Of a stretch of 64,000 nucleotides of DNA, positions 1 through 64,000 are shown in pieces (position 1 is the first letter of the stretch; every line of letters begins with the position of its first letter). This DNA is from Cytophagaceae bacterium (GTDB lineage Bacteria; Bacteroidota; Bacteroidia; Cytophagales; Spirosomataceae): the NCBI GenBank assembly GCA_947460975.1, contig CANHGO010000002.1, positions 196,427 through 260,426 of the forward strand. Reading direction: 5' to 3'. Under the pieces are notes generated by a model that worked only from the letters and a program-made list of their open reading frames with translations, ran no database searches and had not been told where the DNA came from. Made by a program: the position numbers and the translations under genes.

Positions 1-882
1 ATCACGAGAGCGCAAGAATTTGCATCCCATTATTCAAAAGACGTAAAGACCTATGGATCTTACGAGGCCATGCTCTCGAGTGGGGAAATCGATGTAGTGT
101 ATATCGCCTCACCGCATGGTTTACATTATGAGCATACTTTGTTGTGTTTGGATGCTGGTTTACCTGTTTTGTGTGAAAAAGCATTTGCGATTAATTCAGG
201 TCAGGTAGCTAAAATGATTGCTAAAGCCCGTGAGAAAAACATCTTTTTAATGGAGGCTTTATGGACACGTTTTCATCCGTCTGTGGCTAAAGTTCAAGAG
301 ATTTTAGCTTCGGGAGTCATTGGAGATATACTGCATTTGGAAGCTGATTTTGGGATCAAATTGCCTTATGTCGAAGAGGCTCGTTGGTTTAATCCTTATT
401 TAACGGGTGGATCATTAATGGATATAGGAATTTATCCTTTATTTATTTCGAAATTAATTTTGGGCCAACCGCTTGAATTGAAGGCTACGGGTGTGATGGC
501 CGGTACTGGCGTGGACATGAACTGCTCGATTGTGACGAAATATAAGTCGGGCGCCACAGCCACTCTTTTTTCAACCTTTGCGGCGCAGACAGATACGACT
601 TGTACCATTTTTGGAACCCTAGGTAAGATTTTCATGCATGGACGTTTTCATGAGACGAAGGGAATTACCCTGTCGGTATACGAAGGCGAATCTCAAGTGG
701 ATACGGTGTTTGAGCCAGAGCGATTGGGTTGGGGATATAGTTATGAGGCAGATGCAGTTCAAAATGATTTAAGAGCAGGTAGAACTGAAAATGGTTTAAT
801 GACGCATCAATTTAGTCAGGAGTTGATGGGATTATTAGATCAAATTCGGGCTGAGATTGGGTTGAAATACCCTAACGAATAA
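1..882 (+). CDS. Gfo/Idh/MocA family NAD(P)-dependent oxidoreductase (5' partial)
   Basis: The reading frame is already open at base 1, so the N-terminal Rossmann GxGxxG part lies outside the window; 293 codons plus stop remain. The visible part starts inside the nucleotide-binding domain (DVVYIASPHGLHYEH), followed by CEKAFAIN, which sits where the family has its EKP motif with the catalytic or substrate-binding lysine. The next stretch, LMEALWTRFHP, is typical of the trans-1,2-dihydrobenzenediol dehydrogenase-like branch. Known for the family: NAD(P)-dependent oxidation or reduction of sugars, inositols and related polyols in the cytoplasm. The stop is 1 bp before the next start, so it heads an operon with an SGNH hydrolase and a Nudix regulator. 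EKP to EKA is a small deviation. Family is sure; substrate is unknown. Confidence 0.9.
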   Translation: MTRAQEFASHYSKDVKTYGSYEAMLSSGEIDVVYIASPHGLHYEHTLLCLDAGLPVLCEKAFAINSGQVAKMIAKAREKNIFLMEALWTRFHPSVAKVQEILASGVIGDILHLEADFGIKLPYVEEARWFNPYLTGGSLMDIGIYPLFISKLILGQPLELKATGVMAGTGVDMNCSIVTKYKSGATATLFSTFAAQTDTTCTIFGTLGKIFMHGRFHETKGITLSVYEGESQVDTVFEPERLGWGYSYEADAVQNDLRAGRTENGLMTHQFSQELMGLLDQIRAEIGLKYPNE

Positions 883-883
883 T

Positions 884-1537
884 ATGAAAAAAATAATCTT
901 TTTTTTGTGCTTTATTTCTAGCCCATTATGGGCTCAACAAGCTTTTGAAAAAGAGATAAGGAATTACGAAAAGCAAGATTCTATTTCGATGCCTGCCAAA
1001 GGACAAATCTTATTTATAGGCAGTTCTAGCTTTCGTATTTGGAAAACCTTTGCAACGGATTTGGCCGGGATTGCAGCAATCAATCGGGGATTTGGTGGAT
1101 CTACGATGACAGATGCCTTGTATTATTTTGATCGGATGGTCGTGAAATATGCGCCGAGTACCGTCGTGGTTTACGAAGGAGATAATGATTTGAACAAGGG
1201 CAAAAGTCCAGAAGATTTAGCCAAAGAATATGAGGATTTTTCAAACAGATTAAAGAAGGTATTGCCTAAAACAAAATTAGTATATCTGGCCGTGCGTCCT
1301 AGTTTGGCAAGAATTACCATTGTTGACAAGCAAAAACAATTTAATTCATGGTTAGCGGATTATTGTAAATCTCAAAAAGGAAGGTTCTTCTTAGATATGC
1401 ATTCTCCATTTTATTTACCTGATGGTACGGTGATGCCCGATATATTTGTGGCAGACCGATTGCATTTAAATGAGAAGGGTTATCTGATTTTCTCCACAAA
1501 AATCAGGGAGTTTATTTTAGAAAAAAAAATGCATTAG
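884..1537 (+). CDS. Secreted SGNH/GDSL-type hydrolase
   Basis: The 217-residue protein starts with a cleavable signal peptide (MKKIIFFLCFISSPLWAQ). The SGNH blocks are visible in order: IGSSSF at residues 45-50 (block I, nucleophile serine about S48), GFGGS at 69-73 (block II glycine), EGDND at 98-102 (block III), and DRLHLN at 191-196 with the D191/H194 catalytic pair (block V). The length fits the family (about 200-240). Members are esterases, acyl or acetyl hydrolases, many of them carbohydrate deacetylases in Bacteroidota. The start lies 1 bp after the stop of the oxidoreductase and the stop is 3 bp before the regulator gene, so the three are co-transcribed. Likely exported to the periplasm; substrate not deducible. 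Confidence 0.88.
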   Translation: MKKIIFFLCFISSPLWAQQAFEKEIRNYEKQDSISMPAKGQILFIGSSSFRIWKTFATDLAGIAAINRGFGGSTMTDALYYFDRMVVKYAPSTVVVYEGDNDLNKGKSPEDLAKEYEDFSNRLKKVLPKTKLVYLAVRPSLARITIVDKQKQFNSWLADYCKSQKGRFFLDMHSPFYLPDGTVMPDIFVADRLHLNEKGYLIFSTKIREFILEKKMH

Positions 1538-1540
1538 TTT

Positions 1541-2263
1541 ATGAAGGATACAGTGTTCTCATCCAAAGATTGGTTACCCGGAATTTCAGTGGATTGTGTT
1601 GTGTTTAGTTTTCATGAAAACCAACTTAAGTACTTGACTTTAAAGTTTTTGAATTCAGATGTATGGTCCTTGCCAGGCGGTGTTGTTGGGAAAAAAGAAG
1701 GTATAAATGATGCGGCAGAAAGGGTTTTGAGTGAACGAACGGGTTTATCGGGTATTTTTTTAGAGCAGTTTTACTGTTTTGGAGAGTTTGGAAGAAACGT
1801 AAATGCAAGAGTAGAATTTGAGAAAATCAAAAGTGATATCTTTAGAACTAAGGAAGATTTGGATTGGATTTCGAGTCGATTTATCACCATGGGATATTTA
1901 GCCGTTGTTGACTATAGCAAGGTGAATGTAACGCTAGGGGATATTTCATGTGAATTTATATGGCAAGATGTGAATGAATTTAGGCGTTTGTTCTTAGACC
2001 ATAATGAGATTGTAGATAAAGCTTTGGTCAAATTGAGGGAATGCCTGGATACCAAATTAATTGCTTTTGGCTTACTACCTGAAACTTTTACCATGTCAGA
2101 AATCCAACAAGTGTATGAAACTATATTGGGTACTTCTATTGTTCGAACCAACTTTCAAAGAAAGATTTTGAGTTTGGATATCTTAGAAAGAATTGAGAAA
2201 AAATATACGGGTGGGGCACATAAGGCACCTTATCTGTATCGGCTAAAAAATAATCTGGAGTAA
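1541..2263 (+). CDS. Nudix-domain transcriptional regulator (NrtR/AraR-like, winged helix C-terminus)
   Basis: This 240-residue protein has an N-terminal Nudix fold (about residues 12-150) and a C-terminal winged-helix region (about 170-235, including FTMSEIQQVYETILG and NFQRKIL). That architecture is known from NrtR (NAD metabolism) and from Bacteroidetes AraR-type sugar-responsive repressors. The Nudix box GX5EX7REUXEEXGU reads G-x5-E-x7-RVLSERTGL: the first glutamate of REU is V and one glutamate of EE is R, so hydrolysis is unlikely and ligand sensing more plausible. It is the last gene of the operon with the oxidoreductase and SGNH hydrolase. It ends 1 bp before the convergent yebC stop. 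The ligand (sugar versus ADP-ribose) cannot be told from sequence. Confidence 0.85.
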   Translation: MKDTVFSSKDWLPGISVDCVVFSFHENQLKYLTLKFLNSDVWSLPGGVVGKKEGINDAAERVLSERTGLSGIFLEQFYCFGEFGRNVNARVEFEKIKSDIFRTKEDLDWISSRFITMGYLAVVDYSKVNVTLGDISCEFIWQDVNEFRRLFLDHNEIVDKALVKLRECLDTKLIAFGLLPETFTMSEIQQVYETILGTSIVRTNFQRKILSLDILERIEKKYTGGAHKAPYLYRLKNNLE

Positions 2264-2264
2264 A

Positions 2265-2981
2265 TTAGGTCATGTTGTGATACACATTTTGTATATCATC
2301 ATCCTCTTCTAATCGTTCAATTAATTTTTCCACATCGGCGATTTGGTCTTCACTTAGGTCTTTGGTCTCGTTCGGAATACGTTCAAAGTCAGCGCCCATC
2401 AATTCAAACCCTTTTTCTTCCAAAAACTTTTGTATGGCACCAAATGCGGTAAATTCACCGTAGATATTGATTTGGTTTGTCTCTTCATCTAAAAAAACTT
2501 CATCGCCGCCTAAGTCGATCAGGTCGAATTCTAATTCTTCTAAATCTATGTCCGGTTTGGCGGCAATTTTGAATACTGATTTTCTAGTAAAGATGAAATC
2601 CAACATCCCCTGGGTTCCTAAGCTTCCTCCACATTTAGTGAAAGAAGACCGTATATTAGCCACCGTTCGGTTGATGTTGTCTGTGGTTGTTTCCACTAAA
2701 ATGGCGATACCGTGCAATGCATATCCTTCATAAACAATCTCTTTGTAATCTTCTTGGTCTTTTGAAACGGCACGCTTAATCGCTCGCTCTACATTATCTT
2801 TAGGCATGTTGACAGCCTTCGCATTTTGAATGATGGCACGTAAGCGGGAATTAGCTGTCGGATCTGGTCCACCTGCTTTGACTGCGATCACAATATCTTT
2901 ACCAATTTTGGTAAAGGTTTTGGCCATTTGTCCCCAACGCTTAAATTTTCTTGCTTTTCTAAACTCGAATGCTCTTCCCAT
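2265..2981 (-). CDS. yebC: YebC/PmpR family DNA-binding regulatory protein
   Basis: The 238-residue protein matches YebC throughout: N-terminal MGRAFEFRKARKFKRW, then KIGKDIVIAVKAGGPDPTANSRLRAII and the NMPKDNVERAIKRA motif of domain I, then the central and C-terminal alpha/beta domains. YebC-family proteins were annotated as transcription regulators; members also act in translation, helping ribosomes past proline stretches. The protein is cytoplasmic. The length is normal (about 235-250). A Bacteroidetes -7 box is centred about 25 bp upstream. The gene is monocistronic and converges on the Nudix regulator with a 1-bp gap and no visible terminator between them. Confidence 0.95.
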   Translation of the reverse strand: MGRAFEFRKARKFKRWGQMAKTFTKIGKDIVIAVKAGGPDPTANSRLRAIIQNAKAVNMPKDNVERAIKRAVSKDQEDYKEIVYEGYALHGIAILVETTTDNINRTVANIRSSFTKCGGSLGTQGMLDFIFTRKSVFKIAAKPDIDLEELEFDLIDLGGDEVFLDEETNQINIYGEFTAFGAIQKFLEEKGFELMGADFERIPNETKDLSEDQIADVEKLIERLEEDDDIQNVYHNMT

Positions 2982-3002
2982 AGTTTAATATATTTCGAAT
3001 TG

Positions 3003-3010
3003 CAAAAATA
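3003..3010 (-). promoter_or_regulatory. -7 box for yebC
   Basis: On the minus strand this reads TATTTTTG, an exact TAnnTTTG. It lies 22 bp upstream of the yebC start, which would give a leader of about 15 nt. No -33 TTTG at the usual distance was found. Confidence 0.5.
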
Positions 3011-3105
3011 AAACAAGCAAAAGGATTTTCTTTACATTCTTTTAAAAATGTTCTTTTTATTTTGATTCTCCCCATAACTCAGGAAAAGCCTATCAATTAT
3101 TAGAT

Positions 3106-3113
3106 TACCTTTG
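3106..3113 (+). promoter_or_regulatory. -7 box for the DUF5916 gene
   Basis: TACCTTTG matches the Bacteroidetes -7 consensus TAnnTTTG exactly and lies 22 bp before the start at 3136. No clear -33 element is present at 17-21 bp upstream. Confidence 0.55.
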
Positions 3114-3135
3114 TACGCTAAGGATACAATAAACT

Positions 3136-5367
3136 ATGCAAAAATATATTTACTTATTGCTTTTGGTGGGCATACCCCTCTTCGTTTTTAGTCAAAAAAG
3201 AAATGAAAATTATAAAATGCACATTAAGCAGTCAGAGGGAAATTTAAAGGTTGACGGAAAATTGGATGAGCCCGCATGGCATTCTGCCGCTGCGGTGAGT
3301 GATTTTATGATGGTTAATCCTTTTGATACTTTATGTTCTAAGTTAAGGACGGATGTACGAATGACCTACGATGATAAGTATTTGTATATTTCTGCGGAAT
3401 GCTTTTTGCAATCGGAGTCCAATTATGTCGTCGAGTCATTAAAGCGAGATTTTTCATTTGGTAGCAATGACAACTTCTTAGTTTTCATCGATACGTTTGA
3501 GGATAAAACAACGGGCTTTTCTTTCGGTGCCAATGCCGCCGGAGCCCAGTGGGATGGCCAAATGTCGGAAGGAGCTAAGATGAATTTAAATTGGGACAAT
3601 AAATGGGAATCGGCTACCACCTATAACAATAAGTCTTGGATTTTTGAAGCGGCTATTCCATTTAAATCCATTCGTTATCGAGGAAATTCAACTCGCTGGG
3701 GGATAAATTTCTCGCGTTTAGATTTAAAGGCCAAGGAAAAATCAGCCTGGGCACCTGTGCCCCGACAATTCCCAACGGCCTCATTGGCCTATGCAGGGGT
3801 ATTGGTTTGGGATACGCCACCGCCAACGCCCAAGCAAAATATATCCGTTATCCCTTATGTTTTATCAGGAGTATCGGCTAATTATGAGACAAAGAATCCG
3901 GCGATTTTTAGAAATCAAATAGGGGGCGATATTAAGGTGTCCATAAGTTCAAGTTTGAATTTAGATATGACGTTAAATCCTGATTTTTCACAGGTGGATG
4001 TGGATCGCCAACAAACCAACTTGGACCGGTTTGAATTATTTTATCCTGAAAAAAGGCAGTTTTTTATCGAGAATTCGGACTTGTTTGATGGCTTTGGAAC
4101 GGAAAATATTCGTCCATTTTTTTCGAGGAGAATAGGCCTAGCATTGAATCCCAAAACAGGTATTTATGAACAAACGCCTATTACTTACGGGGCCCGATTG
4201 AGTGGTAAGTTGACAAACGACTGGCGCATCGGAGTATTGAATGTGCAATCTGAGCGAATAGAAGCCAAAGGAGTTCCTACGCAAAATTATTCGATGGTGG
4301 CCTTTCAGCGGAAATTATTTGCTCGCTCTAACATGGGCGTTTTTATGATCAATAAGCAATCGTTTATTGACACAGACTTACAAAAACAAAATGGCTTTTT
4401 GGAATACAATCGCAATATCGGTGTGGAATATAATCTAGCATCTGCGAATAATTTCTGGACCGGTAAAATTTTCTATTATGGATCTTTGACTCCTCAGAAT
4501 AAGGACCAAAATTTTTCGCATGCAGCTTCTCTAGCCTACCAAGATAATAACTGGATTTTTAGTTGGAAACACCAATGGGTTGGAGCCAATTATAACCCTG
4601 AAGTGGGATATGTACCTCGGGTGAATTATACATTTATCAATCCTGAGTTTGGTAAAATATTTTACCCGAAAAATAAATCATCTAAACTATTTTACGCAAC
4701 TCTAAAGGCCACTTCCATGAACTTTTGGAATAACCAAGGAGTCAAAACCGATAATACCACTTACGTAGCCATTGAGGGAAAACTTAAAGATCAATCAAGT
4801 TTTGGGACTTTTGTTTCGTATGATTATGTTAAACTTTTATATGATTTTGATGCCACCCGAATGGGCAATCCGGCCTTGAAAAGAGGCTCGGAGCATGCAT
4901 GGAATGCAATTAATTTTTTATACAAATCATCCCCTATTAAATTATTGACCTTTTCAACTACCGCCCGCTTTGGGGGTTATTATGGGGATGGCTGGCGTAC
5001 GGGCATTACAGGAGAGTTTGGATATCGTTTCCAGCCCTTTGGAAGTATTTCTATGGCCCTAGATTACAATGATATTCAAGATGTTCTAATTCCGGGCACG
5101 GATGTAGCCGCTTCAAAAAAAGTGTCTAGTCAATTTTGGATTATTAGGCCAAAGATCGATATCACCTTTTCAAATAAATTATTTTTTGCCACCTTTTTCC
5201 AGTTGAACCAACAAACAAAAAACGTCAATTTAAATGCTAGACTACAGTGGCGCTATAAGCCTGCATCAGATTTATTTTTAGTGTATACGGATAATTATTT
5301 TCCAGAAATTTTTCAAATTCGTAACCGAGCGTTGGTGTTAAAATTAAATTATTGGCTTAATTTGTAA
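3136..5367 (+). CDS. DUF5916 outer-membrane-associated protein with CBM9-like N-terminal domain
   Basis: 743 residues with a signal peptide (ends about residue 19, FVFSQ). Residues about 35-215 form the carbohydrate-binding family 9-like domain (KVDGKLDEPAWHSAA, then the MTYDDKYLYISAECF strand pair). The C-terminal two thirds (from about 230) are rich in alternating aromatic beta strands with many Asn/Tyr/Trp turns and end on the aromatic strand KLNYWLNL, which looks like a beta barrel. The DxSQVDVDRQQ and YPEKRQFFIENSDLF motifs are typical of DUF5916. The role of the family is not established; cell-surface carbohydrate or protein handling has been suggested. A DUF2911 gene follows 21 bp downstream, ending in a shared terminator. 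Confidence 0.88.
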   Translation: MQKYIYLLLLVGIPLFVFSQKRNENYKMHIKQSEGNLKVDGKLDEPAWHSAAAVSDFMMVNPFDTLCSKLRTDVRMTYDDKYLYISAECFLQSESNYVVESLKRDFSFGSNDNFLVFIDTFEDKTTGFSFGANAAGAQWDGQMSEGAKMNLNWDNKWESATTYNNKSWIFEAAIPFKSIRYRGNSTRWGINFSRLDLKAKEKSAWAPVPRQFPTASLAYAGVLVWDTPPPTPKQNISVIPYVLSGVSANYETKNPAIFRNQIGGDIKVSISSSLNLDMTLNPDFSQVDVDRQQTNLDRFELFYPEKRQFFIENSDLFDGFGTENIRPFFSRRIGLALNPKTGIYEQTPITYGARLSGKLTNDWRIGVLNVQSERIEAKGVPTQNYSMVAFQRKLFARSNMGVFMINKQSFIDTDLQKQNGFLEYNRNIGVEYNLASANNFWTGKIFYYGSLTPQNKDQNFSHAASLAYQDNNWIFSWKHQWVGANYNPEVGYVPRVNYTFINPEFGKIFYPKNKSSKLFYATLKATSMNFWNNQGVKTDNTTYVAIEGKLKDQSSFGTFVSYDYVKLLYDFDATRMGNPALKRGSEHAWNAINFLYKSSPIKLLTFSTTARFGGYYGDGWRTGITGEFGYRFQPFGSISMALDYNDIQDVLIPGTDVAASKKVSSQFWIIRPKIDITFSNKLFFATFFQLNQQTKNVNLNARLQWRYKPASDLFLVYTDNYFPEIFQIRNRALVLKLNYWLNL

Positions 5368-5388
5368 AACTATTTTTAAACAGAAATC

Positions 5389-5898
5389 ATGAAAAAATTA
5401 TTCGTTATTTTAACTTGCCTAGTAGGCTTTGGTGCCATTGCACAAACTCAAGTCCCTTCTCCTCCCGCAGTTGTTGTTCAAAAAGTGGGTAATACTGAGG
5501 TGATGATTAAATACGCACAACCTGCAGTGAAGGGAAGGTTGGTTTTTGGAACAAAAGCTCAGAAGGCATTAGTTCCTTTTGGGGAAGTTTGGAGAACAGG
5601 GGCCAACGAAGCCACGACCATTGAATTTTCAAACGATGTGACGGTTCAAGGTAAGAAATTAGCTAAAGGCGTTTATTCTTTGTTGACGATTCCCGGTGAA
5701 ACAGAATGGGCGATCATTTTCAATAAGGAAGCTAAAATGTGGGGCCATTATACCTACAAAGCTGAAAAAGATGTTTTACGCGTCATGGCAAAACCAAGTG
5801 AGCATAAAATGTCTGAAAGATTTACGATTGGGGTTTCGGCTACGGGCCAAGTAACTTTAGATTGGGACAAGACTTCTGTTTCATTTTACGTGAAATAA
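5389..5898 (+). CDS. DUF2911 secreted protein
   Basis: 169 residues with a signal peptide (MKKLFVILTCLVGFGAIAQ). The DUF2911 signature is clear: PAVVVQKVGNTEVMIKYAQP, KGRLVFG, PFGEVWRTGANEATTI and KGVYSLLTIPG. The domain fills the whole mature protein. The family is common in Bacteroidota and has no known function; the fold is probably all-beta and periplasmic. It is 21 bp behind the DUF5916 gene and followed by a rho-independent terminator, so the two form an operon. Confidence 0.9.
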   Translation: MKKLFVILTCLVGFGAIAQTQVPSPPAVVVQKVGNTEVMIKYAQPAVKGRLVFGTKAQKALVPFGEVWRTGANEATTIEFSNDVTVQGKKLAKGVYSLLTIPGETEWAIIFNKEAKMWGHYTYKAEKDVLRVMAKPSEHKMSERFTIGVSATGQVTLDWDKTSVSFYVK

Positions 5899-5915
5899 GG
5901 GCTTTGTAAATAAAT

Positions 5916-5947
5916 AAAAGGCGGTTCTTTAGGAATCGCTTTTTTTA
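5916..5947 (+). terminator. Rho-independent terminator after the DUF5916-DUF2911 operon
   Basis: AAAAGGCGGTTC pairs with GAATCGCTTTTT around a TTTAG loop (one G-T wobble), followed by a run of T. It sits 18 bp after the DUF2911 stop. Confidence 0.8.
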
Positions 5948-5976
5948 TGATTTTTTGATTTGAAATGCAGGTTTCA

Positions 5977-6003
5977 TTGGCTATTTTTACCCTTATAAGT
6001 TTA
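5977..6003 (+). promoter_or_regulatory. Possible promoter of the receiver-protein operon
   Basis: TTG at 5977-5979, 16 bp, then TAAGTTTA at 5996-6003, one mismatch from TAnnTTTG. It lies 23 bp before the start at 6027 and just after the upstream terminator, where a promoter is needed. Confidence 0.35.
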
Positions 6004-6026
6004 CGTCACGTTAAAATTCGGTTCTT

Positions 6027-6395
6027 ATGAAAAAAGTATTGATTGCAGAAGATAGTTCAGTGATTCAAAATTTGGCTAAAAAGATTTTGGAATTTCAGAA
6101 TTTCGAGATTCATGCTGTGAAAAATGGCCAACAAGTTTTAGACGAATTAGCCAAAGCTGATTTTGATATTATCTTATTAGATATCAATATGCCCGTGATG
6201 GATGGTATGGAATGTGCAAGGGCAGTACGCGCTTTAGGTGACGCAAGCAAATCTAAAATCCCTATGATTGCGATTACGGGAAATGCAAGAAATTACTCGA
6301 TGGCAGAATTTAAAGAGGCGGGCTTCAATGATTTTTTAGCTAAGCCATTAAACTTTGACGCATTAGTTTCTCAAGTGAAAGCTTTAACGGAGTAA
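6027..6395 (+). CDS. Stand-alone CheY-like response regulator receiver protein
   Basis: A single receiver domain of 122 residues with no output domain. Acidic pocket E8/D9, phospho-acceptor D52 (LLDINMPVMDG), T84 (AITGN) and K106 (LAKPLNF) are all in place, so phosphorylation should be possible. The motifs resemble receiver domains of hybrid histidine kinases. No kinase is encoded nearby, so this is an orphan receiver taking part in a phosphorelay or acting by protein contact. The next gene starts 4 bp downstream, so it is the first of a three-gene operon with an MBL hydrolase and a HAD phosphatase; no functional link among them is obvious. Confidence 0.92.
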   Translation: MKKVLIAEDSSVIQNLAKKILEFQNFEIHAVKNGQQVLDELAKADFDIILLDINMPVMDGMECARAVRALGDASKSKIPMIAITGNARNYSMAEFKEAGFNDFLAKPLNFDALVSQVKALTE

Positions 6396-6399
6396 TTGT

Positions 6400-7170
6400 A
6401 TGTCCCCGATACAAGTGACGTTTTTAGGAACGGGAACTTCTCAGGGGATTCCGATGATTGCTTGCGATTGTGAAGTCTGCAGTTCTAATGACTCACGCGA
6501 TAAACGACTAAGAGTTTCCATTCATGTAGAAACTCAAGGCAAAAGTTTTATCATTGATACCGGTCCTGATTTTCGCCAACAAATTCTTAGAGAAGGAATT
6601 AAGCATGTAGATGCGGTCATTTATACCCATGAGCATAAGGATCACACCGCGGGTATGGACGACATTCGTGGGTTTAATTATGCGCAAAAATCTTCGATTC
6701 CATTATATGGGCAGAAAAATGTCATTGACCAATTGAAACGCGAATTTGCCTACGCTTTTGACGAGAACAAATACCCAGGTGTTCCTGAAATTGAGGTGCA
6801 TTACATTGAAAACAAACCCTTTCAAATCGAAGGTGTTTCCATTATCCCCATTAAAGTGCGACACTATTTTATCGATATTTTAGGTTTCCGTTTTGGAGAT
6901 TTTACCTACATCACAGATGCTAATTTTATTTCAGATGAAGAATTAGAAAAAGCAAAAGGGTCCAAAATTTTAGTGATTAATGCCTTGCGAAAAACGTCAC
7001 ATGTGTCGCATTTTAACTTGGCAGAAGCTTTAGAGATAATTGAAAAAATTAAGCCCGAAAAGGCCTATATAACGCATTTGAGTCACATGATGGGTTTACA
7101 TGCCGAGGTGCAAACTGAGCTCCCTGAGCATGTTTTTTTAGCTCAAGATGGTTTAAAAATAACAATTTAA
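6400..7170 (+). CDS. MBL-fold metal hydrolase, PhnP-like phosphodiesterase
   Basis: 256 residues. The metallo-beta-lactamase signature HEHKDH is at residues 77-82, preceded by TGTSQGIP, and further ligands are in IDTGPD, TYITDAN and THLSHMMG. A CDCEVC motif at 22-27 matches the extra zinc site of PhnP (phosphoribosyl 1,2-cyclic phosphate phosphodiesterase), so the protein belongs to the PhnP-like branch. Known members split cyclic phosphodiesters in the cytoplasm. No phosphonate (phn) genes are nearby, so the physiological substrate is uncertain. It is 4 bp after the receiver gene and 4 bp before the HAD gene, in one operon. Confidence 0.88.
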   Translation: MSPIQVTFLGTGTSQGIPMIACDCEVCSSNDSRDKRLRVSIHVETQGKSFIIDTGPDFRQQILREGIKHVDAVIYTHEHKDHTAGMDDIRGFNYAQKSSIPLYGQKNVIDQLKREFAYAFDENKYPGVPEIEVHYIENKPFQIEGVSIIPIKVRHYFIDILGFRFGDFTYITDANFISDEELEKAKGSKILVINALRKTSHVSHFNLAEALEIIEKIKPEKAYITHLSHMMGLHAEVQTELPEHVFLAQDGLKITI

Positions 7171-7174
7171 TTCG

Positions 7175-7816
7175 ATGGCACAGAAGGCTGTATTATTTGA
7201 CATGGATGGGGTGGTGATTGACAATTTGCCTTACCACGTTGACGCTTGGTTATTGTATTGTGAACGTCATGGGATCCACTTAACTCGAGAAATTTTTTAT
7301 AAAGACCTCAATGGATTGAATTCCAAGGATACGTTTGAGTGGCTTTTAAAACGCGAAATCAGTCAAGAAGAAATCAGTGAATTTGAGGAAGAGAAGGAAT
7401 TGATTTATAGGGGTTTTTATAAGCCTTTTTTAGCGCCAGCTCCTGGTTTAATGGATTTTTTAACCTTGTTAAAAGCGTATGGAATAAAGGCGGCTTTGGG
7501 AACTTCTGCTGGACCTGGGAATATTGACTTTATTTTAGATGGCCTAGGTATTCGGTCCTATTTTGATACGGTCATAGGCGGGGCTGAAGTGACAAAAGGA
7601 AAACCAGATCCAGAAATTTATGTTCGTGCCGCAGGATTAGTCCAAATAAGTCCTGCAGATTGTTGGGTTATTGAAGATTCGCTTCAAGGAATTGAAGCCG
7701 GCTTGTCTGCCGGGATGAAGGTGGTAGGAATCACCACTTCGCATACCGCGGAGGAATTATCCCATACGCACATGACGAGCCCTAATTTTGTCGATTTATT
7801 TCAAAAAATGTTTTAA
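7175..7816 (+). CDS. HAD-superfamily phosphatase, beta-phosphoglucomutase-like
   Basis: 213 residues with all four HAD motifs: FDMDGVVID (nucleophile D9, acid D11), LGTSAGP (motif II), TKGKPDPEIY (motif III lysine) and VIEDSLQGIEAG (motif IV acids). The helical cap between motifs I and II is the small C1 type, as in beta-phosphoglucomutase and 2-deoxyglucose-6-phosphatase relatives. These act on sugar phosphates in the cytoplasm. It is the third gene of the operon started by the receiver protein, 4 bp behind the MBL gene. Phosphatase versus mutase cannot be decided from sequence. Confidence 0.87.
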   Translation: MAQKAVLFDMDGVVIDNLPYHVDAWLLYCERHGIHLTREIFYKDLNGLNSKDTFEWLLKREISQEEISEFEEEKELIYRGFYKPFLAPAPGLMDFLTLLKAYGIKAALGTSAGPGNIDFILDGLGIRSYFDTVIGGAEVTKGKPDPEIYVRAAGLVQISPADCWVIEDSLQGIEAGLSAGMKVVGITTSHTAEELSHTHMTSPNFVDLFQKMF

Positions 7817-7850
7817 TATTTTCTATTTTTAACAAATTAAATCATAGATA

Positions 7851-10520
7851 ATGCGCGTTTTTTTATTGGTTAGTTTATTCGTTTTCAGTCTTTTTAATAG
7901 CCTTTTTGCGCAGAAATTAAAAATGGAGATGAAACCGGGCGAGATGATTGAGGAGTATACTCCTGAAAAATCAGGGATTATTCGTAAACTTCCAGAGGAT
8001 TATTATGATAAAACCTTAGCTCAAATTCTTGAAAAAGCGAATAAGAAATCCTTGTCAACTAATTTATCTACTGTTAGTACAAGTGAGTTTATTGTTACCT
8101 ACGAAGTACCTCCTCCAGCGAATGTGAAAGCAGTTTTTGAACAGGCAGCGGCTACTTGGGCTAATTTTTTGAAGTCTGATATACCTATTCGAATTTATGT
8201 AAAATGGCGTCCTTTGGCTACAGGTGTATTAGGTAGCGCTGGAGCTTATTCGAGTGTGAGAAATTTTGTAGGGGCTAATAGATTAAACACTTGGTATCCC
8301 ATTGCATTGGCTGAAAAAATGGCTCATGCTAATTTAAATGGAGGGGAATCAGATGTTATAGCCACTTTTAATTCGGATTATCCGGATTGGTTTATTGGGA
8401 CCAACGGTGTGCCTACTAATAAACAAATAGATTTATATTCGGTTGCATTGCATGAAATGGGCCACGGCCTTGGATTTATTGGCCAAATTCAGGCGGATAT
8501 AACGTCTAATTCCACGAGTCTCTCTAAAGCAGGTTATGGTTACCCAGGGATATTTGACCAATTTATTTTTGATAGTAAAAACAAGCGGCTTGTTGACACA
8601 GTAGCATATAAGAATAATTCCAATCAAATATTTAAGCAGATAATATCAGATAGTTTATACTTTTCGTCCAGTTCTGTTTTGCGAAATAATGATAGGTCGC
8701 CGGCGCGACTCTATGCTCCTAAACCTACCCAAAGACTTCCGACAAACCCTCTAGGATATATGGAAGGATCCAGTGTTTATCACGTGGACCAAAACACCTA
8801 CCCGCCAGGCAATATCAATGCATTAATGACTCCTCAAATTGCACCAGGCGAAATCACAGCCCAATTGGGACCCATTGTCGAGGGGATGTTCAATGATATT
8901 GGCTGGTATTCCTCTAATATTATCGATGCGGAACTTAGGGATACAGAAGAGAACCAAGTGCTTTTTTCGGCAAAGGTATATTCGGATACACTTTGGGATG
9001 AGAAATCATTGAAGCTCATGTACTCGATTGACAAAAGTATCTTGTCTGCGACTCCGGTGACTAGTTTTACCAAGACTGGGAAAAATACCTATTCGTACTT
9101 GCTCAGTTTGCCTAAGTCGACGGCCAATCGAAAAGTGTCCTATTATTGGACTGCGAATGAATTATCTGGCAAAAAATTCACTTCACCAGCTGAGGCCCCG
9201 GTCATTGCAGGTACAAAATTTGGGAGTTACAACGAATTTGTCATAGGGGTAGATACGGTTAAGCCAATCGTCGTGTATTCAAATCCACTTAAATACATAT
9301 TTACTTCTCAGACCACTATTCCTTTGCCTACTTTATTGGCCCAAGACAATATAGGAATCGATACCATTTACATGGAATATTCGATTAATGGCGCTGCATT
9401 AAAGGGGCAAGGATTTAAAAAGCTTGTTGGCGATACCTATTCCTATTCCACCGCATTTAGTTTTTTAGCGGGTACTTTAAAATCTGGTGACGTCATCAAA
9501 TATAGAATTGTGGTTAAGGATAAAGCCAAAATCACCAATGTGGTTAATTTACCCACCAATGGATTTTATGAATTTAAGGTTATCAACATTTTGGCATCAA
9601 CCAAATCTTATGTAAATAATTTTGACCAACAACCTTTTTCTGAATTTTATTTAAAAGGATTAAATTTTAGTCAGCCCGCTGGCTTTACCTCACCTAGTTT
9701 AAATTCGGAACATCCTTATGCAGATGGTGTCGAGGAATCGTATGATGGAGGTGGAGGATCAGATAAATTCACTAACAACGATGCCATATTGTTGAAGCCC
9801 ATTATCATTAGGTCTGATACAGCTAAAATTTATTTTGACGAAGTAGCTTTAGTAGAACCTGGAGAACTAGGGGAAGCTTTTTTGAATGTGGACGGTTCGG
9901 TGAATCGAAATTTTTTCGATTATGTAATTGTTCAAGGATCTAATGATTTGGGTAAAACATGGTTTGATTTTACCGATGGCTGGGATGCTAATGCCCATTC
10001 AGTTTGGCTAAAGGCTTGGGAATCTAAGACGGATAAAGATGGTAATTCGACTGCTACAGGCAGTCCATCTTTGTTGAAAAAACGCGAAATAGATATGTTG
10101 GCCTCAGGTAAATTTAAGCCGGGAGACCAAGTCATTATCCGATTTAGACTACATGCAGATGTAGGGGCTCACGGTTGGGGTTGGTGGATTGACAACTTAA
10201 ATATTCAAGGGGCCAGTACCATTAGTAACCCGATTTTGGCTATCGAGCCAGGTACGGAAATCAGGGATTTACTTGTTTCTCCTAACCCGACAAGCGGTCG
10301 CTTATTAATCCAAATGCCATTAGTGGGGACTGAAAATAAAGCAGTAAATATTGTATTTTCAGATATGATGGGAAAAATGCTTATTTCAAAAAAATACCAA
10401 TTAACTGGAAACTTGTTCAAGGAAGAGTTGGATTTATCTGCTTTAGCGCAAGGGACGTATTTATTACATGTGCAAACGGGTGATAAATTAATTAGTAGAA
10501 AAATTGTACTCATTAAATAA
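7851..10520 (+). CDS. Secreted metallopeptidase-like protein with T9SS C-terminal sorting domain
   Basis: 889 residues. A signal peptide ends about residue 20 (NSLFAQ). The zinc motif ALHEMGHGLGF places H201, E202 and H205. The usual third metzincin ligand at the end of HExxHxxGxxH is G211; a histidine in SSVYHVD about 100 residues later, before NALMTP, may replace it (inference). Beta-sandwich repeats about 360-600 and a lectin- or MAM-like region about 600-790 follow. The last about 80 residues (LLVSPNPTSGRLLIQ ... ISRKIVLIK) are a type A Por sorting domain. Type IX cargo is moved across the outer membrane and released or anchored on the surface. It stands 34 bp behind the HAD gene; its partners are unknown. 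Confidence 0.85.
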   Translation: MRVFLLVSLFVFSLFNSLFAQKLKMEMKPGEMIEEYTPEKSGIIRKLPEDYYDKTLAQILEKANKKSLSTNLSTVSTSEFIVTYEVPPPANVKAVFEQAAATWANFLKSDIPIRIYVKWRPLATGVLGSAGAYSSVRNFVGANRLNTWYPIALAEKMAHANLNGGESDVIATFNSDYPDWFIGTNGVPTNKQIDLYSVALHEMGHGLGFIGQIQADITSNSTSLSKAGYGYPGIFDQFIFDSKNKRLVDTVAYKNNSNQIFKQIISDSLYFSSSSVLRNNDRSPARLYAPKPTQRLPTNPLGYMEGSSVYHVDQNTYPPGNINALMTPQIAPGEITAQLGPIVEGMFNDIGWYSSNIIDAELRDTEENQVLFSAKVYSDTLWDEKSLKLMYSIDKSILSATPVTSFTKTGKNTYSYLLSLPKSTANRKVSYYWTANELSGKKFTSPAEAPVIAGTKFGSYNEFVIGVDTVKPIVVYSNPLKYIFTSQTTIPLPTLLAQDNIGIDTIYMEYSINGAALKGQGFKKLVGDTYSYSTAFSFLAGTLKSGDVIKYRIVVKDKAKITNVVNLPTNGFYEFKVINILASTKSYVNNFDQQPFSEFYLKGLNFSQPAGFTSPSLNSEHPYADGVEESYDGGGGSDKFTNNDAILLKPIIIRSDTAKIYFDEVALVEPGELGEAFLNVDGSVNRNFFDYVIVQGSNDLGKTWFDFTDGWDANAHSVWLKAWESKTDKDGNSTATGSPSLLKKREIDMLASGKFKPGDQVIIRFRLHADVGAHGWGWWIDNLNIQGASTISNPILAIEPGTEIRDLLVSPNPTSGRLLIQMPLVGTENKAVNIVFSDMMGKMLISKKYQLTGNLFKEELDLSALAQGTYLLHVQTGDKLISRKIVLIK

Positions 10521-10578
10521 TGGGTTTTTATTAAATTGCATTCCGATTTATACGGGTCGGTTCATTAAATAATTTTTT

Positions 10579-11421
10579 ATGTCTTGGTTTTCAAGAAAAG
10601 ATAAAGGGATTCAAACACCCACAGAATTTAAGCGCGAGGCACCAGATGGTTTGTGGTATCAATGTCCGTCTTGTAAAAAGGCGATACATACGAGAGAGCA
10701 TCGTTTGTTTTCTTATACATGTTCTAGTTGCAATTACCATGAAAAGATAGGGTCACAGGAGTATTTTGAATTACTTTTTGATATGACCAAATACACCGAA
10801 TTGGATGCTCAAATGGGATCTGGGGATCCACTTTCTTTTGTAGATACTAAAAAATATACAGACCGAGTGGCTTCCACGGAATTAAAAAGTGGATTGAAAG
10901 ATGCAGTTCGTTCTGCTTATGGAGAAATGAATGGAAGTCCGATTACCATTGCTGCCATGGATTTTAGCTTTATCGGTGGTTCGATGGGTTCAGTGGTAGG
11001 AGAGAAAATTTCCCGTGCGATTGATCATTCCCTTAAAACAAGGAGTCCTTTTTTAATGATTTCAAGATCGGGTGGTGCCCGAATGATGGAGGCCGGATTT
11101 TCATTAATGCAAATGGCTAAAACTTCTGCCAGATTGGCGCTGTTGGCCGAAGCAAAAATCCCCTATATTTCATTATTAACCGACCCTACAACAGGAGGAG
11201 TGACAGCTTCTTATGCGATGTTAGGCGATTTTAATATTGCTGAACCTGGGGCTTTAATTGGCTTTGCTGGTCCACGTGTGATTCGTGAAACGATTGGCAA
11301 GGACTTACCCAAAGGTTTTCAAAGCTCAGACTTTGTCTTGGACCATGGATTTTTAGATTTCATTGTGGACCGTAAGGACCTGAAAGATAAGTTGAGCGCC
11401 TTGCTTACTATGCTAAAATAG
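10579..11421 (+). CDS. accD: Acetyl-CoA carboxylase carboxyltransferase subunit beta
   Basis: 280 residues. The N-terminal zinc finger has C29, C32, C48 and C51 (WYQCPSCKK, YTCSSCNYH). The carboxyltransferase domain shows SGGARMMEAGFSLMQMAK, the DPTTGGVTASYA oxyanion region and GFAGPRVIRETIG. With the alpha subunit (not here) it transfers the carboxyl group from carboxybiotin to acetyl-CoA, making malonyl-CoA for fatty acid synthesis. The length is typical. It is monocistronic, 58 bp after the T9SS gene and ending before a bidirectional terminator. The biotin carboxylase and carrier subunits are at 56.3-58.1 kb. Confidence 0.97.
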   Translation: MSWFSRKDKGIQTPTEFKREAPDGLWYQCPSCKKAIHTREHRLFSYTCSSCNYHEKIGSQEYFELLFDMTKYTELDAQMGSGDPLSFVDTKKYTDRVASTELKSGLKDAVRSAYGEMNGSPITIAAMDFSFIGGSMGSVVGEKISRAIDHSLKTRSPFLMISRSGGARMMEAGFSLMQMAKTSARLALLAEAKIPYISLLTDPTTGGVTASYAMLGDFNIAEPGALIGFAGPRVIRETIGKDLPKGFQSSDFVLDHGFLDFIVDRKDLKDKLSALLTMLK

Positions 11422-11460
11422 ATACTCGTAATAAGCTATTGTCCTGTTTTGAACATATAT

Positions 11461-11497
11461 AAAAAAACCCTTTGCAGGATATGCAAAGGGTTTTTTT
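11461..11497. terminator. Bidirectional terminator between accD and the zinc-ribbon gene
   Basis: CCCTTTGCA and TGCAAAGGG form a perfect stem around GGATA, flanked by seven A on the left and seven T on the right, so it can stop transcription from both convergent genes. Confidence 0.9.
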
Positions 11498-11514
11498 ATA
11501 TAAATCCGGTACAA

Positions 11515-12330
11515 TTACTCAGCTATTACAGCGGCGGCTGCAGCAGCGGTGGTAACTTTACCTCTTGTTTTCTTTTCTTTTTCTGGTGCAGGAATTACAT
11601 CCTCAACTCCAGCAAAAACACGACCACAATGCTCGCAAACAATAATTTTTTTCTTGTCCTTGATATCGGTTTGTCTTTGTGGTGGCACAGAGCTAAAACA
11701 TCCTCCGCAAGCGCCACGTTTTACCAAAACCACAGCAAGACCATTTCTAGCGTTGTCGCGAAGTTTTTCATATGACTTTAGCAAACGAGCATCTACTATT
11801 TTCATTGCTTTTTCACGATCCTTTAAAGACTTTTGCTCATCTTCTTCGCTTTCTGCAATGATAAGTTCTAACTCTTTTTGCTTAATTTCTAAATCTTTTT
11901 TGCGCTCAAATAGGGCAGATTCTACTCCGGCAACTTCATCGTTTTTATTCAAAACTTTGAAATCAATCTCCTTAATACGCTTGTCTGCAATTTCCATTTC
12001 GATTCCTTGAAGCTCTACTTCTTTCGAAATAGCTTCAAATTCACGGTTATTGCGCACATTCATCTGCTGCTCCTTGTACTTGATAATTAACTTTTCAGAT
12101 TCTTTCTTAGCATTTTTGTAGCTAGAAATTTGATCATCCAAAGTTTCAATTTCTTGTTGGAATTTAGATAGACGCGTTTCCATCCCAATAATTTCATCTT
12201 CTAAGTCGCGCACCTCTTCAGGTAAATCACCCCTTACTTTCTTGATATTGTCTAAGGCTGAATCTATTGTCTGAAGCTTTAACAATGCTTCTAACTTTTG
12301 GGCAATCGTTGTTTCGGTTACTGTAGCCAT
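11515..12330 (-). CDS. Coiled-coil protein with C-terminal C4 zinc ribbon (DUF164 type)
   Basis: 271 residues. Residues about 10-185 form a long charged coiled coil (DLEDEIIGMETRLSKFQQEI and similar heptads). Then comes the zinc ribbon: CGGC, about 22 residues, CEHCG. The tail is alanine-rich and basic. This is the widespread zinc-ribbon family that includes chlamydial CdsZ and related helical hairpin proteins; nucleic acid or chaperone-like roles are proposed, none settled. It is cytoplasmic. It is 41 bp downstream of the Nif3 gene on the same strand, the pairing common in Bacteroidota, and probably shares its promoter. Confidence 0.9.
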   Translation of the reverse strand: MATVTETTIAQKLEALLKLQTIDSALDNIKKVRGDLPEEVRDLEDEIIGMETRLSKFQQEIETLDDQISSYKNAKKESEKLIIKYKEQQMNVRNNREFEAISKEVELQGIEMEIADKRIKEIDFKVLNKNDEVAGVESALFERKKDLEIKQKELELIIAESEEDEQKSLKDREKAMKIVDARLLKSYEKLRDNARNGLAVVLVKRGACGGCFSSVPPQRQTDIKDKKKIIVCEHCGRVFAGVEDVIPAPEKEKKTRGKVTTAAAAAAVIAE

Positions 12331-12371
12331 TATTATTGTTACGTTTGAAAGTATTAAACCTCTCTTAATTT

Positions 12372-13463
12372 TTAAGTATATAACACTGGATTAGTGCAAA
12401 TATCACTTTTCAGAACGGCAAAAGTACTAAAAATATTTGATAAATAATCAAGGATTGTATCCTTTATCATTACTTCCGATTCATAATGTCCTATATCACA
12501 GATTAAACACTTATTTTCTGCATCAAAGAACTCATGATATTTAAAATCTGCTGATACATAGGCATCTGCTTTTTGTTTTTTTGCTTCATTTAGTAAAAAA
12601 CTACCCGCTCCGCCGCAGACGGCTACGGTCTGAATTTCCTTTTTCAATAGGGCCGTATGTCTAAGTTGTCCTAAGTCCAATTGTTTTTTAAGGTGCTTCA
12701 AAAATTCCTCCGAGCTCATTGGTCTTTCTAATTGGCCTATAAACCCTGAGCCCACATCCTGCCAGCGATTGCTTAAACTCGTGATAAAATAGGCTACTTC
12801 CTCATAAGGGTGCACTTCATTCAGTACTTGGAGAATTTCATTTTCTAGGTGGGAGGGGAAAATCATATCCACTTTCAATTCTTTTTCAGTCGAGGGCGCA
12901 TTTTTTTCTCCTTGAAAGGGATTTGAATTTCCCGAAGGGGTAAATCGGCCCGTTCCCTCACTCGAAAAGCTACATGAACTATATTCGCCTATATTTCCAG
13001 CACCTGCTTCATGTAATTTTTCCCTGACTATTTTTTCAAAAGCTTCCGGAACAAAATAGCTTAGGTTTTTTAAGGCGTTTGAAAAGGGCATTAATACTTT
13101 TCCTTTCAGGCCTATTTTATTGGCTAAATGATAACTTACGCCCAAAGGAGCGTGATCTAGGTTTGTGTGTGATGCGTAAAGTGAAATGGAATTTTGGATG
13201 GCTTTAATGACGGTTTTTTCTACGTAGTTAGCTCCAGTTATTTTTTTTAATCCTTTGAAAATGATGGGATGATGCGAAACAATCATATTGCACCCTCTTT
13301 TGATGGCTTCGTCCACAACCTCTTCCGTACAGTCTAAACTAATGAGGATGCCTGTTACGGGTGCATCTCTATGGCCAACGAGCAATCCCGAATTGTCATA
13401 CGATTCTTGCCATGCAATGGGTGCCCACTTTTCCATGGCTACACAAACATCTTGAACTAACAT
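12372..13463 (-). CDS. Nif3-like dinuclear metal centre protein
   Basis: 363 residues, the long form with an extra central domain (about 125-245) between the two Nif3 halves. Metal-binding residues are visible in IVSHHPIIFKG (H-H pair), SHTNLDHAP and the C-terminal DIGHYESE. Family members form hexameric toroids with two metal ions per subunit; some are annotated as GTP cyclohydrolase I type 2, but a general function is not established. Cytoplasmic. It heads a two-gene unit with the zinc-ribbon protein and has a -7 box 22 bp upstream. Confidence 0.93.
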   Translation of the reverse strand: MLVQDVCVAMEKWAPIAWQESYDNSGLLVGHRDAPVTGILISLDCTEEVVDEAIKRGCNMIVSHHPIIFKGLKKITGANYVEKTVIKAIQNSISLYASHTNLDHAPLGVSYHLANKIGLKGKVLMPFSNALKNLSYFVPEAFEKIVREKLHEAGAGNIGEYSSCSFSSEGTGRFTPSGNSNPFQGEKNAPSTEKELKVDMIFPSHLENEILQVLNEVHPYEEVAYFITSLSNRWQDVGSGFIGQLERPMSSEEFLKHLKKQLDLGQLRHTALLKKEIQTVAVCGGAGSFLLNEAKKQKADAYVSADFKYHEFFDAENKCLICDIGHYESEVMIKDTILDYLSNIFSTFAVLKSDICTNPVLYT

Positions 13464-13484
13464 ACATTATTTGTTTATCTGCTG

Positions 13485-13492
13485 CAAAGGTA
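13485..13492 (-). promoter_or_regulatory. -7 box for the Nif3-zinc-ribbon operon
   Basis: The minus strand reads TACCTTTG, an exact TAnnTTTG, 22 bp before the start at 13463. No -33 TTTG was found at the expected distance. Confidence 0.5.
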
Positions 13493-13503
13493 AAATTCTT
13501 TAA

Positions 13504-13530
13504 TTGTTGGCGAAATTAATCGTATATTTA
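13504..13530 (+). promoter_or_regulatory. Possible promoter of the Nudix hydrolase gene
   Basis: TTG at 13504-13506, 16 bp, then TATATTTA at 13523-13530, one mismatch from TAnnTTTG, 28 bp before the start at 13559. It is back to back with the Nif3 promoter. Confidence 0.35.
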
Positions 13531-13558
13531 AATAATTCTTAGTGAATCCCCATAATTT

Positions 13559-13996
13559 ATGCGTTGCAGACCTGCACTTGTTCTAGTAGAACGAAATCAC
13601 ATTTTATTGATGAAGTACCAATATGGTACAGAATTTGTTTACAATTTACCAGGGGGCAATCCAGATCCAGGGGAAACTTTTCCAGAAACGATTATTCGTG
13701 AATGTCAAGAAGAATTAGCGATCGAAGTAGAAGTGGGAAATATCTTGATTGTAGGGGAAATTTTAGCTTCAGATAAACGAGATGCCTCCGTTCATTTGTT
13801 GTTTGAAGGTAAAATTATTGCAGGCCTTCCGATTCTTCAAGCGGATCAAACAAGTGCCATTGAATTAGTTTGGGTATCCATTTCAGAGATTACCAAATTA
13901 AACATGTATCCTAATGTGTCAGTAGAATTACAAGATATGCTATTTCTTCAAAAACCGGGAAAGTACATTGGCGCTATTGACCAGCGTTGGGTTTAA
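13559..13996 (+). CDS. Nudix hydrolase
   Basis: 145 residues, one Nudix domain. The box is nearly complete: GNPDPGE, seven residues, RECQEELAI, with both catalytic glutamates of the REUxEE helix; only the final glycine is alanine. In contrast to the regulator at 1541 this one should be catalytic and hydrolyse a nucleoside diphosphate linked to another group. Cytoplasmic. Its last 23 bp overlap the convergent sodium:solute symporter gene. Substrate unknown. Confidence 0.88.
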   Translation: MRCRPALVLVERNHILLMKYQYGTEFVYNLPGGNPDPGETFPETIIRECQEELAIEVEVGNILIVGEILASDKRDASVHLLFEGKIIAGLPILQADQTSAIELVWVSISEITKLNMYPNVSVELQDMLFLQKPGKYIGAIDQRWV

Positions 13997-15371
13997 GGAG
14001 ATTTGCTGGATAAAAAGCCGTACCTACAAGTAATCCAATCATGCTGGCTACTAAACCATACCAAACGGATGGAATATCATTTGGATTAATGAAATTAAAG
14101 TAAATCCAGACTAATAACCCAGCGGCCATACTCAGGTGGGACCCCATCGGACTCGCTTTTTTCCACCATAAACCAGCATTTAAAGGGATAAATAATGACA
14201 CAAGGCTAAAAGCGGATGCCTCGCTCACTAATTCAAAAATATTTTGTCGGGTAATGGCCATCCAAATACATGCCCCCGTTACCAGGACAACGGAAATTCT
14301 AATGTAAAATAAAACTTTTTTGTCATCAGGTTTTTTAAGCATTGGTTTCAATAAATTTTCTCCTAAGACACTTGCCGGTGCTAAAATAGCCCCACTGGTG
14401 GTACTTAATAAGGCGGAAAGTAGCGCACCCAAAAATAATATTTGAACTCCATAGGGGGTGAATTTCATCACAAGGTTTGGAATTAATAAAGCATCCTCAG
14501 CGAGTAGGCTTGGGTAAAGTCTCACGGCTATGAGGGCAATTAATAGGGGTAGCATAGCAACGCTTAGATACATCATTCCGGCGGCTAAACTAGCTTTTGA
14601 GGCAGTTTCAGCACTTTTTGCCGACATGACCCTTTGGAAAATATCTTGCTGGGGAATAGACCCTAAACCTATGGTCATCCAGGCAGCGCTATAGGTCAAC
14701 CAATCCACCCACGTGTTTTCTTTGGGAATAAACCTGAAAAATCCTGGGGATTGTTGGTCTATAAATAAACCCCAATCAGGAATTTTATCCAAAAACAAAT
14801 AGGCCAAAAATAGAAGTCCAACAATCAAAATTATATTGTGTAGAAAGTCAGTAATGGTGATCGACCACATACCACCTAAGAGCGTGTAGGTCATGACTAA
14901 AACGGCCCCTATCACAATTCCCATTTCGGTAGTGATGGGTAAAAGCAAATGCAAAGTCATGCCCAGGGCAACGAGCTGGGCTGAAATCCAACCAAAATAC
15001 GAGGGGATCATCACGATAGCCGATAGTTTTTCGGACATCGCCCCAAACCTAATTCTGAAATAATCACTAAAAGTTAACACGGGGAGCGGATACAGCTTTT
15101 TGGCGTAAATCGAACCCACGATGAGTAATCCTAAGGCAGCTCCAAATGGTTCTTCTATAATGGCTAATACTCCTCCATGAACAAATTCACGTGGCGCTCC
15201 TAGCATTGTTTCGGATCCAAACCATGTGGCAAAAGTCACCATGGTGGCTAAGGCAAAGGGAAGCGACCGGCCTGCTAGAATAAAATCCTGAGTAGAATGC
15301 ACTTTTTTACTCGCCCACCAGCCTACCACTAAGTTTAAGAGTAGATAAAAAATGACGAAGCCAACCAACAT
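13974..15371 (-). CDS. Sodium:solute symporter family protein
   Basis: 465 residues, very hydrophobic, with about 12-13 predicted membrane segments starting at residue 4 (FVIFYLLLNLVVGWWASKK). Family signatures include AGRSLPFALATMVTFATWFGSET and the GGMWSITITDFLHNIILIVG segment. The SSS family imports sugars, amino acids, organic acids or vitamins with sodium across the inner membrane; the substrate cannot be called. The gene is monocistronic. A -7 box lies 20 bp upstream, divergent to dacB, and the 3' end overlaps the Nudix gene by 23 bp. Confidence 0.92.
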   Translation of the reverse strand: MLVGFVIFYLLLNLVVGWWASKKVHSTQDFILAGRSLPFALATMVTFATWFGSETMLGAPREFVHGGVLAIIEEPFGAALGLLIVGSIYAKKLYPLPVLTFSDYFRIRFGAMSEKLSAIVMIPSYFGWISAQLVALGMTLHLLLPITTEMGIVIGAVLVMTYTLLGGMWSITITDFLHNIILIVGLLFLAYLFLDKIPDWGLFIDQQSPGFFRFIPKENTWVDWLTYSAAWMTIGLGSIPQQDIFQRVMSAKSAETASKASLAAGMMYLSVAMLPLLIALIAVRLYPSLLAEDALLIPNLVMKFTPYGVQILFLGALLSALLSTTSGAILAPASVLGENLLKPMLKKPDDKKVLFYIRISVVLVTGACIWMAITRQNIFELVSEASAFSLVSLFIPLNAGLWWKKASPMGSHLSMAAGLLVWIYFNFINPNDIPSVWYGLVASMIGLLVGTAFYPANLLKPNAGQ

Positions 15372-15390
15372 AATTGTCTAAAATTTAAAC

Positions 15391-15398
15391 CAAAATTA
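15391..15398 (-). promoter_or_regulatory. -7 box for the sodium:solute symporter
   Basis: The minus strand reads TAATTTTG (exact TAnnTTTG), 20 bp before the start at 15371. Confidence 0.5.
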
Positions 15399-15419
15399 TC
15401 GATTTTTAGGAGAACCTTT

Positions 15420-15427
15420 TACCTTTA
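15420..15427 (+). promoter_or_regulatory. Possible -7 box for dacB
   Basis: TACCTTTA differs from TAnnTTTG at the last base only and lies 22 bp before the dacB start, the same spacing seen for other genes here. Confidence 0.35.
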
Positions 15428-15448
15428 CTTAACATTGGAAATATTTAT

Positions 15449-16720
15449 ATGTCGAATCAATTTGTTAGAGCACTAGGCGTTTTCTTAATTTTGACAAGCC
15501 TATTTTCCTGTTCTACTACTCGCTGGAATCGTTCATTTCGCAAATCCCCCCTTTCTAAGCTTGCCAGTGGTATTTTAATCCAAGAATTAAACACCGGTAA
15601 AATCGTTTTTTCTCACCAAGCAGATCAGTTTTTCATGCCTGCTTCCAATGCTAAATTGGCCACATTTTTAATGGCTAAGTCTTTTTTAGGGGATTCTATA
15701 CCTTCATTTGCCTACCTAGAAAAAAGGGATACCTTGTTTTTTTGGGGTACTGGGGATCCGACCCAATTAAATCCATCCTTTAAAAATTCATCCCTGATTG
15801 ATTATTTAAGCAAATCAAATAAGGTGCTCGTATATTGTGCGCCACAAAAGGAAATTCCTCCTTTGGGTTCGGGTTGGTCCTGGGACGACTACAACGATAG
15901 CTATTCCGCTGAGATTTCTCCATTGCCCCTATATGGAAATCTGGTAGGTTTTTCAGTTAATAACCAACAATGGGAGATGGCTCCACGCTTTTTTGAATCA
16001 GCTATTTCAGGGACTCATTCGTTCAATTATGTGCTTAGGGACCGCTTGAAAAATGAATTTACATTGCCAGCTTTGAAGTCAGAACGGAAGGTTCAGCAAG
16101 TTCCCTTTGTGACTTCCGCCTCTTTGACGGCAAAATTATTGGCAGATACACTCAAAAAAAATGTGGTGGTTCAAAAGAAAGCCATGGACCCCTTGGTTAA
16201 AATTCAGTATACCGGTTTGTTGGATTCTTTATATGTACCCATGCTGCATGAAAGCGATAACATGATAGCCGAGCAATTATTGTTGTTAATTGGCGCGAAA
16301 AACCAATGGCCTGGTGGGGCCCAAGAGATCATTTCACGTTTGAAGAAAGAATCGAATTTTGAATTTTTGAAAGCAGCTCGTTGGGTCGATGGATCAGGCC
16401 TATCTCGCTATAATTTATTTAGGCCCATGGATTTTATCGAAATCTTAACGGCTTTGTCTCAAAAATTGGAACCGGCCAACTTACATTATTTGCTACCACA
16501 AACAGGTAAGTCAGGGACTTTAAAAAGTGTTAAGCTGAAATCGGATGATCACGTCATTTGGGCTAAGTCAGGTTCCTTTAGCAATACCTATGATTTATCA
16601 GGGTTTTTCCAAAATTCAAAAGGGAAGACTTATGTGTTTTCCATCATGACTAATTTGGCCAACCATCCTGTCGCGGAAAGCAAGCGCGATGTGATCAATT
16701 TTCTAGAAAATTTAGATTAA
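15449..16720 (+). CDS. dacB: D-alanyl-D-alanine carboxypeptidase/endopeptidase (PBP4, peptidase S13)
   Basis: 423 residues. A lipoprotein-type signal ends at LTSLFSC (C21), so the protein is probably membrane-anchored. The three penicillin-binding motifs are present: SNAK at 66-69 (nucleophile S66), SDN at 269-271, and KSG at 373-375 in WAKSGSFSN, followed by the family's LSGFF. KSG replaces the more usual KTG, a tolerated change. Class C PBPs trim the terminal D-Ala or cut D,D cross-links in peptidoglycan in the periplasm. The gene is monocistronic and its stop overlaps the convergent permease gene by 4 bp. Confidence 0.92.
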   Translation: MSNQFVRALGVFLILTSLFSCSTTRWNRSFRKSPLSKLASGILIQELNTGKIVFSHQADQFFMPASNAKLATFLMAKSFLGDSIPSFAYLEKRDTLFFWGTGDPTQLNPSFKNSSLIDYLSKSNKVLVYCAPQKEIPPLGSGWSWDDYNDSYSAEISPLPLYGNLVGFSVNNQQWEMAPRFFESAISGTHSFNYVLRDRLKNEFTLPALKSERKVQQVPFVTSASLTAKLLADTLKKNVVVQKKAMDPLVKIQYTGLLDSLYVPMLHESDNMIAEQLLLLIGAKNQWPGGAQEIISRLKKESNFEFLKAARWVDGSGLSRYNLFRPMDFIEILTALSQKLEPANLHYLLPQTGKSGTLKSVKLKSDDHVIWAKSGSFSNTYDLSGFFQNSKGKTYVFSIMTNLANHPVAESKRDVINFLENLD

Positions 16721-18030
16721 TTCTTTTTTAGGAACCGTTGGTAAATTCCATAGCTGAGCCCAATAAACATCATGACATATATGACACTTTGTAGGTTTGT
16801 CAATAAAGTCCCCAATAAAAATAGGGAGGACAAAAACACGAGTAATATAGGCAAATAGGGATAAGCCCAAACGCGAAATGGCCTTTGCAAATTAGGTTCT
16901 TTTATCCTGAGTTTGATTAAGGCTGCAAATCCTGACAAGTAACTAGCGACAAAAAAGAAAGTGGCAATATCAGAAAGTCTTTCGTTTATCTCCTTGCCGA
17001 CTAATAAAAATAAGCATGCCAGTGCCAACGTAATATGGGTGGCGAAACTTGGGCTGCCTACCGCATTTATTTCGCTTGCCTTTTTAAAGAATAGGCCATC
17101 CCGACTCATCGAAAAAATGACTCTTGGCGCAAACATCACTTGCGTATTTAAAATGCCTAAAATACTGATCATCAAGAATAATGTAATCCACCTTCCCATA
17201 TTAGCACCAAAAATATAGGTCATGGTATCGGCGGCGGCTAATTTGCTTTGGCTTAAAATAGAAAAAGGTAGGCTATATAAAATGGCGATGTTAATCATGA
17301 TGTAAATGAAAGCCACAACGATCACGCCTATAAACATCGATTTAGGCATTGTCTTTTCCGGGTTTTTATTCTCTTCGGTGAAGTAGGCGGCGGTGTGCCA
17401 ACCGTCAAACGCGTAAAATATGGACAACAATGCTGTCATAATTCCCGACCATAAAGGTAGGCCGATGGGCGCCGAGGGGGATTCAGAGATGGCGCCGCCA
17501 TTTCCCATGAATGCGCAGATGCCGATAAAAAACAATAGGGCAAGCGCTTTAATTCCACTCAGCCATTCCTGGGATTTTCCGGCTAGGACTACACCCAATT
17601 GGTGAAAAGCCCATAGCAAAATTAAAATCCCTAAACTGCAGGAAACCAGGTAGCTTGTTAATAATGGAAAAAGGATGGCCAGGTATTCCGAGAACGTGTA
17701 GGCGCCAAAGCCGAGGGCGGTGACGGTGCCGAGCCAACTAGATAGCCCCACTAAAAATCCAATATATCGACCGAATGCACGTTCTGCGTAACCATACCAA
17801 GCACCTGCTTTGGGAATGGATAAACTTAATTCGAGCACGCAACTAACACCTAATAGTGCATAAATGGCGACTAAAACCCAAAGTGCGATAATTAAAGTGG
17901 GACTATGTAGGGCTGCCGCGATGGGTCCTGGTTTGCGTAAAATGCCAGTGCCCACGGTTCCCCCAAGCGTGACCGCCACTCCGAATGTGGTACCTAAAAC
18001 TTTCCATAATTGGTTAGTTCCTGCTCTCAT
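16717..18030 (-). CDS. APC-superfamily amino acid permease
   Basis: 437 residues with about 12 membrane segments. The first carries the APC substrate-binding loop GGTVGTGILRKPG, and the cytoplasmic loop ENKNPEKTMPKS is typical of the family. It imports or exchanges amino acids at the inner membrane; the specific amino acid is not visible. Its start overlaps the end of the upstream EEP gene by 17 bp, so the two are translationally coupled. The 3' end overlaps dacB by 4 bp without a visible terminator. Confidence 0.9.
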   Translation of the reverse strand: MRAGTNQLWKVLGTTFGVAVTLGGTVGTGILRKPGPIAAALHSPTLIIALWVLVAIYALLGVSCVLELSLSIPKAGAWYGYAERAFGRYIGFLVGLSSWLGTVTALGFGAYTFSEYLAILFPLLTSYLVSCSLGILILLWAFHQLGVVLAGKSQEWLSGIKALALLFFIGICAFMGNGGAISESPSAPIGLPLWSGIMTALLSIFYAFDGWHTAAYFTEENKNPEKTMPKSMFIGVIVVAFIYIMINIAILYSLPFSILSQSKLAAADTMTYIFGANMGRWITLFLMISILGILNTQVMFAPRVIFSMSRDGLFFKKASEINAVGSPSFATHITLALACLFLLVGKEINERLSDIATFFFVASYLSGFAALIKLRIKEPNLQRPFRVWAYPYLPILLVFLSSLFLLGTLLTNLQSVIYVMMFIGLSYGIYQRFLKKN

Positions 18031-19162
18031 TTTTCTTCAATGTGTAATCAGCAATCAAAGGAAAATGGTCTGAATATTTGATATTACGCAAGGTTTTAAA
18101 TTGGACGATATTCCAATCGTCCGAGAAAAATTGATTGTCGATCCGAACAAAATAAGGGCTTCTATTTAATGTAAATCCAAAACCACGACCAGCTTCTTCG
18201 AACGAATTTTTTAAGCGCTCGCGAATGGTTCCATAGGCCCAGCCATAGGGGGTTTCATTTAAATCACCCACAACGATGACAGGATATTGACTTTGTTGGA
18301 TTAGTCGATTGATCTGATTCATCTCATCTCGGTGATGAATAAAGCCTTTTCGCATGGAGGCTATAATTCCCCTGCCTTCTTTTTTGGCGTCCTCATAATC
18401 TTGATCCCTGATTTTCCCCGTTACTTTTCCTACGCGGATGCCCATGGACCATAGTTGTAAATTGATCACTCGGACCGTATCTTCTTTGATAACTAAATCT
18501 ACCATCAAATAACCATTGGCCGAATTAGCAAATTGTTTTCCTTCTTTATGTATGATCAGATATTTAGTAAAAATGGCCAATCCCATCTTCTCGTTCTGAT
18601 CAAAAAGATCTTCTCTTAAAGGGAAAAAGGCATAATTCGGATATTGTTCGGTCATCATGCTGATGCTTCTGTAGGGCTTTCGATCTGTATTAGAATAAAA
18701 TTCTTGGAAACATTTTATGTCGGCGGTATAGTCTAACATGAACGTCTTAAGCTTCGCCAAAGATTCCTTTTTCGCTTCATAATTATTGGAATACATGCCG
18801 TAAACATTATAGCTTAATACCTTAACTGAATTTTTAACCAAGGGATTTGGACTATTTAAAACGATACTTCTTTGGATAAAACTATAGCCCAACAATAGGA
18901 CGGTCAGTGGTAATAAGGCTCTTTTTGCCCTTTGGAATAACCAATATAACAAGGATATAAAACACAATATTTGGGCATAAGGCATGGTCATCATGATGAA
19001 TCCGGCGAGCCAATGATCAATCACGAGGGAATAACTTAATACATAAGTAAGGATGGTATATAGACAGAGGGGCAAAGTTCCAAGCCAAATAAGCGAAGAA
19101 ATGAATTTTTTTAGGAAAGATTTTTGACTTGATTTTGGAGAACTCGGCTTTCTCATATTCAA
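18014..19162 (-). CDS. Membrane-anchored endonuclease/exonuclease/phosphatase family protein
   Basis: 382 residues. Residues about 20-100 hold three hydrophobic segments. The EEP domain follows: LSYNVYGMYSN (metal-binding Asn), CFQEFY (Glu), VVGDLNETPYGWAY (Asp/Asn) and SDHFPLIADY (Asp-His pair). This membrane-plus-EEP form is common in Bacteroidota; its substrate may be nucleic acid, phosphoinositide-like lipid or another phosphodiester, and none can be preferred. The catalytic part should lie in the periplasm after the third segment. It precedes and overlaps the APC permease. A second ATG two codons downstream could also serve as start. Confidence 0.87.
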   Translation of the reverse strand: MNMRKPSSPKSSQKSFLKKFISSLIWLGTLPLCLYTILTYVLSYSLVIDHWLAGFIMMTMPYAQILCFISLLYWLFQRAKRALLPLTVLLLGYSFIQRSIVLNSPNPLVKNSVKVLSYNVYGMYSNNYEAKKESLAKLKTFMLDYTADIKCFQEFYSNTDRKPYRSISMMTEQYPNYAFFPLREDLFDQNEKMGLAIFTKYLIIHKEGKQFANSANGYLMVDLVIKEDTVRVINLQLWSMGIRVGKVTGKIRDQDYEDAKKEGRGIIASMRKGFIHHRDEMNQINRLIQQSQYPVIVVGDLNETPYGWAYGTIRERLKNSFEEAGRGFGFTLNRSPYFVRIDNQFFSDDWNIVQFKTLRNIKYSDHFPLIADYTLKKNESRN

Positions 19163-19216
19163 ATATACGCATAGACTCGGAAAGGGAATTACATTTTATA
19201 ATTTTTACATGTAGGA

Positions 19217-19247
19217 TTGTGTTTTTCAAAAAATATTTCTACTTTTG
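19217..19247 (+). promoter_or_regulatory. Promoter of rpmB
   Basis: TTG at 19217-19219, a 20-bp spacer, then TACTTTTG at 19240-19247 followed by CAATCCC. This is a near-perfect Bacteroidetes housekeeping promoter and implies a leader of about 55 nt before rpmB. Confidence 0.8.
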
Positions 19248-19307
19248 CAATCCCTTTTAACTACAATATTATTTAGAGGGCATAAGCTTAAATTAAAATA
19301 TAACATT

Positions 19308-19547
19308 ATGGCAAAGGTTTGTCAATTAACAGGAAAAAGAACAAGAGTAGGAAACCACGTTTCTCACGCTAATAATAAGACAAAACGTAAGTTTTTTCCA
19401 AACTTGCAAACAAAGAAATTTTTCTTAGAATCTGAAGGTGTTTGGGTTCGTTTGAAGGTTTCTGCGAAAGCAATTCGTACCATCAATAAAAATGGTTTTG
19501 AGAAAACTTTAATTCAATCTGCACGCAAAGGTACATTGAGCGTATAG
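19308..19547 (+). CDS. rpmB: 50S ribosomal protein L28
   Basis: 79 residues beginning MAKVCQLTGKRTRVGNHVSH. The start at 19308 was chosen because it gives the standard N-terminus and normal length; an in-frame extension to 19245 would begin inside the promoter. L28 is part of the large subunit. In many Bacteroidota rpmB is followed by rpmG and a short DUF4295 gene, but here a strong terminator comes 26 bp after the stop and no L33 frame follows. Confidence 0.97.
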   Translation: MAKVCQLTGKRTRVGNHVSHANNKTKRKFFPNLQTKKFFLESEGVWVRLKVSAKAIRTINKNGFEKTLIQSARKGTLSV

Positions 19548-19572
19548 TTTTTAATAAAAAATTAACGAAATT

Positions 19573-19603
19573 AGCCTCCTTGAAATTCAAGGAGGCTTTT
19601 TTT
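19573..19603 (+). terminator. Rho-independent terminator of rpmB
   Basis: GCCTCCTTGA pairs with TCAAGGAGGC around a tiny loop, followed by seven T. It ends 8 bp before the ThiF-family start. Confidence 0.92.
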
Positions 19604-19610
19604 ATTTAAC

Positions 19611-20708
19611 ATGTTGACACCATCTGAACTTATTCGGTACCAAAAACAGCTAAAGCTTCCGGAGTGGGGTATTGAGAAACAAACGCTTTTGAAATCTTCT
19701 CATGTGTTGGTTGTGGGAGCTGGGGGCTTAGGTGTTGCTGCGCTTCCTTATTTGGCTGCTGCGGGAATTGGTCAGATTAGTATTGTGGATCCTGACGTGG
19801 TCGATTTATCCAATTTAGGCCGACAAGTTATTTATACCTCGGCGGAGGTGGGGCAATCCAAAGCTCTTTTAGCCCAAAGGTATTTACAGAACTTGAATCC
19901 GGAAGTCAACGTAAGCAGTTTCGAGGTTAAATTGACATCTGAAAACGCAGCTGAATTTATTCGAAAAGCAGATTTGATCGTAGATTGTACGGATAATTTC
20001 GCCGCCCGTTATTTAATTAATGACCATTGTGTTTCTTTAGAAAAGCCATTTGTATATGCTGCCATTCACGCTTGGGAAGGCTTATTGAGTGTTTGTAATG
20101 CGCTATCGCCTAATGGTACTCGCACGGCAACGTATCGTTGTTTATTTCCAGAATCGCCCAATATGTCGGAGATTCCTAATTGTGATGAAGTGGGTGTCCT
20201 AGGATTTATACCTGGGATAATGGGCCTGTTGCAAGCAAAGGAAGCTATTTTTTATTTGGCAGGTATGTCATCTCCTGCACAGGGCGCGCTTCTTCGTTGG
20301 GATGCTCGCGACATGTCGATGAAGCATTTTAAAGTCGAAAGAGAGCCCGATGCGGCCTTACATATTTTTTCTAAAACGAATGTAGATGAAGTGCGGGAAA
20401 TCCAAGTTGGCGAAGCTTACGCCTTATTGCGACAAAATCTAGCCTATATTTTAGATGTTCGGGAATTGGATGAGTTCGAAATAGCTTCAATTCCGGATAC
20501 CTTACAAATACCTATGCATAAGGTCCCCAATACTATTGCGAGCTTACCGGTCCATAAAAAGTGCCTAGTGATGTGCCATCATGGGATGAGATCTGCCCAC
20601 GTAATCCGTTTTTTACAGCAAGAAAAGGGTTTTACTAACCTTTATAATGTAGCGGGTGGAATCGATGCTTGGTCTTTGAAAATTGACCCTAGCATCCCTA
20701 GATATTAA
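19611..20708 (+). CDS. MoeB/ThiF-type E1-like adenylyltransferase fused to rhodanese
   Basis: 365 residues. Residues about 5-240 form the E1-like domain: VVGAGGLGVAALPYLAAAGIG (ATP loop), DVVDLSNLGRQ, the DCTDNFAARYL motif and NCDEVGVLGFIPG. Residues about 260-360 are a rhodanese domain with active cysteine in MCHHGMRS. Such fusions activate a ubiquitin-like sulfur carrier (MoaD or ThiS type) and supply its sulfur. The zinc CxxC pairs of classical MoeB are not conserved: the first site reads TYRC and the second is missing (DAALHIF). No moa or thi genes are close by, so the pathway (molybdopterin, thiamin or tRNA) is open. It lies 8 bp behind the rpmB terminator with no obvious promoter of its own, and overlaps convergent rimO by 11 bp. 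Confidence 0.9.
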   Translation: MLTPSELIRYQKQLKLPEWGIEKQTLLKSSHVLVVGAGGLGVAALPYLAAAGIGQISIVDPDVVDLSNLGRQVIYTSAEVGQSKALLAQRYLQNLNPEVNVSSFEVKLTSENAAEFIRKADLIVDCTDNFAARYLINDHCVSLEKPFVYAAIHAWEGLLSVCNALSPNGTRTATYRCLFPESPNMSEIPNCDEVGVLGFIPGIMGLLQAKEAIFYLAGMSSPAQGALLRWDARDMSMKHFKVEREPDAALHIFSKTNVDEVREIQVGEAYALLRQNLAYILDVRELDEFEIASIPDTLQIPMHKVPNTIASLPVHKKCLVMCHHGMRSAHVIRFLQQEKGFTNLYNVAGGIDAWSLKIDPSIPRY

Positions 20709-22023
20709 CGATATCACCGTATAGATCAAACTCCTCTGCCTTATTGATTTTAACATGAACAAAATCACCAAGCCTTGCATATTGTTCGGCTGGGATTAGG
20801 ACTTCGTTATCTACTTCTGGGCTGTCAAATTCGGTTCGGCCAACAAAATATCCGCTTTCTTTTCTGTCAACTAAAACTTTCACCGTTTGGCCTACTTTTG
20901 CTTGATTTAGTTCCTCCGAAATGGTTTGTTGCAGTGCCATGATTTCATCAGATCTCTCTTGCTTAACATCCTCTGGCACATTATCTTCCACCGAGTAGGC
21001 GTGCGTGTTTTCTTCATGACTGTAATTGAATATCCCCAAACGGTCAAATCGCATACGCTCCACAAATGAATAGGTCTCTTCAAAATCTGCCTCAGTTTCA
21101 CCAGGATACCCTGAAATTAAGGTGGTTCGTAAGGCTATGCCTGGAACTTTTTCTCGAATGGTTTGGATGAGTGCTTCTGTTTTTTCGCGGGTAATTCCTC
21201 GGCGCATATGCTTCAACATAGCATCTGAACCACTCTGAAGCGGCATATCTAAGTAGCGACAAATATTTTCACGCTCAGCCATCGTGTCTAGAATTTCCAA
21301 TGGAAAGCCTGCCGGATACGCGTATTGTAAGCGAATCCATTCGATTCCATTGACATCTGAAAGTCGTTCTAATAATTCTTTTAACTTCCGTCCGCCTGTT
21401 TGACCTCCTTTTAAATCTAACCCGTAAAAGGTTAAATCTTGTGCGATCAAAATTAATTCCTTGGTTCCTTTTTTGGCTAATGAATTGGCCTCTAATACCA
21501 ATTCGTCCATATTTCTAGAAACGTGTTTCCCCCGCATGATGGGAATAGCACAGAAACTGCATGGTCGATCGCAGCCTTCAGCAATCTTTAAATAGGCAAA
21601 ATGAGCGGGTGTGGTCAGAAACCTTTCGCCTACCAACTCATGCTTGTAATCTGCTTTTAAGGCCTTGAGTAACCTTGGTAATTCATTGGTGCCAAAGAAT
21701 GCGTCAACCAATGGGATTTCTTTTTCTAGGTCATCTTTGTATCGGTGTGATAAGCAACCCGTTACGTATAATTTGTCGATTTTTCCGGCTTCTTTGGCAT
21801 CTACATACCGTAAGATTGTGTCGATCGATTCTTGTTTGGCATTGTCTATAAAACCACAAGTGTTGACCACAACGATGGATGCTGTGTCCTTTTTTGCTTC
21901 ATGCGTCACTTCTAGGCCATTGCCTTTTAGTTGGGTATAAAGTACTTCCGAGTCAACGAGGTTTTTTGAACAACCTAGGGTTACGATGTTGATGGAAGCT
22001 TTTGGTTTTACTTTTGTTTTCAT
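20698..22023 (-). CDS. rimO: Ribosomal protein S12 methylthiotransferase
   Basis: 441 residues. The N-terminal cluster cysteines are C18 (GCSKN), C56 (NTCGF) and C90 (GCLSH). The radical-SAM motif CDRPCSFC places C151, C155 and C158. The C-terminal TRAM domain covers about 375-438. The sequence VTLGCSKNLVDSE marks RimO rather than MiaB. It adds a methylthio group to an aspartate of ribosomal protein S12. Cytoplasmic. The gene is monocistronic and convergent with the ThiF-rhodanese gene, overlapping by 11 bp. Confidence 0.96.
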   Translation of the reverse strand: MKTKVKPKASINIVTLGCSKNLVDSEVLYTQLKGNGLEVTHEAKKDTASIVVVNTCGFIDNAKQESIDTILRYVDAKEAGKIDKLYVTGCLSHRYKDDLEKEIPLVDAFFGTNELPRLLKALKADYKHELVGERFLTTPAHFAYLKIAEGCDRPCSFCAIPIMRGKHVSRNMDELVLEANSLAKKGTKELILIAQDLTFYGLDLKGGQTGGRKLKELLERLSDVNGIEWIRLQYAYPAGFPLEILDTMAERENICRYLDMPLQSGSDAMLKHMRRGITREKTEALIQTIREKVPGIALRTTLISGYPGETEADFEETYSFVERMRFDRLGIFNYSHEENTHAYSVEDNVPEDVKQERSDEIMALQQTISEELNQAKVGQTVKVLVDRKESGYFVGRTEFDSPEVDNEVLIPAEQYARLGDFVHVKINKAEEFDLYGDIVNI

Positions 22024-22090
22024 TCAATTCAAATTAGCATGCAATTTACGAAGAATTATGAGAGTTTTGCGTGCTCTTTTTTATTCAAAA

Positions 22091-22123
22091 TTTGCATGAA
22101 AGAATAAAATTTTAGTAGTATTG
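22091..22123 (+). promoter_or_regulatory. Promoter of the DUF1080 gene
   Basis: TTTG at 22091-22094, 21 bp, then TAGTATTG at 22116-22123 (one mismatch from TAnnTTTG), 22 bp before the start at 22146. Confidence 0.55.
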
Positions 22124-22145
22124 CAATTCAAAAAACTTATTTAAA

Positions 22146-22850
22146 ATGAAAAAACTGATATTAACATGTGCACTAGTGACTTTTGGTCTCATGTCTTTTG
22201 CCCAAAGTTTAAACACATTAACTGCCAAGGAGAAAAGGGCTGGGTTCCAATTATTATTTGACGGAAAGACTTTAAATGGTTGGCATACCTACAACAAACC
22301 GGGTATGATCGGTAATTGCTGGACCGTGGAGGATGGTGTCATTTCTTTTGATATGACCAAAAAAGAACGCGGTGATTTAATTACAGATGCGGAATTTGAA
22401 AACTATGATTTTTCAGTGGAGTGGAGAATTTCAAAAAATGGAAATTCAGGAATTATCTTTAATGTAACGGAAGACCTAAAATACCATAGTACGTATAATA
22501 CAGGTCCTGAAATGCAGGTGCTTGACAATGATGGCCATCCTGATGGAAAAATATTTAATCACCGTTCTGGGGATTTATATGACTTAATTAAATCATCTTC
22601 TGAGCCAGTTAAGCCAGTGGGCGAGTGGAATACAGCTCGTATTGTATGTAATCGTGGTTTGCTACAACAATATTTGAATGGCGTGAAGGTAGTAGAAACA
22701 CGTTACGACGATGCCAATTGGAAAACGATGATTGCCGGATCTAAATTTAAGAACATGCCTGCTTTTGGATTAAACATGAAAGGACGCATTGCGCTTCAGG
22801 ATCACGGAAATCCAGTTTGGTTCAGAAATATTAAGATTAAGAAATTGTAG
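22146..22850 (+). CDS. DUF1080 secreted protein (3-keto-disaccharide hydrolase family)
   Basis: 234 residues with a signal peptide (ends about SFAQS, residue 20). One concanavalin-like DUF1080 domain fills the rest: FQLLFDGKTLNGWH, NCWTVEDGVI, SVEWRISKNGNSGIIF, TGPEMQVLDNDGH and GRIALQDHG. Family members have been shown to hydrolyse 3-keto-glycosides, the products of sugar oxidation at C3; others are only structural. That makes the neighbouring GMC dehydrogenase (39.9-41.6 kb) a possible functional partner (inference). It is transcribed alone, toward the large minus-strand operon, and ends at a bidirectional terminator. Confidence 0.9.
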   Translation: MKKLILTCALVTFGLMSFAQSLNTLTAKEKRAGFQLLFDGKTLNGWHTYNKPGMIGNCWTVEDGVISFDMTKKERGDLITDAEFENYDFSVEWRISKNGNSGIIFNVTEDLKYHSTYNTGPEMQVLDNDGHPDGKIFNHRSGDLYDLIKSSSEPVKPVGEWNTARIVCNRGLLQQYLNGVKVVETRYDDANWKTMIAGSKFKNMPAFGLNMKGRIALQDHGNPVWFRNIKIKKL

Positions 22851-22868
22851 TCTTGTCATTGTGAGAAT

Positions 22869-22903
22869 AAAAAAAATCCGCTCAGATCGAGCGGATTTTT
22901 TTT
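22869..22903. terminator. Bidirectional terminator between DUF1080 and the SGNH hydrolase
   Basis: ATCCGCTC pairs with GAGCGGAT around AGATC, with A and T runs on either side. The T run touches the stop codon of the minus-strand gene, so this closes both the DUF1080 unit and the long minus-strand operon. Confidence 0.9.
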
Positions 22904-23618
22904 ATTTAAAATAGCTCATGATTTCATCCGTAATCATTTGATGCCCTTTTTCATTCGGATGATTTACTTGGGACATGTAGTCGACTAAATTACTGCCACT
23001 TTTTACTTTGTTTTTGTATAGGGCATAGGTATCGATCAGGCCGATTTGAAAGCTCTTAGCTAGTTCTTTGATTTGGTTCGCATGTTGGTCTAGAATCGAA
23101 AGATCATCCTTGATGTCCACTCTTTGGTCTGGACTTGGGGTCAATAAAATTACTTTAATATTTTTTTCTAACGCTAATCGGATCATTTTTTCCCAGGCTA
23201 TTTTTGCTCTTTCAAGCCCCATACCCCGATCATTCAGTGCGTAATCAATAAACAATACATCAGGCTTGTGGGTCAGCACGTCAGCCTCAAATCTTTTTAG
23301 GCCACTTTCCGAATGTTCCCCTCCAATTGAGGTATTGATAACATTGACTACGGTCATTGGATAGGCTGATTTCAGGTCTTTTAAAACCAAAAAGGGATAT
23401 GATGCTAGCGTATTCACCACCGGGGTTTTAAAATATCCGGCGGGAACAGAATGACCATGGAAAACTAAGTTTATGGTCCTATTTTTAGGCCATTCCACCA
23501 ACATTTCTGCTTTGATTTTTTCTAGGTAATTGGCCTTTGAAGCAATTTCCTGCCCATGTAATTGGTTCACAGCAAACAACAAAAACGTAAAAATCAAGTA
23601 TCGGTTTTTCATGATCAT
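22902..23618 (-). CDS. Secreted SGNH/GDSL hydrolase at the end of the heme/DUF1501 operon
   Basis: 238 residues with a signal peptide (LLFAVNQLHGQ). SGNH blocks: FHGHSVPAGY (nucleophile Ser, with H for the usual D before it), NTSIGGEHS (block II Gly), YALNDRG (block III Asn) and NHPNEKGH (block V, N for the usual D, His present). Probably an esterase or deacetylase. The first ATG overlaps the upstream stop (TAATG); a second ATG two codons later gives a more usual MKNRYL signal start. It differs clearly from the SGNH protein at 884. Position in the operon suggests a deacylating step on the same substrate (inference). Confidence 0.85.
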   Translation of the reverse strand: MIMKNRYLIFTFLLFAVNQLHGQEIASKANYLEKIKAEMLVEWPKNRTINLVFHGHSVPAGYFKTPVVNTLASYPFLVLKDLKSAYPMTVVNVINTSIGGEHSESGLKRFEADVLTHKPDVLFIDYALNDRGMGLERAKIAWEKMIRLALEKNIKVILLTPSPDQRVDIKDDLSILDQHANQIKELAKSFQIGLIDTYALYKNKVKSGSNLVDYMSQVNHPNEKGHQMITDEIMSYFK

Positions 23619-25798
23619 TAATTTAAAAAGATTTCATCAACCAGTAGTAACGCTCTTTTATCTTTGGCACCATGCCATTGTGGGATTTTCTCCAGTGGTT
23701 TTGCGATGATTTTCATTTCGCTAAAAAGGGTTGGCTTGAATTTCACATCGATCGCATATAACTCGTGGAATCTCGTTTCTTTTGGAACTGGAACTTTCAT
23801 TATATGTACCCGCTTAAATGCACCGTTCGCGCTTGTTTTCCCCCATATCTCGATGGCTTGAGGTGGGAAAATTCCGGTGGTCAACTCTTCCATAATCCGT
23901 AAGGAAACAATAGAAATGGTTTTAGGTGTTTTGAAATTTAAATTTAATTCCATGTCATTATTTCGCACACCGGTCCAAAAATTAGCCCATGCTGGGGCAT
24001 TGGCACTAAAAGTTCCTAGGTTCCGATCGAAAAACGATTTTGGTCCATTGGCTTGATGCACCCGATTTAATGGTAATACAACCGTGACACTATCTGGGGT
24101 GATCGCACATTTATAATATTCAAAAACAGCTTCATCACTTCCGATCCAGCCTGCTTTAAATGCTCTCGCTCTAATTCTGGTGTTTGAATTAATCAAAACA
24201 TTACCATCGAAAATGGGAGATTTCGAACTGTCAATAGGTGTTCCATCCAACGTATAACGTATCTCAACGCCTTTAATCGTGTGGAATAAGGTGAGTGGAG
24301 CCTTCGTGTCAAAAATGGTTGATGTATTTTTCAACTCAGGCGGGTTTAGCTTTAATGGATTTTTGCCATCGTCTTTAAATCCACCAATGATTTGGACCGA
24401 TTTAAATTTAGTAGATAGCGCTTTGAGGTCTTCCACAGTGAGTGGTGTATCCCAAAGATAAATGGACTGAAGCTTTTTGAATCCTTGCATGGCCACTTGT
24501 AAATCTTGGTAATTTACTTGCGTTCCTGATAGCGAAATACTTTTTAAATGGGTTAATGTTTTTAACGCCAAAAGCCCCTTGGCCGTAATATTGCTAAAGT
24601 TTAATTCCAAGCGCTCTAAGTTTTCAAATTGAGCAATGGTCAACAAATCTGAATCTTTTACTGGCATTTTAGCTACACTTAGAAAAACGATTTGTTTTTT
24701 TATGGCCACTAATTCCTCTAATTTTTTGGAATTAAATTCATTTTTATTGAATATATGAACGCGCAAAGCTGGGGAGTTTTTGGCAACTGTGGCAATCGTC
24801 CGGTACTCGTTGGTTAATTCGTCTATGGTTTCCTGACTCGCCTCTGAAAAGTCATAATTTGTAGCCCCGTCCAGAACAGAATTGAATAAGGTATTCCCCA
24901 TGATTCGGAGTGAATCTGTTGCAGGCAATTCCATCACTTTTTTAGTAAAGGTTGCGTTTCCTTTGATCCAAAGTGCTAAAATCATTTTCTCTTCATCGGT
25001 CAACTGTGGCTGTCCAGAGACCGGCATGTGTTTTTTGTCTTCTAGTGGTAGGTGAATTCGCTCTAATAATAGACTTATTTCAGGTTTTCCTGTGACAAAT
25101 AATTTGCCGGATTTACCCCCTTTTAAAATACCTTCTTTGCTGGACAAATCAAGGTCCCCTTTTTTCTTTTCAGGGTTATGACAGCTCATGCATTTTTTTT
25201 CAAAAATAGGCTTGACCATGTGATCAAAAACAATAGCATCCTCAAGATAGATTTGTTTTCTTTGTTGGAAAGGCTCCAAAACAAAACCATCTCCATGCGT
25301 AAGTTCTGATCCAAAATGGCCAGTCGAGATCAGTAAAATGGACATGAAGCCAATCAGCAATCTCGAATTTAGCTTTTGGTAAAAGGATAAATTTCTGAGC
25401 CAGTACGTACCACTAAAGACAATAAATAAAGTAACGGCTGCCCACTTATGCCAAAACAAGGTGTCTCCCGAATATCCAGATTCTTTTGAAAGAAATAAAC
25501 CAAAAATAGTAGTAAGTCCTGTGAGGGCCGCGCCTGAAATCCAAGCATCAGAAACCCATTGCTCCGCGGTGTCAATCCATGGAGAAGCTTCTCGGGTAAA
25601 TCGGAAAAACTCCCAGGCCATTAACAAAATCAATAACACGATCGGGAAATGTAGGACTAGTGGGTGTAATCTGCCAAAGGACTGAAGCCAAACAGGAACA
25701 ACGATTTGATCCTCAAAGGCCAATAAAAACACTAGAAATACTGCAGATATGAGTACAAATTGTTCAACAATACCCCTCCATTTTTTATTCATACTCAA
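23618..25798 (-). CDS. DUF2231 membrane protein with heme-binding CxxCH, LRR and chitobiase-C-like domains
   Basis: 726 residues in a mosaic. Residues about 10-165 hold about five membrane segments with the DUF2231 motif GRLHPLVLHFP. CMSCH (C203, C206, H207) in a PSCyt1-type domain should bind heme c. Residues about 340-455 are leucine-rich repeats (NLERLELNFSNITAKGL and two to three more). About 480-565 resembles a chitobiase/beta-hexosaminidase C-terminal domain (EIRYTLDGTPIDSSKSP). The end, about 580-725, is a discoidin-like beta domain. Membrane helices put the rest in the periplasm. No catalytic enzyme motif was recognised. The start lies 1 bp after the upstream DUF1501 gene. Confidence 0.82.
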   Translation of the reverse strand: MSMNKKWRGIVEQFVLISAVFLVFLLAFEDQIVVPVWLQSFGRLHPLVLHFPIVLLILLMAWEFFRFTREASPWIDTAEQWVSDAWISGAALTGLTTIFGLFLSKESGYSGDTLFWHKWAAVTLFIVFSGTYWLRNLSFYQKLNSRLLIGFMSILLISTGHFGSELTHGDGFVLEPFQQRKQIYLEDAIVFDHMVKPIFEKKCMSCHNPEKKKGDLDLSSKEGILKGGKSGKLFVTGKPEISLLLERIHLPLEDKKHMPVSGQPQLTDEEKMILALWIKGNATFTKKVMELPATDSLRIMGNTLFNSVLDGATNYDFSEASQETIDELTNEYRTIATVAKNSPALRVHIFNKNEFNSKKLEELVAIKKQIVFLSVAKMPVKDSDLLTIAQFENLERLELNFSNITAKGLLALKTLTHLKSISLSGTQVNYQDLQVAMQGFKKLQSIYLWDTPLTVEDLKALSTKFKSVQIIGGFKDDGKNPLKLNPPELKNTSTIFDTKAPLTLFHTIKGVEIRYTLDGTPIDSSKSPIFDGNVLINSNTRIRARAFKAGWIGSDEAVFEYYKCAITPDSVTVVLPLNRVHQANGPKSFFDRNLGTFSANAPAWANFWTGVRNNDMELNLNFKTPKTISIVSLRIMEELTTGIFPPQAIEIWGKTSANGAFKRVHIMKVPVPKETRFHELYAIDVKFKPTLFSEMKIIAKPLEKIPQWHGAKDKRALLLVDEIFLN

Positions 25799-25799
25799 C

Positions 25800-27254
25800 C
25801 TAGCTTAAGATATCTCGCACCACTTTTCCTGAAATATCTGTTAATCGATACCGCCTGCCTAAATGTTTGAAGATTAATTTCTCATGATTTAAACCTAATG
25901 TATGCAAGACGGTTGCTTGGAAATCATGTACATGGACAGGGTTTTTAATGATATTATAACCCAATTCATCAGTTTCGCCATAGACCATTCCCGGCTTAAT
26001 TCCACCACCTGCCATCCAGATACTGAAACATCTTGGATGATGATCACGGCCATAATTTTCTGGGGTCAATTTCCCTTGGCTGTAACTCGTACGTCCAAAT
26101 TCTCCACCCCAAATCACTAACGTTTCATCCAACAAACCTCTTTGTTTTAAATCGGTTACTAAGGCAGCGGAGGCCTGATCCACGTCTTTGGCTTGGCTTT
26201 TAATTTCAAAAGGAAGGTTTCCATGTTGGTCCCAACCCTGATGATATAATTGGACAAAGCGCACGCCATTTTCTGAAAGTTTACGGGCCAATAAGCAATT
26301 GGCCGCAAAGGTACCCGGAACCAAACAATCTGGCCCATAAAGTTTAACGATATCGTCCGATTCTTTGGACAAATCCATCACTTCTGGTACGGCCGTTTGC
26401 ATCCGATAGGCCATTTCATATTGCTTTACTTTAGCCGTAATTTCAGGATCCCCAAATTCCTCGTAGGACATTTGGTTTAATTGGGCCAACTGGTCCAGCA
26501 TTTCTCGGCGTTCGCCCCTGGCCATTCCCGCAGGATCTTTGATGTATAAAACGGGATCTTCTCCTTTAGAAAATTGTACTCCTTGGTGGATGGAATCTAA
26601 AAATCCATTAGACCAAAGTTTGGAATACACTCCTTGGCCATTCCCAATTCCCCTCGATAATAAAACAGTGAAATCAGGTAAATTTTTATTTTCATTTCCT
26701 AATCCATAGCTCAGCCAAGCTCCCATACTAGGTCGGTTTCCTTGTTGGGATCCCGTTTGTAAAAATGTTAAGGCCGGATCATGATTGATGGCTTCTGTGT
26801 ACATCGACCTAACCACGCATATATCATCCACAATTTTGGAGGTATAGGGCATGATATCACTGATCCAAGTCCCAGACTTACCATATTGCTTAAAATTTGC
26901 GAAGGAAGCGGCTAGCGGAAAAGTGGCTTGATTCGCTGTCATTCCCGTCAGTCGCTGCTCTCCACGCACAGAAGGAGGTAAATCCATCCCATACATTTCA
27001 CATAATTTAGGCTTATAATCAAAGGTCTCTAATTGAGAGGGAGCTCCATTTTGAAACAAATAAATCACACGTTTTGCTTTGGGAGCAAAATGAGGAATGC
27101 CAGGCGTAAATCCTGACTCTTCCCGATCACCTCCATTGAGCAAACCAGGAATCATTAAGGAACCTAAGGCTACACTTCCTAAACCCAAACTCATCGTGGA
27201 AAGGAATCGTCGCCGATTAAAATTCAAACCATGTTCTAATATTTCCTTTTCCAT
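25800..27254 (-). CDS. DUF1501 protein, Tat-exported (copy A)
   Basis: 484 residues. The N-terminus carries a twin-arginine motif (NRRRFLSTMSLGLG, R14-R16). DUF1501 then fills the protein: VIYLFQNGAPSQLETFDYKP, GTWISDIMPYTSKI, SMYTEAINHDPA, GWDQHGNLPFE, IWGGEFGRTSYSQG and GRDHHPRCFSIWMAGGG. The family belongs to the alkaline phosphatase/sulfatase-like fold superfamily; biochemical function is unproven. In Planctomycetes it is almost always paired with a DUF1549/DUF1553 cytochrome protein, as here: that gene ends 3 bp upstream. Exported folded, possibly with a bound metal. Confidence 0.92.
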   Translation of the reverse strand: MEKEILEHGLNFNRRRFLSTMSLGLGSVALGSLMIPGLLNGGDREESGFTPGIPHFAPKAKRVIYLFQNGAPSQLETFDYKPKLCEMYGMDLPPSVRGEQRLTGMTANQATFPLAASFANFKQYGKSGTWISDIMPYTSKIVDDICVVRSMYTEAINHDPALTFLQTGSQQGNRPSMGAWLSYGLGNENKNLPDFTVLLSRGIGNGQGVYSKLWSNGFLDSIHQGVQFSKGEDPVLYIKDPAGMARGERREMLDQLAQLNQMSYEEFGDPEITAKVKQYEMAYRMQTAVPEVMDLSKESDDIVKLYGPDCLVPGTFAANCLLARKLSENGVRFVQLYHQGWDQHGNLPFEIKSQAKDVDQASAALVTDLKQRGLLDETLVIWGGEFGRTSYSQGKLTPENYGRDHHPRCFSIWMAGGGIKPGMVYGETDELGYNIIKNPVHVHDFQATVLHTLGLNHEKLIFKHLGRRYRLTDISGKVVRDILS

Positions 27255-27257
27255 AAT

Positions 27258-29594
27258 TTATGATTTGGTAATGGTTTCCTCTAAATTATAAATGGTATTA
27301 ACGACGCGCATCATGGCGGCTAAAAGTTTTTTATCGACATTAGCCGCGATCGGAAATTCACCCACCGCTAAAATTTTGGTTGCCTGCCCTTGGGTAATTT
27401 TAGCTCTTTGACTTAAGAAATAGGTATTTAAAACCCCTAACTCTTTTTCAGATGGATTTCGGCACACAATTAGCCTGAAAGCCTTTTTGATTTTATCGCT
27501 GCTGTTACTTTTTTCCGTTAATAATTTGGCGGCTAACACTCTGGATGCCTCCAAGACGGTTGGGTCATTTAGCATCATGAGTGCCTGCAATGGCGTATTT
27601 GTTTTCAGCCTTTTCACTTCACATAAATCTCGATTGCTGGCGTCAAAAATACTCATCGTCGGCGGTGGAACCGTCCGCTTGATTAAAGTATAAATCCCTC
27701 TTCGGTATAAACTTTCACCATGATCTTGTACATAAATAGACAATAAGCCTCGACCAGAAGTAGCCCCTTCCCATAAACCAGGTGGCTGATAAGGTTTAAC
27801 GCTCGGCCCACCGATTTTAGGAACTAAAAGTCCACTACTTGCAAGTACGATATCTCTGATATTCTCAGCGTTTACGTGGTAACGAGATGACCTGGATAAA
27901 TAGATATTCTCGGGATCTTTGGCTAATTTTTCAGGGTTGGTAATGGCTGATTGCCTATAAGTTGCAGAAGCAACCATTTGCTTCACGAGGCGCTTGACAT
28001 TCCAGCCATGTTCCATGAAATCGACGGCCAACCAATCTAACAATTTAGGATGCGTCGGCAATTCACCTTGCATACCAAAGTCGCCAGTCGTTTTTACGAT
28101 GCCTTTACCAAAAAACTCTTGCCAAATTTGATTGACAAAAACCCTTGCCGTCAACGGATTTTTTCTGTCAAATAACCACTTAGATAATCCCAGTCTATTT
28201 TTTGGATAATTTTTATTGAACGGCAAAATGGAATTAGGAGTTCCAGGACTCACTTCGTCACCTGGTGCATCATAGGCGCCCCGTTTTAAAATGAATGTTT
28301 TTCTTGCCGTGTCCATGTCGGTCATGACGGATACAATCAAACGATTTGTGTCTTGTTTATTAATGAATTTCAAGATGTTTTTAACATCATCGTTGCTGAT
28401 TTCCATTAATGGTTTTTTCGCATAGGTCTCTGGACCACCAATCACCGATTCGATGCCAACCTCTTTGATGTTATTAAAAAAGGCAAACATTTTATAGTAA
28501 TCTTTCTGCGAAAATGGATCATATTTGTGGTCATGGCAATGGGCACATTCTAGGGTCATGCCCAAAAATGCTTTGCCGAATAAATCGTTTCGATCCGTCA
28601 CATAGCTTAGTCGATATTCTTCTTGGATGACTCCTCCTTCTTCCGTGATCTTATGGTTTCTGTTGAAACCCGTGGCTAATAATAATTCTTTGGTTTGATT
28701 AGGCCTTGCGGGATTGATCAAAAAGTCGCCGGCTAGTTGCCAAGTAACAAACTGGTCATAAGGCATATTTTTATTTAAGGCATAAATAACCCAATCTCTC
28801 CAAGGCCATTGAGTCCGATATCCATCATCTTGGTAGCCGTGTGAATCTGCATATCGCGCTAAATCAAGCCAATATATAGCCATTTTTTCTCCGTATGCTG
28901 GATTTTTTAATAGCTCGTCGACCATCTTCTCATATGCATTCGGACTTTTGTCGGCCATGAATCGGTCCATCATGGAAAGGGTAGGAGGCAAGCCGGTTAA
29001 GTCGATGCTTAGGCGTTTTAATAAGCGCTCTTTATCCGCTTCCTCATTGGGTTTTAAGCCTTTTTGCTCTTGTTTTTCTGCGATGAAATAATCGATTTCA
29101 TTTTTTGCCCAAGATTCATTGTCTATTTCGGGCAATTCAGGTTTTTTGGGAGCGACAAAAGACCAATGCTTCTCATATTTCGCCCCTTGCTTAATCCATT
29201 TTTTGATCACCGAAATCTCATACCCATTTAATTTTAGGTTGGACGTCGCCGGTGGCATTAATTTAGTCGAGTCCTTTGTTGTCATTCGAAGGTATGCCTC
29301 TGATTCGTTAGGTTCACCTGCCACCCAAGCATGTGCTCCCGGATGTTCTTTTAATGCTTGGAATGCTAATGCGGGATCATCTAAACGTAAACCTGCTTGG
29401 CGTTTTTTGGCATCCGGTCCATGACAGGCAAAGCACTTGTCAGATAAAATGGGACGCACATCAAAATTATAGCTAATCTCATTCGGCATTTCTTCTTCGG
29501 ATTCCTGCACACCCGAATTTCGATTGCATGCATTAAATGTCCAAACGATGGAGATTAAAACAACTGAAAATAAGAGTAATTTTTTATGTTTCAT
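27258..29594 (-). CDS. PSCyt1-DUF1549-DUF1553 heme protein (lipoprotein-like)
   Basis: 778 residues. A signal ending FNAC (C23) suggests a lipoprotein. The PSCyt1 domain has CFACH (C54, C57, H58). DUF1549 follows (about 160-370: LTGLPPTLSMMDRF, YWLDLARYADSHGYQ, ATGFNRNHKITEEGG) and includes a second heme-type motif CAHCH in LECAHCHDHKYDPF. DUF1553 (about 460-720) contains NPLTARVFVNQIWQEFFG and LQALMMLNDP. The family is abundant in Planctomycetes and of unknown enzymatic role; two CxxCH motifs point to redox work in the periplasm. It is in the same operon as both DUF1501 genes, overlapping the second by 1 bp. Confidence 0.92.
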   Translation of the reverse strand: MKHKKLLLFSVVLISIVWTFNACNRNSGVQESEEEMPNEISYNFDVRPILSDKCFACHGPDAKKRQAGLRLDDPALAFQALKEHPGAHAWVAGEPNESEAYLRMTTKDSTKLMPPATSNLKLNGYEISVIKKWIKQGAKYEKHWSFVAPKKPELPEIDNESWAKNEIDYFIAEKQEQKGLKPNEEADKERLLKRLSIDLTGLPPTLSMMDRFMADKSPNAYEKMVDELLKNPAYGEKMAIYWLDLARYADSHGYQDDGYRTQWPWRDWVIYALNKNMPYDQFVTWQLAGDFLINPARPNQTKELLLATGFNRNHKITEEGGVIQEEYRLSYVTDRNDLFGKAFLGMTLECAHCHDHKYDPFSQKDYYKMFAFFNNIKEVGIESVIGGPETYAKKPLMEISNDDVKNILKFINKQDTNRLIVSVMTDMDTARKTFILKRGAYDAPGDEVSPGTPNSILPFNKNYPKNRLGLSKWLFDRKNPLTARVFVNQIWQEFFGKGIVKTTGDFGMQGELPTHPKLLDWLAVDFMEHGWNVKRLVKQMVASATYRQSAITNPEKLAKDPENIYLSRSSRYHVNAENIRDIVLASSGLLVPKIGGPSVKPYQPPGLWEGATSGRGLLSIYVQDHGESLYRRGIYTLIKRTVPPPTMSIFDASNRDLCEVKRLKTNTPLQALMMLNDPTVLEASRVLAAKLLTEKSNSSDKIKKAFRLIVCRNPSEKELGVLNTYFLSQRAKITQGQATKILAVGEFPIAANVDKKLLAAMMRVVNTIYNLEETITKS

Positions 29595-31024
29595 TAGGCC
29601 AAAAGATCTTGTACGACTTTTCCTTTACCATCCGGGGTGGTATAGAATGGTCGTTTTTCAATTTCATATTGAGTATCCGGTTTGATGCCTAGGGCATGGT
29701 AAATCGTCTGATGAATTCCATCTATTTTGACTGGATTTGTGATGGTCTTGCATGGACGTTCGTCGGCTGTTTTGCCATACACGTGACCTTTCTTAATACC
29801 ACCACCCCACATTAAAATAGAGCATCCATCTGTAAAGTGACGATGCATGCCGTAAAACTTAATGTCACTCAGGATTTCAGGTTGCCTTACTTGCTCCTGA
29901 ACTTTAAGGTCTGGTCGGCCTTCCACCATCATATCCCGACTAAATTCACTCGCTAAAATCACCAATGTACGATCTAAATGACCTGTTTTATCTAGGTCTT
30001 TGATCAATTGGGCAATGGGCCCGTCAATCATCCGCTTCATTCCTTCTAATCTGGTATGGCCATTTTCATGGGTATCCCAACCGAAAAACGGCTCGTATTC
30101 TGTCGTTACACTAATGAATCTCGCTCCTTTTTCTGTTAACCTACGAGCTAATAAACAACCCAAACCAAAACGACCGGTGTTATAAACATCATAAATTTCT
30201 TTTGGCTCAGTGCTCAAATTGAAAGCCTTTGACTCTGGCGAATTCAATAAAATATAGGCCTGCTCCATGGAACGACGCAAGGACTCTTTTTGGTAATCAC
30301 TTCCAAATTCTCCATGCGCACTTTGCGAGATTAAATTATTGTATAATTGATTTCGACTTTCAAATCGTTTCATGTCCATTCCCACCGGCGGACGCACACT
30401 TTCTAAGCCTTGACTTGGATCCGGAATCAGGAATGGTCCATGCTCATTGCCCAAAAACCCAGCGGTGTGAAATGCTTTTAATTCCTCTGCTTCGCCTACT
30501 GTAAAGCGCTGGCCTATGTCGATGAAGGAAGGGATTACCGGATTTTTAGGTCCTAATTCTTTTGAAATCCAAGCCCCTATGTGAGGTGCGGCTACGGATT
30601 GTGGGGGTTCGTAACTAGTATGCCAGTGGTATTGATGACGTGAGTGAAGGATATGACCTAAATCTGCAGCCACATAAGAACGTATCACCGTCCCTTTATC
30701 CATCACACTTCCTACTGACTGAAGGCCTTCTGAAAAATTAACCCCATCGATGGCTGTAGGCATTGATTTGAACGTACTTAACACACGATTACCCTCCATC
30801 CCTTTTTCATAAGGAGTGTATTTTTTGGGGTCAAAGGTTTCCGTATGCGCCATGCCGCCGGCCATCCATAACAAAATTACGGTATCCGCTGTGGCCGCTT
30901 TTTTAGCTAATGCGCTCGTTGGGTCCGCCATTAAACTCGCAATAGGAGAGCTCATACCCAAGGCCGCGATGGTAGCTGCGCTGGTATTTTGTAAAAACTC
31001 ACGTCTATTCCATTGGTTTTTCAT
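29594..31024 (-). CDS. DUF1501 protein, Tat-exported (copy B)
   Basis: 476 residues, twin-arginine start WNRREFLQNTSAA (R7, R8). DUF1501 motifs include VILLWMAGGMAHTETFDPKKY, SYVAADLGHILHSRHQYHWH, GWDTHENGHTRLEGM, ILASEFSRDMM and GMHRHFTDGCSILMWGGG. It has the same general architecture as copy A but aligns only moderately, so these are old paralogues and not a recent duplication. It is paired with the 932-residue cytochrome protein 11 bp upstream, as copy A is paired with the 778-residue one. Function of the family is not established. Confidence 0.92.
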   Translation of the reverse strand: MKNQWNRREFLQNTSAATIAALGMSSPIASLMADPTSALAKKAATADTVILLWMAGGMAHTETFDPKKYTPYEKGMEGNRVLSTFKSMPTAIDGVNFSEGLQSVGSVMDKGTVIRSYVAADLGHILHSRHQYHWHTSYEPPQSVAAPHIGAWISKELGPKNPVIPSFIDIGQRFTVGEAEELKAFHTAGFLGNEHGPFLIPDPSQGLESVRPPVGMDMKRFESRNQLYNNLISQSAHGEFGSDYQKESLRRSMEQAYILLNSPESKAFNLSTEPKEIYDVYNTGRFGLGCLLARRLTEKGARFISVTTEYEPFFGWDTHENGHTRLEGMKRMIDGPIAQLIKDLDKTGHLDRTLVILASEFSRDMMVEGRPDLKVQEQVRQPEILSDIKFYGMHRHFTDGCSILMWGGGIKKGHVYGKTADERPCKTITNPVKIDGIHQTIYHALGIKPDTQYEIEKRPFYTTPDGKGKVVQDLLA

Positions 31025-31035
31025 TGCAATAATAA

Positions 31036-33834
31036 TTAAATAATTAATTGAAATTCAGGGAGTAAAGTAACCGCCCAAACTAAATCTTGTATCCCTTCCA
31101 CACTTGGCTTTTTCCCAATATATTTAACGGCTAAGGTAATTTCTTTGAAGCTAGGTTCTCTACCTAAAGCCTTCAAATATAAGGCTTTAACTAGAGATTC
31201 TCCTGTTGGGTATTTTTGGGCCCAAATCTCTGCTCCCTTACGTAAGGATAAATTGAATTTGTTTCCATTGGTCAATTCCAAAGCCTGAAGTAAATTGGCC
31301 TGTGAAATACGACTTGTGGACACATTTTCTCTGTTGGGTCTGCCTAATGCGGTTAAAAAAGGATCGTTTTTAACTAAGGAAGCCCGTGCAAATGGAATAT
31401 CATTTTTTATATCGGCAGGCAACATTTTTTTAACTAGAGCCGAATCCGTGTAAAGTGGAAAGAAGGATTGACTCACTGCATCAGCAAATTGCTCTGCTGT
31501 AATTCTGCGTTTCATCATTCCTTTGAATACAAAGTTTGAAGCGGTTAACATCTGCGCTTCTTTCAGACCTACTGCAGGAGTTTGATAGGTTTTGGAAATT
31601 AATATTTGACGCATTAAGCGTTTCATGTCATATCCATTGGCCGTAAAGTCAGAAGCTAACCAATCTAATAAATCTTGGCTCCAAGGTTCGTTGTCCATCA
31701 TGTCAACTGGCTCCACAATTCCTCTTCCCATTAATTGGGCCCACACGCGGTTAACCAATGTTCTATATAAACGTCCATTTTTCTTTTGAACTAAAATATC
31801 AGCTAAAGACACTAAGCGCTCTGCGGTAATGTTGGTCTCTTTAATTTTACCTAGTGAATTATATAGAACACCATAACCCGCCATGCGGCCGGTTGGCAAA
31901 TCACAGCGGTGAATCTCTAAGGTTTTGCTTGAAAATACGTTGGCAAATGCATAGGCTTCGTCCAACTTCCAATCGCTGATAAAACTATCATGGCAAGAAG
32001 TACATTTCAAGTTTAATCCTAGGAGCACTTGGGATACATTTTGTGCCGCTTGCATCTCAGTACTTTGACTCGAATTAATGGTTCCTCTCCATTGGATACC
32101 TCGTATAAACCCTTCCGATTCTTTGGTTGGACTAATTAATTCTTTAACAAAAGTGTCATATGGTTTATTGGATTTTAATGAACCATAAAGCCATTTAGTT
32201 ATCCCAAATCTTCCATTCGTAATGTATCCCGTTCCAGAATAATCATTGCGAAGGGCATCATTCCAGAAGGTCAACCAATGTTGGGCATACCCTTCATTGT
32301 TGGCGAGGAGCTTGTCAACTAACACCTCTCTTTTATTCGAACGAGTATCACTGACAAAAGCGCTGATGCTTTCTGGGCTGGGTAATAAACCAGTAACATC
32401 TAAATAGACCCGTCGAATATACGTTTTGTCATCTACGGACTTTTGCCAAGAAATTTTATTTTTCTTGAAATATTCATTGACAAACAAGTCAATGGGCTGA
32501 TTTAATCCTGCCGTGGCTTTGGGAAGAGTCGGCATCCGCGGCTCCAAAGCAGCCACTCGATACAAACTCTTTTCTGGTCCTGTAGGCCAAGGTGCGCCTT
32601 GCTGTATCCAATATTCCAACATAGCGACGTCCTCTTTGCTAAGACGCTTGCCTTTGGTTGGCATCGCATCATCATGGCCAAAAGGAAGTTTAACGCGGCG
32701 GATCATATCACTTTTTTCAGGATTCCCAGCAACTAAAATCGGCCCATTTTCCCCACCTTTAAATATAAATTCTTTTTTGTCTAAGCGCAATCCCCCTTTT
32801 GTTTTAGTGGCATTGTGGCAACTATAACAGTTGTGAGCCAATATCGTTCTAACGTTGATATTTAATTCTTGTAATTGGTTCGCGTTTAAAACTTCCGGTG
32901 CCTTAGTTGGTGCATCAGACGTATTCATGATTCGGTCTTCAGAAGTACCTAAATCTTTGAAGCGGTCTACATTTTCAGCTAATTCTGATTTTTGATCTAA
33001 AATTGCAGCTGAAGCTGTGGATTTTAAATCTGTGTTAGGCCAAGGTGCCCCTTGCTTCACCCACACTTCTAATATTTCTATTTCTTTTTTAGTTAACCTT
33101 TTGCCTTTGGTGGGCATTGCATCATCATCGCTCGCAGGAAGTTTAATCCGGCGAATCATTTCACTTTTTTCAGGATGGCCTAAGACCAAGGCAGGACCTT
33201 CTTCCCCTCCTTTTAACAGATATTCTAATGCATCTAAGCGTAATTTCCCTTTTGATTTTTTGACGCTGTGGCAATCATAGCAGTGATTCGCTATGATATT
33301 TCTAGCCTCAATACCTAAATCTTGTTTTTGATTTGGATCTATTTTGCCTTGTAATTTCTCCACTTGGAGTGAGGGATTTAAGGCAATTTTTTGAGTTTTT
33401 TCTTCTTTGGTAAGATCTAAATAATCTTCTCCGTGGGTCAACATAGCCCCATAGTGCCCCGCAAAACTTACTCCTAAAACAGTTAGAAATAAGAGTAATC
33501 GGTAGCTTTTTGTTTCTTTAGAGATGAATGCATATAGCGTTAATCCCGATAAAATAGCGGTTACAATGCCAGACCATTGGTGTATGGTGATGGTATTTCC
33601 TGTGTAGTCGTCTTGATTGATTAAAATAAAACCTAGGCCAACGGCCAAAGCTGCGGTGATGGTCCCCACCCATAATATGATGCCAATCGCTGAATGAAAT
33701 TGATCTGATTTTTTTCTCCAAGCAATACATTCAAGCAATAAGCCTACCCAGAGTAAACTGATGGGAAAATGAACGACCAATGGATGTAGTCGACCTGAAA
33801 TTTGCCAAAGTTCGTTGAGTAAATTATTTTGCAC
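31036..33834 (-). CDS. DUF2231 membrane protein with two PSCyt1 heme domains plus DUF1549/DUF1553
   Basis: 932 residues. Residues about 12-130 hold about four membrane segments with the DUF2231 motif GRLHPLVVHFP. Two PSCyt1 domains follow, with CYDCH (C185, C188, H189) and CYSCH (C336, C339, H340). They are near repeats of each other, each ending in a KGKRL...QGAPWP segment. DUF1549 (about 450-640) holds a third motif, CTSCH in LKCTSCHDSFISDW. DUF1553 is about 680-900. The protein is thus an inner-membrane-anchored, probably triheme version of the 778-residue lipoprotein. It follows susD after 96 bp that contain a hairpin, and precedes DUF1501 copy B by 11 bp. Confidence 0.9.
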   Translation of the reverse strand: MQNNLLNELWQISGRLHPLVVHFPISLLWVGLLLECIAWRKKSDQFHSAIGIILWVGTITAALAVGLGFILINQDDYTGNTITIHQWSGIVTAILSGLTLYAFISKETKSYRLLLFLTVLGVSFAGHYGAMLTHGEDYLDLTKEEKTQKIALNPSLQVEKLQGKIDPNQKQDLGIEARNIIANHCYDCHSVKKSKGKLRLDALEYLLKGGEEGPALVLGHPEKSEMIRRIKLPASDDDAMPTKGKRLTKKEIEILEVWVKQGAPWPNTDLKSTASAAILDQKSELAENVDRFKDLGTSEDRIMNTSDAPTKAPEVLNANQLQELNINVRTILAHNCYSCHNATKTKGGLRLDKKEFIFKGGENGPILVAGNPEKSDMIRRVKLPFGHDDAMPTKGKRLSKEDVAMLEYWIQQGAPWPTGPEKSLYRVAALEPRMPTLPKATAGLNQPIDLFVNEYFKKNKISWQKSVDDKTYIRRVYLDVTGLLPSPESISAFVSDTRSNKREVLVDKLLANNEGYAQHWLTFWNDALRNDYSGTGYITNGRFGITKWLYGSLKSNKPYDTFVKELISPTKESEGFIRGIQWRGTINSSQSTEMQAAQNVSQVLLGLNLKCTSCHDSFISDWKLDEAYAFANVFSSKTLEIHRCDLPTGRMAGYGVLYNSLGKIKETNITAERLVSLADILVQKKNGRLYRTLVNRVWAQLMGRGIVEPVDMMDNEPWSQDLLDWLASDFTANGYDMKRLMRQILISKTYQTPAVGLKEAQMLTASNFVFKGMMKRRITAEQFADAVSQSFFPLYTDSALVKKMLPADIKNDIPFARASLVKNDPFLTALGRPNRENVSTSRISQANLLQALELTNGNKFNLSLRKGAEIWAQKYPTGESLVKALYLKALGREPSFKEITLAVKYIGKKPSVEGIQDLVWAVTLLPEFQLII
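32589..33297 (-). repeat. Internal duplication of the PSCyt1 heme domain
   Basis: Two units of about 86 codons, at 33042-33297 and 32589-32847, encode the same order of motifs: NxxxHCYxCH, KSKGKLRL or KTKGGLRL, LKGGEEGP or FKGGENGP, PEKSxMIRR, DDAMPTKGKRL and QGAPWP. They are separated by a low-complexity linker of about 65 residues. The protein units have clearly diverged, so the duplication is real and not recent. Confidence 0.85.
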
Positions 33835-33866
33835 TGCTTCGTAATTATTTAATTAGGCTTTTAAAA

Positions 33867-33904
33867 ACTTGCGATGTAAACCTTTTCAGATTTACATCGC
33901 AAGT
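33867..33904 (-). terminator. Strong hairpin between susD and the downstream heme-protein genes
   Basis: ACTTGCGATGTAAA and TTTACATCGCAAGT are perfect 14-bp arms around a 10-nt loop. On the minus strand the stem is followed by TTTTTAAAAG. It lies 27 bp after the susD stop and 33 bp before the next gene. It may act as a partial terminator or as a 3' stabiliser that raises susCD expression over downstream genes, as seen in other Sus-type operons (inference). Confidence 0.75.
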
Positions 33905-33930
33905 GAATATTAAATATAATAAACTGTAAA

Positions 33931-35439
33931 TTATAGATACCCTTGATTTTGAGTTAAATTTTTATTAATCAAAATTTGTGGTGCTGGAATTGGCAAATAA
34001 TATTCAAAGTCAGAATACACATAATCCAAAGCATTGAAAGCAATACCACCTCTAGCTACGGTAGGATTTACTTTTTCTTGTGCTCCATGCGCATTCATGA
34101 AAGCAGTCAATTGTGTCGGAGTATTCGTTCTTTGAAGATCAAACCAACGGTGATTTTCAAAAGCAAGTTCAACACGTCTTTCTTTCAATACTGCTGTTCT
34201 GAAAGCTTCTTTAGATAAACCATCTAAGGCGCCTAATCCAGCTCTTTTTCTTACTTGGTTTAAGTAATCATAAGCCTCAGCATTAGGTCCAGAAGCCTCA
34301 TTGATGGATTCTGCTAGCATTAATAACACATCAGCATATCTTAATACAGGCCAGTTGTTATCTGTACGACCCGTAATGGTGTGTGCGTATTGATACTTGC
34401 TTACATATGGAATCCCAACAAAAGTGCCATTCAAAGTATAGCCTGGTTGCACAGAAATTGCTTTTCTCACATCACCTGCTTCGTAGGCATTGATCATATC
34501 ACGCGTAGGAATATTTCTACCGCCTGGAGTTGTATTAGCAAAACCAGTTACAGATCCAGCAGAAAGTCTTGGTGCAAAAACATACATGAAGTTACTATGC
34601 TCTCCCAAATCATTTCCTCCTTGGTATTGCACTTCAAAAATAGATTCTACTCCATTCTTTCTAGCCGGATCAAAATTATCTTTGTAGTTCGCATTCAACG
34701 CATATCCTAGGGTAGTTACTTGCTTTAAAGTAGTACTAGCTGCTGCATAATTTTTCTGCGTTAAGTATACTTTTCCTAATAAACTTAAGGCAGCTCCTTG
34801 AGTTGCACGACCTCTTAAAGCAGCCCTAGCAGGAAGCAATTTAGATGCATCAGCTAAATCAGCTAAGATTTGCTTGTACACCTCCGCTTGTGGTGATCTC
34901 ACTAAATCAAAGGCCTCATTTGGATTTGTTAGCGTTTTGGTAGCCAAAACTACATCTCCAAAATAACGCACTAAATTAAAGTAGTGATAGGCACGAATAA
35001 ATTTGAATTCTCCTTCCAAAACTCCTTTAGCTGTCGCGTCAATTTTACTTGCAGCTAGTTTTTCTAATGCATAATTGATATTATACATCGTAGAATAATG
35101 GTTATTCCAAAGTGAAGCAATTTCACCATTTCCTTGATTAACAGTGGAATATTCAAAAGCTTCCCAACCAGCTGCACCCCCACGATCTAAGGGATTAAAA
35201 TCAAAGGTTGTATTATCCGACATCATTTCTTGTTGGATATAGGCAGAGTTGGTTATTGTTTGCAACTGGCCATATACTCCATTCAAGGCTTGCTCGAATT
35301 GCGTCTGATTCTGATAGAACAAATCACGACCTATTCTTGTAGGGTCGGTCGTAGTCAGAAAGTCCTCTTTACACGATATCTGTGTTAAGCAAAGGGACAA
35401 GATGATATAAAATGATATTTTTTTCATGTTTCGATTCAT
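33931..35439 (-). CDS. RagB/SusD family surface glycan-binding lipoprotein
   Basis: 502 residues. The signal ends in the lipobox region TQISC (C23). TPR-like helices and the SusD fold are recognisable: DFLTTTDPTRI, NGVYGQLQ, FIRAYHYFNLVRYFGDV, PVLRYADVLLMLAESINEA, NQVRKRAG and ERRVELAFENHRWFDLQR. SusD proteins sit on the cell surface and cap the SusC barrel, passing glycans or peptides into it. The first ATG overlaps the susC stop (TAATG); a start four codons later, MKKISFYI, would give a more usual signal peptide. Specificity is not deducible. Confidence 0.95.
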   Translation of the reverse strand: MNRNMKKISFYIILSLCLTQISCKEDFLTTTDPTRIGRDLFYQNQTQFEQALNGVYGQLQTITNSAYIQQEMMSDNTTFDFNPLDRGGAAGWEAFEYSTVNQGNGEIASLWNNHYSTMYNINYALEKLAASKIDATAKGVLEGEFKFIRAYHYFNLVRYFGDVVLATKTLTNPNEAFDLVRSPQAEVYKQILADLADASKLLPARAALRGRATQGAALSLLGKVYLTQKNYAAASTTLKQVTTLGYALNANYKDNFDPARKNGVESIFEVQYQGGNDLGEHSNFMYVFAPRLSAGSVTGFANTTPGGRNIPTRDMINAYEAGDVRKAISVQPGYTLNGTFVGIPYVSKYQYAHTITGRTDNNWPVLRYADVLLMLAESINEASGPNAEAYDYLNQVRKRAGLGALDGLSKEAFRTAVLKERRVELAFENHRWFDLQRTNTPTQLTAFMNAHGAQEKVNPTVARGGIAFNALDYVYSDFEYYLPIPAPQILINKNLTQNQGYL

Positions 35440-38400
35440 TATAAGTTTAATTTGATACCTACTGCTAATGTACGTGGAACTGGATAAGACTCATCGTCAT
35501 TATTCATTTCGGTACCTCCTCTAACTCCCGCATCTGGGTTATTTCCTGGGTAGTTGGTAAATAAGAATAGATTATTAGCGGTAAAGAAAATTCGGGCATC
35601 ACTGAATACCGATTTAGATTTAGGTAATGTATAGCCTAATGTAACCGCTTTCAACCAAATGTGGCTACCATCATATACATAGCGCTCGCTACTTTCACGT
35701 GACCACTTAAAGTAGTTTGTACCACCTTGAGAGTTCTTTGCATTTGGATTGGATCCAGGATTAGCGGCTGAGCGCCAACGATCCTTCGCCTTAGTTAACA
35801 CGTTGAATACACCGTCCATATTCATGGTTGATGCTTCAATGTTACGGTAGATGTCAAAATTTTGAGCGCCAACAAATAACACATTTATGTCAAAATTGCG
35901 GTAGTCTGCTGCAACAGTCCAGCCCCAAGTAAAGTCAGGATTTGGATTACCAATTTCAACCATGTCTTGCGTATCATAAGAAACAACACCGTCACCGTTG
36001 GTATCAGCAAACTTCATACCCCCAGGGATCACACCATCTTGCTTAGCCCAGGCGTCGATTTCTGCTTGCGTATTGAAAATACCCAATTTCTTGTATCCAT
36101 AAATCATACCAATCGGTCGGCCTACTTTGTTTACGTTATAACCTCCGTAGAAACTACCGTAATACAACATGTCATTGGCTCCTTTAATGGCTAAAATTTT
36201 GCTCCTATTAACAGAAACATTGAAATTAGTTCTGAAGTTTACAGGACCTAAATTAGATCTGTAGTCAACACTTAATTCGACACCTTTATTTTCTACTTGA
36301 CCAATATTATCCAAACTGGTTGTAAAACCAGAAACGGCTGGGATTGATACAGGAAGTAACATGTCGTTGGTCAACTTTCTATAATACTCAAACGTGAAAG
36401 TCAATTTGTTGTTAAACGTTGCCAAGTCCATACCTAAATCTAATTGGTCTGATTTCTCCCACTTCAATGACGAGTTGGCAAATTGACTAATTACCTTTCC
36501 AGCTGCAAATGAATTGTTTAAGATATAGTTATTTATTCCAACGAAAGCTAAACTTGGGTAGTTACCGATGTTATTGTTACCCGTCACACCCCAGCTCGCA
36601 CGTAATTTCATGTCATTGATGAAAGGTAAATCTTTCATGAACGGTTCTTCCGAAATTCTCCAGCCGATAGATGCTGCTGGGAAGTCTCCAAACTTATTGA
36701 ATTCACCAAATCGTGAACTACCTTCCCTTCTAAAAGATGCCGACAATAAATATTTGTCTTTGTAAGAGTAATTTGCACGAGCAAAATAAGCCAATAAAGT
36801 CCAGCCATTCTCATACGAGTTGGCTGATCTAATCGAGGCCGCACCTACATAACGAACTAAATCATCAGGGAATGTATTTCCTGACGCATCGATTCCATAT
36901 AAATTCTCTTCTTGAGCTGTGAAACCAAGCATGGCATCCAATTTTTGGTCTTCACCAATTTTAGGATTGTAAGTTAATAATTGGTCAAATGAATAGTTGA
37001 ACAATCGGTCTGTAATATCCCTTGCTGTTGCTATCCTTGGAGGTGCACCCGCCTGTCCTGATGCCACTGAGGCTCCAATCGTAGAAGGTACATATTCCTT
37101 AAATGCATTGTAGTTCAATTTGGCATTGGCTGAAGACTTAAACTTCAAAGAAGGCAAAATAGTGAACTCAGCAAAAGCATTCGCTAACACGTCGGCAATA
37201 TTTCTCCTACGAGTAACATTTTTAAGCAAAAACAATGGATTGGGGAAACCAAAAGCTCCGTCAACTCCACCGATATAAGGCCTCATACTTCCGTCAGCAT
37301 TATAGATAGGTTCGCGTGGATCCATTAAAAGGGCTCCTCCTACTAATGCACTACGTCCGTCCGTATTGGCAATGTTTTGCTTCGTGATACTTCCGTTTAC
37401 GTTTAATCCTACATTTAAGAACTTATTAACTTGACCTCCTATATTACTACGGATAGATACACGCTCATAATCTGTATTAACAATAGATCCTGCTTCTTTA
37501 TAGTAACCTACTGAAAACATCGATTTCACAGGTCCTTTACCTGACGTAATTGTTAAATTGGCATCTGTATAAGGAGCATTATTATTTAGTATCGCACCAA
37601 ACCAGTCCGTTGAAAATTTGGTTTGCTCTGGATAACGAAAGCCTAATGGCACGTCTTCAATCGTTGGTTCTTTTTGTCTGAAATACCTGAAATTATCTTC
37701 AAATATTTCTTTTTTGAACTGAGCGAATTCAACTCCATTTAATACAGGAGTTCTACGAGATTCTGGAATATTTTGAATACCATGATCTAAGGTAAAGTTG
37801 ATGTTAACTTTACCATCTTTAGCATTTTTGGTATTAATTAAAACCACACCATTTGATCCTCTAGCACCGTAAATCGCCGTAGAAGCCGCATCTTTTAAGA
37901 TGGAAATGCTTTCAATATCATTTGGGTTAAAGTTTTGACCTACTGAGGTACCCACGACAAAACCGTCGATTACATACAATGGATCACTACCAGCCCCCAA
38001 AGAACCGATACCACGTACACGAACCTCAAACAATCCACCAGGTGTACCACTTTTTTGCTTCACAGTAACACCTGCTGCACGTCCTTGTAGCATTTGATTT
38101 AAATTGTTCGCTGGTTGCTCACCGATATCCTTCATCCCAATCACCGAAATGGCTGAGGTAATATCTTGCTTTCTTTGAGAACCATAACCTACGACAACCA
38201 CTTCAGACAGCTCTTTCAAGTTATCTTCTAAGGTTACGTCAATGATGGCACGGTTTCTAACCGTTTCAGATTTACTACTCATCCCTACAGATGAGAAAAC
38301 AAGGACTGAATTTGCCCCTGAACCTACTTTAATGGTATAATTACCATCAGCACTTGTTACGCTACCATTGCTGGTACCTTTTTCCGTTACGGAAACACCA

Positions 38401-38510
38401 GGAATTCCTGTCCCGTCAGATGAGCTAACTTTTCCTTTAACTTGCAGACTTTGTGCAAATCCCTGGAAAATCAATAGCATCATAAATAATGTTAATTGAA
38501 TTTTTTTCAT
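35439..38510 (-). CDS. SusC/RagA family TonB-dependent outer membrane transporter
   Basis: 1023 residues. Signal peptide (ends GFAQS, about residue 20), then a carboxypeptidase-D-like domain (VKGKVSSSDGTGIPGVSV ... GSVTSADGNYTI, about 22-95), a TonB-box/SusC signature SEVVVVGYGSQRKQDIT, the plug (LNQMLQGRAAGVTVKQKSG, RVRGIGS, DPLYVIDGF) and a 22-strand barrel. There is no N-terminal STN signalling domain, so direct coupling to an ECF sigma/anti-sigma pair is not expected. It imports the substrate captured by SusD, using TonB energy. It is the first gene of the long minus-strand operon, with a palindrome upstream. Confidence 0.96.
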   Translation of the reverse strand: MKKIQLTLFMMLLIFQGFAQSLQVKGKVSSSDGTGIPGVSVTEKGTSNGSVTSADGNYTIKVGSGANSVLVFSSVGMSSKSETVRNRAIIDVTLEDNLKELSEVVVVGYGSQRKQDITSAISVIGMKDIGEQPANNLNQMLQGRAAGVTVKQKSGTPGGLFEVRVRGIGSLGAGSDPLYVIDGFVVGTSVGQNFNPNDIESISILKDAASTAIYGARGSNGVVLINTKNAKDGKVNINFTLDHGIQNIPESRRTPVLNGVEFAQFKKEIFEDNFRYFRQKEPTIEDVPLGFRYPEQTKFSTDWFGAILNNNAPYTDANLTITSGKGPVKSMFSVGYYKEAGSIVNTDYERVSIRSNIGGQVNKFLNVGLNVNGSITKQNIANTDGRSALVGGALLMDPREPIYNADGSMRPYIGGVDGAFGFPNPLFLLKNVTRRRNIADVLANAFAEFTILPSLKFKSSANAKLNYNAFKEYVPSTIGASVASGQAGAPPRIATARDITDRLFNYSFDQLLTYNPKIGEDQKLDAMLGFTAQEENLYGIDASGNTFPDDLVRYVGAASIRSANSYENGWTLLAYFARANYSYKDKYLLSASFRREGSSRFGEFNKFGDFPAASIGWRISEEPFMKDLPFINDMKLRASWGVTGNNNIGNYPSLAFVGINNYILNNSFAAGKVISQFANSSLKWEKSDQLDLGMDLATFNNKLTFTFEYYRKLTNDMLLPVSIPAVSGFTTSLDNIGQVENKGVELSVDYRSNLGPVNFRTNFNVSVNRSKILAIKGANDMLYYGSFYGGYNVNKVGRPIGMIYGYKKLGIFNTQAEIDAWAKQDGVIPGGMKFADTNGDGVVSYDTQDMVEIGNPNPDFTWGWTVAADYRNFDINVLFVGAQNFDIYRNIEASTMNMDGVFNVLTKAKDRWRSAANPGSNPNAKNSQGGTNYFKWSRESSERYVYDGSHIWLKAVTLGYTLPKSKSVFSDARIFFTANNLFLFTNYPGNNPDAGVRGGTEMNNDDESYPVPRTLAVGIKLNL

Positions 38511-38573
38511 AGAAATGATTTTAGGTTAATTATGATTAATACAATGCCTAAATCTATATTTTTTTAATTTCGA

Positions 38574-38601
38574 AACTATCCTTATGCACATAAGGATAGT
38601 T
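38574..38601. promoter_or_regulatory. Perfect 28-bp palindrome upstream of susC, candidate operator
   Basis: AACTATCCTTATG, 2 bp, CATAAGGATAGTT: 13-bp arms without mismatch, 64-91 bp before the susC start. A third copy of the half-site, CATAAGAATA, lies at 38613-38622, 24 bp from the right-hand CATAAGGATA in the same orientation. This looks like a dimer-binding operator plus an extra half-site. An RNA hairpin in the leader is the alternative. The regulator is unknown and not encoded next to the site. Confidence 0.6.
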
Positions 38602-38762
38602 CAATATTGTACCATAAGAATACAATAAAATGTGCCTTTATTTGATTTATTCGAAGTATTTGCAAAAAAGAGAGAAACGGCTAATGATTTGATCTCAAAA
38701 AAAATATAAATTTTATAACATTTTTTGCAGGCATGTTCATAAAATCGTTTTATGCTTTATTT

Positions 38763-38802
38763 CAAAAAAAACATCCACCACTCAGAAATGAGTGGTGGAT
38801 GT
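38763..38802 (-). terminator. Rho-independent terminator after the SMP-30 gene
   Basis: ACATCCACCACTCA and TGAGTGGTGGATGT are perfect 14-bp arms around a GAAA tetraloop. On the minus strand the stem is followed by seven T. It separates the dehydrogenase/lactonase unit from susC. Confidence 0.92.
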
Positions 38803-38828
38803 CTATTGAATGGGGTTTTTAATATACA

Positions 38829-39851
38829 TTAAAAACCGATTCCAGTCGTTTTGGTCTTCACACGAAGTAAATTCATATCTGCGGTGATAAATAAGGTCGT
38901 CCCATCTTCACCGAAGGCACAGTTGGCCGTCGCCGACCCCGCCTCAATCCTTCCCAATAATTTTCCTTCAGGGCTAATGATTAAAACCCCACCAGGACCA
39001 GTCGCCCATAAGTTACCTTCTTTATCAACTTTGAATCCATCAGGAGCTCCTTTCCAACCTTTTTTAGCTAATGGTCCTGCATCGTAAAATACTTTACCCG
39101 TTCCTAAATTTCCATCAGGATTTACCTGATAGGCCATCCAAATTAACCCTTTCATGTCGGACTGACCCACATATAAGATTTTCTCATCCGGGCTAAAAGC
39201 CAATCCATTTGGACGTGCAAGATCCTTTGCCTGAAGCGTTAATTTACCTTTTGTATCGATGCGATAAACGCCTTGAAAAGCTATTTCTTTGGCGGGTTCA
39301 TCTTTGCCACGACCGGGCAATCCGTAGGGAGGATCTGTGAAAAAATAATCGCCAGAGCTTTTTTGAACTAAATCATTGGGGCTATTTAATTTTTTTCCCT
39401 CAAATAAATGAGCCAATGTTTTTTTCTTATCGGGTCTATTTAATGGCATTTCTGCAATTCTGCGATCGCCATGTTCGCAAGAAACTAGATTGCCTTTTTT
39501 GTTGATAATTAATCCATTTGAACCTGGTTCTTCCGAATATATACCCGTTCCCGTATATCCCGAAGGCCTTAAGAATTCTTCAATTCCTTTGGCCGCTGAC
39601 CATTTGTGTATGACATTTTCAGGCACGTCGGAGAATAATAAATACCCTCCTTTTTTTACCCAAACAGGTCCTTCGGACCAAGTATACCCTGTGCCTAAGA
39701 TTTCTATTTTAGACGTTGTGTCTATTAAATGATCTAAACCTGGATCCAAGCGGTGAATTTTACCGATGGTCGGAAAGCTAGATTGCTGAGCTGTTGCCAT
39801 ATTTCCTAAAAAGCCTACCAGCAAGCTGGTCATTGTGATTAGTTTTTTCAT
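38829..39851 (-). CDS. Secreted SMP-30/gluconolactonase-like protein
   Basis: 340 residues with a signal peptide (MTSLLVGFLGNMATAQ). Six-bladed propeller motifs of the SMP-30 family are clear: TWSEGPVWVKKGGYLLFSD (metal-binding Glu in SEGP), SNGLIINKKGNLVSCEHG, LNSPNDLVQKSSGDYFFTDP (metal-binding Asn), RPNGLAFSPDEKILYV and PDGFKVDKEGNLWATG (metal-binding Asp). Members hydrolyse aldonolactones with a divalent metal. Being periplasmic and next to a GMC dehydrogenase, it could open the lactone that sugar oxidation at C1 would form. Its start is 9 bp after a terminator-like hairpin, so most of its expression may depend on read-through from the GMC gene. Confidence 0.9.
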   Translation of the reverse strand: MKKLITMTSLLVGFLGNMATAQQSSFPTIGKIHRLDPGLDHLIDTTSKIEILGTGYTWSEGPVWVKKGGYLLFSDVPENVIHKWSAAKGIEEFLRPSGYTGTGIYSEEPGSNGLIINKKGNLVSCEHGDRRIAEMPLNRPDKKKTLAHLFEGKKLNSPNDLVQKSSGDYFFTDPPYGLPGRGKDEPAKEIAFQGVYRIDTKGKLTLQAKDLARPNGLAFSPDEKILYVGQSDMKGLIWMAYQVNPDGNLGTGKVFYDAGPLAKKGWKGAPDGFKVDKEGNLWATGPGGVLIISPEGKLLGRIEAGSATANCAFGEDGTTLFITADMNLLRVKTKTTGIGF

Positions 39852-39860
39852 AATAGAAGA

Positions 39861-39892
39861 AAAAAAAATGCGGACATTAAGCCCGCATTTTT
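39861..39892 (-). terminator. Hairpin with T run between the GMC gene and the SMP-30 start
   Basis: AAAAATGCGG pairs with CCGCATTTTT around ACATTAAGC. On the minus strand the stem runs into a T tract that ends about 16 bp before the SMP-30 ATG. There is no room for a separate promoter, so it behaves as an attenuator or RNA-processing site within the three-gene unit. Confidence 0.75.
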
Positions 39893-39897
39893 AAATT

Positions 39898-41610
39898 TTA
39901 TAAATGTTTCTTTTTCATTTCCTTCACGGCAAAATCAGCTGCCCTGGCGGTTAAGGCCATGTAAGTCAGCGACGGATTTACGCAAGAAGTAGAAGTCATA
40001 CAAGCACCATCCGTGACAAAAACATTTTTACACGCATGGACTTGGTTGTTGCCATTTAATACGGACGTTTTTGGATCACGGCCCATACGAGCAGTTCCCA
40101 TTTCATGAATAGCCATTCCCGGATAGGATCCATTGTCAAATGCCTTCACATTTTTCAAACCTGCGGCTTCTAACATTTCGCCGGCATCGTTCATGATGTC
40201 TTTACGCATTTTTCGCTCATTTTCCTTGAACTCCGCGTCAAACACCACCACTGGCATTCCCCATTTATCTTTGGTTGTTGGGTCTAAATACATTTTATTT
40301 TCATGGTAAGGCAATGTCTCGCCAAATCCACTTAAAGCCATACCCCATGGTCCTGGATGTGTCAATGATTCTTTATAATCTGCACCGAAGCTCAAATCAC
40401 CTATTCCTCTGTTCCAACCCGAACGCGATCCGCTTCCTTGGAATCCAAATCCACGTACATAATCACGCTTGTCGTTTCCAATATTTCTATAACGTGGAAT
40501 GTAAATACCGTTTGGTCTGCGACCGATGTAATATTTATCTTCATCACCTTCCCATGTGCCTGTAGCGCCAATTTTGAAATGATGATCCATCAAATTATGT
40601 CCTAATTCTCCTGAGTCATTACCAAATCCATTTTGGAAACGATTCGATTTTGAATTCAATAATAATGCGGTGGAACTGACCGTCGAACCACACACAAAAA
40701 TGACTTTAGCATAATATTCTTTTACCTCATGCGTCACCGTATCAATCACGCGAACCCCTTTAGCACGTTGCTTAGTAGCATCATAAATGATTTCAGACAC
40801 CAATGAATCGGGTCTTAAAGTCAACAATCCAGTTTTAGCTGCCGGAGGAAGCGTACAAGATTGTGAACTAAAATAGGCGCCATAAGGACAACCTAGTCGA
40901 CATTTATTGCGGTACTGGCAAGCAGAACGTCCCACACCTAATTGGGCTTGTTTCGCTTCAGATAAGTTGGCCACACGCCCTATCGTCATAATACGACCCG
41001 GAAAATTTTTCTCGATGCGCTTCCGAACTTCTTTCTCCACGCAATACATGTCCATAGGCTTTAAAAACTCTGAATCGGGCAATTGAGGTAATCCCAAAGC
41101 CTCTCCAGAAATACCTACATGTTTCTCTACATAGGAATACCAAGGAGCAATTTCATTGTACCGGATCGGCCAGTCAACGGCAATGCCTTCTTTTATATTG
41201 GCCTCAAAATCGATATCACTTAATCGATATGTTTGGCGACCCCACATGATGGATTTTCCGCCAACAATATTAGGTCTATACCAGTCAAATCTTTTTTCTT
41301 CTTTATATAAGGAATCAGAATCATTCATCCAGTATTTTTCAGTCATCTCGTTGTATGGATAATCACGAGATAATTTTGGATGTGATGCCTTTTGTTCCTG
41401 AGTTAATAAACCATTGTATTTGAAATCCCAAGGATCTTTATAGCTAGGCTCATATCCTGTGATGTGCTCCATTTGCTTTCCTCGGTCTAATACCAAAGTT
41501 CTCATGCCTTTTTCTGTTAATTCTTTGGCGGCATATCCCCCTGAAACTCCAGATCCTACGACAATGGCATCATAGGTAATTGTTTTTATAGCGTCTATAT
41601 TTAAATTCAT
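39898..41610 (-). CDS. GMC-family FAD sugar dehydrogenase (large subunit, gluconate/glucose/glucoside dehydrogenase type)
   Basis: 570 residues. The FAD-binding motif VVGSGVSGGYAAKELTEKG is at residues 17-35. C-terminal GMC motifs HEMGTARMGRDP and SCVNPSLTYMALTARAAD are present. C231, C237 and C241 (ACQYRNKCRLGCPYGAY) lie where FAD-glucose and fructose dehydrogenase large subunits carry their 3Fe-4S cysteines, with C252 as an extra. There is no signal peptide; in this family the large subunit is exported attached to the Tat-tagged small subunit, which here is encoded 23 bp upstream. The expected reaction is oxidation of a sugar or aldonate in the periplasm with transfer to a cytochrome c. Whether C1, C2 or C3 is oxidised is open. 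Confidence 0.92.
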   Translation of the reverse strand: MNLNIDAIKTITYDAIVVGSGVSGGYAAKELTEKGMRTLVLDRGKQMEHITGYEPSYKDPWDFKYNGLLTQEQKASHPKLSRDYPYNEMTEKYWMNDSDSLYKEEKRFDWYRPNIVGGKSIMWGRQTYRLSDIDFEANIKEGIAVDWPIRYNEIAPWYSYVEKHVGISGEALGLPQLPDSEFLKPMDMYCVEKEVRKRIEKNFPGRIMTIGRVANLSEAKQAQLGVGRSACQYRNKCRLGCPYGAYFSSQSCTLPPAAKTGLLTLRPDSLVSEIIYDATKQRAKGVRVIDTVTHEVKEYYAKVIFVCGSTVSSTALLLNSKSNRFQNGFGNDSGELGHNLMDHHFKIGATGTWEGDEDKYYIGRRPNGIYIPRYRNIGNDKRDYVRGFGFQGSGSRSGWNRGIGDLSFGADYKESLTHPGPWGMALSGFGETLPYHENKMYLDPTTKDKWGMPVVVFDAEFKENERKMRKDIMNDAGEMLEAAGLKNVKAFDNGSYPGMAIHEMGTARMGRDPKTSVLNGNNQVHACKNVFVTDGACMTSTSCVNPSLTYMALTARAADFAVKEMKKKHL

Positions 41611-41633
41611 TGTTCAATTAGTTCAGGTCAAAA

Positions 41634-42200
41634 TTATAAAGTCCACGTTTTTTGATTAGGCCCTAATGGCATACATCCATCAAATTTACCGGGAATGGGA
41701 AGATACTCTAAGGCCTCAGTTGCGCCTATTTTACTCGTAAAATATCCTGTGGTGGCTAATTCTTTGATCATAAAAAAGAAAGGAATGCTGCCTTTTTTTG
41801 CTTTTCTAGCCGCATCACCTTCTAGCATACAAGCTGTCAGTACTTCTTTTTTCTGAATGTCATTTGCCTCGACAAAACCTTTACCTGTTTTAGTTTTACA
41901 ATCCGCATCTAATTTGGTCAAGCCAGCATAAAATGTTTCTTGATCTGCTTTTGTATAACAGTCTTGAACCACATTAATGATGAATTTCTCCGCACCAGCC
42001 GCCTTAGCACCCGGTGTTTTAGTGGTAGGAATAATCACATCAGCAATGGAGGCGATCAAGGTGGTTTGATCCGCAGTAAAACTTACAAAAGTTCCATTAT
42101 TGGTTTTTTGGCCCATAATACCAGCCATGGCGGGAGCTGAAATCATGCCTCCCATTAACGCAGCGACGCGTTGAACTGCCTCTCTTCTATTTATATTCAT
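41634..42200 (-). CDS. Gluconate 2-dehydrogenase subunit 3 family protein (Tat-exported small subunit)
   Basis: 188 residues. A twin-arginine signal (NRREAVQRVAALMGGMISAPAMAG) is followed by the subunit 3 domain: TLIASIADVIIPTTKTPGAKAAG, VQDCYTKADQETFYAGL, CKTKTGKGF and FFFMIKELATTGYFTSKIGATEALEYLPIPG. In characterised three-subunit dehydrogenases this protein chaperones and carries the FAD subunit through the Tat pore. It is the first gene of the unit with GMC and SMP-30, behind a -7 box and divergent from prmC. No diheme cytochrome c subunit follows, unlike gluconate 2-dehydrogenase, so another heme protein must accept the electrons. Confidence 0.92.
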   Translation of the reverse strand: MNINRREAVQRVAALMGGMISAPAMAGIMGQKTNNGTFVSFTADQTTLIASIADVIIPTTKTPGAKAAGAEKFIINVVQDCYTKADQETFYAGLTKLDADCKTKTGKGFVEANDIQKKEVLTACMLEGDAARKAKKGSIPFFFMIKELATTGYFTSKIGATEALEYLPIPGKFDGCMPLGPNQKTWTL

Positions 42201-42232
42201 AGGTAAATAAGTATTTTAATTCTTAATAGTTT

Positions 42233-42240
42233 CAAATATA
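42233..42240 (-). promoter_or_regulatory. -7 box for the subunit 3-GMC-SMP-30 unit
   Basis: The minus strand reads TATATTTG (exact TAnnTTTG), 33 bp before the start at 42200. No -33 TTTG was found at 17-21 bp. Confidence 0.5.
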
Positions 42241-42279
42241 GGGAATTAAAATAAAAAAAGAATAGGGGTATGGGGGCAT

Positions 42280-42308
42280 TTTGCTAATTTTTTTTATCCC
42301 TACATTTG
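42280..42308 (+). promoter_or_regulatory. Promoter of prmC
   Basis: TTTG at 42280-42283, 17 bp, then TACATTTG at 42301-42308: both elements match the Bacteroidetes consensus. The leader would be only about 10 nt before the ATG at 42324. Confidence 0.75.
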
Positions 42309-42323
42309 TTTAAAATTTCATCC

Positions 42324-43157
42324 ATGTCACGTATATCTTCAAAGGAACTTGTTGGCCAAATAATGACATCTCTGCTTCATCTATATACTGAAAATGAGGC
42401 GAAGGCTATCGCATATCGATGTTTGGATCTGGGATGGGATTGTAGTGCTACCGATATTTTAATGCAAAAACCAGTGGAAATATCGGTCGAGTGGAATGCG
42501 AAATTAGGCCGACTCCAAACCGGGGAACCTCTTCAGTATGTCATGGGATTTGAGTTTTTTAGGGATCGTAAATTTATGGTCAGTCCTAACACGCTAATTC
42601 CAAGGCCTGAGACCGAGGAATTAATTACGAAGATTTTTCCTTTGATTGAAAAACGGCATCGAGTCCTAGATGTGGGCACTGGGTCGGGTTGCATTGCGGT
42701 AAGTTTAGGCATTGAAACAGATGCGGTCATTTTTGCATGGGATATTTCGGAAGGAGCATTAGAGATCGCAAAAAAAAATGCGAAGCATTTAGGCGCTCAA
42801 GTGGACTTTCAGCGTCAAGATATTTTTGAATGGGAGCACACGAGAGATACCTGGGATTTTATTGTTTCAAATCCACCTTATGTGTTAGACCAAGAAAAAA
42901 ACGAAATGAGTTCCAATGTGCTTGATTTTGAACCTCATGTAGCACTTTTTGTGCTAGATCATAATCCTTTAAAATTTTATCAAGCTTTGGGTGATTTTGC
43001 TTGGAGCCGTTTGAACCCGGGAGGCTGGTTGGCCGTCGAAATCAACCGAGCTTATGGACTTGAAACGGAAAAGCTTTTTAGGCAGATTGGATTTTCGACC
43101 ACTGAATTGCATCAAGACTTTCATGGAAATGACCGTTTTGTATTGGCTCAAAAATAG
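42324..43157 (+). CDS. prmC: Peptide chain release factor N5-glutamine methyltransferase
   Basis: 277 residues. The N-terminal helical domain (about 1-85) binds the release factor; the SAM domain shows LDVGTGSGCIAVSLG (motif I) and the active NPPY in FIVSNPPYVLDQE. PETEEL just before motif I is also typical. It methylates the glutamine of the GGQ motif in RF1 and RF2. Cytoplasmic. The ATG at 42324 was chosen: an upstream in-frame TTG at 42306 overlaps the -7 box of the promoter and cannot be in the transcript. Confidence 0.95.
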   Translation: MSRISSKELVGQIMTSLLHLYTENEAKAIAYRCLDLGWDCSATDILMQKPVEISVEWNAKLGRLQTGEPLQYVMGFEFFRDRKFMVSPNTLIPRPETEELITKIFPLIEKRHRVLDVGTGSGCIAVSLGIETDAVIFAWDISEGALEIAKKNAKHLGAQVDFQRQDIFEWEHTRDTWDFIVSNPPYVLDQEKNEMSSNVLDFEPHVALFVLDHNPLKFYQALGDFAWSRLNPGGWLAVEINRAYGLETEKLFRQIGFSTTELHQDFHGNDRFVLAQK

Positions 43158-43256
43158 TTTTTCAACCCTTTTTATTTATTCATCCTCAAAATGGAACTTT
43201 TATCCTGTAAAAAGTATTTTGTATCGAAAATGTGAAGGAGATTTTTATTTAATGTC

Positions 43257-43264
43257 TACCTTTG
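43257..43264 (+). promoter_or_regulatory. -7 box for the lemA-TPM operon
   Basis: TACCTTTG (exact TAnnTTTG), 31 bp before the lemA start; no -33 TTTG at the usual spacing. Confidence 0.55.
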
Positions 43265-43295
43265 CCAAACAAAAAAACCATAAAAATTTTTTAAG

Positions 43296-43889
43296 ATGAA
43301 TAAGAAAATTTGGATTGCTTTAGCAGTAGTTGTTGCCTTAGTTTTCTGGGGTGTAGGTTCTAGAAACGGAATGGCGACGAGTGACCAAGAGGTAAAAGCT
43401 TCATGGGCGAATGTTCAAAGTGCTTACCAAAGACGTGCGGATTTAATTCCAAACTTGGTTAAAACAGTACAAGGGGTAGCTAATTTCGAAAAGTCTACCT
43501 TGACAGCGGTGATTCAAGCCCGTGCAAGTGCGACTCAAATGAAATTAGATGCTAAAGATTTGAGTCCTGAAAACATGCAAAAATATCAAGCGGCACAATC
43601 TACTTTAGGAGGTGCTTTATCTCGCTTAATGGTGGTAGCTGAAAATTATCCTCAACTTAAAGCGACGGAGAATTTCTCGGAGTTACAATCACAATTGGAA
43701 GGTACAGAAAATAGAATTAAGGAGGAGCGTGATCGTTTTAACGAATCGGTTAAGAATTTTAATTCATTGATCGTTACTTTCCCAGGTAATTTGATTGCTT
43801 CTTTTTCTGGATTTACAGAGAAGGGTTTTTTCCAAGCGGAAGCTGGGTCTGATAAGGTACCTGAGGTGAATTTCGACGAGAAAAAGTAG
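43296..43889 (+). CDS. lemA: LemA family protein
   Basis: 197 residues. One N-terminal membrane helix (residues 4-20) is followed by the LemA helical bundle: ATSDQEVKASWANVQSAYQRRADLIPNLV, VIQARASAT, ENYPQLKATENFSELQSQLEGTENRI and RDRFNESVKNFN. LemA proteins are common and membrane-anchored; their role is unclear. The gene is followed after 1 bp by two TPM-domain genes, the usual arrangement in Bacteroidota, suggesting a joint function at the envelope. Confidence 0.95.
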   Translation: MNKKIWIALAVVVALVFWGVGSRNGMATSDQEVKASWANVQSAYQRRADLIPNLVKTVQGVANFEKSTLTAVIQARASATQMKLDAKDLSPENMQKYQAAQSTLGGALSRLMVVAENYPQLKATENFSELQSQLEGTENRIKEERDRFNESVKNFNSLIVTFPGNLIASFSGFTEKGFFQAEAGSDKVPEVNFDEKK

Positions 43890-43890
43890 G

Positions 43891-44316
43891 ATGCATTTAT
43901 CTGAGGACCAACAAAAACAAATTTTGCAAGCCATCCAGGAGGCCGAACTAAAGACTTCTGGAGAGGTACGCGTGCACATAGAAAGTCATTGTGAGGGGCA
44001 CCCGGTCGAAAGAGCGAAGGTGCTCTTTTTTGAATTAGGCATGCATCAAACTGATTTGCAAAATGGAGTTCTCATTTATTTGGCCCACAAAGATCGTAAA
44101 TTCTCAATCGTAGGAGATAAAGGAATTGACGCAAAAGTTCCTTTGGAATTTTGGGAAACCATCCGAGATGAAATGCGCCCCACCTTAGCAAAAAATGAAT
44201 TTGGCATAGCCCTATCACACGGTATTATGCGCGTTGGCGAAGTACTAGCCACGTTTTTTCCATATCAAAAAGATGATCAGAATGAGCTGTCGAATGAAAT
44301 ATCTTTTGGAGCTTAG
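43891..44316 (+). CDS. TPM-domain protein, short soluble form
   Basis: 141 residues without signal peptide or clear membrane helix. One TPM domain: SEDQQKQILQAIQEAELKTSGEVRVHIE, GVLIYLAHKDRKFSIVGDKGID, FWETIRDEM and GIALSHGIMRVGEVLATFFP. The TPM fold is linked to photosystem repair in plants (TLP18.3) and to unknown envelope roles in bacteria. It starts 1 bp after lemA and its stop precedes the next TPM start by 4 bp. Confidence 0.9.
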   Translation: MHLSEDQQKQILQAIQEAELKTSGEVRVHIESHCEGHPVERAKVLFFELGMHQTDLQNGVLIYLAHKDRKFSIVGDKGIDAKVPLEFWETIRDEMRPTLAKNEFGIALSHGIMRVGEVLATFFPYQKDDQNELSNEISFGA

Positions 44317-44320
44317 TCAA

Positions 44321-45088
44321 ATGATGAAAAAAATCAAATTCTTAATTTTCTTACTCTTTGCGGCAAACACCTTACTGGCTGCTGGCCAGGGAGACATACC
44401 TGCGAAACCTAATGGCTATGTGTTGGATGCTATTTCTGCATTAAAGCCGGAGGAGCGTAATTTGCTCGAGCAAAAATTGCGGGGTTACGCGGACAGCACA
44501 TCTACTCAATTTGCGGTAGTATTGGTGCCGACAACCGGAGGCCGTGACCCCTATGACTACGCGATGGAAATAGGGAAAAGTTGGGGTATCGGCCAAAAAG
44601 GAAAGAATAATGGAGTGGTCATTTTAGTTTCCATGGATGACCGCAAGATTCGAATTGTCACAGGTCGTGGAATAGAGGATGTGTTGACGGATGCTATTTG
44701 CAAACGAATCATTAATCGGATAATCAAGCCGTATTTAAAGCGGGGAGATTTTTATGGAGGTTTAGATATGGCAACCACCGAAATGATGCAGCGTGCCAGT
44801 GGTGAATTTAAGGCCGATGCATCTGAGGATCCCCAAGGAATTCCATTGTTTGCGATCATCATCATTGGCTTTGTTCTTATGACCTTAATTAATGCTTATC
44901 GAAATCGAAATAGAAATGGGGGATCAGGACCTGGTTCAAATGGGGGTGGAGGAATGTTTTTCCCACCTATATTTTTAGGAGGCGGAAACTATGGTGGTGG
45001 TTCTGGTGGGTCTGGCGGAGGCGGTTTTGATTTTGGTGGATTTGGTGGGGGAGACTTTGGCGGGGGCGGCGCAGGTGGCGATTTTTAA
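44321..45088 (+). CDS. TPM-domain protein, membrane-anchored with Gly-rich tail
   Basis: 255 residues from the start chosen here (MMKKIKFLIFLLFAANTLLAAG), which gives a proper signal peptide just after the preceding stop. The TPM domain (about 30-165) includes YVLDAISALKPEERNLLEQKL, QFAVVLVPTTGGRDPYDYA, GVVILVSMDDRKIRIVTGRG and RGDFYGGLDMA. A single membrane helix (about 180-196, PLFAIIIIGFVLMTLI) and an extremely glycine-rich tail follow. The TPM domain is periplasmic and the tail cytoplasmic by this topology. It closes the lemA-TPM-TPM operon. Confidence 0.92.
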   Translation: MMKKIKFLIFLLFAANTLLAAGQGDIPAKPNGYVLDAISALKPEERNLLEQKLRGYADSTSTQFAVVLVPTTGGRDPYDYAMEIGKSWGIGQKGKNNGVVILVSMDDRKIRIVTGRGIEDVLTDAICKRIINRIIKPYLKRGDFYGGLDMATTEMMQRASGEFKADASEDPQGIPLFAIIIIGFVLMTLINAYRNRNRNGGSGPGSNGGGGMFFPPIFLGGGNYGGGSGGSGGGGFDFGGFGGGDFGGGGAGGDF

Positions 45089-45096
45089 ATAATTTG

Positions 45097-45104
45097 TATC
45101 TTTG
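45097..45104 (+). promoter_or_regulatory. -7 box for gmhA
   Basis: TATCTTTG (exact TAnnTTTG), 17 bp before the TTG start of gmhA; it implies a very short leader. Confidence 0.5.
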
Positions 45105-45121
45105 TTGAAAATAAATATATT

Positions 45122-45700
45122 TTGAAAGATATCATCCAACAATCTCTTCGCGAATCACAAGATGTTTTAGCGCAATTTTTATCTGATCCAAGCAAATTGG
45201 ATGCGATTGAAAAAGCGGCTGATTGTTTGGTGGACGCACTCCAACAAGGGAAAAAAATCCTTTCTTGTGGAAATGGGGGGAGCCATTGTGATGCGATGCA
45301 TTTTGCGGAGGAATTATCTGGTCGATATCGAGAGAATAGGCCTGCTTTAGCGGCAATGGCAATTTCTGATCCATCTCACATTACTTGCGTTAGTAATGAT
45401 TTCGGCTACAATTATATCTATTCTCGTTTCATTGAGGGTTTAGGAAATCAAGGGGATGTGCTGGTTGGCATTTCCACTTCTGGCCAATCGGCTAACATCA
45501 TTGAGGCAGTAAAAGCTGCACAAGAAAAGGGCATGAAGATTGTTTTGTTGACCGGAAAAGATGGAGGTGCTTTGGCTGGGATGGGTGCCATTGAAATCCG
45601 AGTGGACCATTTTGGCTTTGCTGATCGCATTCAAGAAATTCATATTAAAGTAATTCATATTTTAATCCAACTGATTGAAGCTAAAATTTTCAATCGCTAA
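45122..45700 (+). CDS. gmhA: D-sedoheptulose-7-phosphate isomerase
   Basis: 192 residues, SIS fold. [20 protein letters not shown] (about residues 50-69) is diagnostic of Gmh[19 protein letters not shown] is the second phosphate-binding segment, and [15 protein letters not shown] closes the family match. It converts sedoheptulose-7-phosphate to D-glycero-D-manno-heptose-7-phosphate, the first step to the heptose of the LPS core. The start is TTG: no in-frame ATG lies between the promoter and the conserved N-terminus, and the family length is met. Other heptose genes (hldE, gmhB) are not in the window. Confidence 0.94.
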
Positions 45701-45703
45701 TGA

Positions 45704-45717
45704 CTGATTTTCATCAG
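45704..45717. promoter_or_regulatory. Crp/Fnr-like palindrome 1 upstream of the HMA gene
   Basis: CTGATTTTCATCAG contains TGAT-N4-ATCA, the core of Crp/Fnr-family sites. Centre at 45710.5, 28 bp from the second site. Confidence 0.45.
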
Positions 45718-45731
45718 ATTAGGTCATTCGA

Positions 45732-45745
45732 GTGATAAAGATCAC
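45732..45745. promoter_or_regulatory. Crp/Fnr-like palindrome 2 upstream of the HMA gene
   Basis: GTGATAAAGATCAC is a perfect palindrome around AAAG with the TGAT-N4-ATCA core. If transcription starts near 45780, as the -7 box suggests, the centre lies near -41, the usual activating position for Fnr and class II Crp. Confidence 0.55.
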
Positions 45746-45747
45746 GC

Positions 45748-45774
45748 TTGTCTTTTCATTTTGTGTATACCTTG
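45748..45774 (+). promoter_or_regulatory. Possible promoter of the HMA gene
   Basis: TTG at 45748-45750, 17 bp, then TACCTTG at 45768-45774, one base shorter than TAnnTTTG. A weak core promoter would fit with activator dependence. Confidence 0.35.
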
Positions 45775-45795
45775 CCTTCCTAAAATATATACTAT

Positions 45796-46059
45796 ATGGA
45801 AACGCAAGAAATATTTGTCGAAAACATCAAATGCAATGGATGTATGACTTCGATTAAGTTGGCCATCATGAAATTTGCCGGAGTTAAATCGGTTGAGATT
45901 GATTTGGAAGAAGAAAAAATCACGATTGGTGGCAAAGGAGTAAAGAAGGAAGCTATTTTGAAAAAACTGACTTCTTTAGGATATCCAGAGAAAGGCCATA
46001 ATACTATCTTTAATCAAGCCAAATCGTATGTAAGTTGCGCCGTAGGCAAAATATCCTAA
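45796..46059 (+). CDS. Small heavy-metal-associated (HMA) domain protein
   Basis: 87 residues, one ferredoxin-like HMA domain of about 68 residues with the metal-binding CNGC (residues 14-17) in the VENIKCNGCMTSI loop and the GVKSVEIDLEEEKITI strand. A short tail has one more cysteine (YVSCAVG). Such proteins bind Cu(I) or other soft metals and act as chaperones. No copper ATPase or oxidase gene adjoins. Two Crp/Fnr-like palindromes upstream suggest control by oxygen or redox state. The gene is monocistronic, closed by a terminator shared with ftsA. Confidence 0.88.
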   Translation: METQEIFVENIKCNGCMTSIKLAIMKFAGVKSVEIDLEEEKITIGGKGVKKEAILKKLTSLGYPEKGHNTIFNQAKSYVSCAVGKIS

Positions 46060-46069
46060 GCTAGACCAA

Positions 46070-46099
46070 TAAAAAAGCGCCTTCATCAGCGCTTTTTTA
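46070..46099. terminator. Bidirectional terminator between the HMA gene and ftsA
   Basis: AAAAAAGCGC pairs with GCGCTTTTTT around CTTCATCA; A and T runs serve both convergent genes. Confidence 0.88.
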
Positions 46100-46121
46100 T
46101 TTTAAAATCTATCACATCAGT

Positions 46122-47456
46122 TTAAGCATCATACTCTCCTCCGGCATCTTCGCTTCCACCCATGAGTGTATCCACCATTCGGTTAAAGATTGATTTAATT
46201 CCAGGAGGTTTTGTTCCACCGCCATTTCTAGTCGTACCTGAAACTTGATCTTCTTGTGTAGTAGGTACTTCTCCTTCTTCTACATCATTGAGTTGGTCAA
46301 AGTATACTTGCACTAAACCAATGGCTGTTGCAAAGGATGGATCCTTTATCTCATCAGAAATATTAGCATTACTTGAATCTGCTTTTGGAAGGCCTATTCG
46401 AGTGTCTATGTCGATAGTCCTTTGAAATAATTCATCGATATCTGGCATTTGAGCCCCACCACCTACTAAGACAATTCCGCCTCTTAAGTTGGCCGGATCA
46501 GTCACCTTGGAAATTTCCGAAAGCACGATGGCCGCTAATTCTTTAACGCGCTCCTCAATGATAATGGCTAAATTTTTAACGGAAACGGGACTTGGTTTTC
46601 TGCCAGCAATACCAGGAATCATGACGATTTCATTGATGTCAATTTCCTTATGTAAGGCTGAACCAAACCTGATTTTTAAGGCTTCAGCATGTTCAGGACT
46701 TATGTCTAGGCCTATTTGGATATCTTCACTAATGCGATCGCCACCCCAATTCAAAACGATTGCGTGGCTAAGTCTCTTTTTAAGGTAAATGCTAATCTCG
46801 GTCGTGCCGCTTCCTATGTCAACTAAAACAACCCCTTCTTGCTTTTCCTCAGAACTTAAAATGGTACTTGACGTGGCCAATGGGCTAAAATATAAATTAC
46901 CCCCTTTGATATGTTCTGACTCAGCGGCTCTTAATGCTTTTTTTAATAACTCAAATTTGTCTAAACTTGCAGTAACCACCATGAAATCCCCTTCGATTCG
47001 ATCGCCAATTTGGCCTACAGGCTCCATCGTTTCAGGCAAGGAACCTACTCTAAATCCGATGGGCAAACGATGAAGTACACAAGGGTTTTTTTCTGCGATG
47101 GCTTTTTTAGCCTCTTCGTTTAATTCTAGTATTTCTTTCTCAGAAACAGCTTCATTCGAATTCTTCCTTAGTTTGGTTGATGTGTGCAAAAACACATTGA
47201 TGTGATTTCCAGACAGATTTGATGAAAAGTAATAGTCTTTGTTTTTCCCTGAAATGACCGTTTCAATTTGACTGATTACATCTGAAATCGCTTGGGAAGT
47301 TTTATTTATGTTGACAATATTTCCATGTAGCAAGTAGCCTGAGGTATTTGATTTTCCTGTGGCAATGATATCTAATTGACCATTGTTTTGCCTACCTGCA
47401 ACGGCCCTAACATGAGAACTTCCAATGTCAAGGCCAATAATTAAATTGTCGCGCAT
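46122..47456 (-). CDS. ftsA: Cell division protein FtsA
   Basis: 444 residues. Actin-like ATPase motifs: IIGLDIGSSHVRAVAG (phosphate 1), VVLVDIGSGTTEISIY (phosphate 2) and GIVLVGGGAQMPDIDELF (adenosine). The 1C domain lies between about 85 and 170. The C-terminal GIKSIFNRMVDTLM is the amphipathic membrane-targeting helix. FtsA tethers FtsZ to the inner membrane. It is the last gene of the murD-ftsA run; ftsZ, which usually follows, is absent and a terminator comes instead. Confidence 0.96.
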   Translation of the reverse strand: MRDNLIIGLDIGSSHVRAVAGRQNNGQLDIIATGKSNTSGYLLHGNIVNINKTSQAISDVISQIETVISGKNKDYYFSSNLSGNHINVFLHTSTKLRKNSNEAVSEKEILELNEEAKKAIAEKNPCVLHRLPIGFRVGSLPETMEPVGQIGDRIEGDFMVVTASLDKFELLKKALRAAESEHIKGGNLYFSPLATSSTILSSEEKQEGVVLVDIGSGTTEISIYLKKRLSHAIVLNWGGDRISEDIQIGLDISPEHAEALKIRFGSALHKEIDINEIVMIPGIAGRKPSPVSVKNLAIIIEERVKELAAIVLSEISKVTDPANLRGGIVLVGGGAQMPDIDELFQRTIDIDTRIGLPKADSSNANISDEIKDPSFATAIGLVQVYFDQLNDVEEGEVPTTQEDQVSGTTRNGGGTKPPGIKSIFNRMVDTLMGGSEDAGGEYDA

Positions 47457-47525
47457 AAAATGTTTACTATTAAAAATTTAGAATGACTAGGAGATTTAAT
47501 AAAGTTTTAAAAATAAGAAAATTGG

Positions 47526-48317
47526 CTAATAATCACAAATTACCTGATTCTTATATTTTAAGTGAATCCAAGAATAGGTATTCCAACCTTTATTGGGAAT
47601 AATTTTTTTATAAAATAGGGCCAACTTTTTAAATTTTGATTCAATGTTCATCGGTAGGCCAAAATCAATATACGTTCTGCCTAACGTGGGAACCATCACC
47701 ACTCCTCCATCTGCCGCGATGACCAATTGGGCTATTTGAGCACGCCAAAAATCATCGTTGTTGATAAATTCAAACAGAGGTATCAGTGTCTTTCCTCTTT
47801 CATCTCTTAAATCCTTGCGGGAGTTTTGAAAAAATGGACCTGAGACCACTAATGTTCTCGGGGTAAAAAGGTCACTAGTGCCAATGAACTTCCCTTCCTT
47901 GGTTACATATTGATCTCGAATATTACTTTCCCCACTAGTAAACTTTAAAATTCGGGCTATGGGGCTAAACTCCTTAACCGAGACAATTATTTTCCCGCTA
48001 AAATCATAATGTGCTTCACAAGATTTTACCAGTGGAATTCTTTTTACTCGTGACTCAATTTTTTTCAGGGATATATCCGTCAACGGCTTATCTAAGTAAT
48101 AATCGGCCCCTTCATTCGTCACCATTAGATTGATGTCGTTTTTGCCTAAAAGCGGTCTTTCATTTTCTGAGTCTAATTTTACGACTAATCCTGTGCATGT
48201 GATAGATCTGTAATTTATCTCAGCATAAATAATGGCCGCTACCCCTATGGTCAGTAAAATGACCAAAGTGAGTACTTTTTTAAACGGTTGAAAATTTCTT
48301 TTATGTAAAGGCTTCAT
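47526..48317 (-). CDS. ftsQ: Cell division protein FtsQ/DivIB
   Basis: 263 residues. A short cytoplasmic tail, one membrane helix (about 14-31, VLTLVILLTIGVAAIIYA) and a periplasmic part with a POTRA-like segment (DISLKKIESRVKRIPLVKSCEAHYDFSGKIIVSVKE) and the FtsQ domain. Sequence conservation is low, as usual for Bacteroidota FtsQ; position between murC and ftsA supports the call. FtsQ scaffolds the divisome with FtsB and FtsL. It starts 2 bp after murC; 69 bp separate it from ftsA. Confidence 0.9.
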   Translation of the reverse strand: MKPLHKRNFQPFKKVLTLVILLTIGVAAIIYAEINYRSITCTGLVVKLDSENERPLLGKNDINLMVTNEGADYYLDKPLTDISLKKIESRVKRIPLVKSCEAHYDFSGKIIVSVKEFSPIARILKFTSGESNIRDQYVTKEGKFIGTSDLFTPRTLVVSGPFFQNSRKDLRDERGKTLIPLFEFINNDDFWRAQIAQLVIAADGGVVMVPTLGRTYIDFGLPMNIESKFKKLALFYKKIIPNKGWNTYSWIHLKYKNQVICDY

Positions 48318-48319
48318 GT

Positions 48320-49702
48320 TTAATGATGCTGTAAGGCCAATTTTAAATCATTCAAAATCAAATCAATATCTCCCGCTCCCATGGTCACTAACAATTCAGG
48401 TTTTTCTGCCTGCACATGTTTGACGAATGCGTCCTTGCTAATGACCTGCTTATTCATGTTTGGAATATAGCTTAATAATAGCTCAGAATTTATGCCTGGA
48501 ATGGGCAATTCTCTTGCAGGATAAATATCCAACAAAAATATTTCATCTGCAAGGGCTAGGCTCTGACCAAAATCAGCTATAAAATCTCTTGTCCTTGAAA
48601 ATAAGTGAGGCTGAAATACTGCGGTTAATTTTTTATCCGGGTACAATGCTTTTATCGACGTTAAGCAAGCGCTTATTTCCGTGGGATGATGCGCATAGTC
48701 ATCTATCATGACATGGTTTTCATTCTCTACATGGTATTCAAATCTGCGTTTTACACCCTTGAAGCTTGATATACCTGCATGAATTTCCTCGGAATTCAGA
48801 CCTACAAACATTGCTAAGGCCGACGCGGCTAGTGCATTTTCGATGTTATGAAACCCCGGTATTCTCATGGGGATATTCAAAATTTTTCCACCTGGATGGA
48901 CCATGTCAAAAATCATTCGGTGGTTTTCAATTCGGATATGGGTCGCTTGATAATCGCCAACATTAATTCCAAAAGTGGCATGATTTCCATTTGATTTCAG
49001 ATCTAAGCCAACTTTTTGGATAAAAAATCCATCAGGTTGAATTTGATTCGTAAACAACTGAAAAGATTCAAGCACCTGTTCAGCTGCGCCATAAATATCT
49101 AAATGGTCCGCATCGGTGGAAGTAACTACAGCTGCTTTGGGGTGTAAGGTCAAAAATGAGCGATCATATTCATCGGCTTCTACCACACAAATTACATCCT
49201 TTGGGCCTTTATTTGGGATAAAATTGGTCCCGTAATTTTGAGTAATTCCGCCTAAAAAAGCAGTGACATTTTTATTTGCCTGAATTAATAAATGAGCTAA
49301 TAGAGAGCTTGTTGTCGTTTTTCCATGCGTTCCAGCGACGGCTAATGTGGGGATTTGCTCGGTAATCCAACCTAAAATTTGGGATCTTTTCCACAAATTA
49401 ATTCCTTGGCCGGTTAAATATACTTTTTCTTGATGTGTCGTAGGAATGGCAGGTGTAAATATGAATAGGCATTTTTCTGGATCAGCAATGCATATTTCAG
49501 GAATCAATTCGATGGAATCCTCATAATGAATCTCCATCCCCTCGTCACTTAATTGGCGCGTCAATGTGCTTTCCGTTTTGTCATAACCAGCCACTGGGAT
49601 ATCATTGTATAAAAACCAACGGGCCAACGCGGACATGCCAATACCCCCAATGCCTAAAAAATAGACTTGTTTTAATTCACTAAGGCGAATATTTATTTGC
49701 AT
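48320..49702 (-). CDS. murC: UDP-N-acetylmuramate--L-alanine ligase
   Basis: 460 residues. N-terminal dinucleotide-like motif FLGIGGIGMSALARW, ATP loop AGTHGKTTTSSLLAHL at about 123-138, VVEADEYDRSFL, and the C-terminal domain with DDYAHHPTEI and QPHLFSRTRDF. It adds L-alanine to UDP-MurNAc in the cytoplasm. It overlaps murG by 10 bp and precedes ftsQ by 2 bp in the division/cell wall operon. Confidence 0.97.
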   Translation of the reverse strand: MQINIRLSELKQVYFLGIGGIGMSALARWFLYNDIPVAGYDKTESTLTRQLSDEGMEIHYEDSIELIPEICIADPEKCLFIFTPAIPTTHQEKVYLTGQGINLWKRSQILGWITEQIPTLAVAGTHGKTTTSSLLAHLLIQANKNVTAFLGGITQNYGTNFIPNKGPKDVICVVEADEYDRSFLTLHPKAAVVTSTDADHLDIYGAAEQVLESFQLFTNQIQPDGFFIQKVGLDLKSNGNHATFGINVGDYQATHIRIENHRMIFDMVHPGGKILNIPMRIPGFHNIENALAASALAMFVGLNSEEIHAGISSFKGVKRRFEYHVENENHVMIDDYAHHPTEISACLTSIKALYPDKKLTAVFQPHLFSRTRDFIADFGQSLALADEIFLLDIYPARELPIPGINSELLLSYIPNMNKQVISKDAFVKHVQAEKPELLVTMGAGDIDLILNDLKLALQHH

Positions 49703-50793
49703 TGTTCTGTAATTAATTCGACAATTTGTTGGGCTGCTTTGGGCCTACCCATATGGAAACTATTTTCTGCTAGCTTGGCCAATAAATCTTGGTCATCCAA
49801 TGTTTTAATGGCGGTGCTCACTAAGGTATCTTTTGTGTTTTTATCAGGAATGAGTATAGCCGCATTTTCCATCACGAGGCTTTTTGCATTTTCGGTTTGA
49901 TGATCTTCTGCCGCATTTGGAAAAGGTACTAATAAACTAGGTTTTCCTGATAAGCAAATCTCAGATACCGAAAGGGCTCCTGCTCTAGAAATGACTAAAT
50001 CGGCCATGGCATAAGCAAAGTCCATTTCATAAATAAAGGCAGAAACGAAGCAGCTTAATTGCGGGAATTTACTGACGGCATTTTTTGCTTCTGCTTCAAA
50101 ATGAATTCCCGTCTGCCAAATGAGTTGAATTCCTGCTTTTTCAAACAAACTGAGTCCATCAAGGATGGCTAAATTAATACTTCTTGCCCCTTGGCTTCCG
50201 CCAATAATGAGGATGGTAGGAACCTGTTCTTGGAGTTTGAAAAACGAAGTTGCTTTTTCCTTTTTGCCGCTGAGGTCAATCAAATCTTTACGAACTGGAT
50301 TGCCTGAAATCGTTATTTTTTCAGTTGGAAAAAATTTGGACATGCCCGGATAAGCAACAAATATATGCCTCGATTTTGACCCCAAAGCTTTGTTGGTAAT
50401 CCCCGCATACGAATTTTGCTCTTGAATATAAAAAGGAATACGGCTTAACCATGCGCCTATTAAAGTCGGCCCAGAAGCATATCCTCCCACGCCGATAACC
50501 ACATCGGGTTTGAATGATTTTAAAATGGCAAATGCTTGGTAGAGACTTTGAATGAGTTTGATAGGGAATAAAAAATTCTTCCAAAGGTGCGCCCGATTGA
50601 TACCAACGACAGGAAGACCAATGATATTAAAGCCCGCTTTAGGTACCTTTTCCATTTCCATTTTACCCTCAGCGCCCACAAATAGAATCTCAATTTGAGG
50701 GTCAATTTCTTTAAATGCACTAGCAATGGCAATCGCTGGATAGATATGTCCACCCGTTCCTCCCCCTGAAATAATTACTTTCTTAATGCTCAC
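49693..50793 (-). CDS. murG: UDP-N-acetylglucosamine--undecaprenyl-PP-MurNAc-pentapeptide transferase
   Basis: 366 residues, GT28 fold. Motifs: ISGGGTGGHIYPAIAIA (G-loop 1), GVGGYASGPTLIGAWL, IQEQNSYAGITNK, IIGGSQGARSINLAI and SRAGALSVSEICLSGKPSLLVPFPNAAEDHQ (UDP-GlcNAc site). It makes lipid II at the inner face of the membrane. It overlaps ftsW by 1 bp and murC by 10 bp. Confidence 0.97.
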   Translation of the reverse strand: MSIKKVIISGGGTGGHIYPAIAIASAFKEIDPQIEILFVGAEGKMEMEKVPKAGFNIIGLPVVGINRAHLWKNFLFPIKLIQSLYQAFAILKSFKPDVVIGVGGYASGPTLIGAWLSRIPFYIQEQNSYAGITNKALGSKSRHIFVAYPGMSKFFPTEKITISGNPVRKDLIDLSGKKEKATSFFKLQEQVPTILIIGGSQGARSINLAILDGLSLFEKAGIQLIWQTGIHFEAEAKNAVSKFPQLSCFVSAFIYEMDFAYAMADLVISRAGALSVSEICLSGKPSLLVPFPNAAEDHQTENAKSLVMENAAILIPDKNTKDTLVSTAIKTLDDQDLLAKLAENSFHMGRPKAAQQIVELITEQCK

Positions 50794-51977
50794 TAAATAA
50801 CGGGTTTTGGGTCACTAATTTTATTTTCTTTATCGCGGCTAATGGATAGGATGAGACCAATACTCAGTGCCGTAAATATTAGGGAAGTTCCTCCCGCAGA
50901 TATCATGGGCATCGGTTGGCCCGTCACGGGACCAGCGCCCACGGCTACCAACATATTAATAAATGCCTGTAAAACGATGGTACAAGTTAGGCCCGCTGAC
51001 AATAATCCGCCTAAGGGCTTTTCGCTATATTTGATGGCGGAAGCCCCGCGCCACATAAACCAAATAAATAAAAGGGGGATGGCGAGGCCAAAAATCAGTC
51101 CATATTCTTCTAAAATAATCGCATAGATAAAATCTGATTCAGCCTGTGAGAGCAAATAACGAAATTGGCTATTGCCCGGTCCTTTGGGAATGAGTGCTCC
51201 GGTGGCGATGGCGTACCAACTTCGTTTCAATTGATACGTATCTCCTTTATCTTGAATTTTTTTGGTCTCTTTGGTTGACGTAGATAGGGTCCTTGTGGCA
51301 AACGTTTTTATCCGCGCTTTTACGGTGGCCGCTCTTTGGCCTATTTCAAAAGTGACGACTATGATGGCTATACTGACGACTACTGTAATAATTCCAGTAA
51401 TTTGTGCGAGGGGAACTCGACCAAACATCATCAACACAATACTTGTTATAAATATGAGCACGCTTGTGGAGAAGTTCGATAACATAATAAGAAAACAGGT
51501 AATACCGATTTCCGCCAAAATAATGAGGAAGAGAGGAAAATTATACGTGCTTTGGTCGGACTGTCTCGTAGAAAATATTTTTGCTAAACTTGCTGTCAGG
51601 CATAATTTGGCCATATCGGAAGGCATGAAGGAAATAGGGCCTAGTTCTAGCCATCGGCTTGCTCCACCCTTACTTTCCCCAAATTTTAAGGCAATGAGAA
51701 TCAAAATCCACGAAAAAATGAGGGCAATGTGTGCAATTCGAGTTACTTTAATATAGTTCTTTCTCGATACCCAAGCCATTAGATAGAAGGAGAAACCTAA
51801 AATAACGAGCGATTTAATAATGCTAGCCATGGGCTCGAAGGGCCCACCCATACTCAATTTACCTTTGGCAGAAAATTGAATTAATAATCCAAACGTATTT
51901 AGCAAAATAACAATGAACCAAATTTGGTAATCCCCCGCTAGGCGATTTTTAATGTAATTGGTGATTCTAGTTTCCAT
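50793..51977 (-). CDS. ftsW: FtsW-type lipid II glycosyltransferase (SEDS family)
   Basis: 394 residues with about nine to ten membrane segments. SEDS signatures include RWLELGPISFMPSDMAKLCL, the AIATGALIPKGPGNSQFRYLL loop, SDFIYAIILEEYGLIFG and GPVTGQPMPMISAGGTSLI. Its place between murD and murG marks it as FtsW and not RodA. It polymerises septal glycan together with a class B PBP, which is not encoded here. It overlaps murD by 11 bp and murG by 1 bp. Confidence 0.94.
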   Translation of the reverse strand: METRITNYIKNRLAGDYQIWFIVILLNTFGLLIQFSAKGKLSMGGPFEPMASIIKSLVILGFSFYLMAWVSRKNYIKVTRIAHIALIFSWILILIALKFGESKGGASRWLELGPISFMPSDMAKLCLTASLAKIFSTRQSDQSTYNFPLFLIILAEIGITCFLIMLSNFSTSVLIFITSIVLMMFGRVPLAQITGIITVVVSIAIIVVTFEIGQRAATVKARIKTFATRTLSTSTKETKKIQDKGDTYQLKRSWYAIATGALIPKGPGNSQFRYLLSQAESDFIYAIILEEYGLIFGLAIPLLFIWFMWRGASAIKYSEKPLGGLLSAGLTCTIVLQAFINMLVAVGAGPVTGQPMPMISAGGTSLIFTALSIGLILSISRDKENKISDPKPVI

Positions 51978-53295
51978 GGGTCAATTGCTTAACAGTTTGC
52001 TTAAATTGATCTCCTCGATCTTCATAGTTTTTAAATAAATCAAAGCTAGCACAGGCAGGTGACAACAAAACAACATCTCCATCAACGCCCCATTCCAAGC
52101 TTTTTTGAACAGCGCCTTGCAAGTCATCGGTAGAAAATATGGCCTTACAAATTCCGCTAAAATGCGTCATTAATTTCTCATTATCTTTCCCTAAGCAGAT
52201 TAACCCTTTGACTTTGTTTTTAACAAGTGGGTCTAAAACCTCGTACTCATTCCCCTTATCTACTCCTCCCATGATTAAAATGATGGGTTGGGTAAAGCTA
52301 TTTAATGCATAATAGACGGCGTCCACATTAGTCGCTTTTGAGTCATTGATAAAACGAATGCCATTAGACAAACCACAGGGTTCTAGTCGGTGAGGGGCAT
52401 TATGAAAAGTAGGGAGTAGTTCTTTGATTTTATCCAATGAAATACCCACGGATTGCGCAGCTAAAATAGCCGCAGACATATTGATTGCATTGTGCGGACC
52501 TTGAATGGGTGCTGTTGCCAAATCGACTTCACCTGTTTTCAGGGTAATTTTGTCAGCGCTTATAAAGGCGTCGCAATGATTATTTTTGGAACTGATTGTA
52601 TTGAAATGACTAGAAGGAATCCCTTTTTTGTTTGCTTGGATCACTTCGTCATCTTCCCAGAAAATGCATGTTTTTGCCAAATCCGCATTTTGAAAAATTC
52701 TAAATTTAGAGGCGATGTAATTCTCGAATTTGTACTCATATCGATCCAAGTGATCAGGGGTAATATTCAATAAAATAGCTACATCTGGACTAAATGAAAT
52801 GCATCGATCTAATTGGAAACTTGAAATTTCCAGCACATAATATTCATGATTATTTTCCAATACTTGTTTGGCAAAACTTTGGCCAATATTTCCAGCTAAT
52901 CCTACCAGATACCCTGCTTCTTTTAAAAGATGAAAGGTCAAAAGGGTGGTGGTTGTCTTTCCATTGGATCCGGTAATGGCAATTATTTTAGCTGAGGTGT
53001 ATCGAACGGCAAATTCGATTTCTGAAATCAGCGGAATATGTTGCTCTTTAATTTTTTTTACGACCTCATTTTTTTCAGGAATTCCTGGACTGATGATGAC
53101 TTCATTTCCGCTCAGAATTTCTTCAAGCGTGTGCTGTCCTTCTTCGAAGCGGATGTTATGATCGGAAAGTGTTTTTTTGAATGCTTCTTTCAGTGTTCCT
53201 TGATCGGATAAAAACACGTCAAAACCCTTTGATTTAGCTAAAAGCGCAGCGCCTACACCACTTTCTCCCCCACCTAAAACAATTATTTTGGACAT
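51967..53295 (-). CDS. murD: UDP-N-acetylmuramoylalanine--D-glutamate ligase
   Basis: 442 residues. Motifs: VLGGGESGVGAALLA, ITGSNGKTTTTLLTFHLL (ATP loop, about 108-125), LEISSFQLD, INDSKATNVDAVYYAL and the end LLSPACASFDLFKNYEDRGDQFK. It adds D-glutamate to UDP-MurNAc-L-Ala. It is the first gene of the division operon here; mraY and murE, its usual upstream neighbours in the phylum, are absent, and the tsf terminator lies 104 bp upstream. Confidence 0.97.
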   Translation of the reverse strand: MSKIIVLGGGESGVGAALLAKSKGFDVFLSDQGTLKEAFKKTLSDHNIRFEEGQHTLEEILSGNEVIISPGIPEKNEVVKKIKEQHIPLISEIEFAVRYTSAKIIAITGSNGKTTTTLLTFHLLKEAGYLVGLAGNIGQSFAKQVLENNHEYYVLEISSFQLDRCISFSPDVAILLNITPDHLDRYEYKFENYIASKFRIFQNADLAKTCIFWEDDEVIQANKKGIPSSHFNTISSKNNHCDAFISADKITLKTGEVDLATAPIQGPHNAINMSAAILAAQSVGISLDKIKELLPTFHNAPHRLEPCGLSNGIRFINDSKATNVDAVYYALNSFTQPIILIMGGVDKGNEYEVLDPLVKNKVKGLICLGKDNEKLMTHFSGICKAIFSTDDLQGAVQKSLEWGVDGDVVLLSPACASFDLFKNYEDRGDQFKQTVKQLTHGN

Positions 53296-53398
53296 GTATG
53301 ATTAATCGTAAATGATTAGAAACTGAATTTAATACAATTTATAAAATGTCTTTGACTAATGAAAACAGATCAGGCGACCATTGAAAAAAAATCTGTGA

Positions 53399-53431
53399 CA
53401 AAAAAAAAGGCCGGTCGATTGACCAGCCTTT
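53399..53431 (-). terminator. Terminator of the ribosomal protein-tsf operon
   Basis: AAAGGC-C-GGTC pairs with GACC-A-GCCTTT around GATT, with one internal mismatch. On the minus strand a run of nine T follows. Confidence 0.85.
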
Positions 53432-53452
53432 GATTATCATTTAAATACGAAT

Positions 53453-54286
53453 TTAAACTAATGAAATGCGTTTAAACATCGATATAGTTAACCCCTTTTG
53501 CTTATTTTCTAATAATTGACGTATTGTGATGGATGAATCCTTTACAAATTGTTGGTTTAAAAGCGTTTGCTCTTTGTAGAACTTTTCTAATTTCCCTACG
53601 GCAATTTTTTCAAGCATGGCTTCAGGTTTCCCCTCTTGACGAGCTTGGTCCTTGCCAATTTCAATTTCTCTTTCAATGGTTTCAGCATCTACTCCGTCCT
53701 TATCTAGGGCAACGGGTTTCATGGCGGTGATTTGCATGGCAATATCTTTACCGATTTCAGAAACATCTGCACCTTGAACGTTTTCAAAGGCTACTAAAAC
53801 ACCAATCTTGTTATTTGAGTGGATGTAAGAAACTACTTTTTCTGCTGAAACATTTTCGTAGGCAGCTAACGTAATTTTTTCCCCAATTTTACCTGTCAAC
53901 TCGATAATGTGACCTTCTACCGAGCGACCATCAGCCAAAGGCTCAGCTAATAAATCATGCGCAGATGGAGCATGAGATGCTGCAGCTTTGTCAATGATGG
54001 ATTTAGCTAAATTGTTGAAATCGGCTACTTTAGAAACGGGTTCTGTTTCACAAGCTAAGGCAATTAACTTACCATTTGAATGATCCGCTGAAAGCGCTAC
54101 AAGCACCACACCTTCGTTGGTGGCATTGTCTGCACGCTTAGCAGCTACTTTTTGTCCGGCTTTACGTAGCACGTCGATCGCTGCTTCGAAATCTCCTTCG
54201 GCTTCCGTCAGGGCTTTCTTGCAATCCATCATTCCGGCGCCAGTCATTTGGCGTAATTTATTAACGTCTGCGGCTGTAATTGACAT
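53453..54286 (-). CDS. tsf: Translation elongation factor Ts
   Basis: 277 residues. N-terminal UBA-like motif ADVNKLRQMTGAGMMDCKKALTEAEGDFEAAIDVLRKAG, then the dimerisation core (NEGVVLVAL, ALACETEPVSKVADF, DIAMQITAMKP) and the C-terminal LLNQQFVKDSSITI. EF-Ts exchanges GDP for GTP on EF-Tu. It is 12 bp behind rpsB and ends the operon at a terminator. Confidence 0.98.
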   Translation of the reverse strand: MSITAADVNKLRQMTGAGMMDCKKALTEAEGDFEAAIDVLRKAGQKVAAKRADNATNEGVVLVALSADHSNGKLIALACETEPVSKVADFNNLAKSIIDKAAASHAPSAHDLLAEPLADGRSVEGHIIELTGKIGEKITLAAYENVSAEKVVSYIHSNNKIGVLVAFENVQGADVSEIGKDIAMQITAMKPVALDKDGVDAETIEREIEIGKDQARQEGKPEAMLEKIAVGKLEKFYKEQTLLNQQFVKDSSITIRQLLENKQKGLTISMFKRISLV

Positions 54287-54298
54287 TGTTATGAATAT

Positions 54299-55111
54299 TT
54301 ATTCTTGTTCTGCTTCTTTTTCGTACTTAGCGGCTACCTTAGCTGCTTCTATTTCTGCTTCGTTGTCAACGGCACGTTTTGCCTCTTCTTCTTCAGCTAC
54401 ACGCGCATCATCTTTATCTTGTTTTCTTTCAGCTAATCCTTCTTCGATTGCTTTTCCGATAGCTGAAGTAATCACAGAGATTGATTTGTATGCATCGTCA
54501 TTGGCTGGAATAGGGTAGTCAACTAACTCAGGATTTGAGTTTGTATCGCACATTGCGAATACAGGAATACCTAATTTTTTAGCTTCTGAAACAGCGATAT
54601 GCTCACGCTTCACATCTACAACAAATAATGCAGCTGGAAGGCGAGTTAACTCGGTGATACCACCTAATACGCGCTTTAATTTTTCTTCTTCACGAGTCAT
54701 CATCAAACGCTCACGCTTGGCAAGGGTTTTAACAATTACTTCGTCTTTTAACATTTTATCGATGCTTGACATCTTTTTGATCGACTTACGTACGGTCGCA
54801 AAGTTGGTCAACATCCCACCTAACCAACGATCCGTTACGTATGGCATGTTTAATTTGCTTGCTTCCGCAGTAACCACTTCTTGGGCTTGCTTTTTTGTCG
54901 CAACAAACATGATTTTACGTCCAGAGCGAACAATTGCACGCATTGCGGCAGAAGCTTCTTCTAGGTTAGTAATTGTCTTGTTAAGATCGATGATATGAAT
55001 ACCATTCTTCTCCATAAAGATGTATGGAGCCATTTTTGGATCCCACTTACGCGTCAAGTGACCGAAGTGAACACCTGCGTCAAGCAGGTCATTGTAGCTT
55101 AATTGTGCCAT
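54299..55111 (-). CDS. rpsB: 30S ribosomal protein S2
   Basis: 270 residues. Core motifs LLDAGVHFGHLTRKWDPKMAPYIF, RWLGGMLTNFATVRKSIKKM, LPAALFVVDVKREHIAVSEAKKLGIPV and DTNSNPELVDYPIPANDDA are standard; the charged tail rich in Glu, Ala and Lys (about 220-270) is common in Bacteroidota S2. It is 80 bp behind rpsI, a gap with a hairpin, and followed by tsf. Confidence 0.98.
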   Translation of the reverse strand: MAQLSYNDLLDAGVHFGHLTRKWDPKMAPYIFMEKNGIHIIDLNKTITNLEEASAAMRAIVRSGRKIMFVATKKQAQEVVTAEASKLNMPYVTDRWLGGMLTNFATVRKSIKKMSSIDKMLKDEVIVKTLAKRERLMMTREEEKLKRVLGGITELTRLPAALFVVDVKREHIAVSEAKKLGIPVFAMCDTNSNPELVDYPIPANDDAYKSISVITSAIGKAIEEGLAERKQDKDDARVAEEEEAKRAVDNEAEIEAAKVAAKYEKEAEQE

Positions 55112-55143
55112 TTTTTGAGTTTAAATATGAATAAATAAAAAAT

Positions 55144-55180
55144 GTGGAAAAGGCATCGGCAACACACAAGCCCTTTCCAC
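55144..55180 (-). terminator. Hairpin between rpsI and rpsB, terminator or attenuator
   Basis: GTGGAAAAGGC pairs with GCCCTTTCCAC (one mismatch) around a 15-nt loop. On the minus strand it is followed by ATTTTTTATTT. No separate promoter box for rpsB is visible in the gap, so this may be a partial terminator or a leader structure setting rpsB-tsf levels. Confidence 0.6.
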
Positions 55181-55192
55181 GCAAAACGAATA

Positions 55193-55582
55193 CTAACGTT
55201 TAGAGAATTGGAATCTCTTACGTGCTTTTCTACGTCCTGGTTTTTTACGTTCCACCATACGTGGATCACGTGTTAAAAAACCTTCTTTTTTCAAAGGTGA
55301 ACGCAATTCAGAGTCTTGTGTTTGAAGAGCTCTTGAAATAGCTAAACGTAACGCTTCAGCTTGTCCTTTAATTCCACCACCATCAATTCTGGCTGTGACA
55401 TCAAAAGAACCCGCCGTATTAGTTAGCGCGAATGGCTGATTAACCACAATCTGAAGAATCTCAGAAGGGAAATAATGAGCCAATGTACGACCATTGATTT
55501 TAATTTGGCCTTGACCAGGAGTCATCGAAATACGAGCTATCGCTGTCTTTCTTCTACCAATTTTATTTAATGTTTCTGCCAT
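55193..55582 (-). CDS. rpsI: 30S ribosomal protein S9
   Basis: 129 residues. NKIGRRKTAIARI at the start, INGRTLAHYF, GGIKGQAEALRLAISRAL and the basic end DPRMVERKKPGRRKARKRFQFSKR reaching toward the P-site tRNA. Full length. It is 39 bp behind rplM in the usual rplM-rpsI pair. Confidence 0.98.
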   Translation of the reverse strand: MAETLNKIGRRKTAIARISMTPGQGQIKINGRTLAHYFPSEILQIVVNQPFALTNTAGSFDVTARIDGGGIKGQAEALRLAISRALQTQDSELRSPLKKEGFLTRDPRMVERKKPGRRKARKRFQFSKR

Positions 55583-55621
55583 TTGATTGAGGATTGATCC
55601 TAATTTGGATCATATTGTCCG

Positions 55622-56065
55622 TTAAAACTTTATTTCTTTAGGTTGTTGAGCCGCATGTGGATGAACAGGTCCCGCATATACAAATAGGTTGTGGAATAAT
55701 TCACGACCTAAACGATTTTTTGGTAACATACCTTTCACAGCTGCTTCGACTACACCTCTTGGATTTTTGACCAAAACTTCACGTGGCGTAGAAAAACGTT
55801 GACCCCCAGGATAACCCGTGTGACGGATGTAAACCTTGTCGGTCATTTTCTTACCTGTCAAACGAACCTTGTCCGCATTGATAACGATCACTTGATCGCC
55901 ACAATCTACGTGTGGGGTGAATGAAGGCTTGTGCTTACCACGAATTATTTTCGCAATTTCAGAACACAAACGTCCTAATATTTGATTTTCAGCATCTACC
56001 ACTACCCAGGCTTTCTCTACAGTAGCCTTATTCGCGGAGATTGTTTTGTAACTTAAAGTATCCAC
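55622..56065 (-). CDS. rplM: 50S ribosomal protein L13 (GTG start)
   Basis: 147 residues. Typical Bacteroidota N-terminus DTLSYKTISANKATV, then WVVVDAENQILGRLCSEIA, HVDCGDQVIVINADKVRLTGKK, YIRHTGYPGG and AVKGMLPKNRLGRELF. The start codon is GTG: the in-frame codon directly upstream is TAA, so no longer form exists, and the conserved start residue is reached exactly. L13 is an early assembly protein of the large subunit. It heads the rplM-rpsI-rpsB-tsf operon behind a consensus promoter and a leader of about 110 nt. Confidence 0.98.
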   Translation of the reverse strand: MDTLSYKTISANKATVEKAWVVVDAENQILGRLCSEIAKIIRGKHKPSFTPHVDCGDQVIVINADKVRLTGKKMTDKVYIRHTGYPGGQRFSTPREVLVKNPRGVVEAAVKGMLPKNRLGRELFHNLFVYAGPVHPHAAQQPKEIKF

Positions 56066-56177
56066 TTATATTATATTTTTAACTGTTTGAATCAATTCCA
56101 ACCAGACTACGGAATATGTCTAGAGATTTGATTATGACCTATTTTACAACTAAACGGGCATTCAATCGAAAAAATGG
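56066..56177 (-). ncRNA. Long rplM leader, possible autoregulatory structure
   Basis: From the predicted start of transcription to the GTG there are about 110 nt without an ORF, far longer than the leaders of other genes here (10-30 nt). It can form a small stem TAGAC/GTCTG around ATATTCCGTA, and GGAATTGATTC lies just after. Leaders ahead of rplM have been proposed as ribosomal-protein-binding RNAs in Bacteroidia; I could not match this one to a model. Confidence 0.3.
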
Positions 56178-56182
56178 GAGTG

Positions 56183-56214
56183 CAAATTTAGAAAATCAAA
56201 ATGTGATATGCAAA
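56183..56214 (-). promoter_or_regulatory. Promoter of the rplM operon
   Basis: Minus strand: TTTG (56214-56211), 20 bp, TAAATTTG (56190-56183). Both elements match the consensus. Confidence 0.75.
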
Positions 56215-56263
56215 TGCTTTTGAAATGTTTTAATAAAAAATACAACCTATGCCTGTAAATGAA

Positions 56264-56287
56264 TAAAGGAGACCTTAGTCTCCTTTA
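56264..56287 (-). terminator. Terminator-like hairpin after accC
   Basis: AAAGGAGAC and GTCTCCTTT are perfect arms around CTTA, 27 bp after the accC stop. The T run on the minus strand is short (TTTATTC), so termination may be partial. Confidence 0.65.
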
Positions 56288-56313
56288 AAAATATCCTTTT
56301 AAAATCAGAGGAT

Positions 56314-57657
56314 TTACAATCCTGTCAAATCAAAAGTATCCATAAAAGCCGTGGTAAATTTGCCAGATTTGAATCCAGGGTCGTCCATCAACTTAATATG
56401 AAAGGGTATCGTTGTTTTAATTCCTTCAATCACAAATTCTTGCAAGGCTCTTTTCATGCGAAGCAAAACTTCTTCTCTACTTTGGCCACTGACAATTACT
56501 TTTGCAATCATCGAGTCGTAATTTGGAGGAATTGTGTAGCCTGAATAAACATGTGAATCAATTCTAACGCCATGTCCACCGGGCAAATGTAAATTGGTAA
56601 TCTTACCTGGCGATGGCCTAAATCCATTGCCCGGATCTTCAGCATTTATTCTACATTCAAGGGCAAATAATTTCGGGAAATAATTTTGACCCGAGATTGC
56701 GATACCAGCAGCTACTTTAATTTGTTCCTTAATAAGGTCAAAATCAGTCACTTCCTCCGTAATCGGGTGCTCCACTTGGATTCTCGTATTCATTTCCATG
56801 AAATAGAAATCTCCATTTTTGTCCACTAAAAACTCGATGGTTCCTGCGCCTTCATAGCCGATCGCAGTGGCTCCAGCAATAGCCGCATCCCCCATTTTTT
56901 TACGAAGTTCATCTGTCAATGCAGGCGATGGAGTTTCCTCACATAACTTTTGATGGCGTCTTTGAATGGAACAATCGCGCTCTGAGAGGTGACAAACTTT
57001 GCCAAATTTATCGCCAACCACTTGGATTTCGATGTGTCTGGGTTCCTCGACAAACTTTTCCATGTACATTCCATCATTGCCAAAAGAGGCTGCAGCCTCC
57101 ATTTTTGCATCATCCCATAACTTTCGGAATTCAGATTCCTCACGGATAATTCGCATCCCACGTCCTCCACCTCCAGCAGTTGCCTTGATGATGACCGGGT
57201 ATACAATGGTTTTGGCTAATTCGATGGCCTCTTCTACTGTATCCAACAATCCATCGGAACCTGGAATCACGGGAACTCCAGCCTTTTTCATGGTGTCTTT
57301 GGCCGTTGCCTTATCTCCCATGGAGTTGATCATTTCGGCTGAAGCGCCTATGAATTTGATTCCATGTTCAGAACAAATTCTTGAAAACTCGGCATTTTCA
57401 GATAAAAAACCATATCCTGGATGGATCGCATCTGCACCGGTAACTTCGGCGGCAGAAATGATGGCGGGAATACTTAAATATGACTGTCGGCTGGGAGGCG
57501 GGCCTATACACACGGCCTCATCTGCAAAGCGAACATGTAAACTATCTCGGTCTGCCGTTGAAAAAACAGCCACTGTTTGGATGCCCATTTCCCGACAAGT
57601 CCGAATGATCCGAAGGGCAATTTCCCCACGATTCGCAATTAATATTTTCTTAAACAT
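56314..57657 (-). CDS. accC: Acetyl-CoA carboxylase biotin carboxylase subunit
   Basis: 447 residues. [37 protein letters not shown], the ATP-grasp lid [33 protein letters not shown] and ECRINAEDP are all present. It carboxylates biotin on AccB with bicarbonate and ATP, the first half of malonyl-CoA synthesis. It lies 3 bp behind accB and closes the DUF177-rpmF-plsX-fabH-efp-accB-accC run. Confidence 0.98.
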
Positions 57658-57660
57658 AAA

Positions 57661-58116
57661 TTATGCTATTTCTACCAAGAATAAGGGTTGGTCGAACTCA
57701 ACCGGTGTGGCATTTTCAACCAAAATTTTAACAATCTTACCTGAAACCTCTGAATCAATTTCATTAAAAAGTTTCATGGCTTCGATCATGCAAACCGTTT
57801 TGCCTGGTTCAATCATGGATCCGACCTCAATAAAGTTTTCTTTATCAGGGCCTGCCGCACGGTAAAATGTACCTATCATAGGTGATTTGACCGTATATAA
57901 ATGATCTGTACTGGATATGCTTGGTGCCGTAGGGGCTTGTGCCTCTTCGGTATATGGGATAGGAGTAGGAGCCGGAGCTGCAGCCATTTGCACCAATGGT
58001 ACAGCTGAACTATGTTTCTTCACGGAAACTTTTAATCCTTCCGTTTCGATGCTTACCTCAGCTAATGGTGATTTAGCTATATAATCTAAAAGTCTTTGTA
58101 TTTCTTTAGTATCCAT
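57661..58116 (-). CDS. accB: Biotin carboxyl carrier protein of acetyl-CoA carboxylase
   Basis: 151 residues. N-terminal helical segment (1-38), a Pro/Ala linker (about 39-68) and the biotinyl domain with EAMKL (biotin on K115) and the thumb region APTA...SPMIGTFYRAAGPDKENF. The carrier swings between biotin carboxylase and carboxyltransferase. It starts 36 bp behind efp and ends 3 bp before accC. Confidence 0.97.
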   Translation of the reverse strand: MDTKEIQRLLDYIAKSPLAEVSIETEGLKVSVKKHSSAVPLVQMAAAPAPTPIPYTEEAQAPTAPSISSTDHLYTVKSPMIGTFYRAAGPDKENFIEVGSMIEPGKTVCMIEAMKLFNEIDSEVSGKIVKILVENATPVEFDQPLFLVEIA

Positions 58117-58152
58117 TTTTAAATTATTTTACGCGTGTAAAGGTAGATAAAA

Positions 58153-58716
58153 TTATTTTACACGCTCCGCATATGCGTAGGTTCTTGTGTCAACTTTTAT
58201 AATTTCGTCTTGTTCAATGAATATTGGAACGGTAATGGTGGCCCCAGTCTCAACGGTAGCCGGTTTTTTGGGTGAATTTGCCGTATCTCCACGTACACCA
58301 GGTTCTGTGTAAGTAACTTTTAATTCTACGAATGGAGGTAATTCACATGAAATAGCCTGTTCGTTTTCCGTATTGATTAAAATTTCAACTTCCTGGCCTT
58401 CTTTCATCAAATCTGCCATGACCACTAAATTAGAGTTCAATAAAATTTGCTCAAAAGATTCATTGTCCATAAAGTTGAACCCAAATTCATCTTTATAAAT
58501 AAATTGGAATTTCCTGCGCTCCACACGGACAGGATAGATTGCCACGCCCGAGTTAAAGGTGTTGTCAATTACTTTTCCTGTATTTAATGAGCGTAACTTT
58601 GTCCGTACAAATGCGGGACCTTTTCCTGGTTTTACATGTAAGAATTCAATGATTGAAAATAAATCGTCATTGAATTTTATTACCATTCCGTTTTTAATAT
58701 CTGCTGTAGTTGCCAT
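58153..58716 (-). CDS. efp: Translation elongation factor P
   Basis: 187 residues in three beta-barrel domains. The loop HVKPGKGPAFVRTKL carries the lysine (K32) that corresponds to the modified K34 of E. coli EF-P. Domain III ends YTEPGVRGDTA and VPIFIEQDEIIKVDTRTYAYAERV. EF-P relieves stalling at proline stretches. It sits between fabH (6 bp) and accB (36 bp) inside the lipid synthesis run. A modifying enzyme (EpmA or other) is not in the window. Confidence 0.97.
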   Translation of the reverse strand: MATTADIKNGMVIKFNDDLFSIIEFLHVKPGKGPAFVRTKLRSLNTGKVIDNTFNSGVAIYPVRVERRKFQFIYKDEFGFNFMDNESFEQILLNSNLVVMADLMKEGQEVEILINTENEQAISCELPPFVELKVTYTEPGVRGDTANSPKKPATVETGATITVPIFIEQDEIIKVDTRTYAYAERVK

Positions 58717-58722
58717 GCTTGT

Positions 58723-59727
58723 TTATTTTTTTGGGTCATAGGCCCACTTTACATAAGCTGATGCCCACGTAAAACCGCCCCCAAAAGCTGCTAAAATTAA
58801 ATTATCTCCTTTTTTTAATTGATTTTCATAATCCCAAAGACACAATGGTATCGTGGCCGCGGTGGTATTTCCATATTTTTGAATATTCAACATCACCTTC
58901 TCTTCTCCAATATTCATTCGACTCGCCGTAGCGTCAATGATTCGTTTGTTGGCCTGATGAGGAACTAAAAAACGAACATCCTCTCCGGTCAATTGATTTC
59001 TTTCCATGATTTCGGCAGAAATGTCTGCCATGCGAGTCACCGCAAATTTGAAGACCGACTGGCCTTCTTGGCGTATGTAATGCAATTTTTGATCAATGGT
59101 TTCATGCGTCGGCGGATAGGCACTGCCTCCTCCTTTTTGCATTAAACTTTCACAACCTTCTCCATCAGACTTCAAAATAAAATCTTGAACGCCTACCCCT
59201 TCTTCGTTAGGTTCCAACAAAACCGCTCCGGCTCCATCGCCAAATAAAATACAAGTAGTTCGATCACTATAATCTACGATGGCAGACATTTTATCCGCTC
59301 CCACCACAATTACTTTTTTATATCTACCTGATTCAATAAATACGGTTCCAGTAGCTAAGGCATTTAAAAAGCCTGAACAAGCCGCTGCTAAATCAAATGA
59401 AGCAGTCTCTCGAATGCCCACTGCTTTACAAATCAAATTGGATGCAGAAGGGAAAAAATAATCTGGGGTAACGGTCGCACAAATAACCAAATCAATTTCT
59501 TCCGGCTTTGTATTTGTTTTAGCTAATAAGTCTGAAACTGCTTTGGCAGCCATCACAGAAGTCCCTTGTCCTTCTCCTTTTAAAATGCGCCTTTCTTTAA
59601 TTCCTGTTCTAGAAGTAATCCACTCGTCATTGGTTTCTACTAACTTTTCTAATTCTTCATTGGTCAGCACATATTCGGGAACATATCCTGAAACTCCTGT
59701 AATGGCTGCACTAATTTTATTTTGCAT
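58723..59727 (-). CDS. fabH: Beta-ketoacyl-ACP synthase III
   Basis: 334 residues from the ATG at 59727, chosen because it gives the standard N-terminus ([21 protein letters not shown]) and has a Shine-Dalgarno-like AGGAGG 12 bp upstream; an in-frame extension to 59805 would overlap plsX and adds only a basic tail. Catalytic triad C117 (AAACSGF), H257 (VPHQANKR) and N287 (YGNTTAA). It condenses acetyl-CoA or a branched acyl-CoA with malonyl-ACP to start fatty acids. It follows plsX and precedes efp. Confidence 0.97.
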
Positions 59728-59739
59728 GGTTCTCTTCGA

Positions 59740-59745
59740 CCTCCT
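59740..59745 (-). promoter_or_regulatory. Shine-Dalgarno-like AGGAGG before fabH
   Basis: The minus strand has AGGAGG 12 bp before the fabH ATG, inside the end region just after plsX. Strong Shine-Dalgarno sequences are uncommon in Bacteroidota, and it supports the start at 59727. Confidence 0.55.
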
Positions 59746-59755
59746 ATGTGTTTTG

Positions 59756-60700
59756 TTATTTTTCCTCAAATTCTGCCTTAATTTTTTTGCATACATTTGA
59801 GTCAACGACTGATTTACAAAGCTTAATCATATTTTTAATCGCCTTTGGGCTTGATGCTCCGTGGGCTATAATGACATTTCCATTGATGCCTATAATGGGG
59901 CTTCCTCCATAATTTTCATAATTGGTATTCTCAACAAATTCATTCATCATCCCCTGCTCCTTCATGATGTTGTAAATAGACTCACCCATTTTTAAGACTA
60001 TATTTCCGGTAAATCCATCAGTAACAATCACATCAGCCTTGTTACGAAATAAATCTTTTCCTTCTATATTTCCTATAAAATTAATGTGAGAATTTTCCTT
60101 TAATAAGGCATGCGTGCCTTGAGCCAAGATGCTCCCTTTTTGTTCCTCTTCGCCAATATTCATCAAACCCACGCGAGGATTTGATTTTCCAGTGGTTGAT
60201 TCGAAATAAATGGAGCCTAACTCCGCCCATTGGGCTAACATCTCAGGTTTACAATCCGCATTAGCGCCGATGTCTAACATAATCGCGTAATGGCCATCAA
60301 CCTGCGGGACAAAACCTGCTATAGCCGGCCTCTGAATACCATTAATTGTTTTTACGGAAAAAAGCGATCCCACCATCATAGCCCCTGTATTTCCTGCTGA
60401 GGCAAATACGTCTGCTTTTCCCTCTTTTAAAAGAGAAAACCCAATGCCGATGCTGGAATTGGGTTTTTGACTTAATGCTTTCGTAGGATGTTCTCCCATT
60501 TCAATGACCTCGTCCGCGTGTATTACGCGAACCTGTGTACTTGAGAAATTTCGAGATTTAAATAAGGAATTAATGACGTCTTCTGGTCCTATGGCTAAAA
60601 TAGTCTCATTGTTGGTCAACAAATTAATTGATTCTATTATTCCATCAATCACTGCCTCTGGAGCATAATCTCCTCCCATCACGTCGATTGCTATATTCAT
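59756..60700 (-). CDS. plsX: Phosphate acyltransferase PlsX
   Basis: 314 residues. [88 protein letters not shown]. It turns acyl-ACP into acyl phosphate for phospholipid synthesis, at the membrane surface. A -7 box 32 bp upstream suggests an additional promoter after rpmF. fabH starts 28 bp after its stop. Confidence 0.97.
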
Positions 60701-60731
60701 CTATTTTGTTTTAAATACTAAAATCGTAATG

Positions 60732-60739
60732 CAAAAATA
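60732..60739 (-). promoter_or_regulatory. Possible internal -7 box before plsX
   Basis: The minus strand reads TATTTTTG (exact TAnnTTTG), 31 bp before the plsX start in the 119-bp rpmF-plsX gap. The -33 part is not at standard spacing. Confidence 0.4.
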
Positions 60740-60819
60740 GTATTTATTTTAGTCAAAAAATAGCATTTTAACGGGATATTTTCGCATTTGCAAAAATACC
60801 TTGGTTTGTTGGCAACTGA

Positions 60820-61014
60820 CTATGCTTTTCCAGTATAACCTTCTACAATCATTTTACCTTTGTAGTATAAGTTACCCTCATGAGCATGTGCACGATGAAA
60901 TAAATGTGTTTCGCCTGTTTGGCTATCCACCGCTAATTGCCTTGGTGTACCAAAGTCATGCGCTCTTCTCGTATCACGTCTTGTCTTAGAAATTTTTCTT
61001 TTAGGATGTGCCAT
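60820..61014 (-). CDS. rpmF: 50S ribosomal protein L32
   Basis: 64 residues beginning [18 protein letters not shown] after the initiator; [21 protein letters not shown] follows. The C-terminal zinc cysteines of other L32 proteins are replaced by H and other residues here, as in many Bacteroidota (C- form). It starts 11 bp behind the DUF177 gene, the classical pairing. Confidence 0.97.
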
Positions 61015-61025
61015 TGTATTGTTCT

Positions 61026-61571
61026 TTAATTATTGTCTTTTAAATTTTTTAATGCGGCCCAACGTGGGTCCATGTCTTCTTCTGCTTTTTCAGTTGAGTT
61101 ATCGTCCAAAACTTTTTCAGTCGAATAAATAAACTGATTTCCTTCCAAGGCTTCCGCCTCATGGATATAACGCGGATGTAATTTTTTCATAGGTACTTGT
61201 AACGCTATGAAATCAAATAAATCCTGCGATAAATCTAATTTGGGAGATTTCCTGTCGATTAAAAACAAGTTGTTCCCCATTTCCTCTGAGTGATCTGAAT
61301 ACTTATAAATAAGTTTCTCATCTACCTCAAACGGATAATCAAATTCCTCTAGGGATCGATCACAAATTAAACGGATCGAACCTTCAATTTTCAACTCTAC
61401 TTGAATCATGGTAGCCGACTTATTAAGTTCTACTACTGATCTGAATTGCCCTTTTTCAACCCATTCTTGTTCAAAAGCTTCAAAGAAATCATCCGCCCCT
61501 TCAAAGGTATATCGATACGATTTATCTTCTAAAGAAAGTATGGGTATCTGATATGCGTCTAAAACTTTCAT
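61026..61571 (-). CDS. DUF177 (YceD-like) protein
   Basis: 181 residues from the ATG at 61571, chosen because the consensus promoter lies only 28-58 bp upstream and an extension to 61643 would start before the promoter. DUF177 features: [27 protein letters not shown], and the end [13 protein letters not shown] that is nearly universal. The family is linked to rRNA processing or ribosome assembly in plants and bacteria and is almost always upstream of rpmF. First gene of the rpmF-plsX-fabH operon. Confidence 0.93.
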
Positions 61572-61598
61572 TTCCAAAGGTGGATAAAAAAAGGAATG

Positions 61599-61629
61599 CA
61601 AAATTAGGCAAATTTTATTAAAGAGCAAA
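61599..61629 (-). promoter_or_regulatory. Promoter of the DUF177-rpmF-plsX-fabH operon
   Basis: Minus strand: TTTG (61629-61626), 19 bp, TAATTTTG (61606-61599). Both elements match the consensus exactly; the leader is about 20 nt. Confidence 0.8.
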
Positions 61630-61672
61630 TGATCAAATAACAATTTCGTAAAATCTTACGACCTTTGTCGGC

Positions 61673-62290
61673 ATGAGTCCAAGGAATAAGGTTGTCTTTT
61701 ATTATTTATCGGGGTTAATCTTTTTTGAAGCCGTGGTTTTGACCTATATTTTTTCTTTAGATCGCCTGGGTCAAATGAGTCTTATTAATTCATCTCACTC
61801 TTCTTGGGCCGATCTTTTTTTTAAAATAATTACTTCGGGAGCTGAAATAACGATCCCGATTTTGTTTTTGGGATATCTGATTTGGAAAAAAAGCGATTTA
61901 TTAAAGCCTTATGTGATTTCTTATATTTTTTCAACTGTTCTTGTACAATTTCTGAAATTAGTCGTTTTTAAAGAGGCTCTTCGACCGCTTGCCTATTTTA
62001 AGGGGCAGGCATATTCTTGGCATTTGGTGCAAAACCTTTTGATCCATGAATATAACAGTATGCCTTCGGGCCACACTTCGGCTGCATGGTTTATGTGTTT
62101 TTGGATCTCGTTGGCGGCCAAAAAACCATGGATTACCCTATTAATGGTTTTTTATGCTATGTTAGTGGCTTATTCAAGAGTTTATTTATTTCAACATTTT
62201 CCAGTGGATACCGCTGTGGGGGCTATGATAGGCACAGGAGTTTCCCTGTTAGTTTATCACTTCAATGTTTCAAAATCCGAATTACAATGA
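61673..62290 (+). CDS. PAP2-family membrane phosphatase
   Basis: 205 residues with about five to six membrane segments. Motif 2 is MPSGHTSAAWF and motif 3 is SRVYLFQHFPVD (SRx5Hx3D, exact). Motif 1 is imperfect: FKEALRP has the RP but no lysine seven residues before it. PAP2 enzymes of this size dephosphorylate undecaprenyl pyrophosphate or lipid phosphates on the periplasmic side. The stop overlaps the next start in ATGA, so translation is coupled to a GT39-like transferase, suggesting a shared lipid-linked pathway. Confidence 0.88.
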   Translation: MSPRNKVVFYYLSGLIFFEAVVLTYIFSLDRLGQMSLINSSHSSWADLFFKIITSGAEITIPILFLGYLIWKKSDLLKPYVISYIFSTVLVQFLKLVVFKEALRPLAYFKGQAYSWHLVQNLLIHEYNSMPSGHTSAAWFMCFWISLAAKKPWITLLMVFYAMLVAYSRVYLFQHFPVDTAVGAMIGTGVSLLVYHFNVSKSELQ

Positions 62291-63936
62291 TCTCATATGT
62301 CAAGCGTTTTCCATATTTAAGCTGGATTTTTTTGGGTGGCCTTGTCTTTTTACCCAATTTAGGGGCATCACATCTGTTCGATTGGGATGAAATAAATTTT
62401 GCCGAGTCGGCCCGTGAAATGTTGGTAAGCCAAGATTTTTCAAGTGTTCAAATTAATTTTTTGCCCTTTTGGGAAAAGCCTCCTTTATTCATTTGGCTGC
62501 AAGCATTAAGTTTTATGTTCTTTGGCACTTTTACGGAACATGCTTGGGCAAGTATGGAATTTGCCGCTCGTTTTCCCAATGCAATCGTTGGAATTTCAAC
62601 GCTGTTGATTATTTTTAAGCTAGGTAAAAAGTATTTTTCTGATAATTTTGGGCACCTTTGGGCTTTTTCTTATCTAGCGGCTATCACCCCACATGTATAT
62701 GCAAGTTCGGGAATTATTGACCCGCTGTTCAACTTATTTATATTTTTAGGCATTTATTATTTTGCTGAGTTTTATGCCGATTCTTCCCGAGTTAAAAACG
62801 CTATTTTAGCTGGGGTAATGATTGGATTAGGGATGCTGACGAAAGGGCCCGTGGCCTTATTGCTTTGGGGATTAACTTTATTGGTTTTCGGCATCATCCA
62901 TAAAAAGGAATTAATGCCTCGTTTTTTTACGCAATTAAAAGCGGCGATTTTGTCTGCCACGATAGCTTGTTTATTTTTTGTTTCTTGGTACGGATTGATC
63001 GCAATGAAATTTGGAATGGGAATTATCGAGGACTTTTTTGCGTATCAGATTCGACTTTTGACTACCGGGGATGCCGGCCATGGCCAACCCTTTTATTATC
63101 ATGCCCTGGTTTTATTGTTGGGCTGCTTCCCTATTTCTATTTTAGCATTGAATCGGATATTTGTCAAAAAAGAATCAAGGGCTTTCGCTTCCTGGATGAA
63201 AGTTCTATTTTGGGTGGTTTTGATTTTGTTTAGTTTGGTTAAAACGAAGATTGTTCATTATTCATCCATGTGCTGGCTGCCCATCACCTTTTTTTCGGCT
63301 CAGGTGTTACATGCTTGGCATGAAGGCAATGTGCCTTTGAACCTGCCTTTGAACCGTTTGAAAACGATTCTTTTTGTTGTGGTAGGCTTGTTGTTAGGTC
63401 TTATTTTTACCTTGGTGCCTTTGATTGGAGAAAATCCAAGCGTCTTTTTGCCTTATATTCAGGATGGGTTTGTTCGAGGCAATTTACAATCGCCTGTGGC
63501 TTGGGATGGATTTGAAAAATGGATCGGAGTGGTTTGGTCGGCTTTGATTATCTATTCCGTTTGGGGTAAAAATGGTCTCAGTTTTCAGAAATTTTTAATA
63601 TGTATGACAATCAGCATATGTTTGATTTTTGCTTATTCGAGGTATGTCGTACCGAAGATCGAGGGCTATACACAGGCTACACCCATTGATTTTTACATTG
63701 CCAAATCAGGCCAGAAAGTGTATGTTGAGACTGTAGGATTTAAATCATTTGCTCACTTACTGTATTTTCAAAAGCAAGCGGGAAGTCCGACGAGCGAGGA
63801 ATTAATGAATCGATCCTCGGTGGACCGACCTGCATTTTTTGTCATGAAGTCTGATGCCGAGGATCGATTTAAATACCATCCCAATTTGATTTTAATCAAT
63901 GAGGAGAATGGCTTTATGTTCTATAAACACAGATAA
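62287..63936 (+). CDS. GT39/ArnT-like membrane glycosyltransferase
   Basis: 549 residues from the ATG at 62287 (ATGA overlap with the PAP2 stop); the frame is open further upstream but only antisense to PAP2 coding. The first loop has FDWDEINFAESAREML, the acidic motif of GT-C enzymes, and FWEKPPLFIWLQALS. About eleven to twelve membrane segments follow, then a short periplasmic C-terminal domain (about 450-549). Related enzymes move a sugar from a polyprenyl phosphate to protein or lipid A. Acceptor and sugar are not deducible. The stop is directly followed by the stop of a convergent gene. Confidence 0.88.
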   Translation: MISYVKRFPYLSWIFLGGLVFLPNLGASHLFDWDEINFAESAREMLVSQDFSSVQINFLPFWEKPPLFIWLQALSFMFFGTFTEHAWASMEFAARFPNAIVGISTLLIIFKLGKKYFSDNFGHLWAFSYLAAITPHVYASSGIIDPLFNLFIFLGIYYFAEFYADSSRVKNAILAGVMIGLGMLTKGPVALLLWGLTLLVFGIIHKKELMPRFFTQLKAAILSATIACLFFVSWYGLIAMKFGMGIIEDFFAYQIRLLTTGDAGHGQPFYYHALVLLLGCFPISILALNRIFVKKESRAFASWMKVLFWVVLILFSLVKTKIVHYSSMCWLPITFFSAQVLHAWHEGNVPLNLPLNRLKTILFVVVGLLLGLIFTLVPLIGENPSVFLPYIQDGFVRGNLQSPVAWDGFEKWIGVVWSALIIYSVWGKNGLSFQKFLICMTISICLIFAYSRYVVPKIEGYTQATPIDFYIAKSGQKVYVETVGFKSFAHLLYFQKQAGSPTSEELMNRSSVDRPAFFVMKSDAEDRFKYHPNLILINEENGFMFYKHR

Positions 63937-64000
63937 TTAATTTTTCAATTCTTTTTCCGAGAAGAAAAATGCGGCTTCTAAAGCTGCGTTTTCATTCGAG
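63937..64000 (-). CDS. C-terminal end of an unidentified gene (partial)
   Basis: On the minus strand an open frame enters from the right edge and ends TAA at 63939-63937. The 20 visible residues end ALEAAFFFSEKELKN. Too short to assign. The convergent stop codons of this gene and the GT39 gene abut with no gap, as other convergent pairs in this window do. Confidence 0.55.
   Translation of the reverse strand, partial: SNENAALEAAFFFSEKELKN

Follow-up and report, generated by a model that had tools for sequence, protein, structure and literature searches.

A susC-susD pair heads the substrate operon of a SusCD polysaccharide utilization locus. Such an adjacent pair (Pfam, TIGR04056) is present in the 64,000-nucleotide stretch of DNA analysed here (the window), from a metagenome-assembled genome of a freshwater member of the genus Aquirufa, and it raises the question of which proteins of an operon rich in heme-binding motifs would act on the imported sugar, and which sugar this would be. 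Eight minus-strand genes at 22902-38510, separated by gaps of -1 to 96 bp, encode SusC, SusD, PSCytA, DUF1501b, PSCytB, DUF1501a, DUF2231-PSCyt1-LRR and SGNH proteins in that order from the 5' end (open reading frame calls and Pfam). SusC (35439..38510), a TonB-linked outer-membrane importer of the SusC/RagA type by Pfam, scores 822 bits on TIGR04056 (cut-off 368), and the SusD-family surface lipoprotein (33931..35439; PF07980 and PF14322) has a lipobox-like Cys23, placed by eye. By Pfam, PSCytA (31036..33834) joins a DUF2231 membrane domain to two PSCyt1 domains, DUF1549 and DUF1553, with CxxCH at 185, 336 and 611, whereas PSCytB (27258..29594) is a lipoprotein-like PSCyt1-DUF1549-DUF1553 protein with CxxCH at 54 and 350. 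DUF1501b (29594..31024) and DUF1501a (25800..27254), both assigned by Pfam, carry the twin-arginine motifs NRREFLQ and NRRRFLS, respectively. The last two genes encode a membrane heme protein of DUF2231-PSCyt1-LRR-chitobiase-C (CHB) architecture by Pfam, with a TTG start and one CxxCH (23618..25798), and an SGNH/GDSL esterase-like protein (22902..23618; PF13472), which, according to the locus maps, occupies this place in near relatives only. The original prediction had listed these genes with their strand and gaps, and all of the genes and domains were found where it had placed them. Its description of a SusCD locus with heme proteins but without glycoside hydrolases or polysaccharide lyases was borne out by Pfam and is conserved in relatives: the SGNH gene aside, no glycoside hydrolase, polysaccharide lyase or other glycan-cleaving enzyme was detected by Pfam in 22902-38510. 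No NCBIfam family matched the DUF1501 or PSCyt proteins above its cut-off.

The original prediction recognised no glycoside hydrolase or lyase fold. DUF1501 has no glycoside hydrolase fold either, but a hydrolase-type fold is present in it: it is predicted to adopt the alkaline-phosphatase/sulfatase fold (AF2 model of DUF1501a; Foldseek and VIA). H158, invariant in an alignment of 46 DUF1501 sequences, lies by eye at the spacing of the nucleophile (H-x-P-x6-T-G versus C-x-P-x6-T-G), and hhalign aligns E385-F386 of DUF1501 to the second metal motif, D-N, of sulfatases; the nucleophile thus appears to be replaced by histidine, on a placement made by eye. DUF1549 and DUF1553 matched no solved fold. 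PSCytA has two CxxCH motifs in 54 and three in 14 of 68 sequences, and both motifs of PSCytB are invariant in a 49-sequence alignment, with two CxxCH in 90 of 91 sequences. Because these motifs are conserved and cytochrome c assembly genes (PF01578) are present in the window's genome, covalent attachment of heme to the PSCyt proteins is plausible. The available parts of the literature give no activity for DUF1501, DUF1549 or DUF1553, and the available text of PMC8857213 mentions neither cytochromes nor DUF proteins.

Conservation of two modules in relatives

The operon is the union of two conserved modules, PSCytA-DUF1501b and PSCytB-DUF1501a-DUF2231LRR, in sets of 52 loci centred on DUF1501b and 80 centred on PSCytB (21 with and 59 without PSCytA). 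Genes in the loci were assigned greedily, longest ORF first, a rule under which the DUF1501b of L122 was lost to longer antisense ORFs and counted as a miss, and the bit-score cut-offs behind the counts of neighbouring genes were set by the authors. PSCytA is followed by DUF1501b in 51/52 DUF1501b-centred loci and in all 21 PSCytB-centred loci that hold PSCytA. The second module was recovered in 77/80 and 70/80 loci with exceptions at contig edges, the DUF2231-PSCyt1-LRR gene being downstream of PSCytB in 70/80 and the other ten ending at a contig edge. SusC-SusD is directly upstream of PSCytA in 12/52 DUF1501b-centred loci (six more begin at a contig edge) and in 14 of the 21 PSCytB-centred loci with PSCytA (three more begin at an edge). 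Co-occurrence of susCD with the DUF1501 and DUF1549/1553 pairs, for which the original prediction had proposed a search, is conserved. The adjacency of PSCytA and DUF1501b and the position of SusCD upstream are far beyond chance. The locus sets overlap in organisms and are phylogenetically non-independent, which makes Fisher values for the comparisons between them optimistic. Across loci, DUF1501 and heme proteins pair one to one.

DUF1501b forms a sharply bounded group, with matches at E<=1e-60 in 59 of 291 genomes of the order and 17 of 395 of the phylum; the matches listed are all at E<=1e-228. An alignment of 16 of its sequences has a mean column identity of 83% and 262 invariant columns. 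Named relatives that possess the locus include Aquirufa and Runella species. The neighbourhood is carbohydrate-related in a Dyadobacter locus (L096; ROK kinase and sugar transporter) and a Niabella locus (L103; sulfatases and GH27).

A palindrome upstream of susC and a second operon

An operator-like palindrome of 28 bp (38574..38601), with 13-bp arms and a 2-bp centre, is located 63 bp upstream of the susC start. At up to three mismatches, 27 sites were found in 16 of 38 genomes of the genus (one to three per genome) and none with a reversed-pattern control; a simple base model gives a chance expectation of about 0.0035 per 2.5 Mb. All 15 of the sites that were mapped are directly upstream of a SusC, RhaEW, GH78 or SusCD-sulfatase gene: this SusC (5), the SusC of a DUF1080/heme operon (5), RhaEW (2), GH78 (2) and a SusCD-sulfatase set (1). 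On TIGR02632 (cut-off 567.75) the RhaEW protein reaches 942.7; downstream of its gene are a RhaI-like gene, an FGGY kinase gene and LutABC-like genes. The palindrome, whose RhaEW copies have three to four mismatches, is common to the RhaEW operon and this operon in one sub-clade only, defined as near relatives by identity. A. nivalisilvae (G021), A. ecclesiirivi (G034) and a pond genome (G016) have no site at up to five mismatches upstream of RhaEW (L178, L179) or SusC (L186, L187); the evidence that ties this SusC to rhamnose through the operator accordingly comes from a single sub-clade. A relaxed search of loci L031-L110 (80) and L117-L166 (50) found only the genus members L032 and L039, with a fixed spacing that is blind to variants such as the SusC copy of L041 (12-bp arms, 7-bp centre). 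At the two other PSCyt/DUF1501 loci of the window's genome the operator is missing, the best matches having 6 and 8 mismatches. RhaEW is upstream of PSCytA in L127 and L128; it lies within the fetched stretch in only 2/52 DUF1501b loci, and neither GH78 nor RhaI does so in any of the 52. RhaEW was not found in the window's genome, which is 62.6% complete.

A GntR protein of 338 amino acids, whose gene adjoins some loci, was considered as the regulator and set aside: of its best matches in the genus, the two mapped on both sides (L175, L176) adjoin leucine genes, as read by eye.

A second operon with the same palindrome (L183, L191; contig C6 of the window's genome, L167) has the order SusC-SusD-FGGAP-DUF1080-PVCheme-DUF4432-P402-TIM-Gfo; in L183 and L191 it is followed by genes which, on inspection by eye, look like those of an ABC importer for sugars. 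In other families its components recur near DUF1501b: the PVC-type heme protein in 14/52 DUF1501b loci, DUF4432, P402 and TIM in 8/52 each, and a DUF1080 of the related subtype in 11/52, all against 0/59 PSCytB loci without PSCytA. DUF1080 of any kind is present in 14/52, 4/59 and, where PSCytB and PSCytA occur together, 5/21, so that the contrast holds more for the related subtype than for the family. The heme protein, DUF4432, P402, TIM and Gfo were absent (0/21) from the fetched flanks of loci with both PSCytA and PSCytB. In L113, SusCD-PSCytA-DUF1501b is directly joined to DUF4432/P402/TIM/Gfo. Within the genus, the heme protein is present in 17/20 genomes with PSCytA and 5/18 without, a profile in which G059 counts as lacking PSCytA although unsearched for it and G009 as possessing it from a 54-amino-acid fragment. 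The five genomes with the heme protein but not PSCytA count against the second-operon link.

The oxidative envelope pathway of the original prediction is thus upheld in part, by an oxidative neighbourhood of 3-keto type (a heme protein, DUF1080, a Gfo/Idh/MocA protein and a TIM barrel) around DUF1501b in other families, but not in its choice of the flanking genes as partners; the oxidative partners indicated are those of the other operon sharing the operator. The link to L-rhamnose and the DUF1501 fold are new.

Proposed pathway and alternatives

With confidence just short of even, the locus is read as a rhamnose-linked SusCD locus free of glycoside hydrolases, in which heme/DUF1501 pairs would oxidise sugars in the periplasm. 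The operon would belong to an L-rhamnose-linked regulon, and SusC and SusD would import an oligosaccharide or glycoside that contains rhamnose. Once in the periplasm, this substrate may be oxidised, or cleaved in an oxidation-coupled step, by each of two obligate protein pairs: PSCytA, a membrane-anchored cytochrome, acting with Tat-exported DUF1501b, and PSCytB, a lipoprotein cytochrome, acting with DUF1501a. The c-type hemes and DUF2231 membrane domains would pass the electrons to the respiratory chain. From the second operon may come two envelope proteins, the PVC-type heme protein and a DUF1080 enzyme that cleaves 3-keto-glycosides, together with an ABC importer for sugars and cytoplasmic enzymes of the DUF4432, TIM-barrel and Gfo/Idh/MocA types. 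Released rhamnose would enter RhaI, the kinase, RhaEW and lactate oxidation. Gene content, conservation, the two modules, the palindrome shared within one sub-clade, the predicted DUF1501 fold and the conserved CxxCH motifs are observations; the substrate, the path of the electrons and the reaction catalysed by DUF1501 and PSCyt are inferred from them.

The genes on either side of the operon offer a LacABC-like alternative, that of the original prediction, in which they would supply the enzymes that oxidise the sugar and cleave the product at this locus. On the minus strand, a subunit 3 protein (41634-42200; Pfam) with a twin-arginine motif in its sequence is followed by a GMC dehydrogenase (39898-41610) and an SMP-30 lactonase-like protein (38829-39851), both by Pfam; the next gene upstream of this set is a plus-strand methyltransferase gene. 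The GMC large subunit and Tat-exported subunit 3 at 39898-42200 are thus a LacABC-type feature next to the operon, but no CxxCH occurs in SMP-30, GMC or subunit 3, so that this unit has no cytochrome c gene of its own. At the other end is a convergent plus-strand gene of the DUF1080 (3-keto-disaccharide hydrolase) family (22146-22850; PF06439, 178.8 bits). LacABC with DUF1080 is a periplasmic 3-keto pathway described in the available text of PMC9007349. Moreover, the window's genome has a second GMC/subunit-3 pair, next to a further PSCyt/DUF1501 locus (L112), 12 of 38 genomes of the genus have, as read from the coordinates, a subunit-3 gene about 8 kb or nearer to a full-length DUF1501 gene outside the SusCD locus, G016 and G034 have another about 13-14 kb from SusC, and GMC-like ORFs occur in 2/52 DUF1501b loci. 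However, minus-strand terminator-like hairpins of 16 pairs between SMP-30 and SusC (38769..38804) and 12 pairs between GMC and SMP-30 (39864..39892), together with the convergent orientation of DUF1080, make the genes at 38829-42200 and the DUF1080 gene look like, and probably be, transcription units separate from the susC operon. Terminator-like sites overall are not above shuffles in that scan (16 versus a mean of 17.4), which detected no other hairpin above 9 pairs. No second copy of the palindrome exists in the window at up to six mismatches. The order subunit 3-GMC-SMP-30 is kept upstream of SusC in the near relatives L173, L188 and L189 and stands before PSCytA in L038, while DUF1080 adjoins the cluster in L031, L033, L037, L038 and L041 (5/21 loci with PSCytA); within the flanks covered, adjacency is limited to near relatives. 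GMC and subunit 3 occur in 0/59 PSCytB-only loci and 1/21 with PSCytA, and subunit 3 in 0/52 DUF1501b loci, misses that are weak because each HMM was built from two sequences and flanks usually reach 1-2 kb beyond SusC. G007, G013 and G020 lack PSCytA and have one weak DUF1501 match, yet have three subunit-3 genes each. This alternative is unlikely, and a GMC-centred pathway was set aside because of the hairpins and the limited conservation.

The palindrome might instead act as a hairpin in RNA or as a leader element of SusCD operons in general, with an accidental link to rhamnose: a SusC gene follows 11 of the 15 mapped sites, and a position 63 bp before the start codon could place the palindrome inside the transcript. 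Neither the RhaEW nor the GH78 sites lead into a SusC gene, however, and the window's genome has nine SusD genes but only two sites, which leaves this explanation quite improbable. A larger, though still minor, share of belief goes to an ordinary rhamnose-glycan utilization locus, in which dispersed GH78 enzymes and sulfatases would cleave the glycan, DUF1501 would be an ester hydrolase of sulfatase or phosphodiesterase type, and PSCyt would serve only respiration or heme handling. The histidine at the nucleophile position (H158, placed by eye) and the change from D-N to E-F in the second metal motif (hhalign) argue against it, and a plain esterase would not need a one-to-one tie to heme proteins.

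If the oxidative reading is correct, sugar degradation in these bacteria proceeds in part through oxidation in the envelope and not by hydrolysis alone. Two DUF1501-PSCyt pairs tied to SusCD, a rhamnose-linked operator and an operon of 3-keto-sugar type make the function testable in named Aquirufa and Runella relatives, and the switch-like DNA in front of the operon gives a concrete handle on the possible role of the heme proteins. A broader proposal, tentative and doubtful, is that DUF1501 and PSCyt (DUF1549/1553) constitute a new class of two-component periplasmic sugar oxidases, serving rhamnosides here and replacing glycoside hydrolases in Bacteroidota SusCD loci that lack them, and that this extends to the many copies in Planctomycetes and Verrucomicrobia. 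In each such enzyme, a metal protein of alkaline-phosphatase fold, its nucleophile exchanged for His, would be matched one to one with a c-heme protein whose fold has no solved counterpart.

Comparison with known systems

The operon shares the susC-susD head of SusCD polysaccharide utilization loci, but no glycoside hydrolase or polysaccharide lyase was found in it, and the candidates for catalysis are the heme proteins and DUF1501. Compared with the alkaline-phosphatase superfamily (NPP phosphodiesterases and S1 sulfatases), DUF1501 appears to have replaced the nucleophile (by eye) and one metal motif (hhalign). LacABC glycoside 3-dehydrogenase oxidises glycosides in the periplasm before cleavage by DUF1080, with Bacteroidota examples in the available text of PMC9007349, whereas the recurring partners of DUF1501b are the PVC-type heme protein and PSCyt rather than GMC and subunit 3. 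The L-rhamnose regulons with RhaEW described by Rodionova et al. 2013 (PMC3870299), who report RhaEW in Bacteroidetes, have RhaEW, rhamnose isomerase, kinase and lactate oxidation genes in common with the genes discussed here, but SusC does not occur in the available main text. The closest architectures, PSCyt1/PSCyt2/PSD1 beside unknown genes, are those of the PSCyt-PSD clusters of Planctomycetes and Verrucomicrobia; the available text records PSCyt2 and PSD1 domains 41 times each in one Planctomycete genome (PMC2754498) and the same two domains as common in some lake Verrucomicrobia, where He et al. 2017 (PMC5615132) noted sulfatase neighbours and already suggested a carbohydrate role mirroring that of glycoside hydrolases. 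The window likewise has PSCyt1, DUF1549 and DUF1553 with CxxCH next to a further conserved family, but in Bacteroidota, behind SusCD and arranged as two defined modules; a shared operator points to rhamnose, and DUF1501 has a predicted fold.

Gene content and modules

The heme-rich SusCD operon comprises eight consecutive minus-strand genes (38510 to 22902; intergenic gaps of -1 to 96 bp): SusC, SusD, PSCytA (DUF2231, two PSCyt1, DUF1549 and DUF1553 domains), DUF1501b (29594-31024), PSCytB (PSCyt1, DUF1549 and DUF1553), DUF1501a, a DUF2231-PSCyt1-LRR-chitobiase-C protein and an SGNH protein. The original prediction of a SusCD locus with heme and DUF1501 genes stands, and its gene list proved correct in ORF calls and Pfam domains across the window. 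Both DUF1501 proteins have an N-terminal twin-arginine motif, and lipobox-like cysteines were read by eye in SusD and PSCytB. Terminator-like hairpins of 16 pairs (38804-38769, between SMP-30 and SusC) and 12 pairs (39892-39864, between GMC and SMP-30) were found in a scan whose 16 terminator-like sites are no excess over the shuffle mean of 17.4, all the others having at most 9 pairs; the DUF1080 gene at 22146 is convergent to the operon. Because of these hairpins and this convergence, the flanking genes, which had been proposed as partners of the operon, are probably separate transcription units.

Neighbour counts show that the operon is two joined modules, SusCD-PSCytA-DUF1501b and PSCytB-DUF1501a-DUF2231LRR. 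Among 80 PSCytB loci of named genomes (the best 80 of 123 relatives), DUF1501a follows PSCytB in 77 and a DUF2231-LRR-type protein lies downstream in 70, every exception to this order reaching a contig edge; in many, a gene of about 341 aa encoding a beta-propeller (NHL/SGL in one locus, L060) stands between the last two. PSCytA is present in 21 of the 80, always followed by DUF1501b and in 14 preceded by SusC-SusD (three others are at contig edges). In a set centred on DUF1501b (50 fetched stretches plus L113 and L114), PSCytA precedes it in 51 of 52 loci, with SusC-SusD directly upstream in 12 and another six at contig edges; the sole exception, L122, is apparently an artefact of ORF calling, its stretch having been picked because of a DUF1501b match. 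The SusCD pair seems to have been inherited with the locus, since full-length upstream SusDs score 574-799 on an HMM of the locus SusD and other nearby SusDs 285-405; with 9 to 56 SusD genes per genome (16 genomes checked), a constant SusCD neighbour is more than chance would predict.

DUF1501b forms a separate, sharply bounded group, matched at E<=1e-60 in 59 of the 291 genomes searched within the order and in 17 of 395 across the phylum, with all listed matches at E<=1e-228. An alignment of 16 sequences from several families has a mean column identity of 83% and 262 invariant columns, an unusual constraint for an exported protein, and includes the histidine-rich conserved stretch GHILHSRHQYHWHT.

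A shared operator-like palindrome and rhamnose

Upstream of susC, at a distance of 63 bp, is a 28-bp palindrome (38574-38601). At up to three mismatches it has 27 sites, spread over 16 of the 38 genomes of the genus at 1-3 each, compared with none for a reversed control pattern and 0.0035 per 2.5 Mb expected in a simple base model; it was not found outside the genus among the loci scanned. Of 15 sites mapped to their context, five precede SusC of a window-type operon (the window, L170, L173, L188, L189), five SusC of a second SusCD-DUF1080-heme operon (L167, L168, L183, and L192 and L194, where only its start is visible), two RhaEW (L169, L181), two a GH78-type gene (L171, L172) and one a further, sulfatase-containing SusCD set (L170). 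Coordinates place two further sites 76-78 bp ahead of RhaEW (G014, G033), and four-mismatch sites occur at RhaEW in L180 and L184. The window's own genome, G000, has two sites, at the window susC and in L167. L178, L179, L186 and L187 (G016, G021, G034) showed no site at up to five mismatches ahead of either SusC or RhaEW, which counts, like the lack of sites outside the genus, against the rhamnose link. L170 (G012:C2) contains a pair of SusC genes that are nearly identical at the N-terminus and separated by a few kb. Each stands behind an operator, and SusD and two sulfatase-like genes come after one of them; recombination between SusCD operons is possible.

RhaEW scores 942.7 on TIGR02632 (cut-off 567.75), and PMC3870299 describes it as an experimentally verified rhamnulose-phosphate aldolase/lactaldehyde dehydrogenase. 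It is followed by a rhamnose-isomerase-like gene (below cut-off), an FGGY kinase and LutA/LutB/LutC-like genes, and in L127 and L128 GntR and RhaEW lie upstream of PSCytA. RhaEW was not found in the G000 assembly, a 1.5-Mb MAG of 62.6% completeness. The rhamnose link rests on one sub-clade of near relatives. One relative has, on contig G017:C14, a second PSCytA copy about 31 kb from RhaEW.

Probable oxidative partners

In G029 (98% complete) the second operon runs operator, SusC, SusD, FG-GAP, DUF1080, PVC-type heme protein (904 aa), DUF4432, a 402-aa protein, TIM barrel and Gfo/Idh/MocA, followed by a sugar ABC ATPase, permease and binding protein read by eye (L183, L191). DUF1080 and FG-GAP were identified on L167 and the other families on their relatives in L153: DUF4432, a TIM barrel, a heme protein above cut-off for TIGR02603 (96.3 bits) and below it for TIGR02604 (81.5), and a levoglucosan-dehydrogenase-like Gfo (332.7 of 650 bits). 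In other families the heme protein adjoins PSCytA-DUF1501b in 14 of 52 loci, as opposed to none of 59 PSCytB loci lacking PSCytA; so do a related DUF1080 (11), DUF4432, the 402-aa protein and the TIM barrel (8 each) and Gfo (6), again against 0/59 (Fisher 8e-6 for the heme protein, 1e-4 for DUF1080 and 0.0017 for DUF4432-type counts, taking loci as independent and ignoring kinship). L113 joins SusC-SusD-PSCytA-DUF1501b directly to DUF4432, the 402-aa protein, TIM and Gfo, and within the genus 17 of the 20 PSCytA-bearing genomes have the heme protein, versus 5 of the 18 others (Fisher 7e-4). The wider DUF1080 family is found in 14/52 DUF1501b, 4/59 PSCytB-only and 5/21 combined loci. The 402-aa family (L153:14830-16038 and relatives) has no Pfam or NCBIfam match and is present in exactly those 8 of 52 loci that contain DUF4432 and the TIM barrel.

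The flanking GMC/subunit 3, SMP-30 and DUF1080 genes might instead be the oxidising and cleaving enzymes of this locus, which we consider improbable. L173, L188 and L189 have the subunit-3/GMC/SMP-30 genes in this order upstream of SusC, and L038 has them ahead of PSCytA; they are missing within 5-7 kb upstream of SusC in L186 (A. ecclesiirivi) and L187 (a pond MAG). Most other fetched flanks reach just 1-2 kb past SusC and so test GMC presence poorly, which makes the GMC reading slightly less improbable. In L038, a near relative, SusC-SusD are missing, as if lost. A second GMC/subunit-3 pair adjoins another PSCyt/DUF1501 locus of G000 (L112), and among the matches listed at least 12 of 38 genus genomes have a subunit-3 gene no more than about 8 kb away from a full-length DUF1501 gene that is not part of the SusCD locus, so a looser tie between GMC dehydrogenases and PSCyt/DUF1501 loci may exist.

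The predicted oxidative direction of the pathway is supported by the operator-sharing second operon and the DUF1501b neighbours in other families, and its partners were probably misassigned to the GMC unit. We infer the DUF1501/PSCyt chemistry, and tentatively, at close to even confidence, regard the operon as a rhamnose-linked SusCD locus free of glycoside hydrolases, whose heme/DUF1501 pairs would oxidise sugars in the periplasm. Confidence is lowered slightly by the absence of the second-operon set from the fetched flanks of all 21 loci with PSCytA and PSCytB (0/21); in these cases the set could contribute only from a separate genomic site, the arrangement found in G000 and G029.

Related loci and known systems

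The third PSCyt/DUF1501 locus of G000, L112 (G000:C3:112000-131900), contains NHL-type, metabolite/H+ symporter-like and sulfatase-like genes and, by eye, a LacI-like HTH ORF; its GMC/subunit-3 pair is divergent. L111 (G000:C1:415000-434900) encodes a 1060-aa PSCyt protein, DUF1501 and a 473-aa DUF2231 heme protein, with no SusCD in the stretch. In Dyadobacter L096 (by Pfam) and L104 (by eye), a sugar-porter MFS transporter precedes PSCytB-DUF1501a-DUF2231LRR, and L096 also has a ROK kinase and SusC-SusD, a context suggesting that the core module acts on another sugar there. In a named Aquirufa (L045:16066-19247), a 217-aa protein without Pfam match directly follows the operon, together with a beta-propeller/phosphoesterase protein of 807 aa; similarly sized ORFs come after the operon in L046, L048, L050 and L055.

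In the openly accessible literature, neither a functional assignment nor a SusCD or rhamnose link was found for DUF1501, DUF1549, DUF1553 or PSCyt, and relative to it the rhamnose link appears new. PMC9007349 describes LacABC plus DUF1080, and PMC5615132 proposes for PSCyt genes a carbohydrate role mirroring that of glycoside hydrolases.
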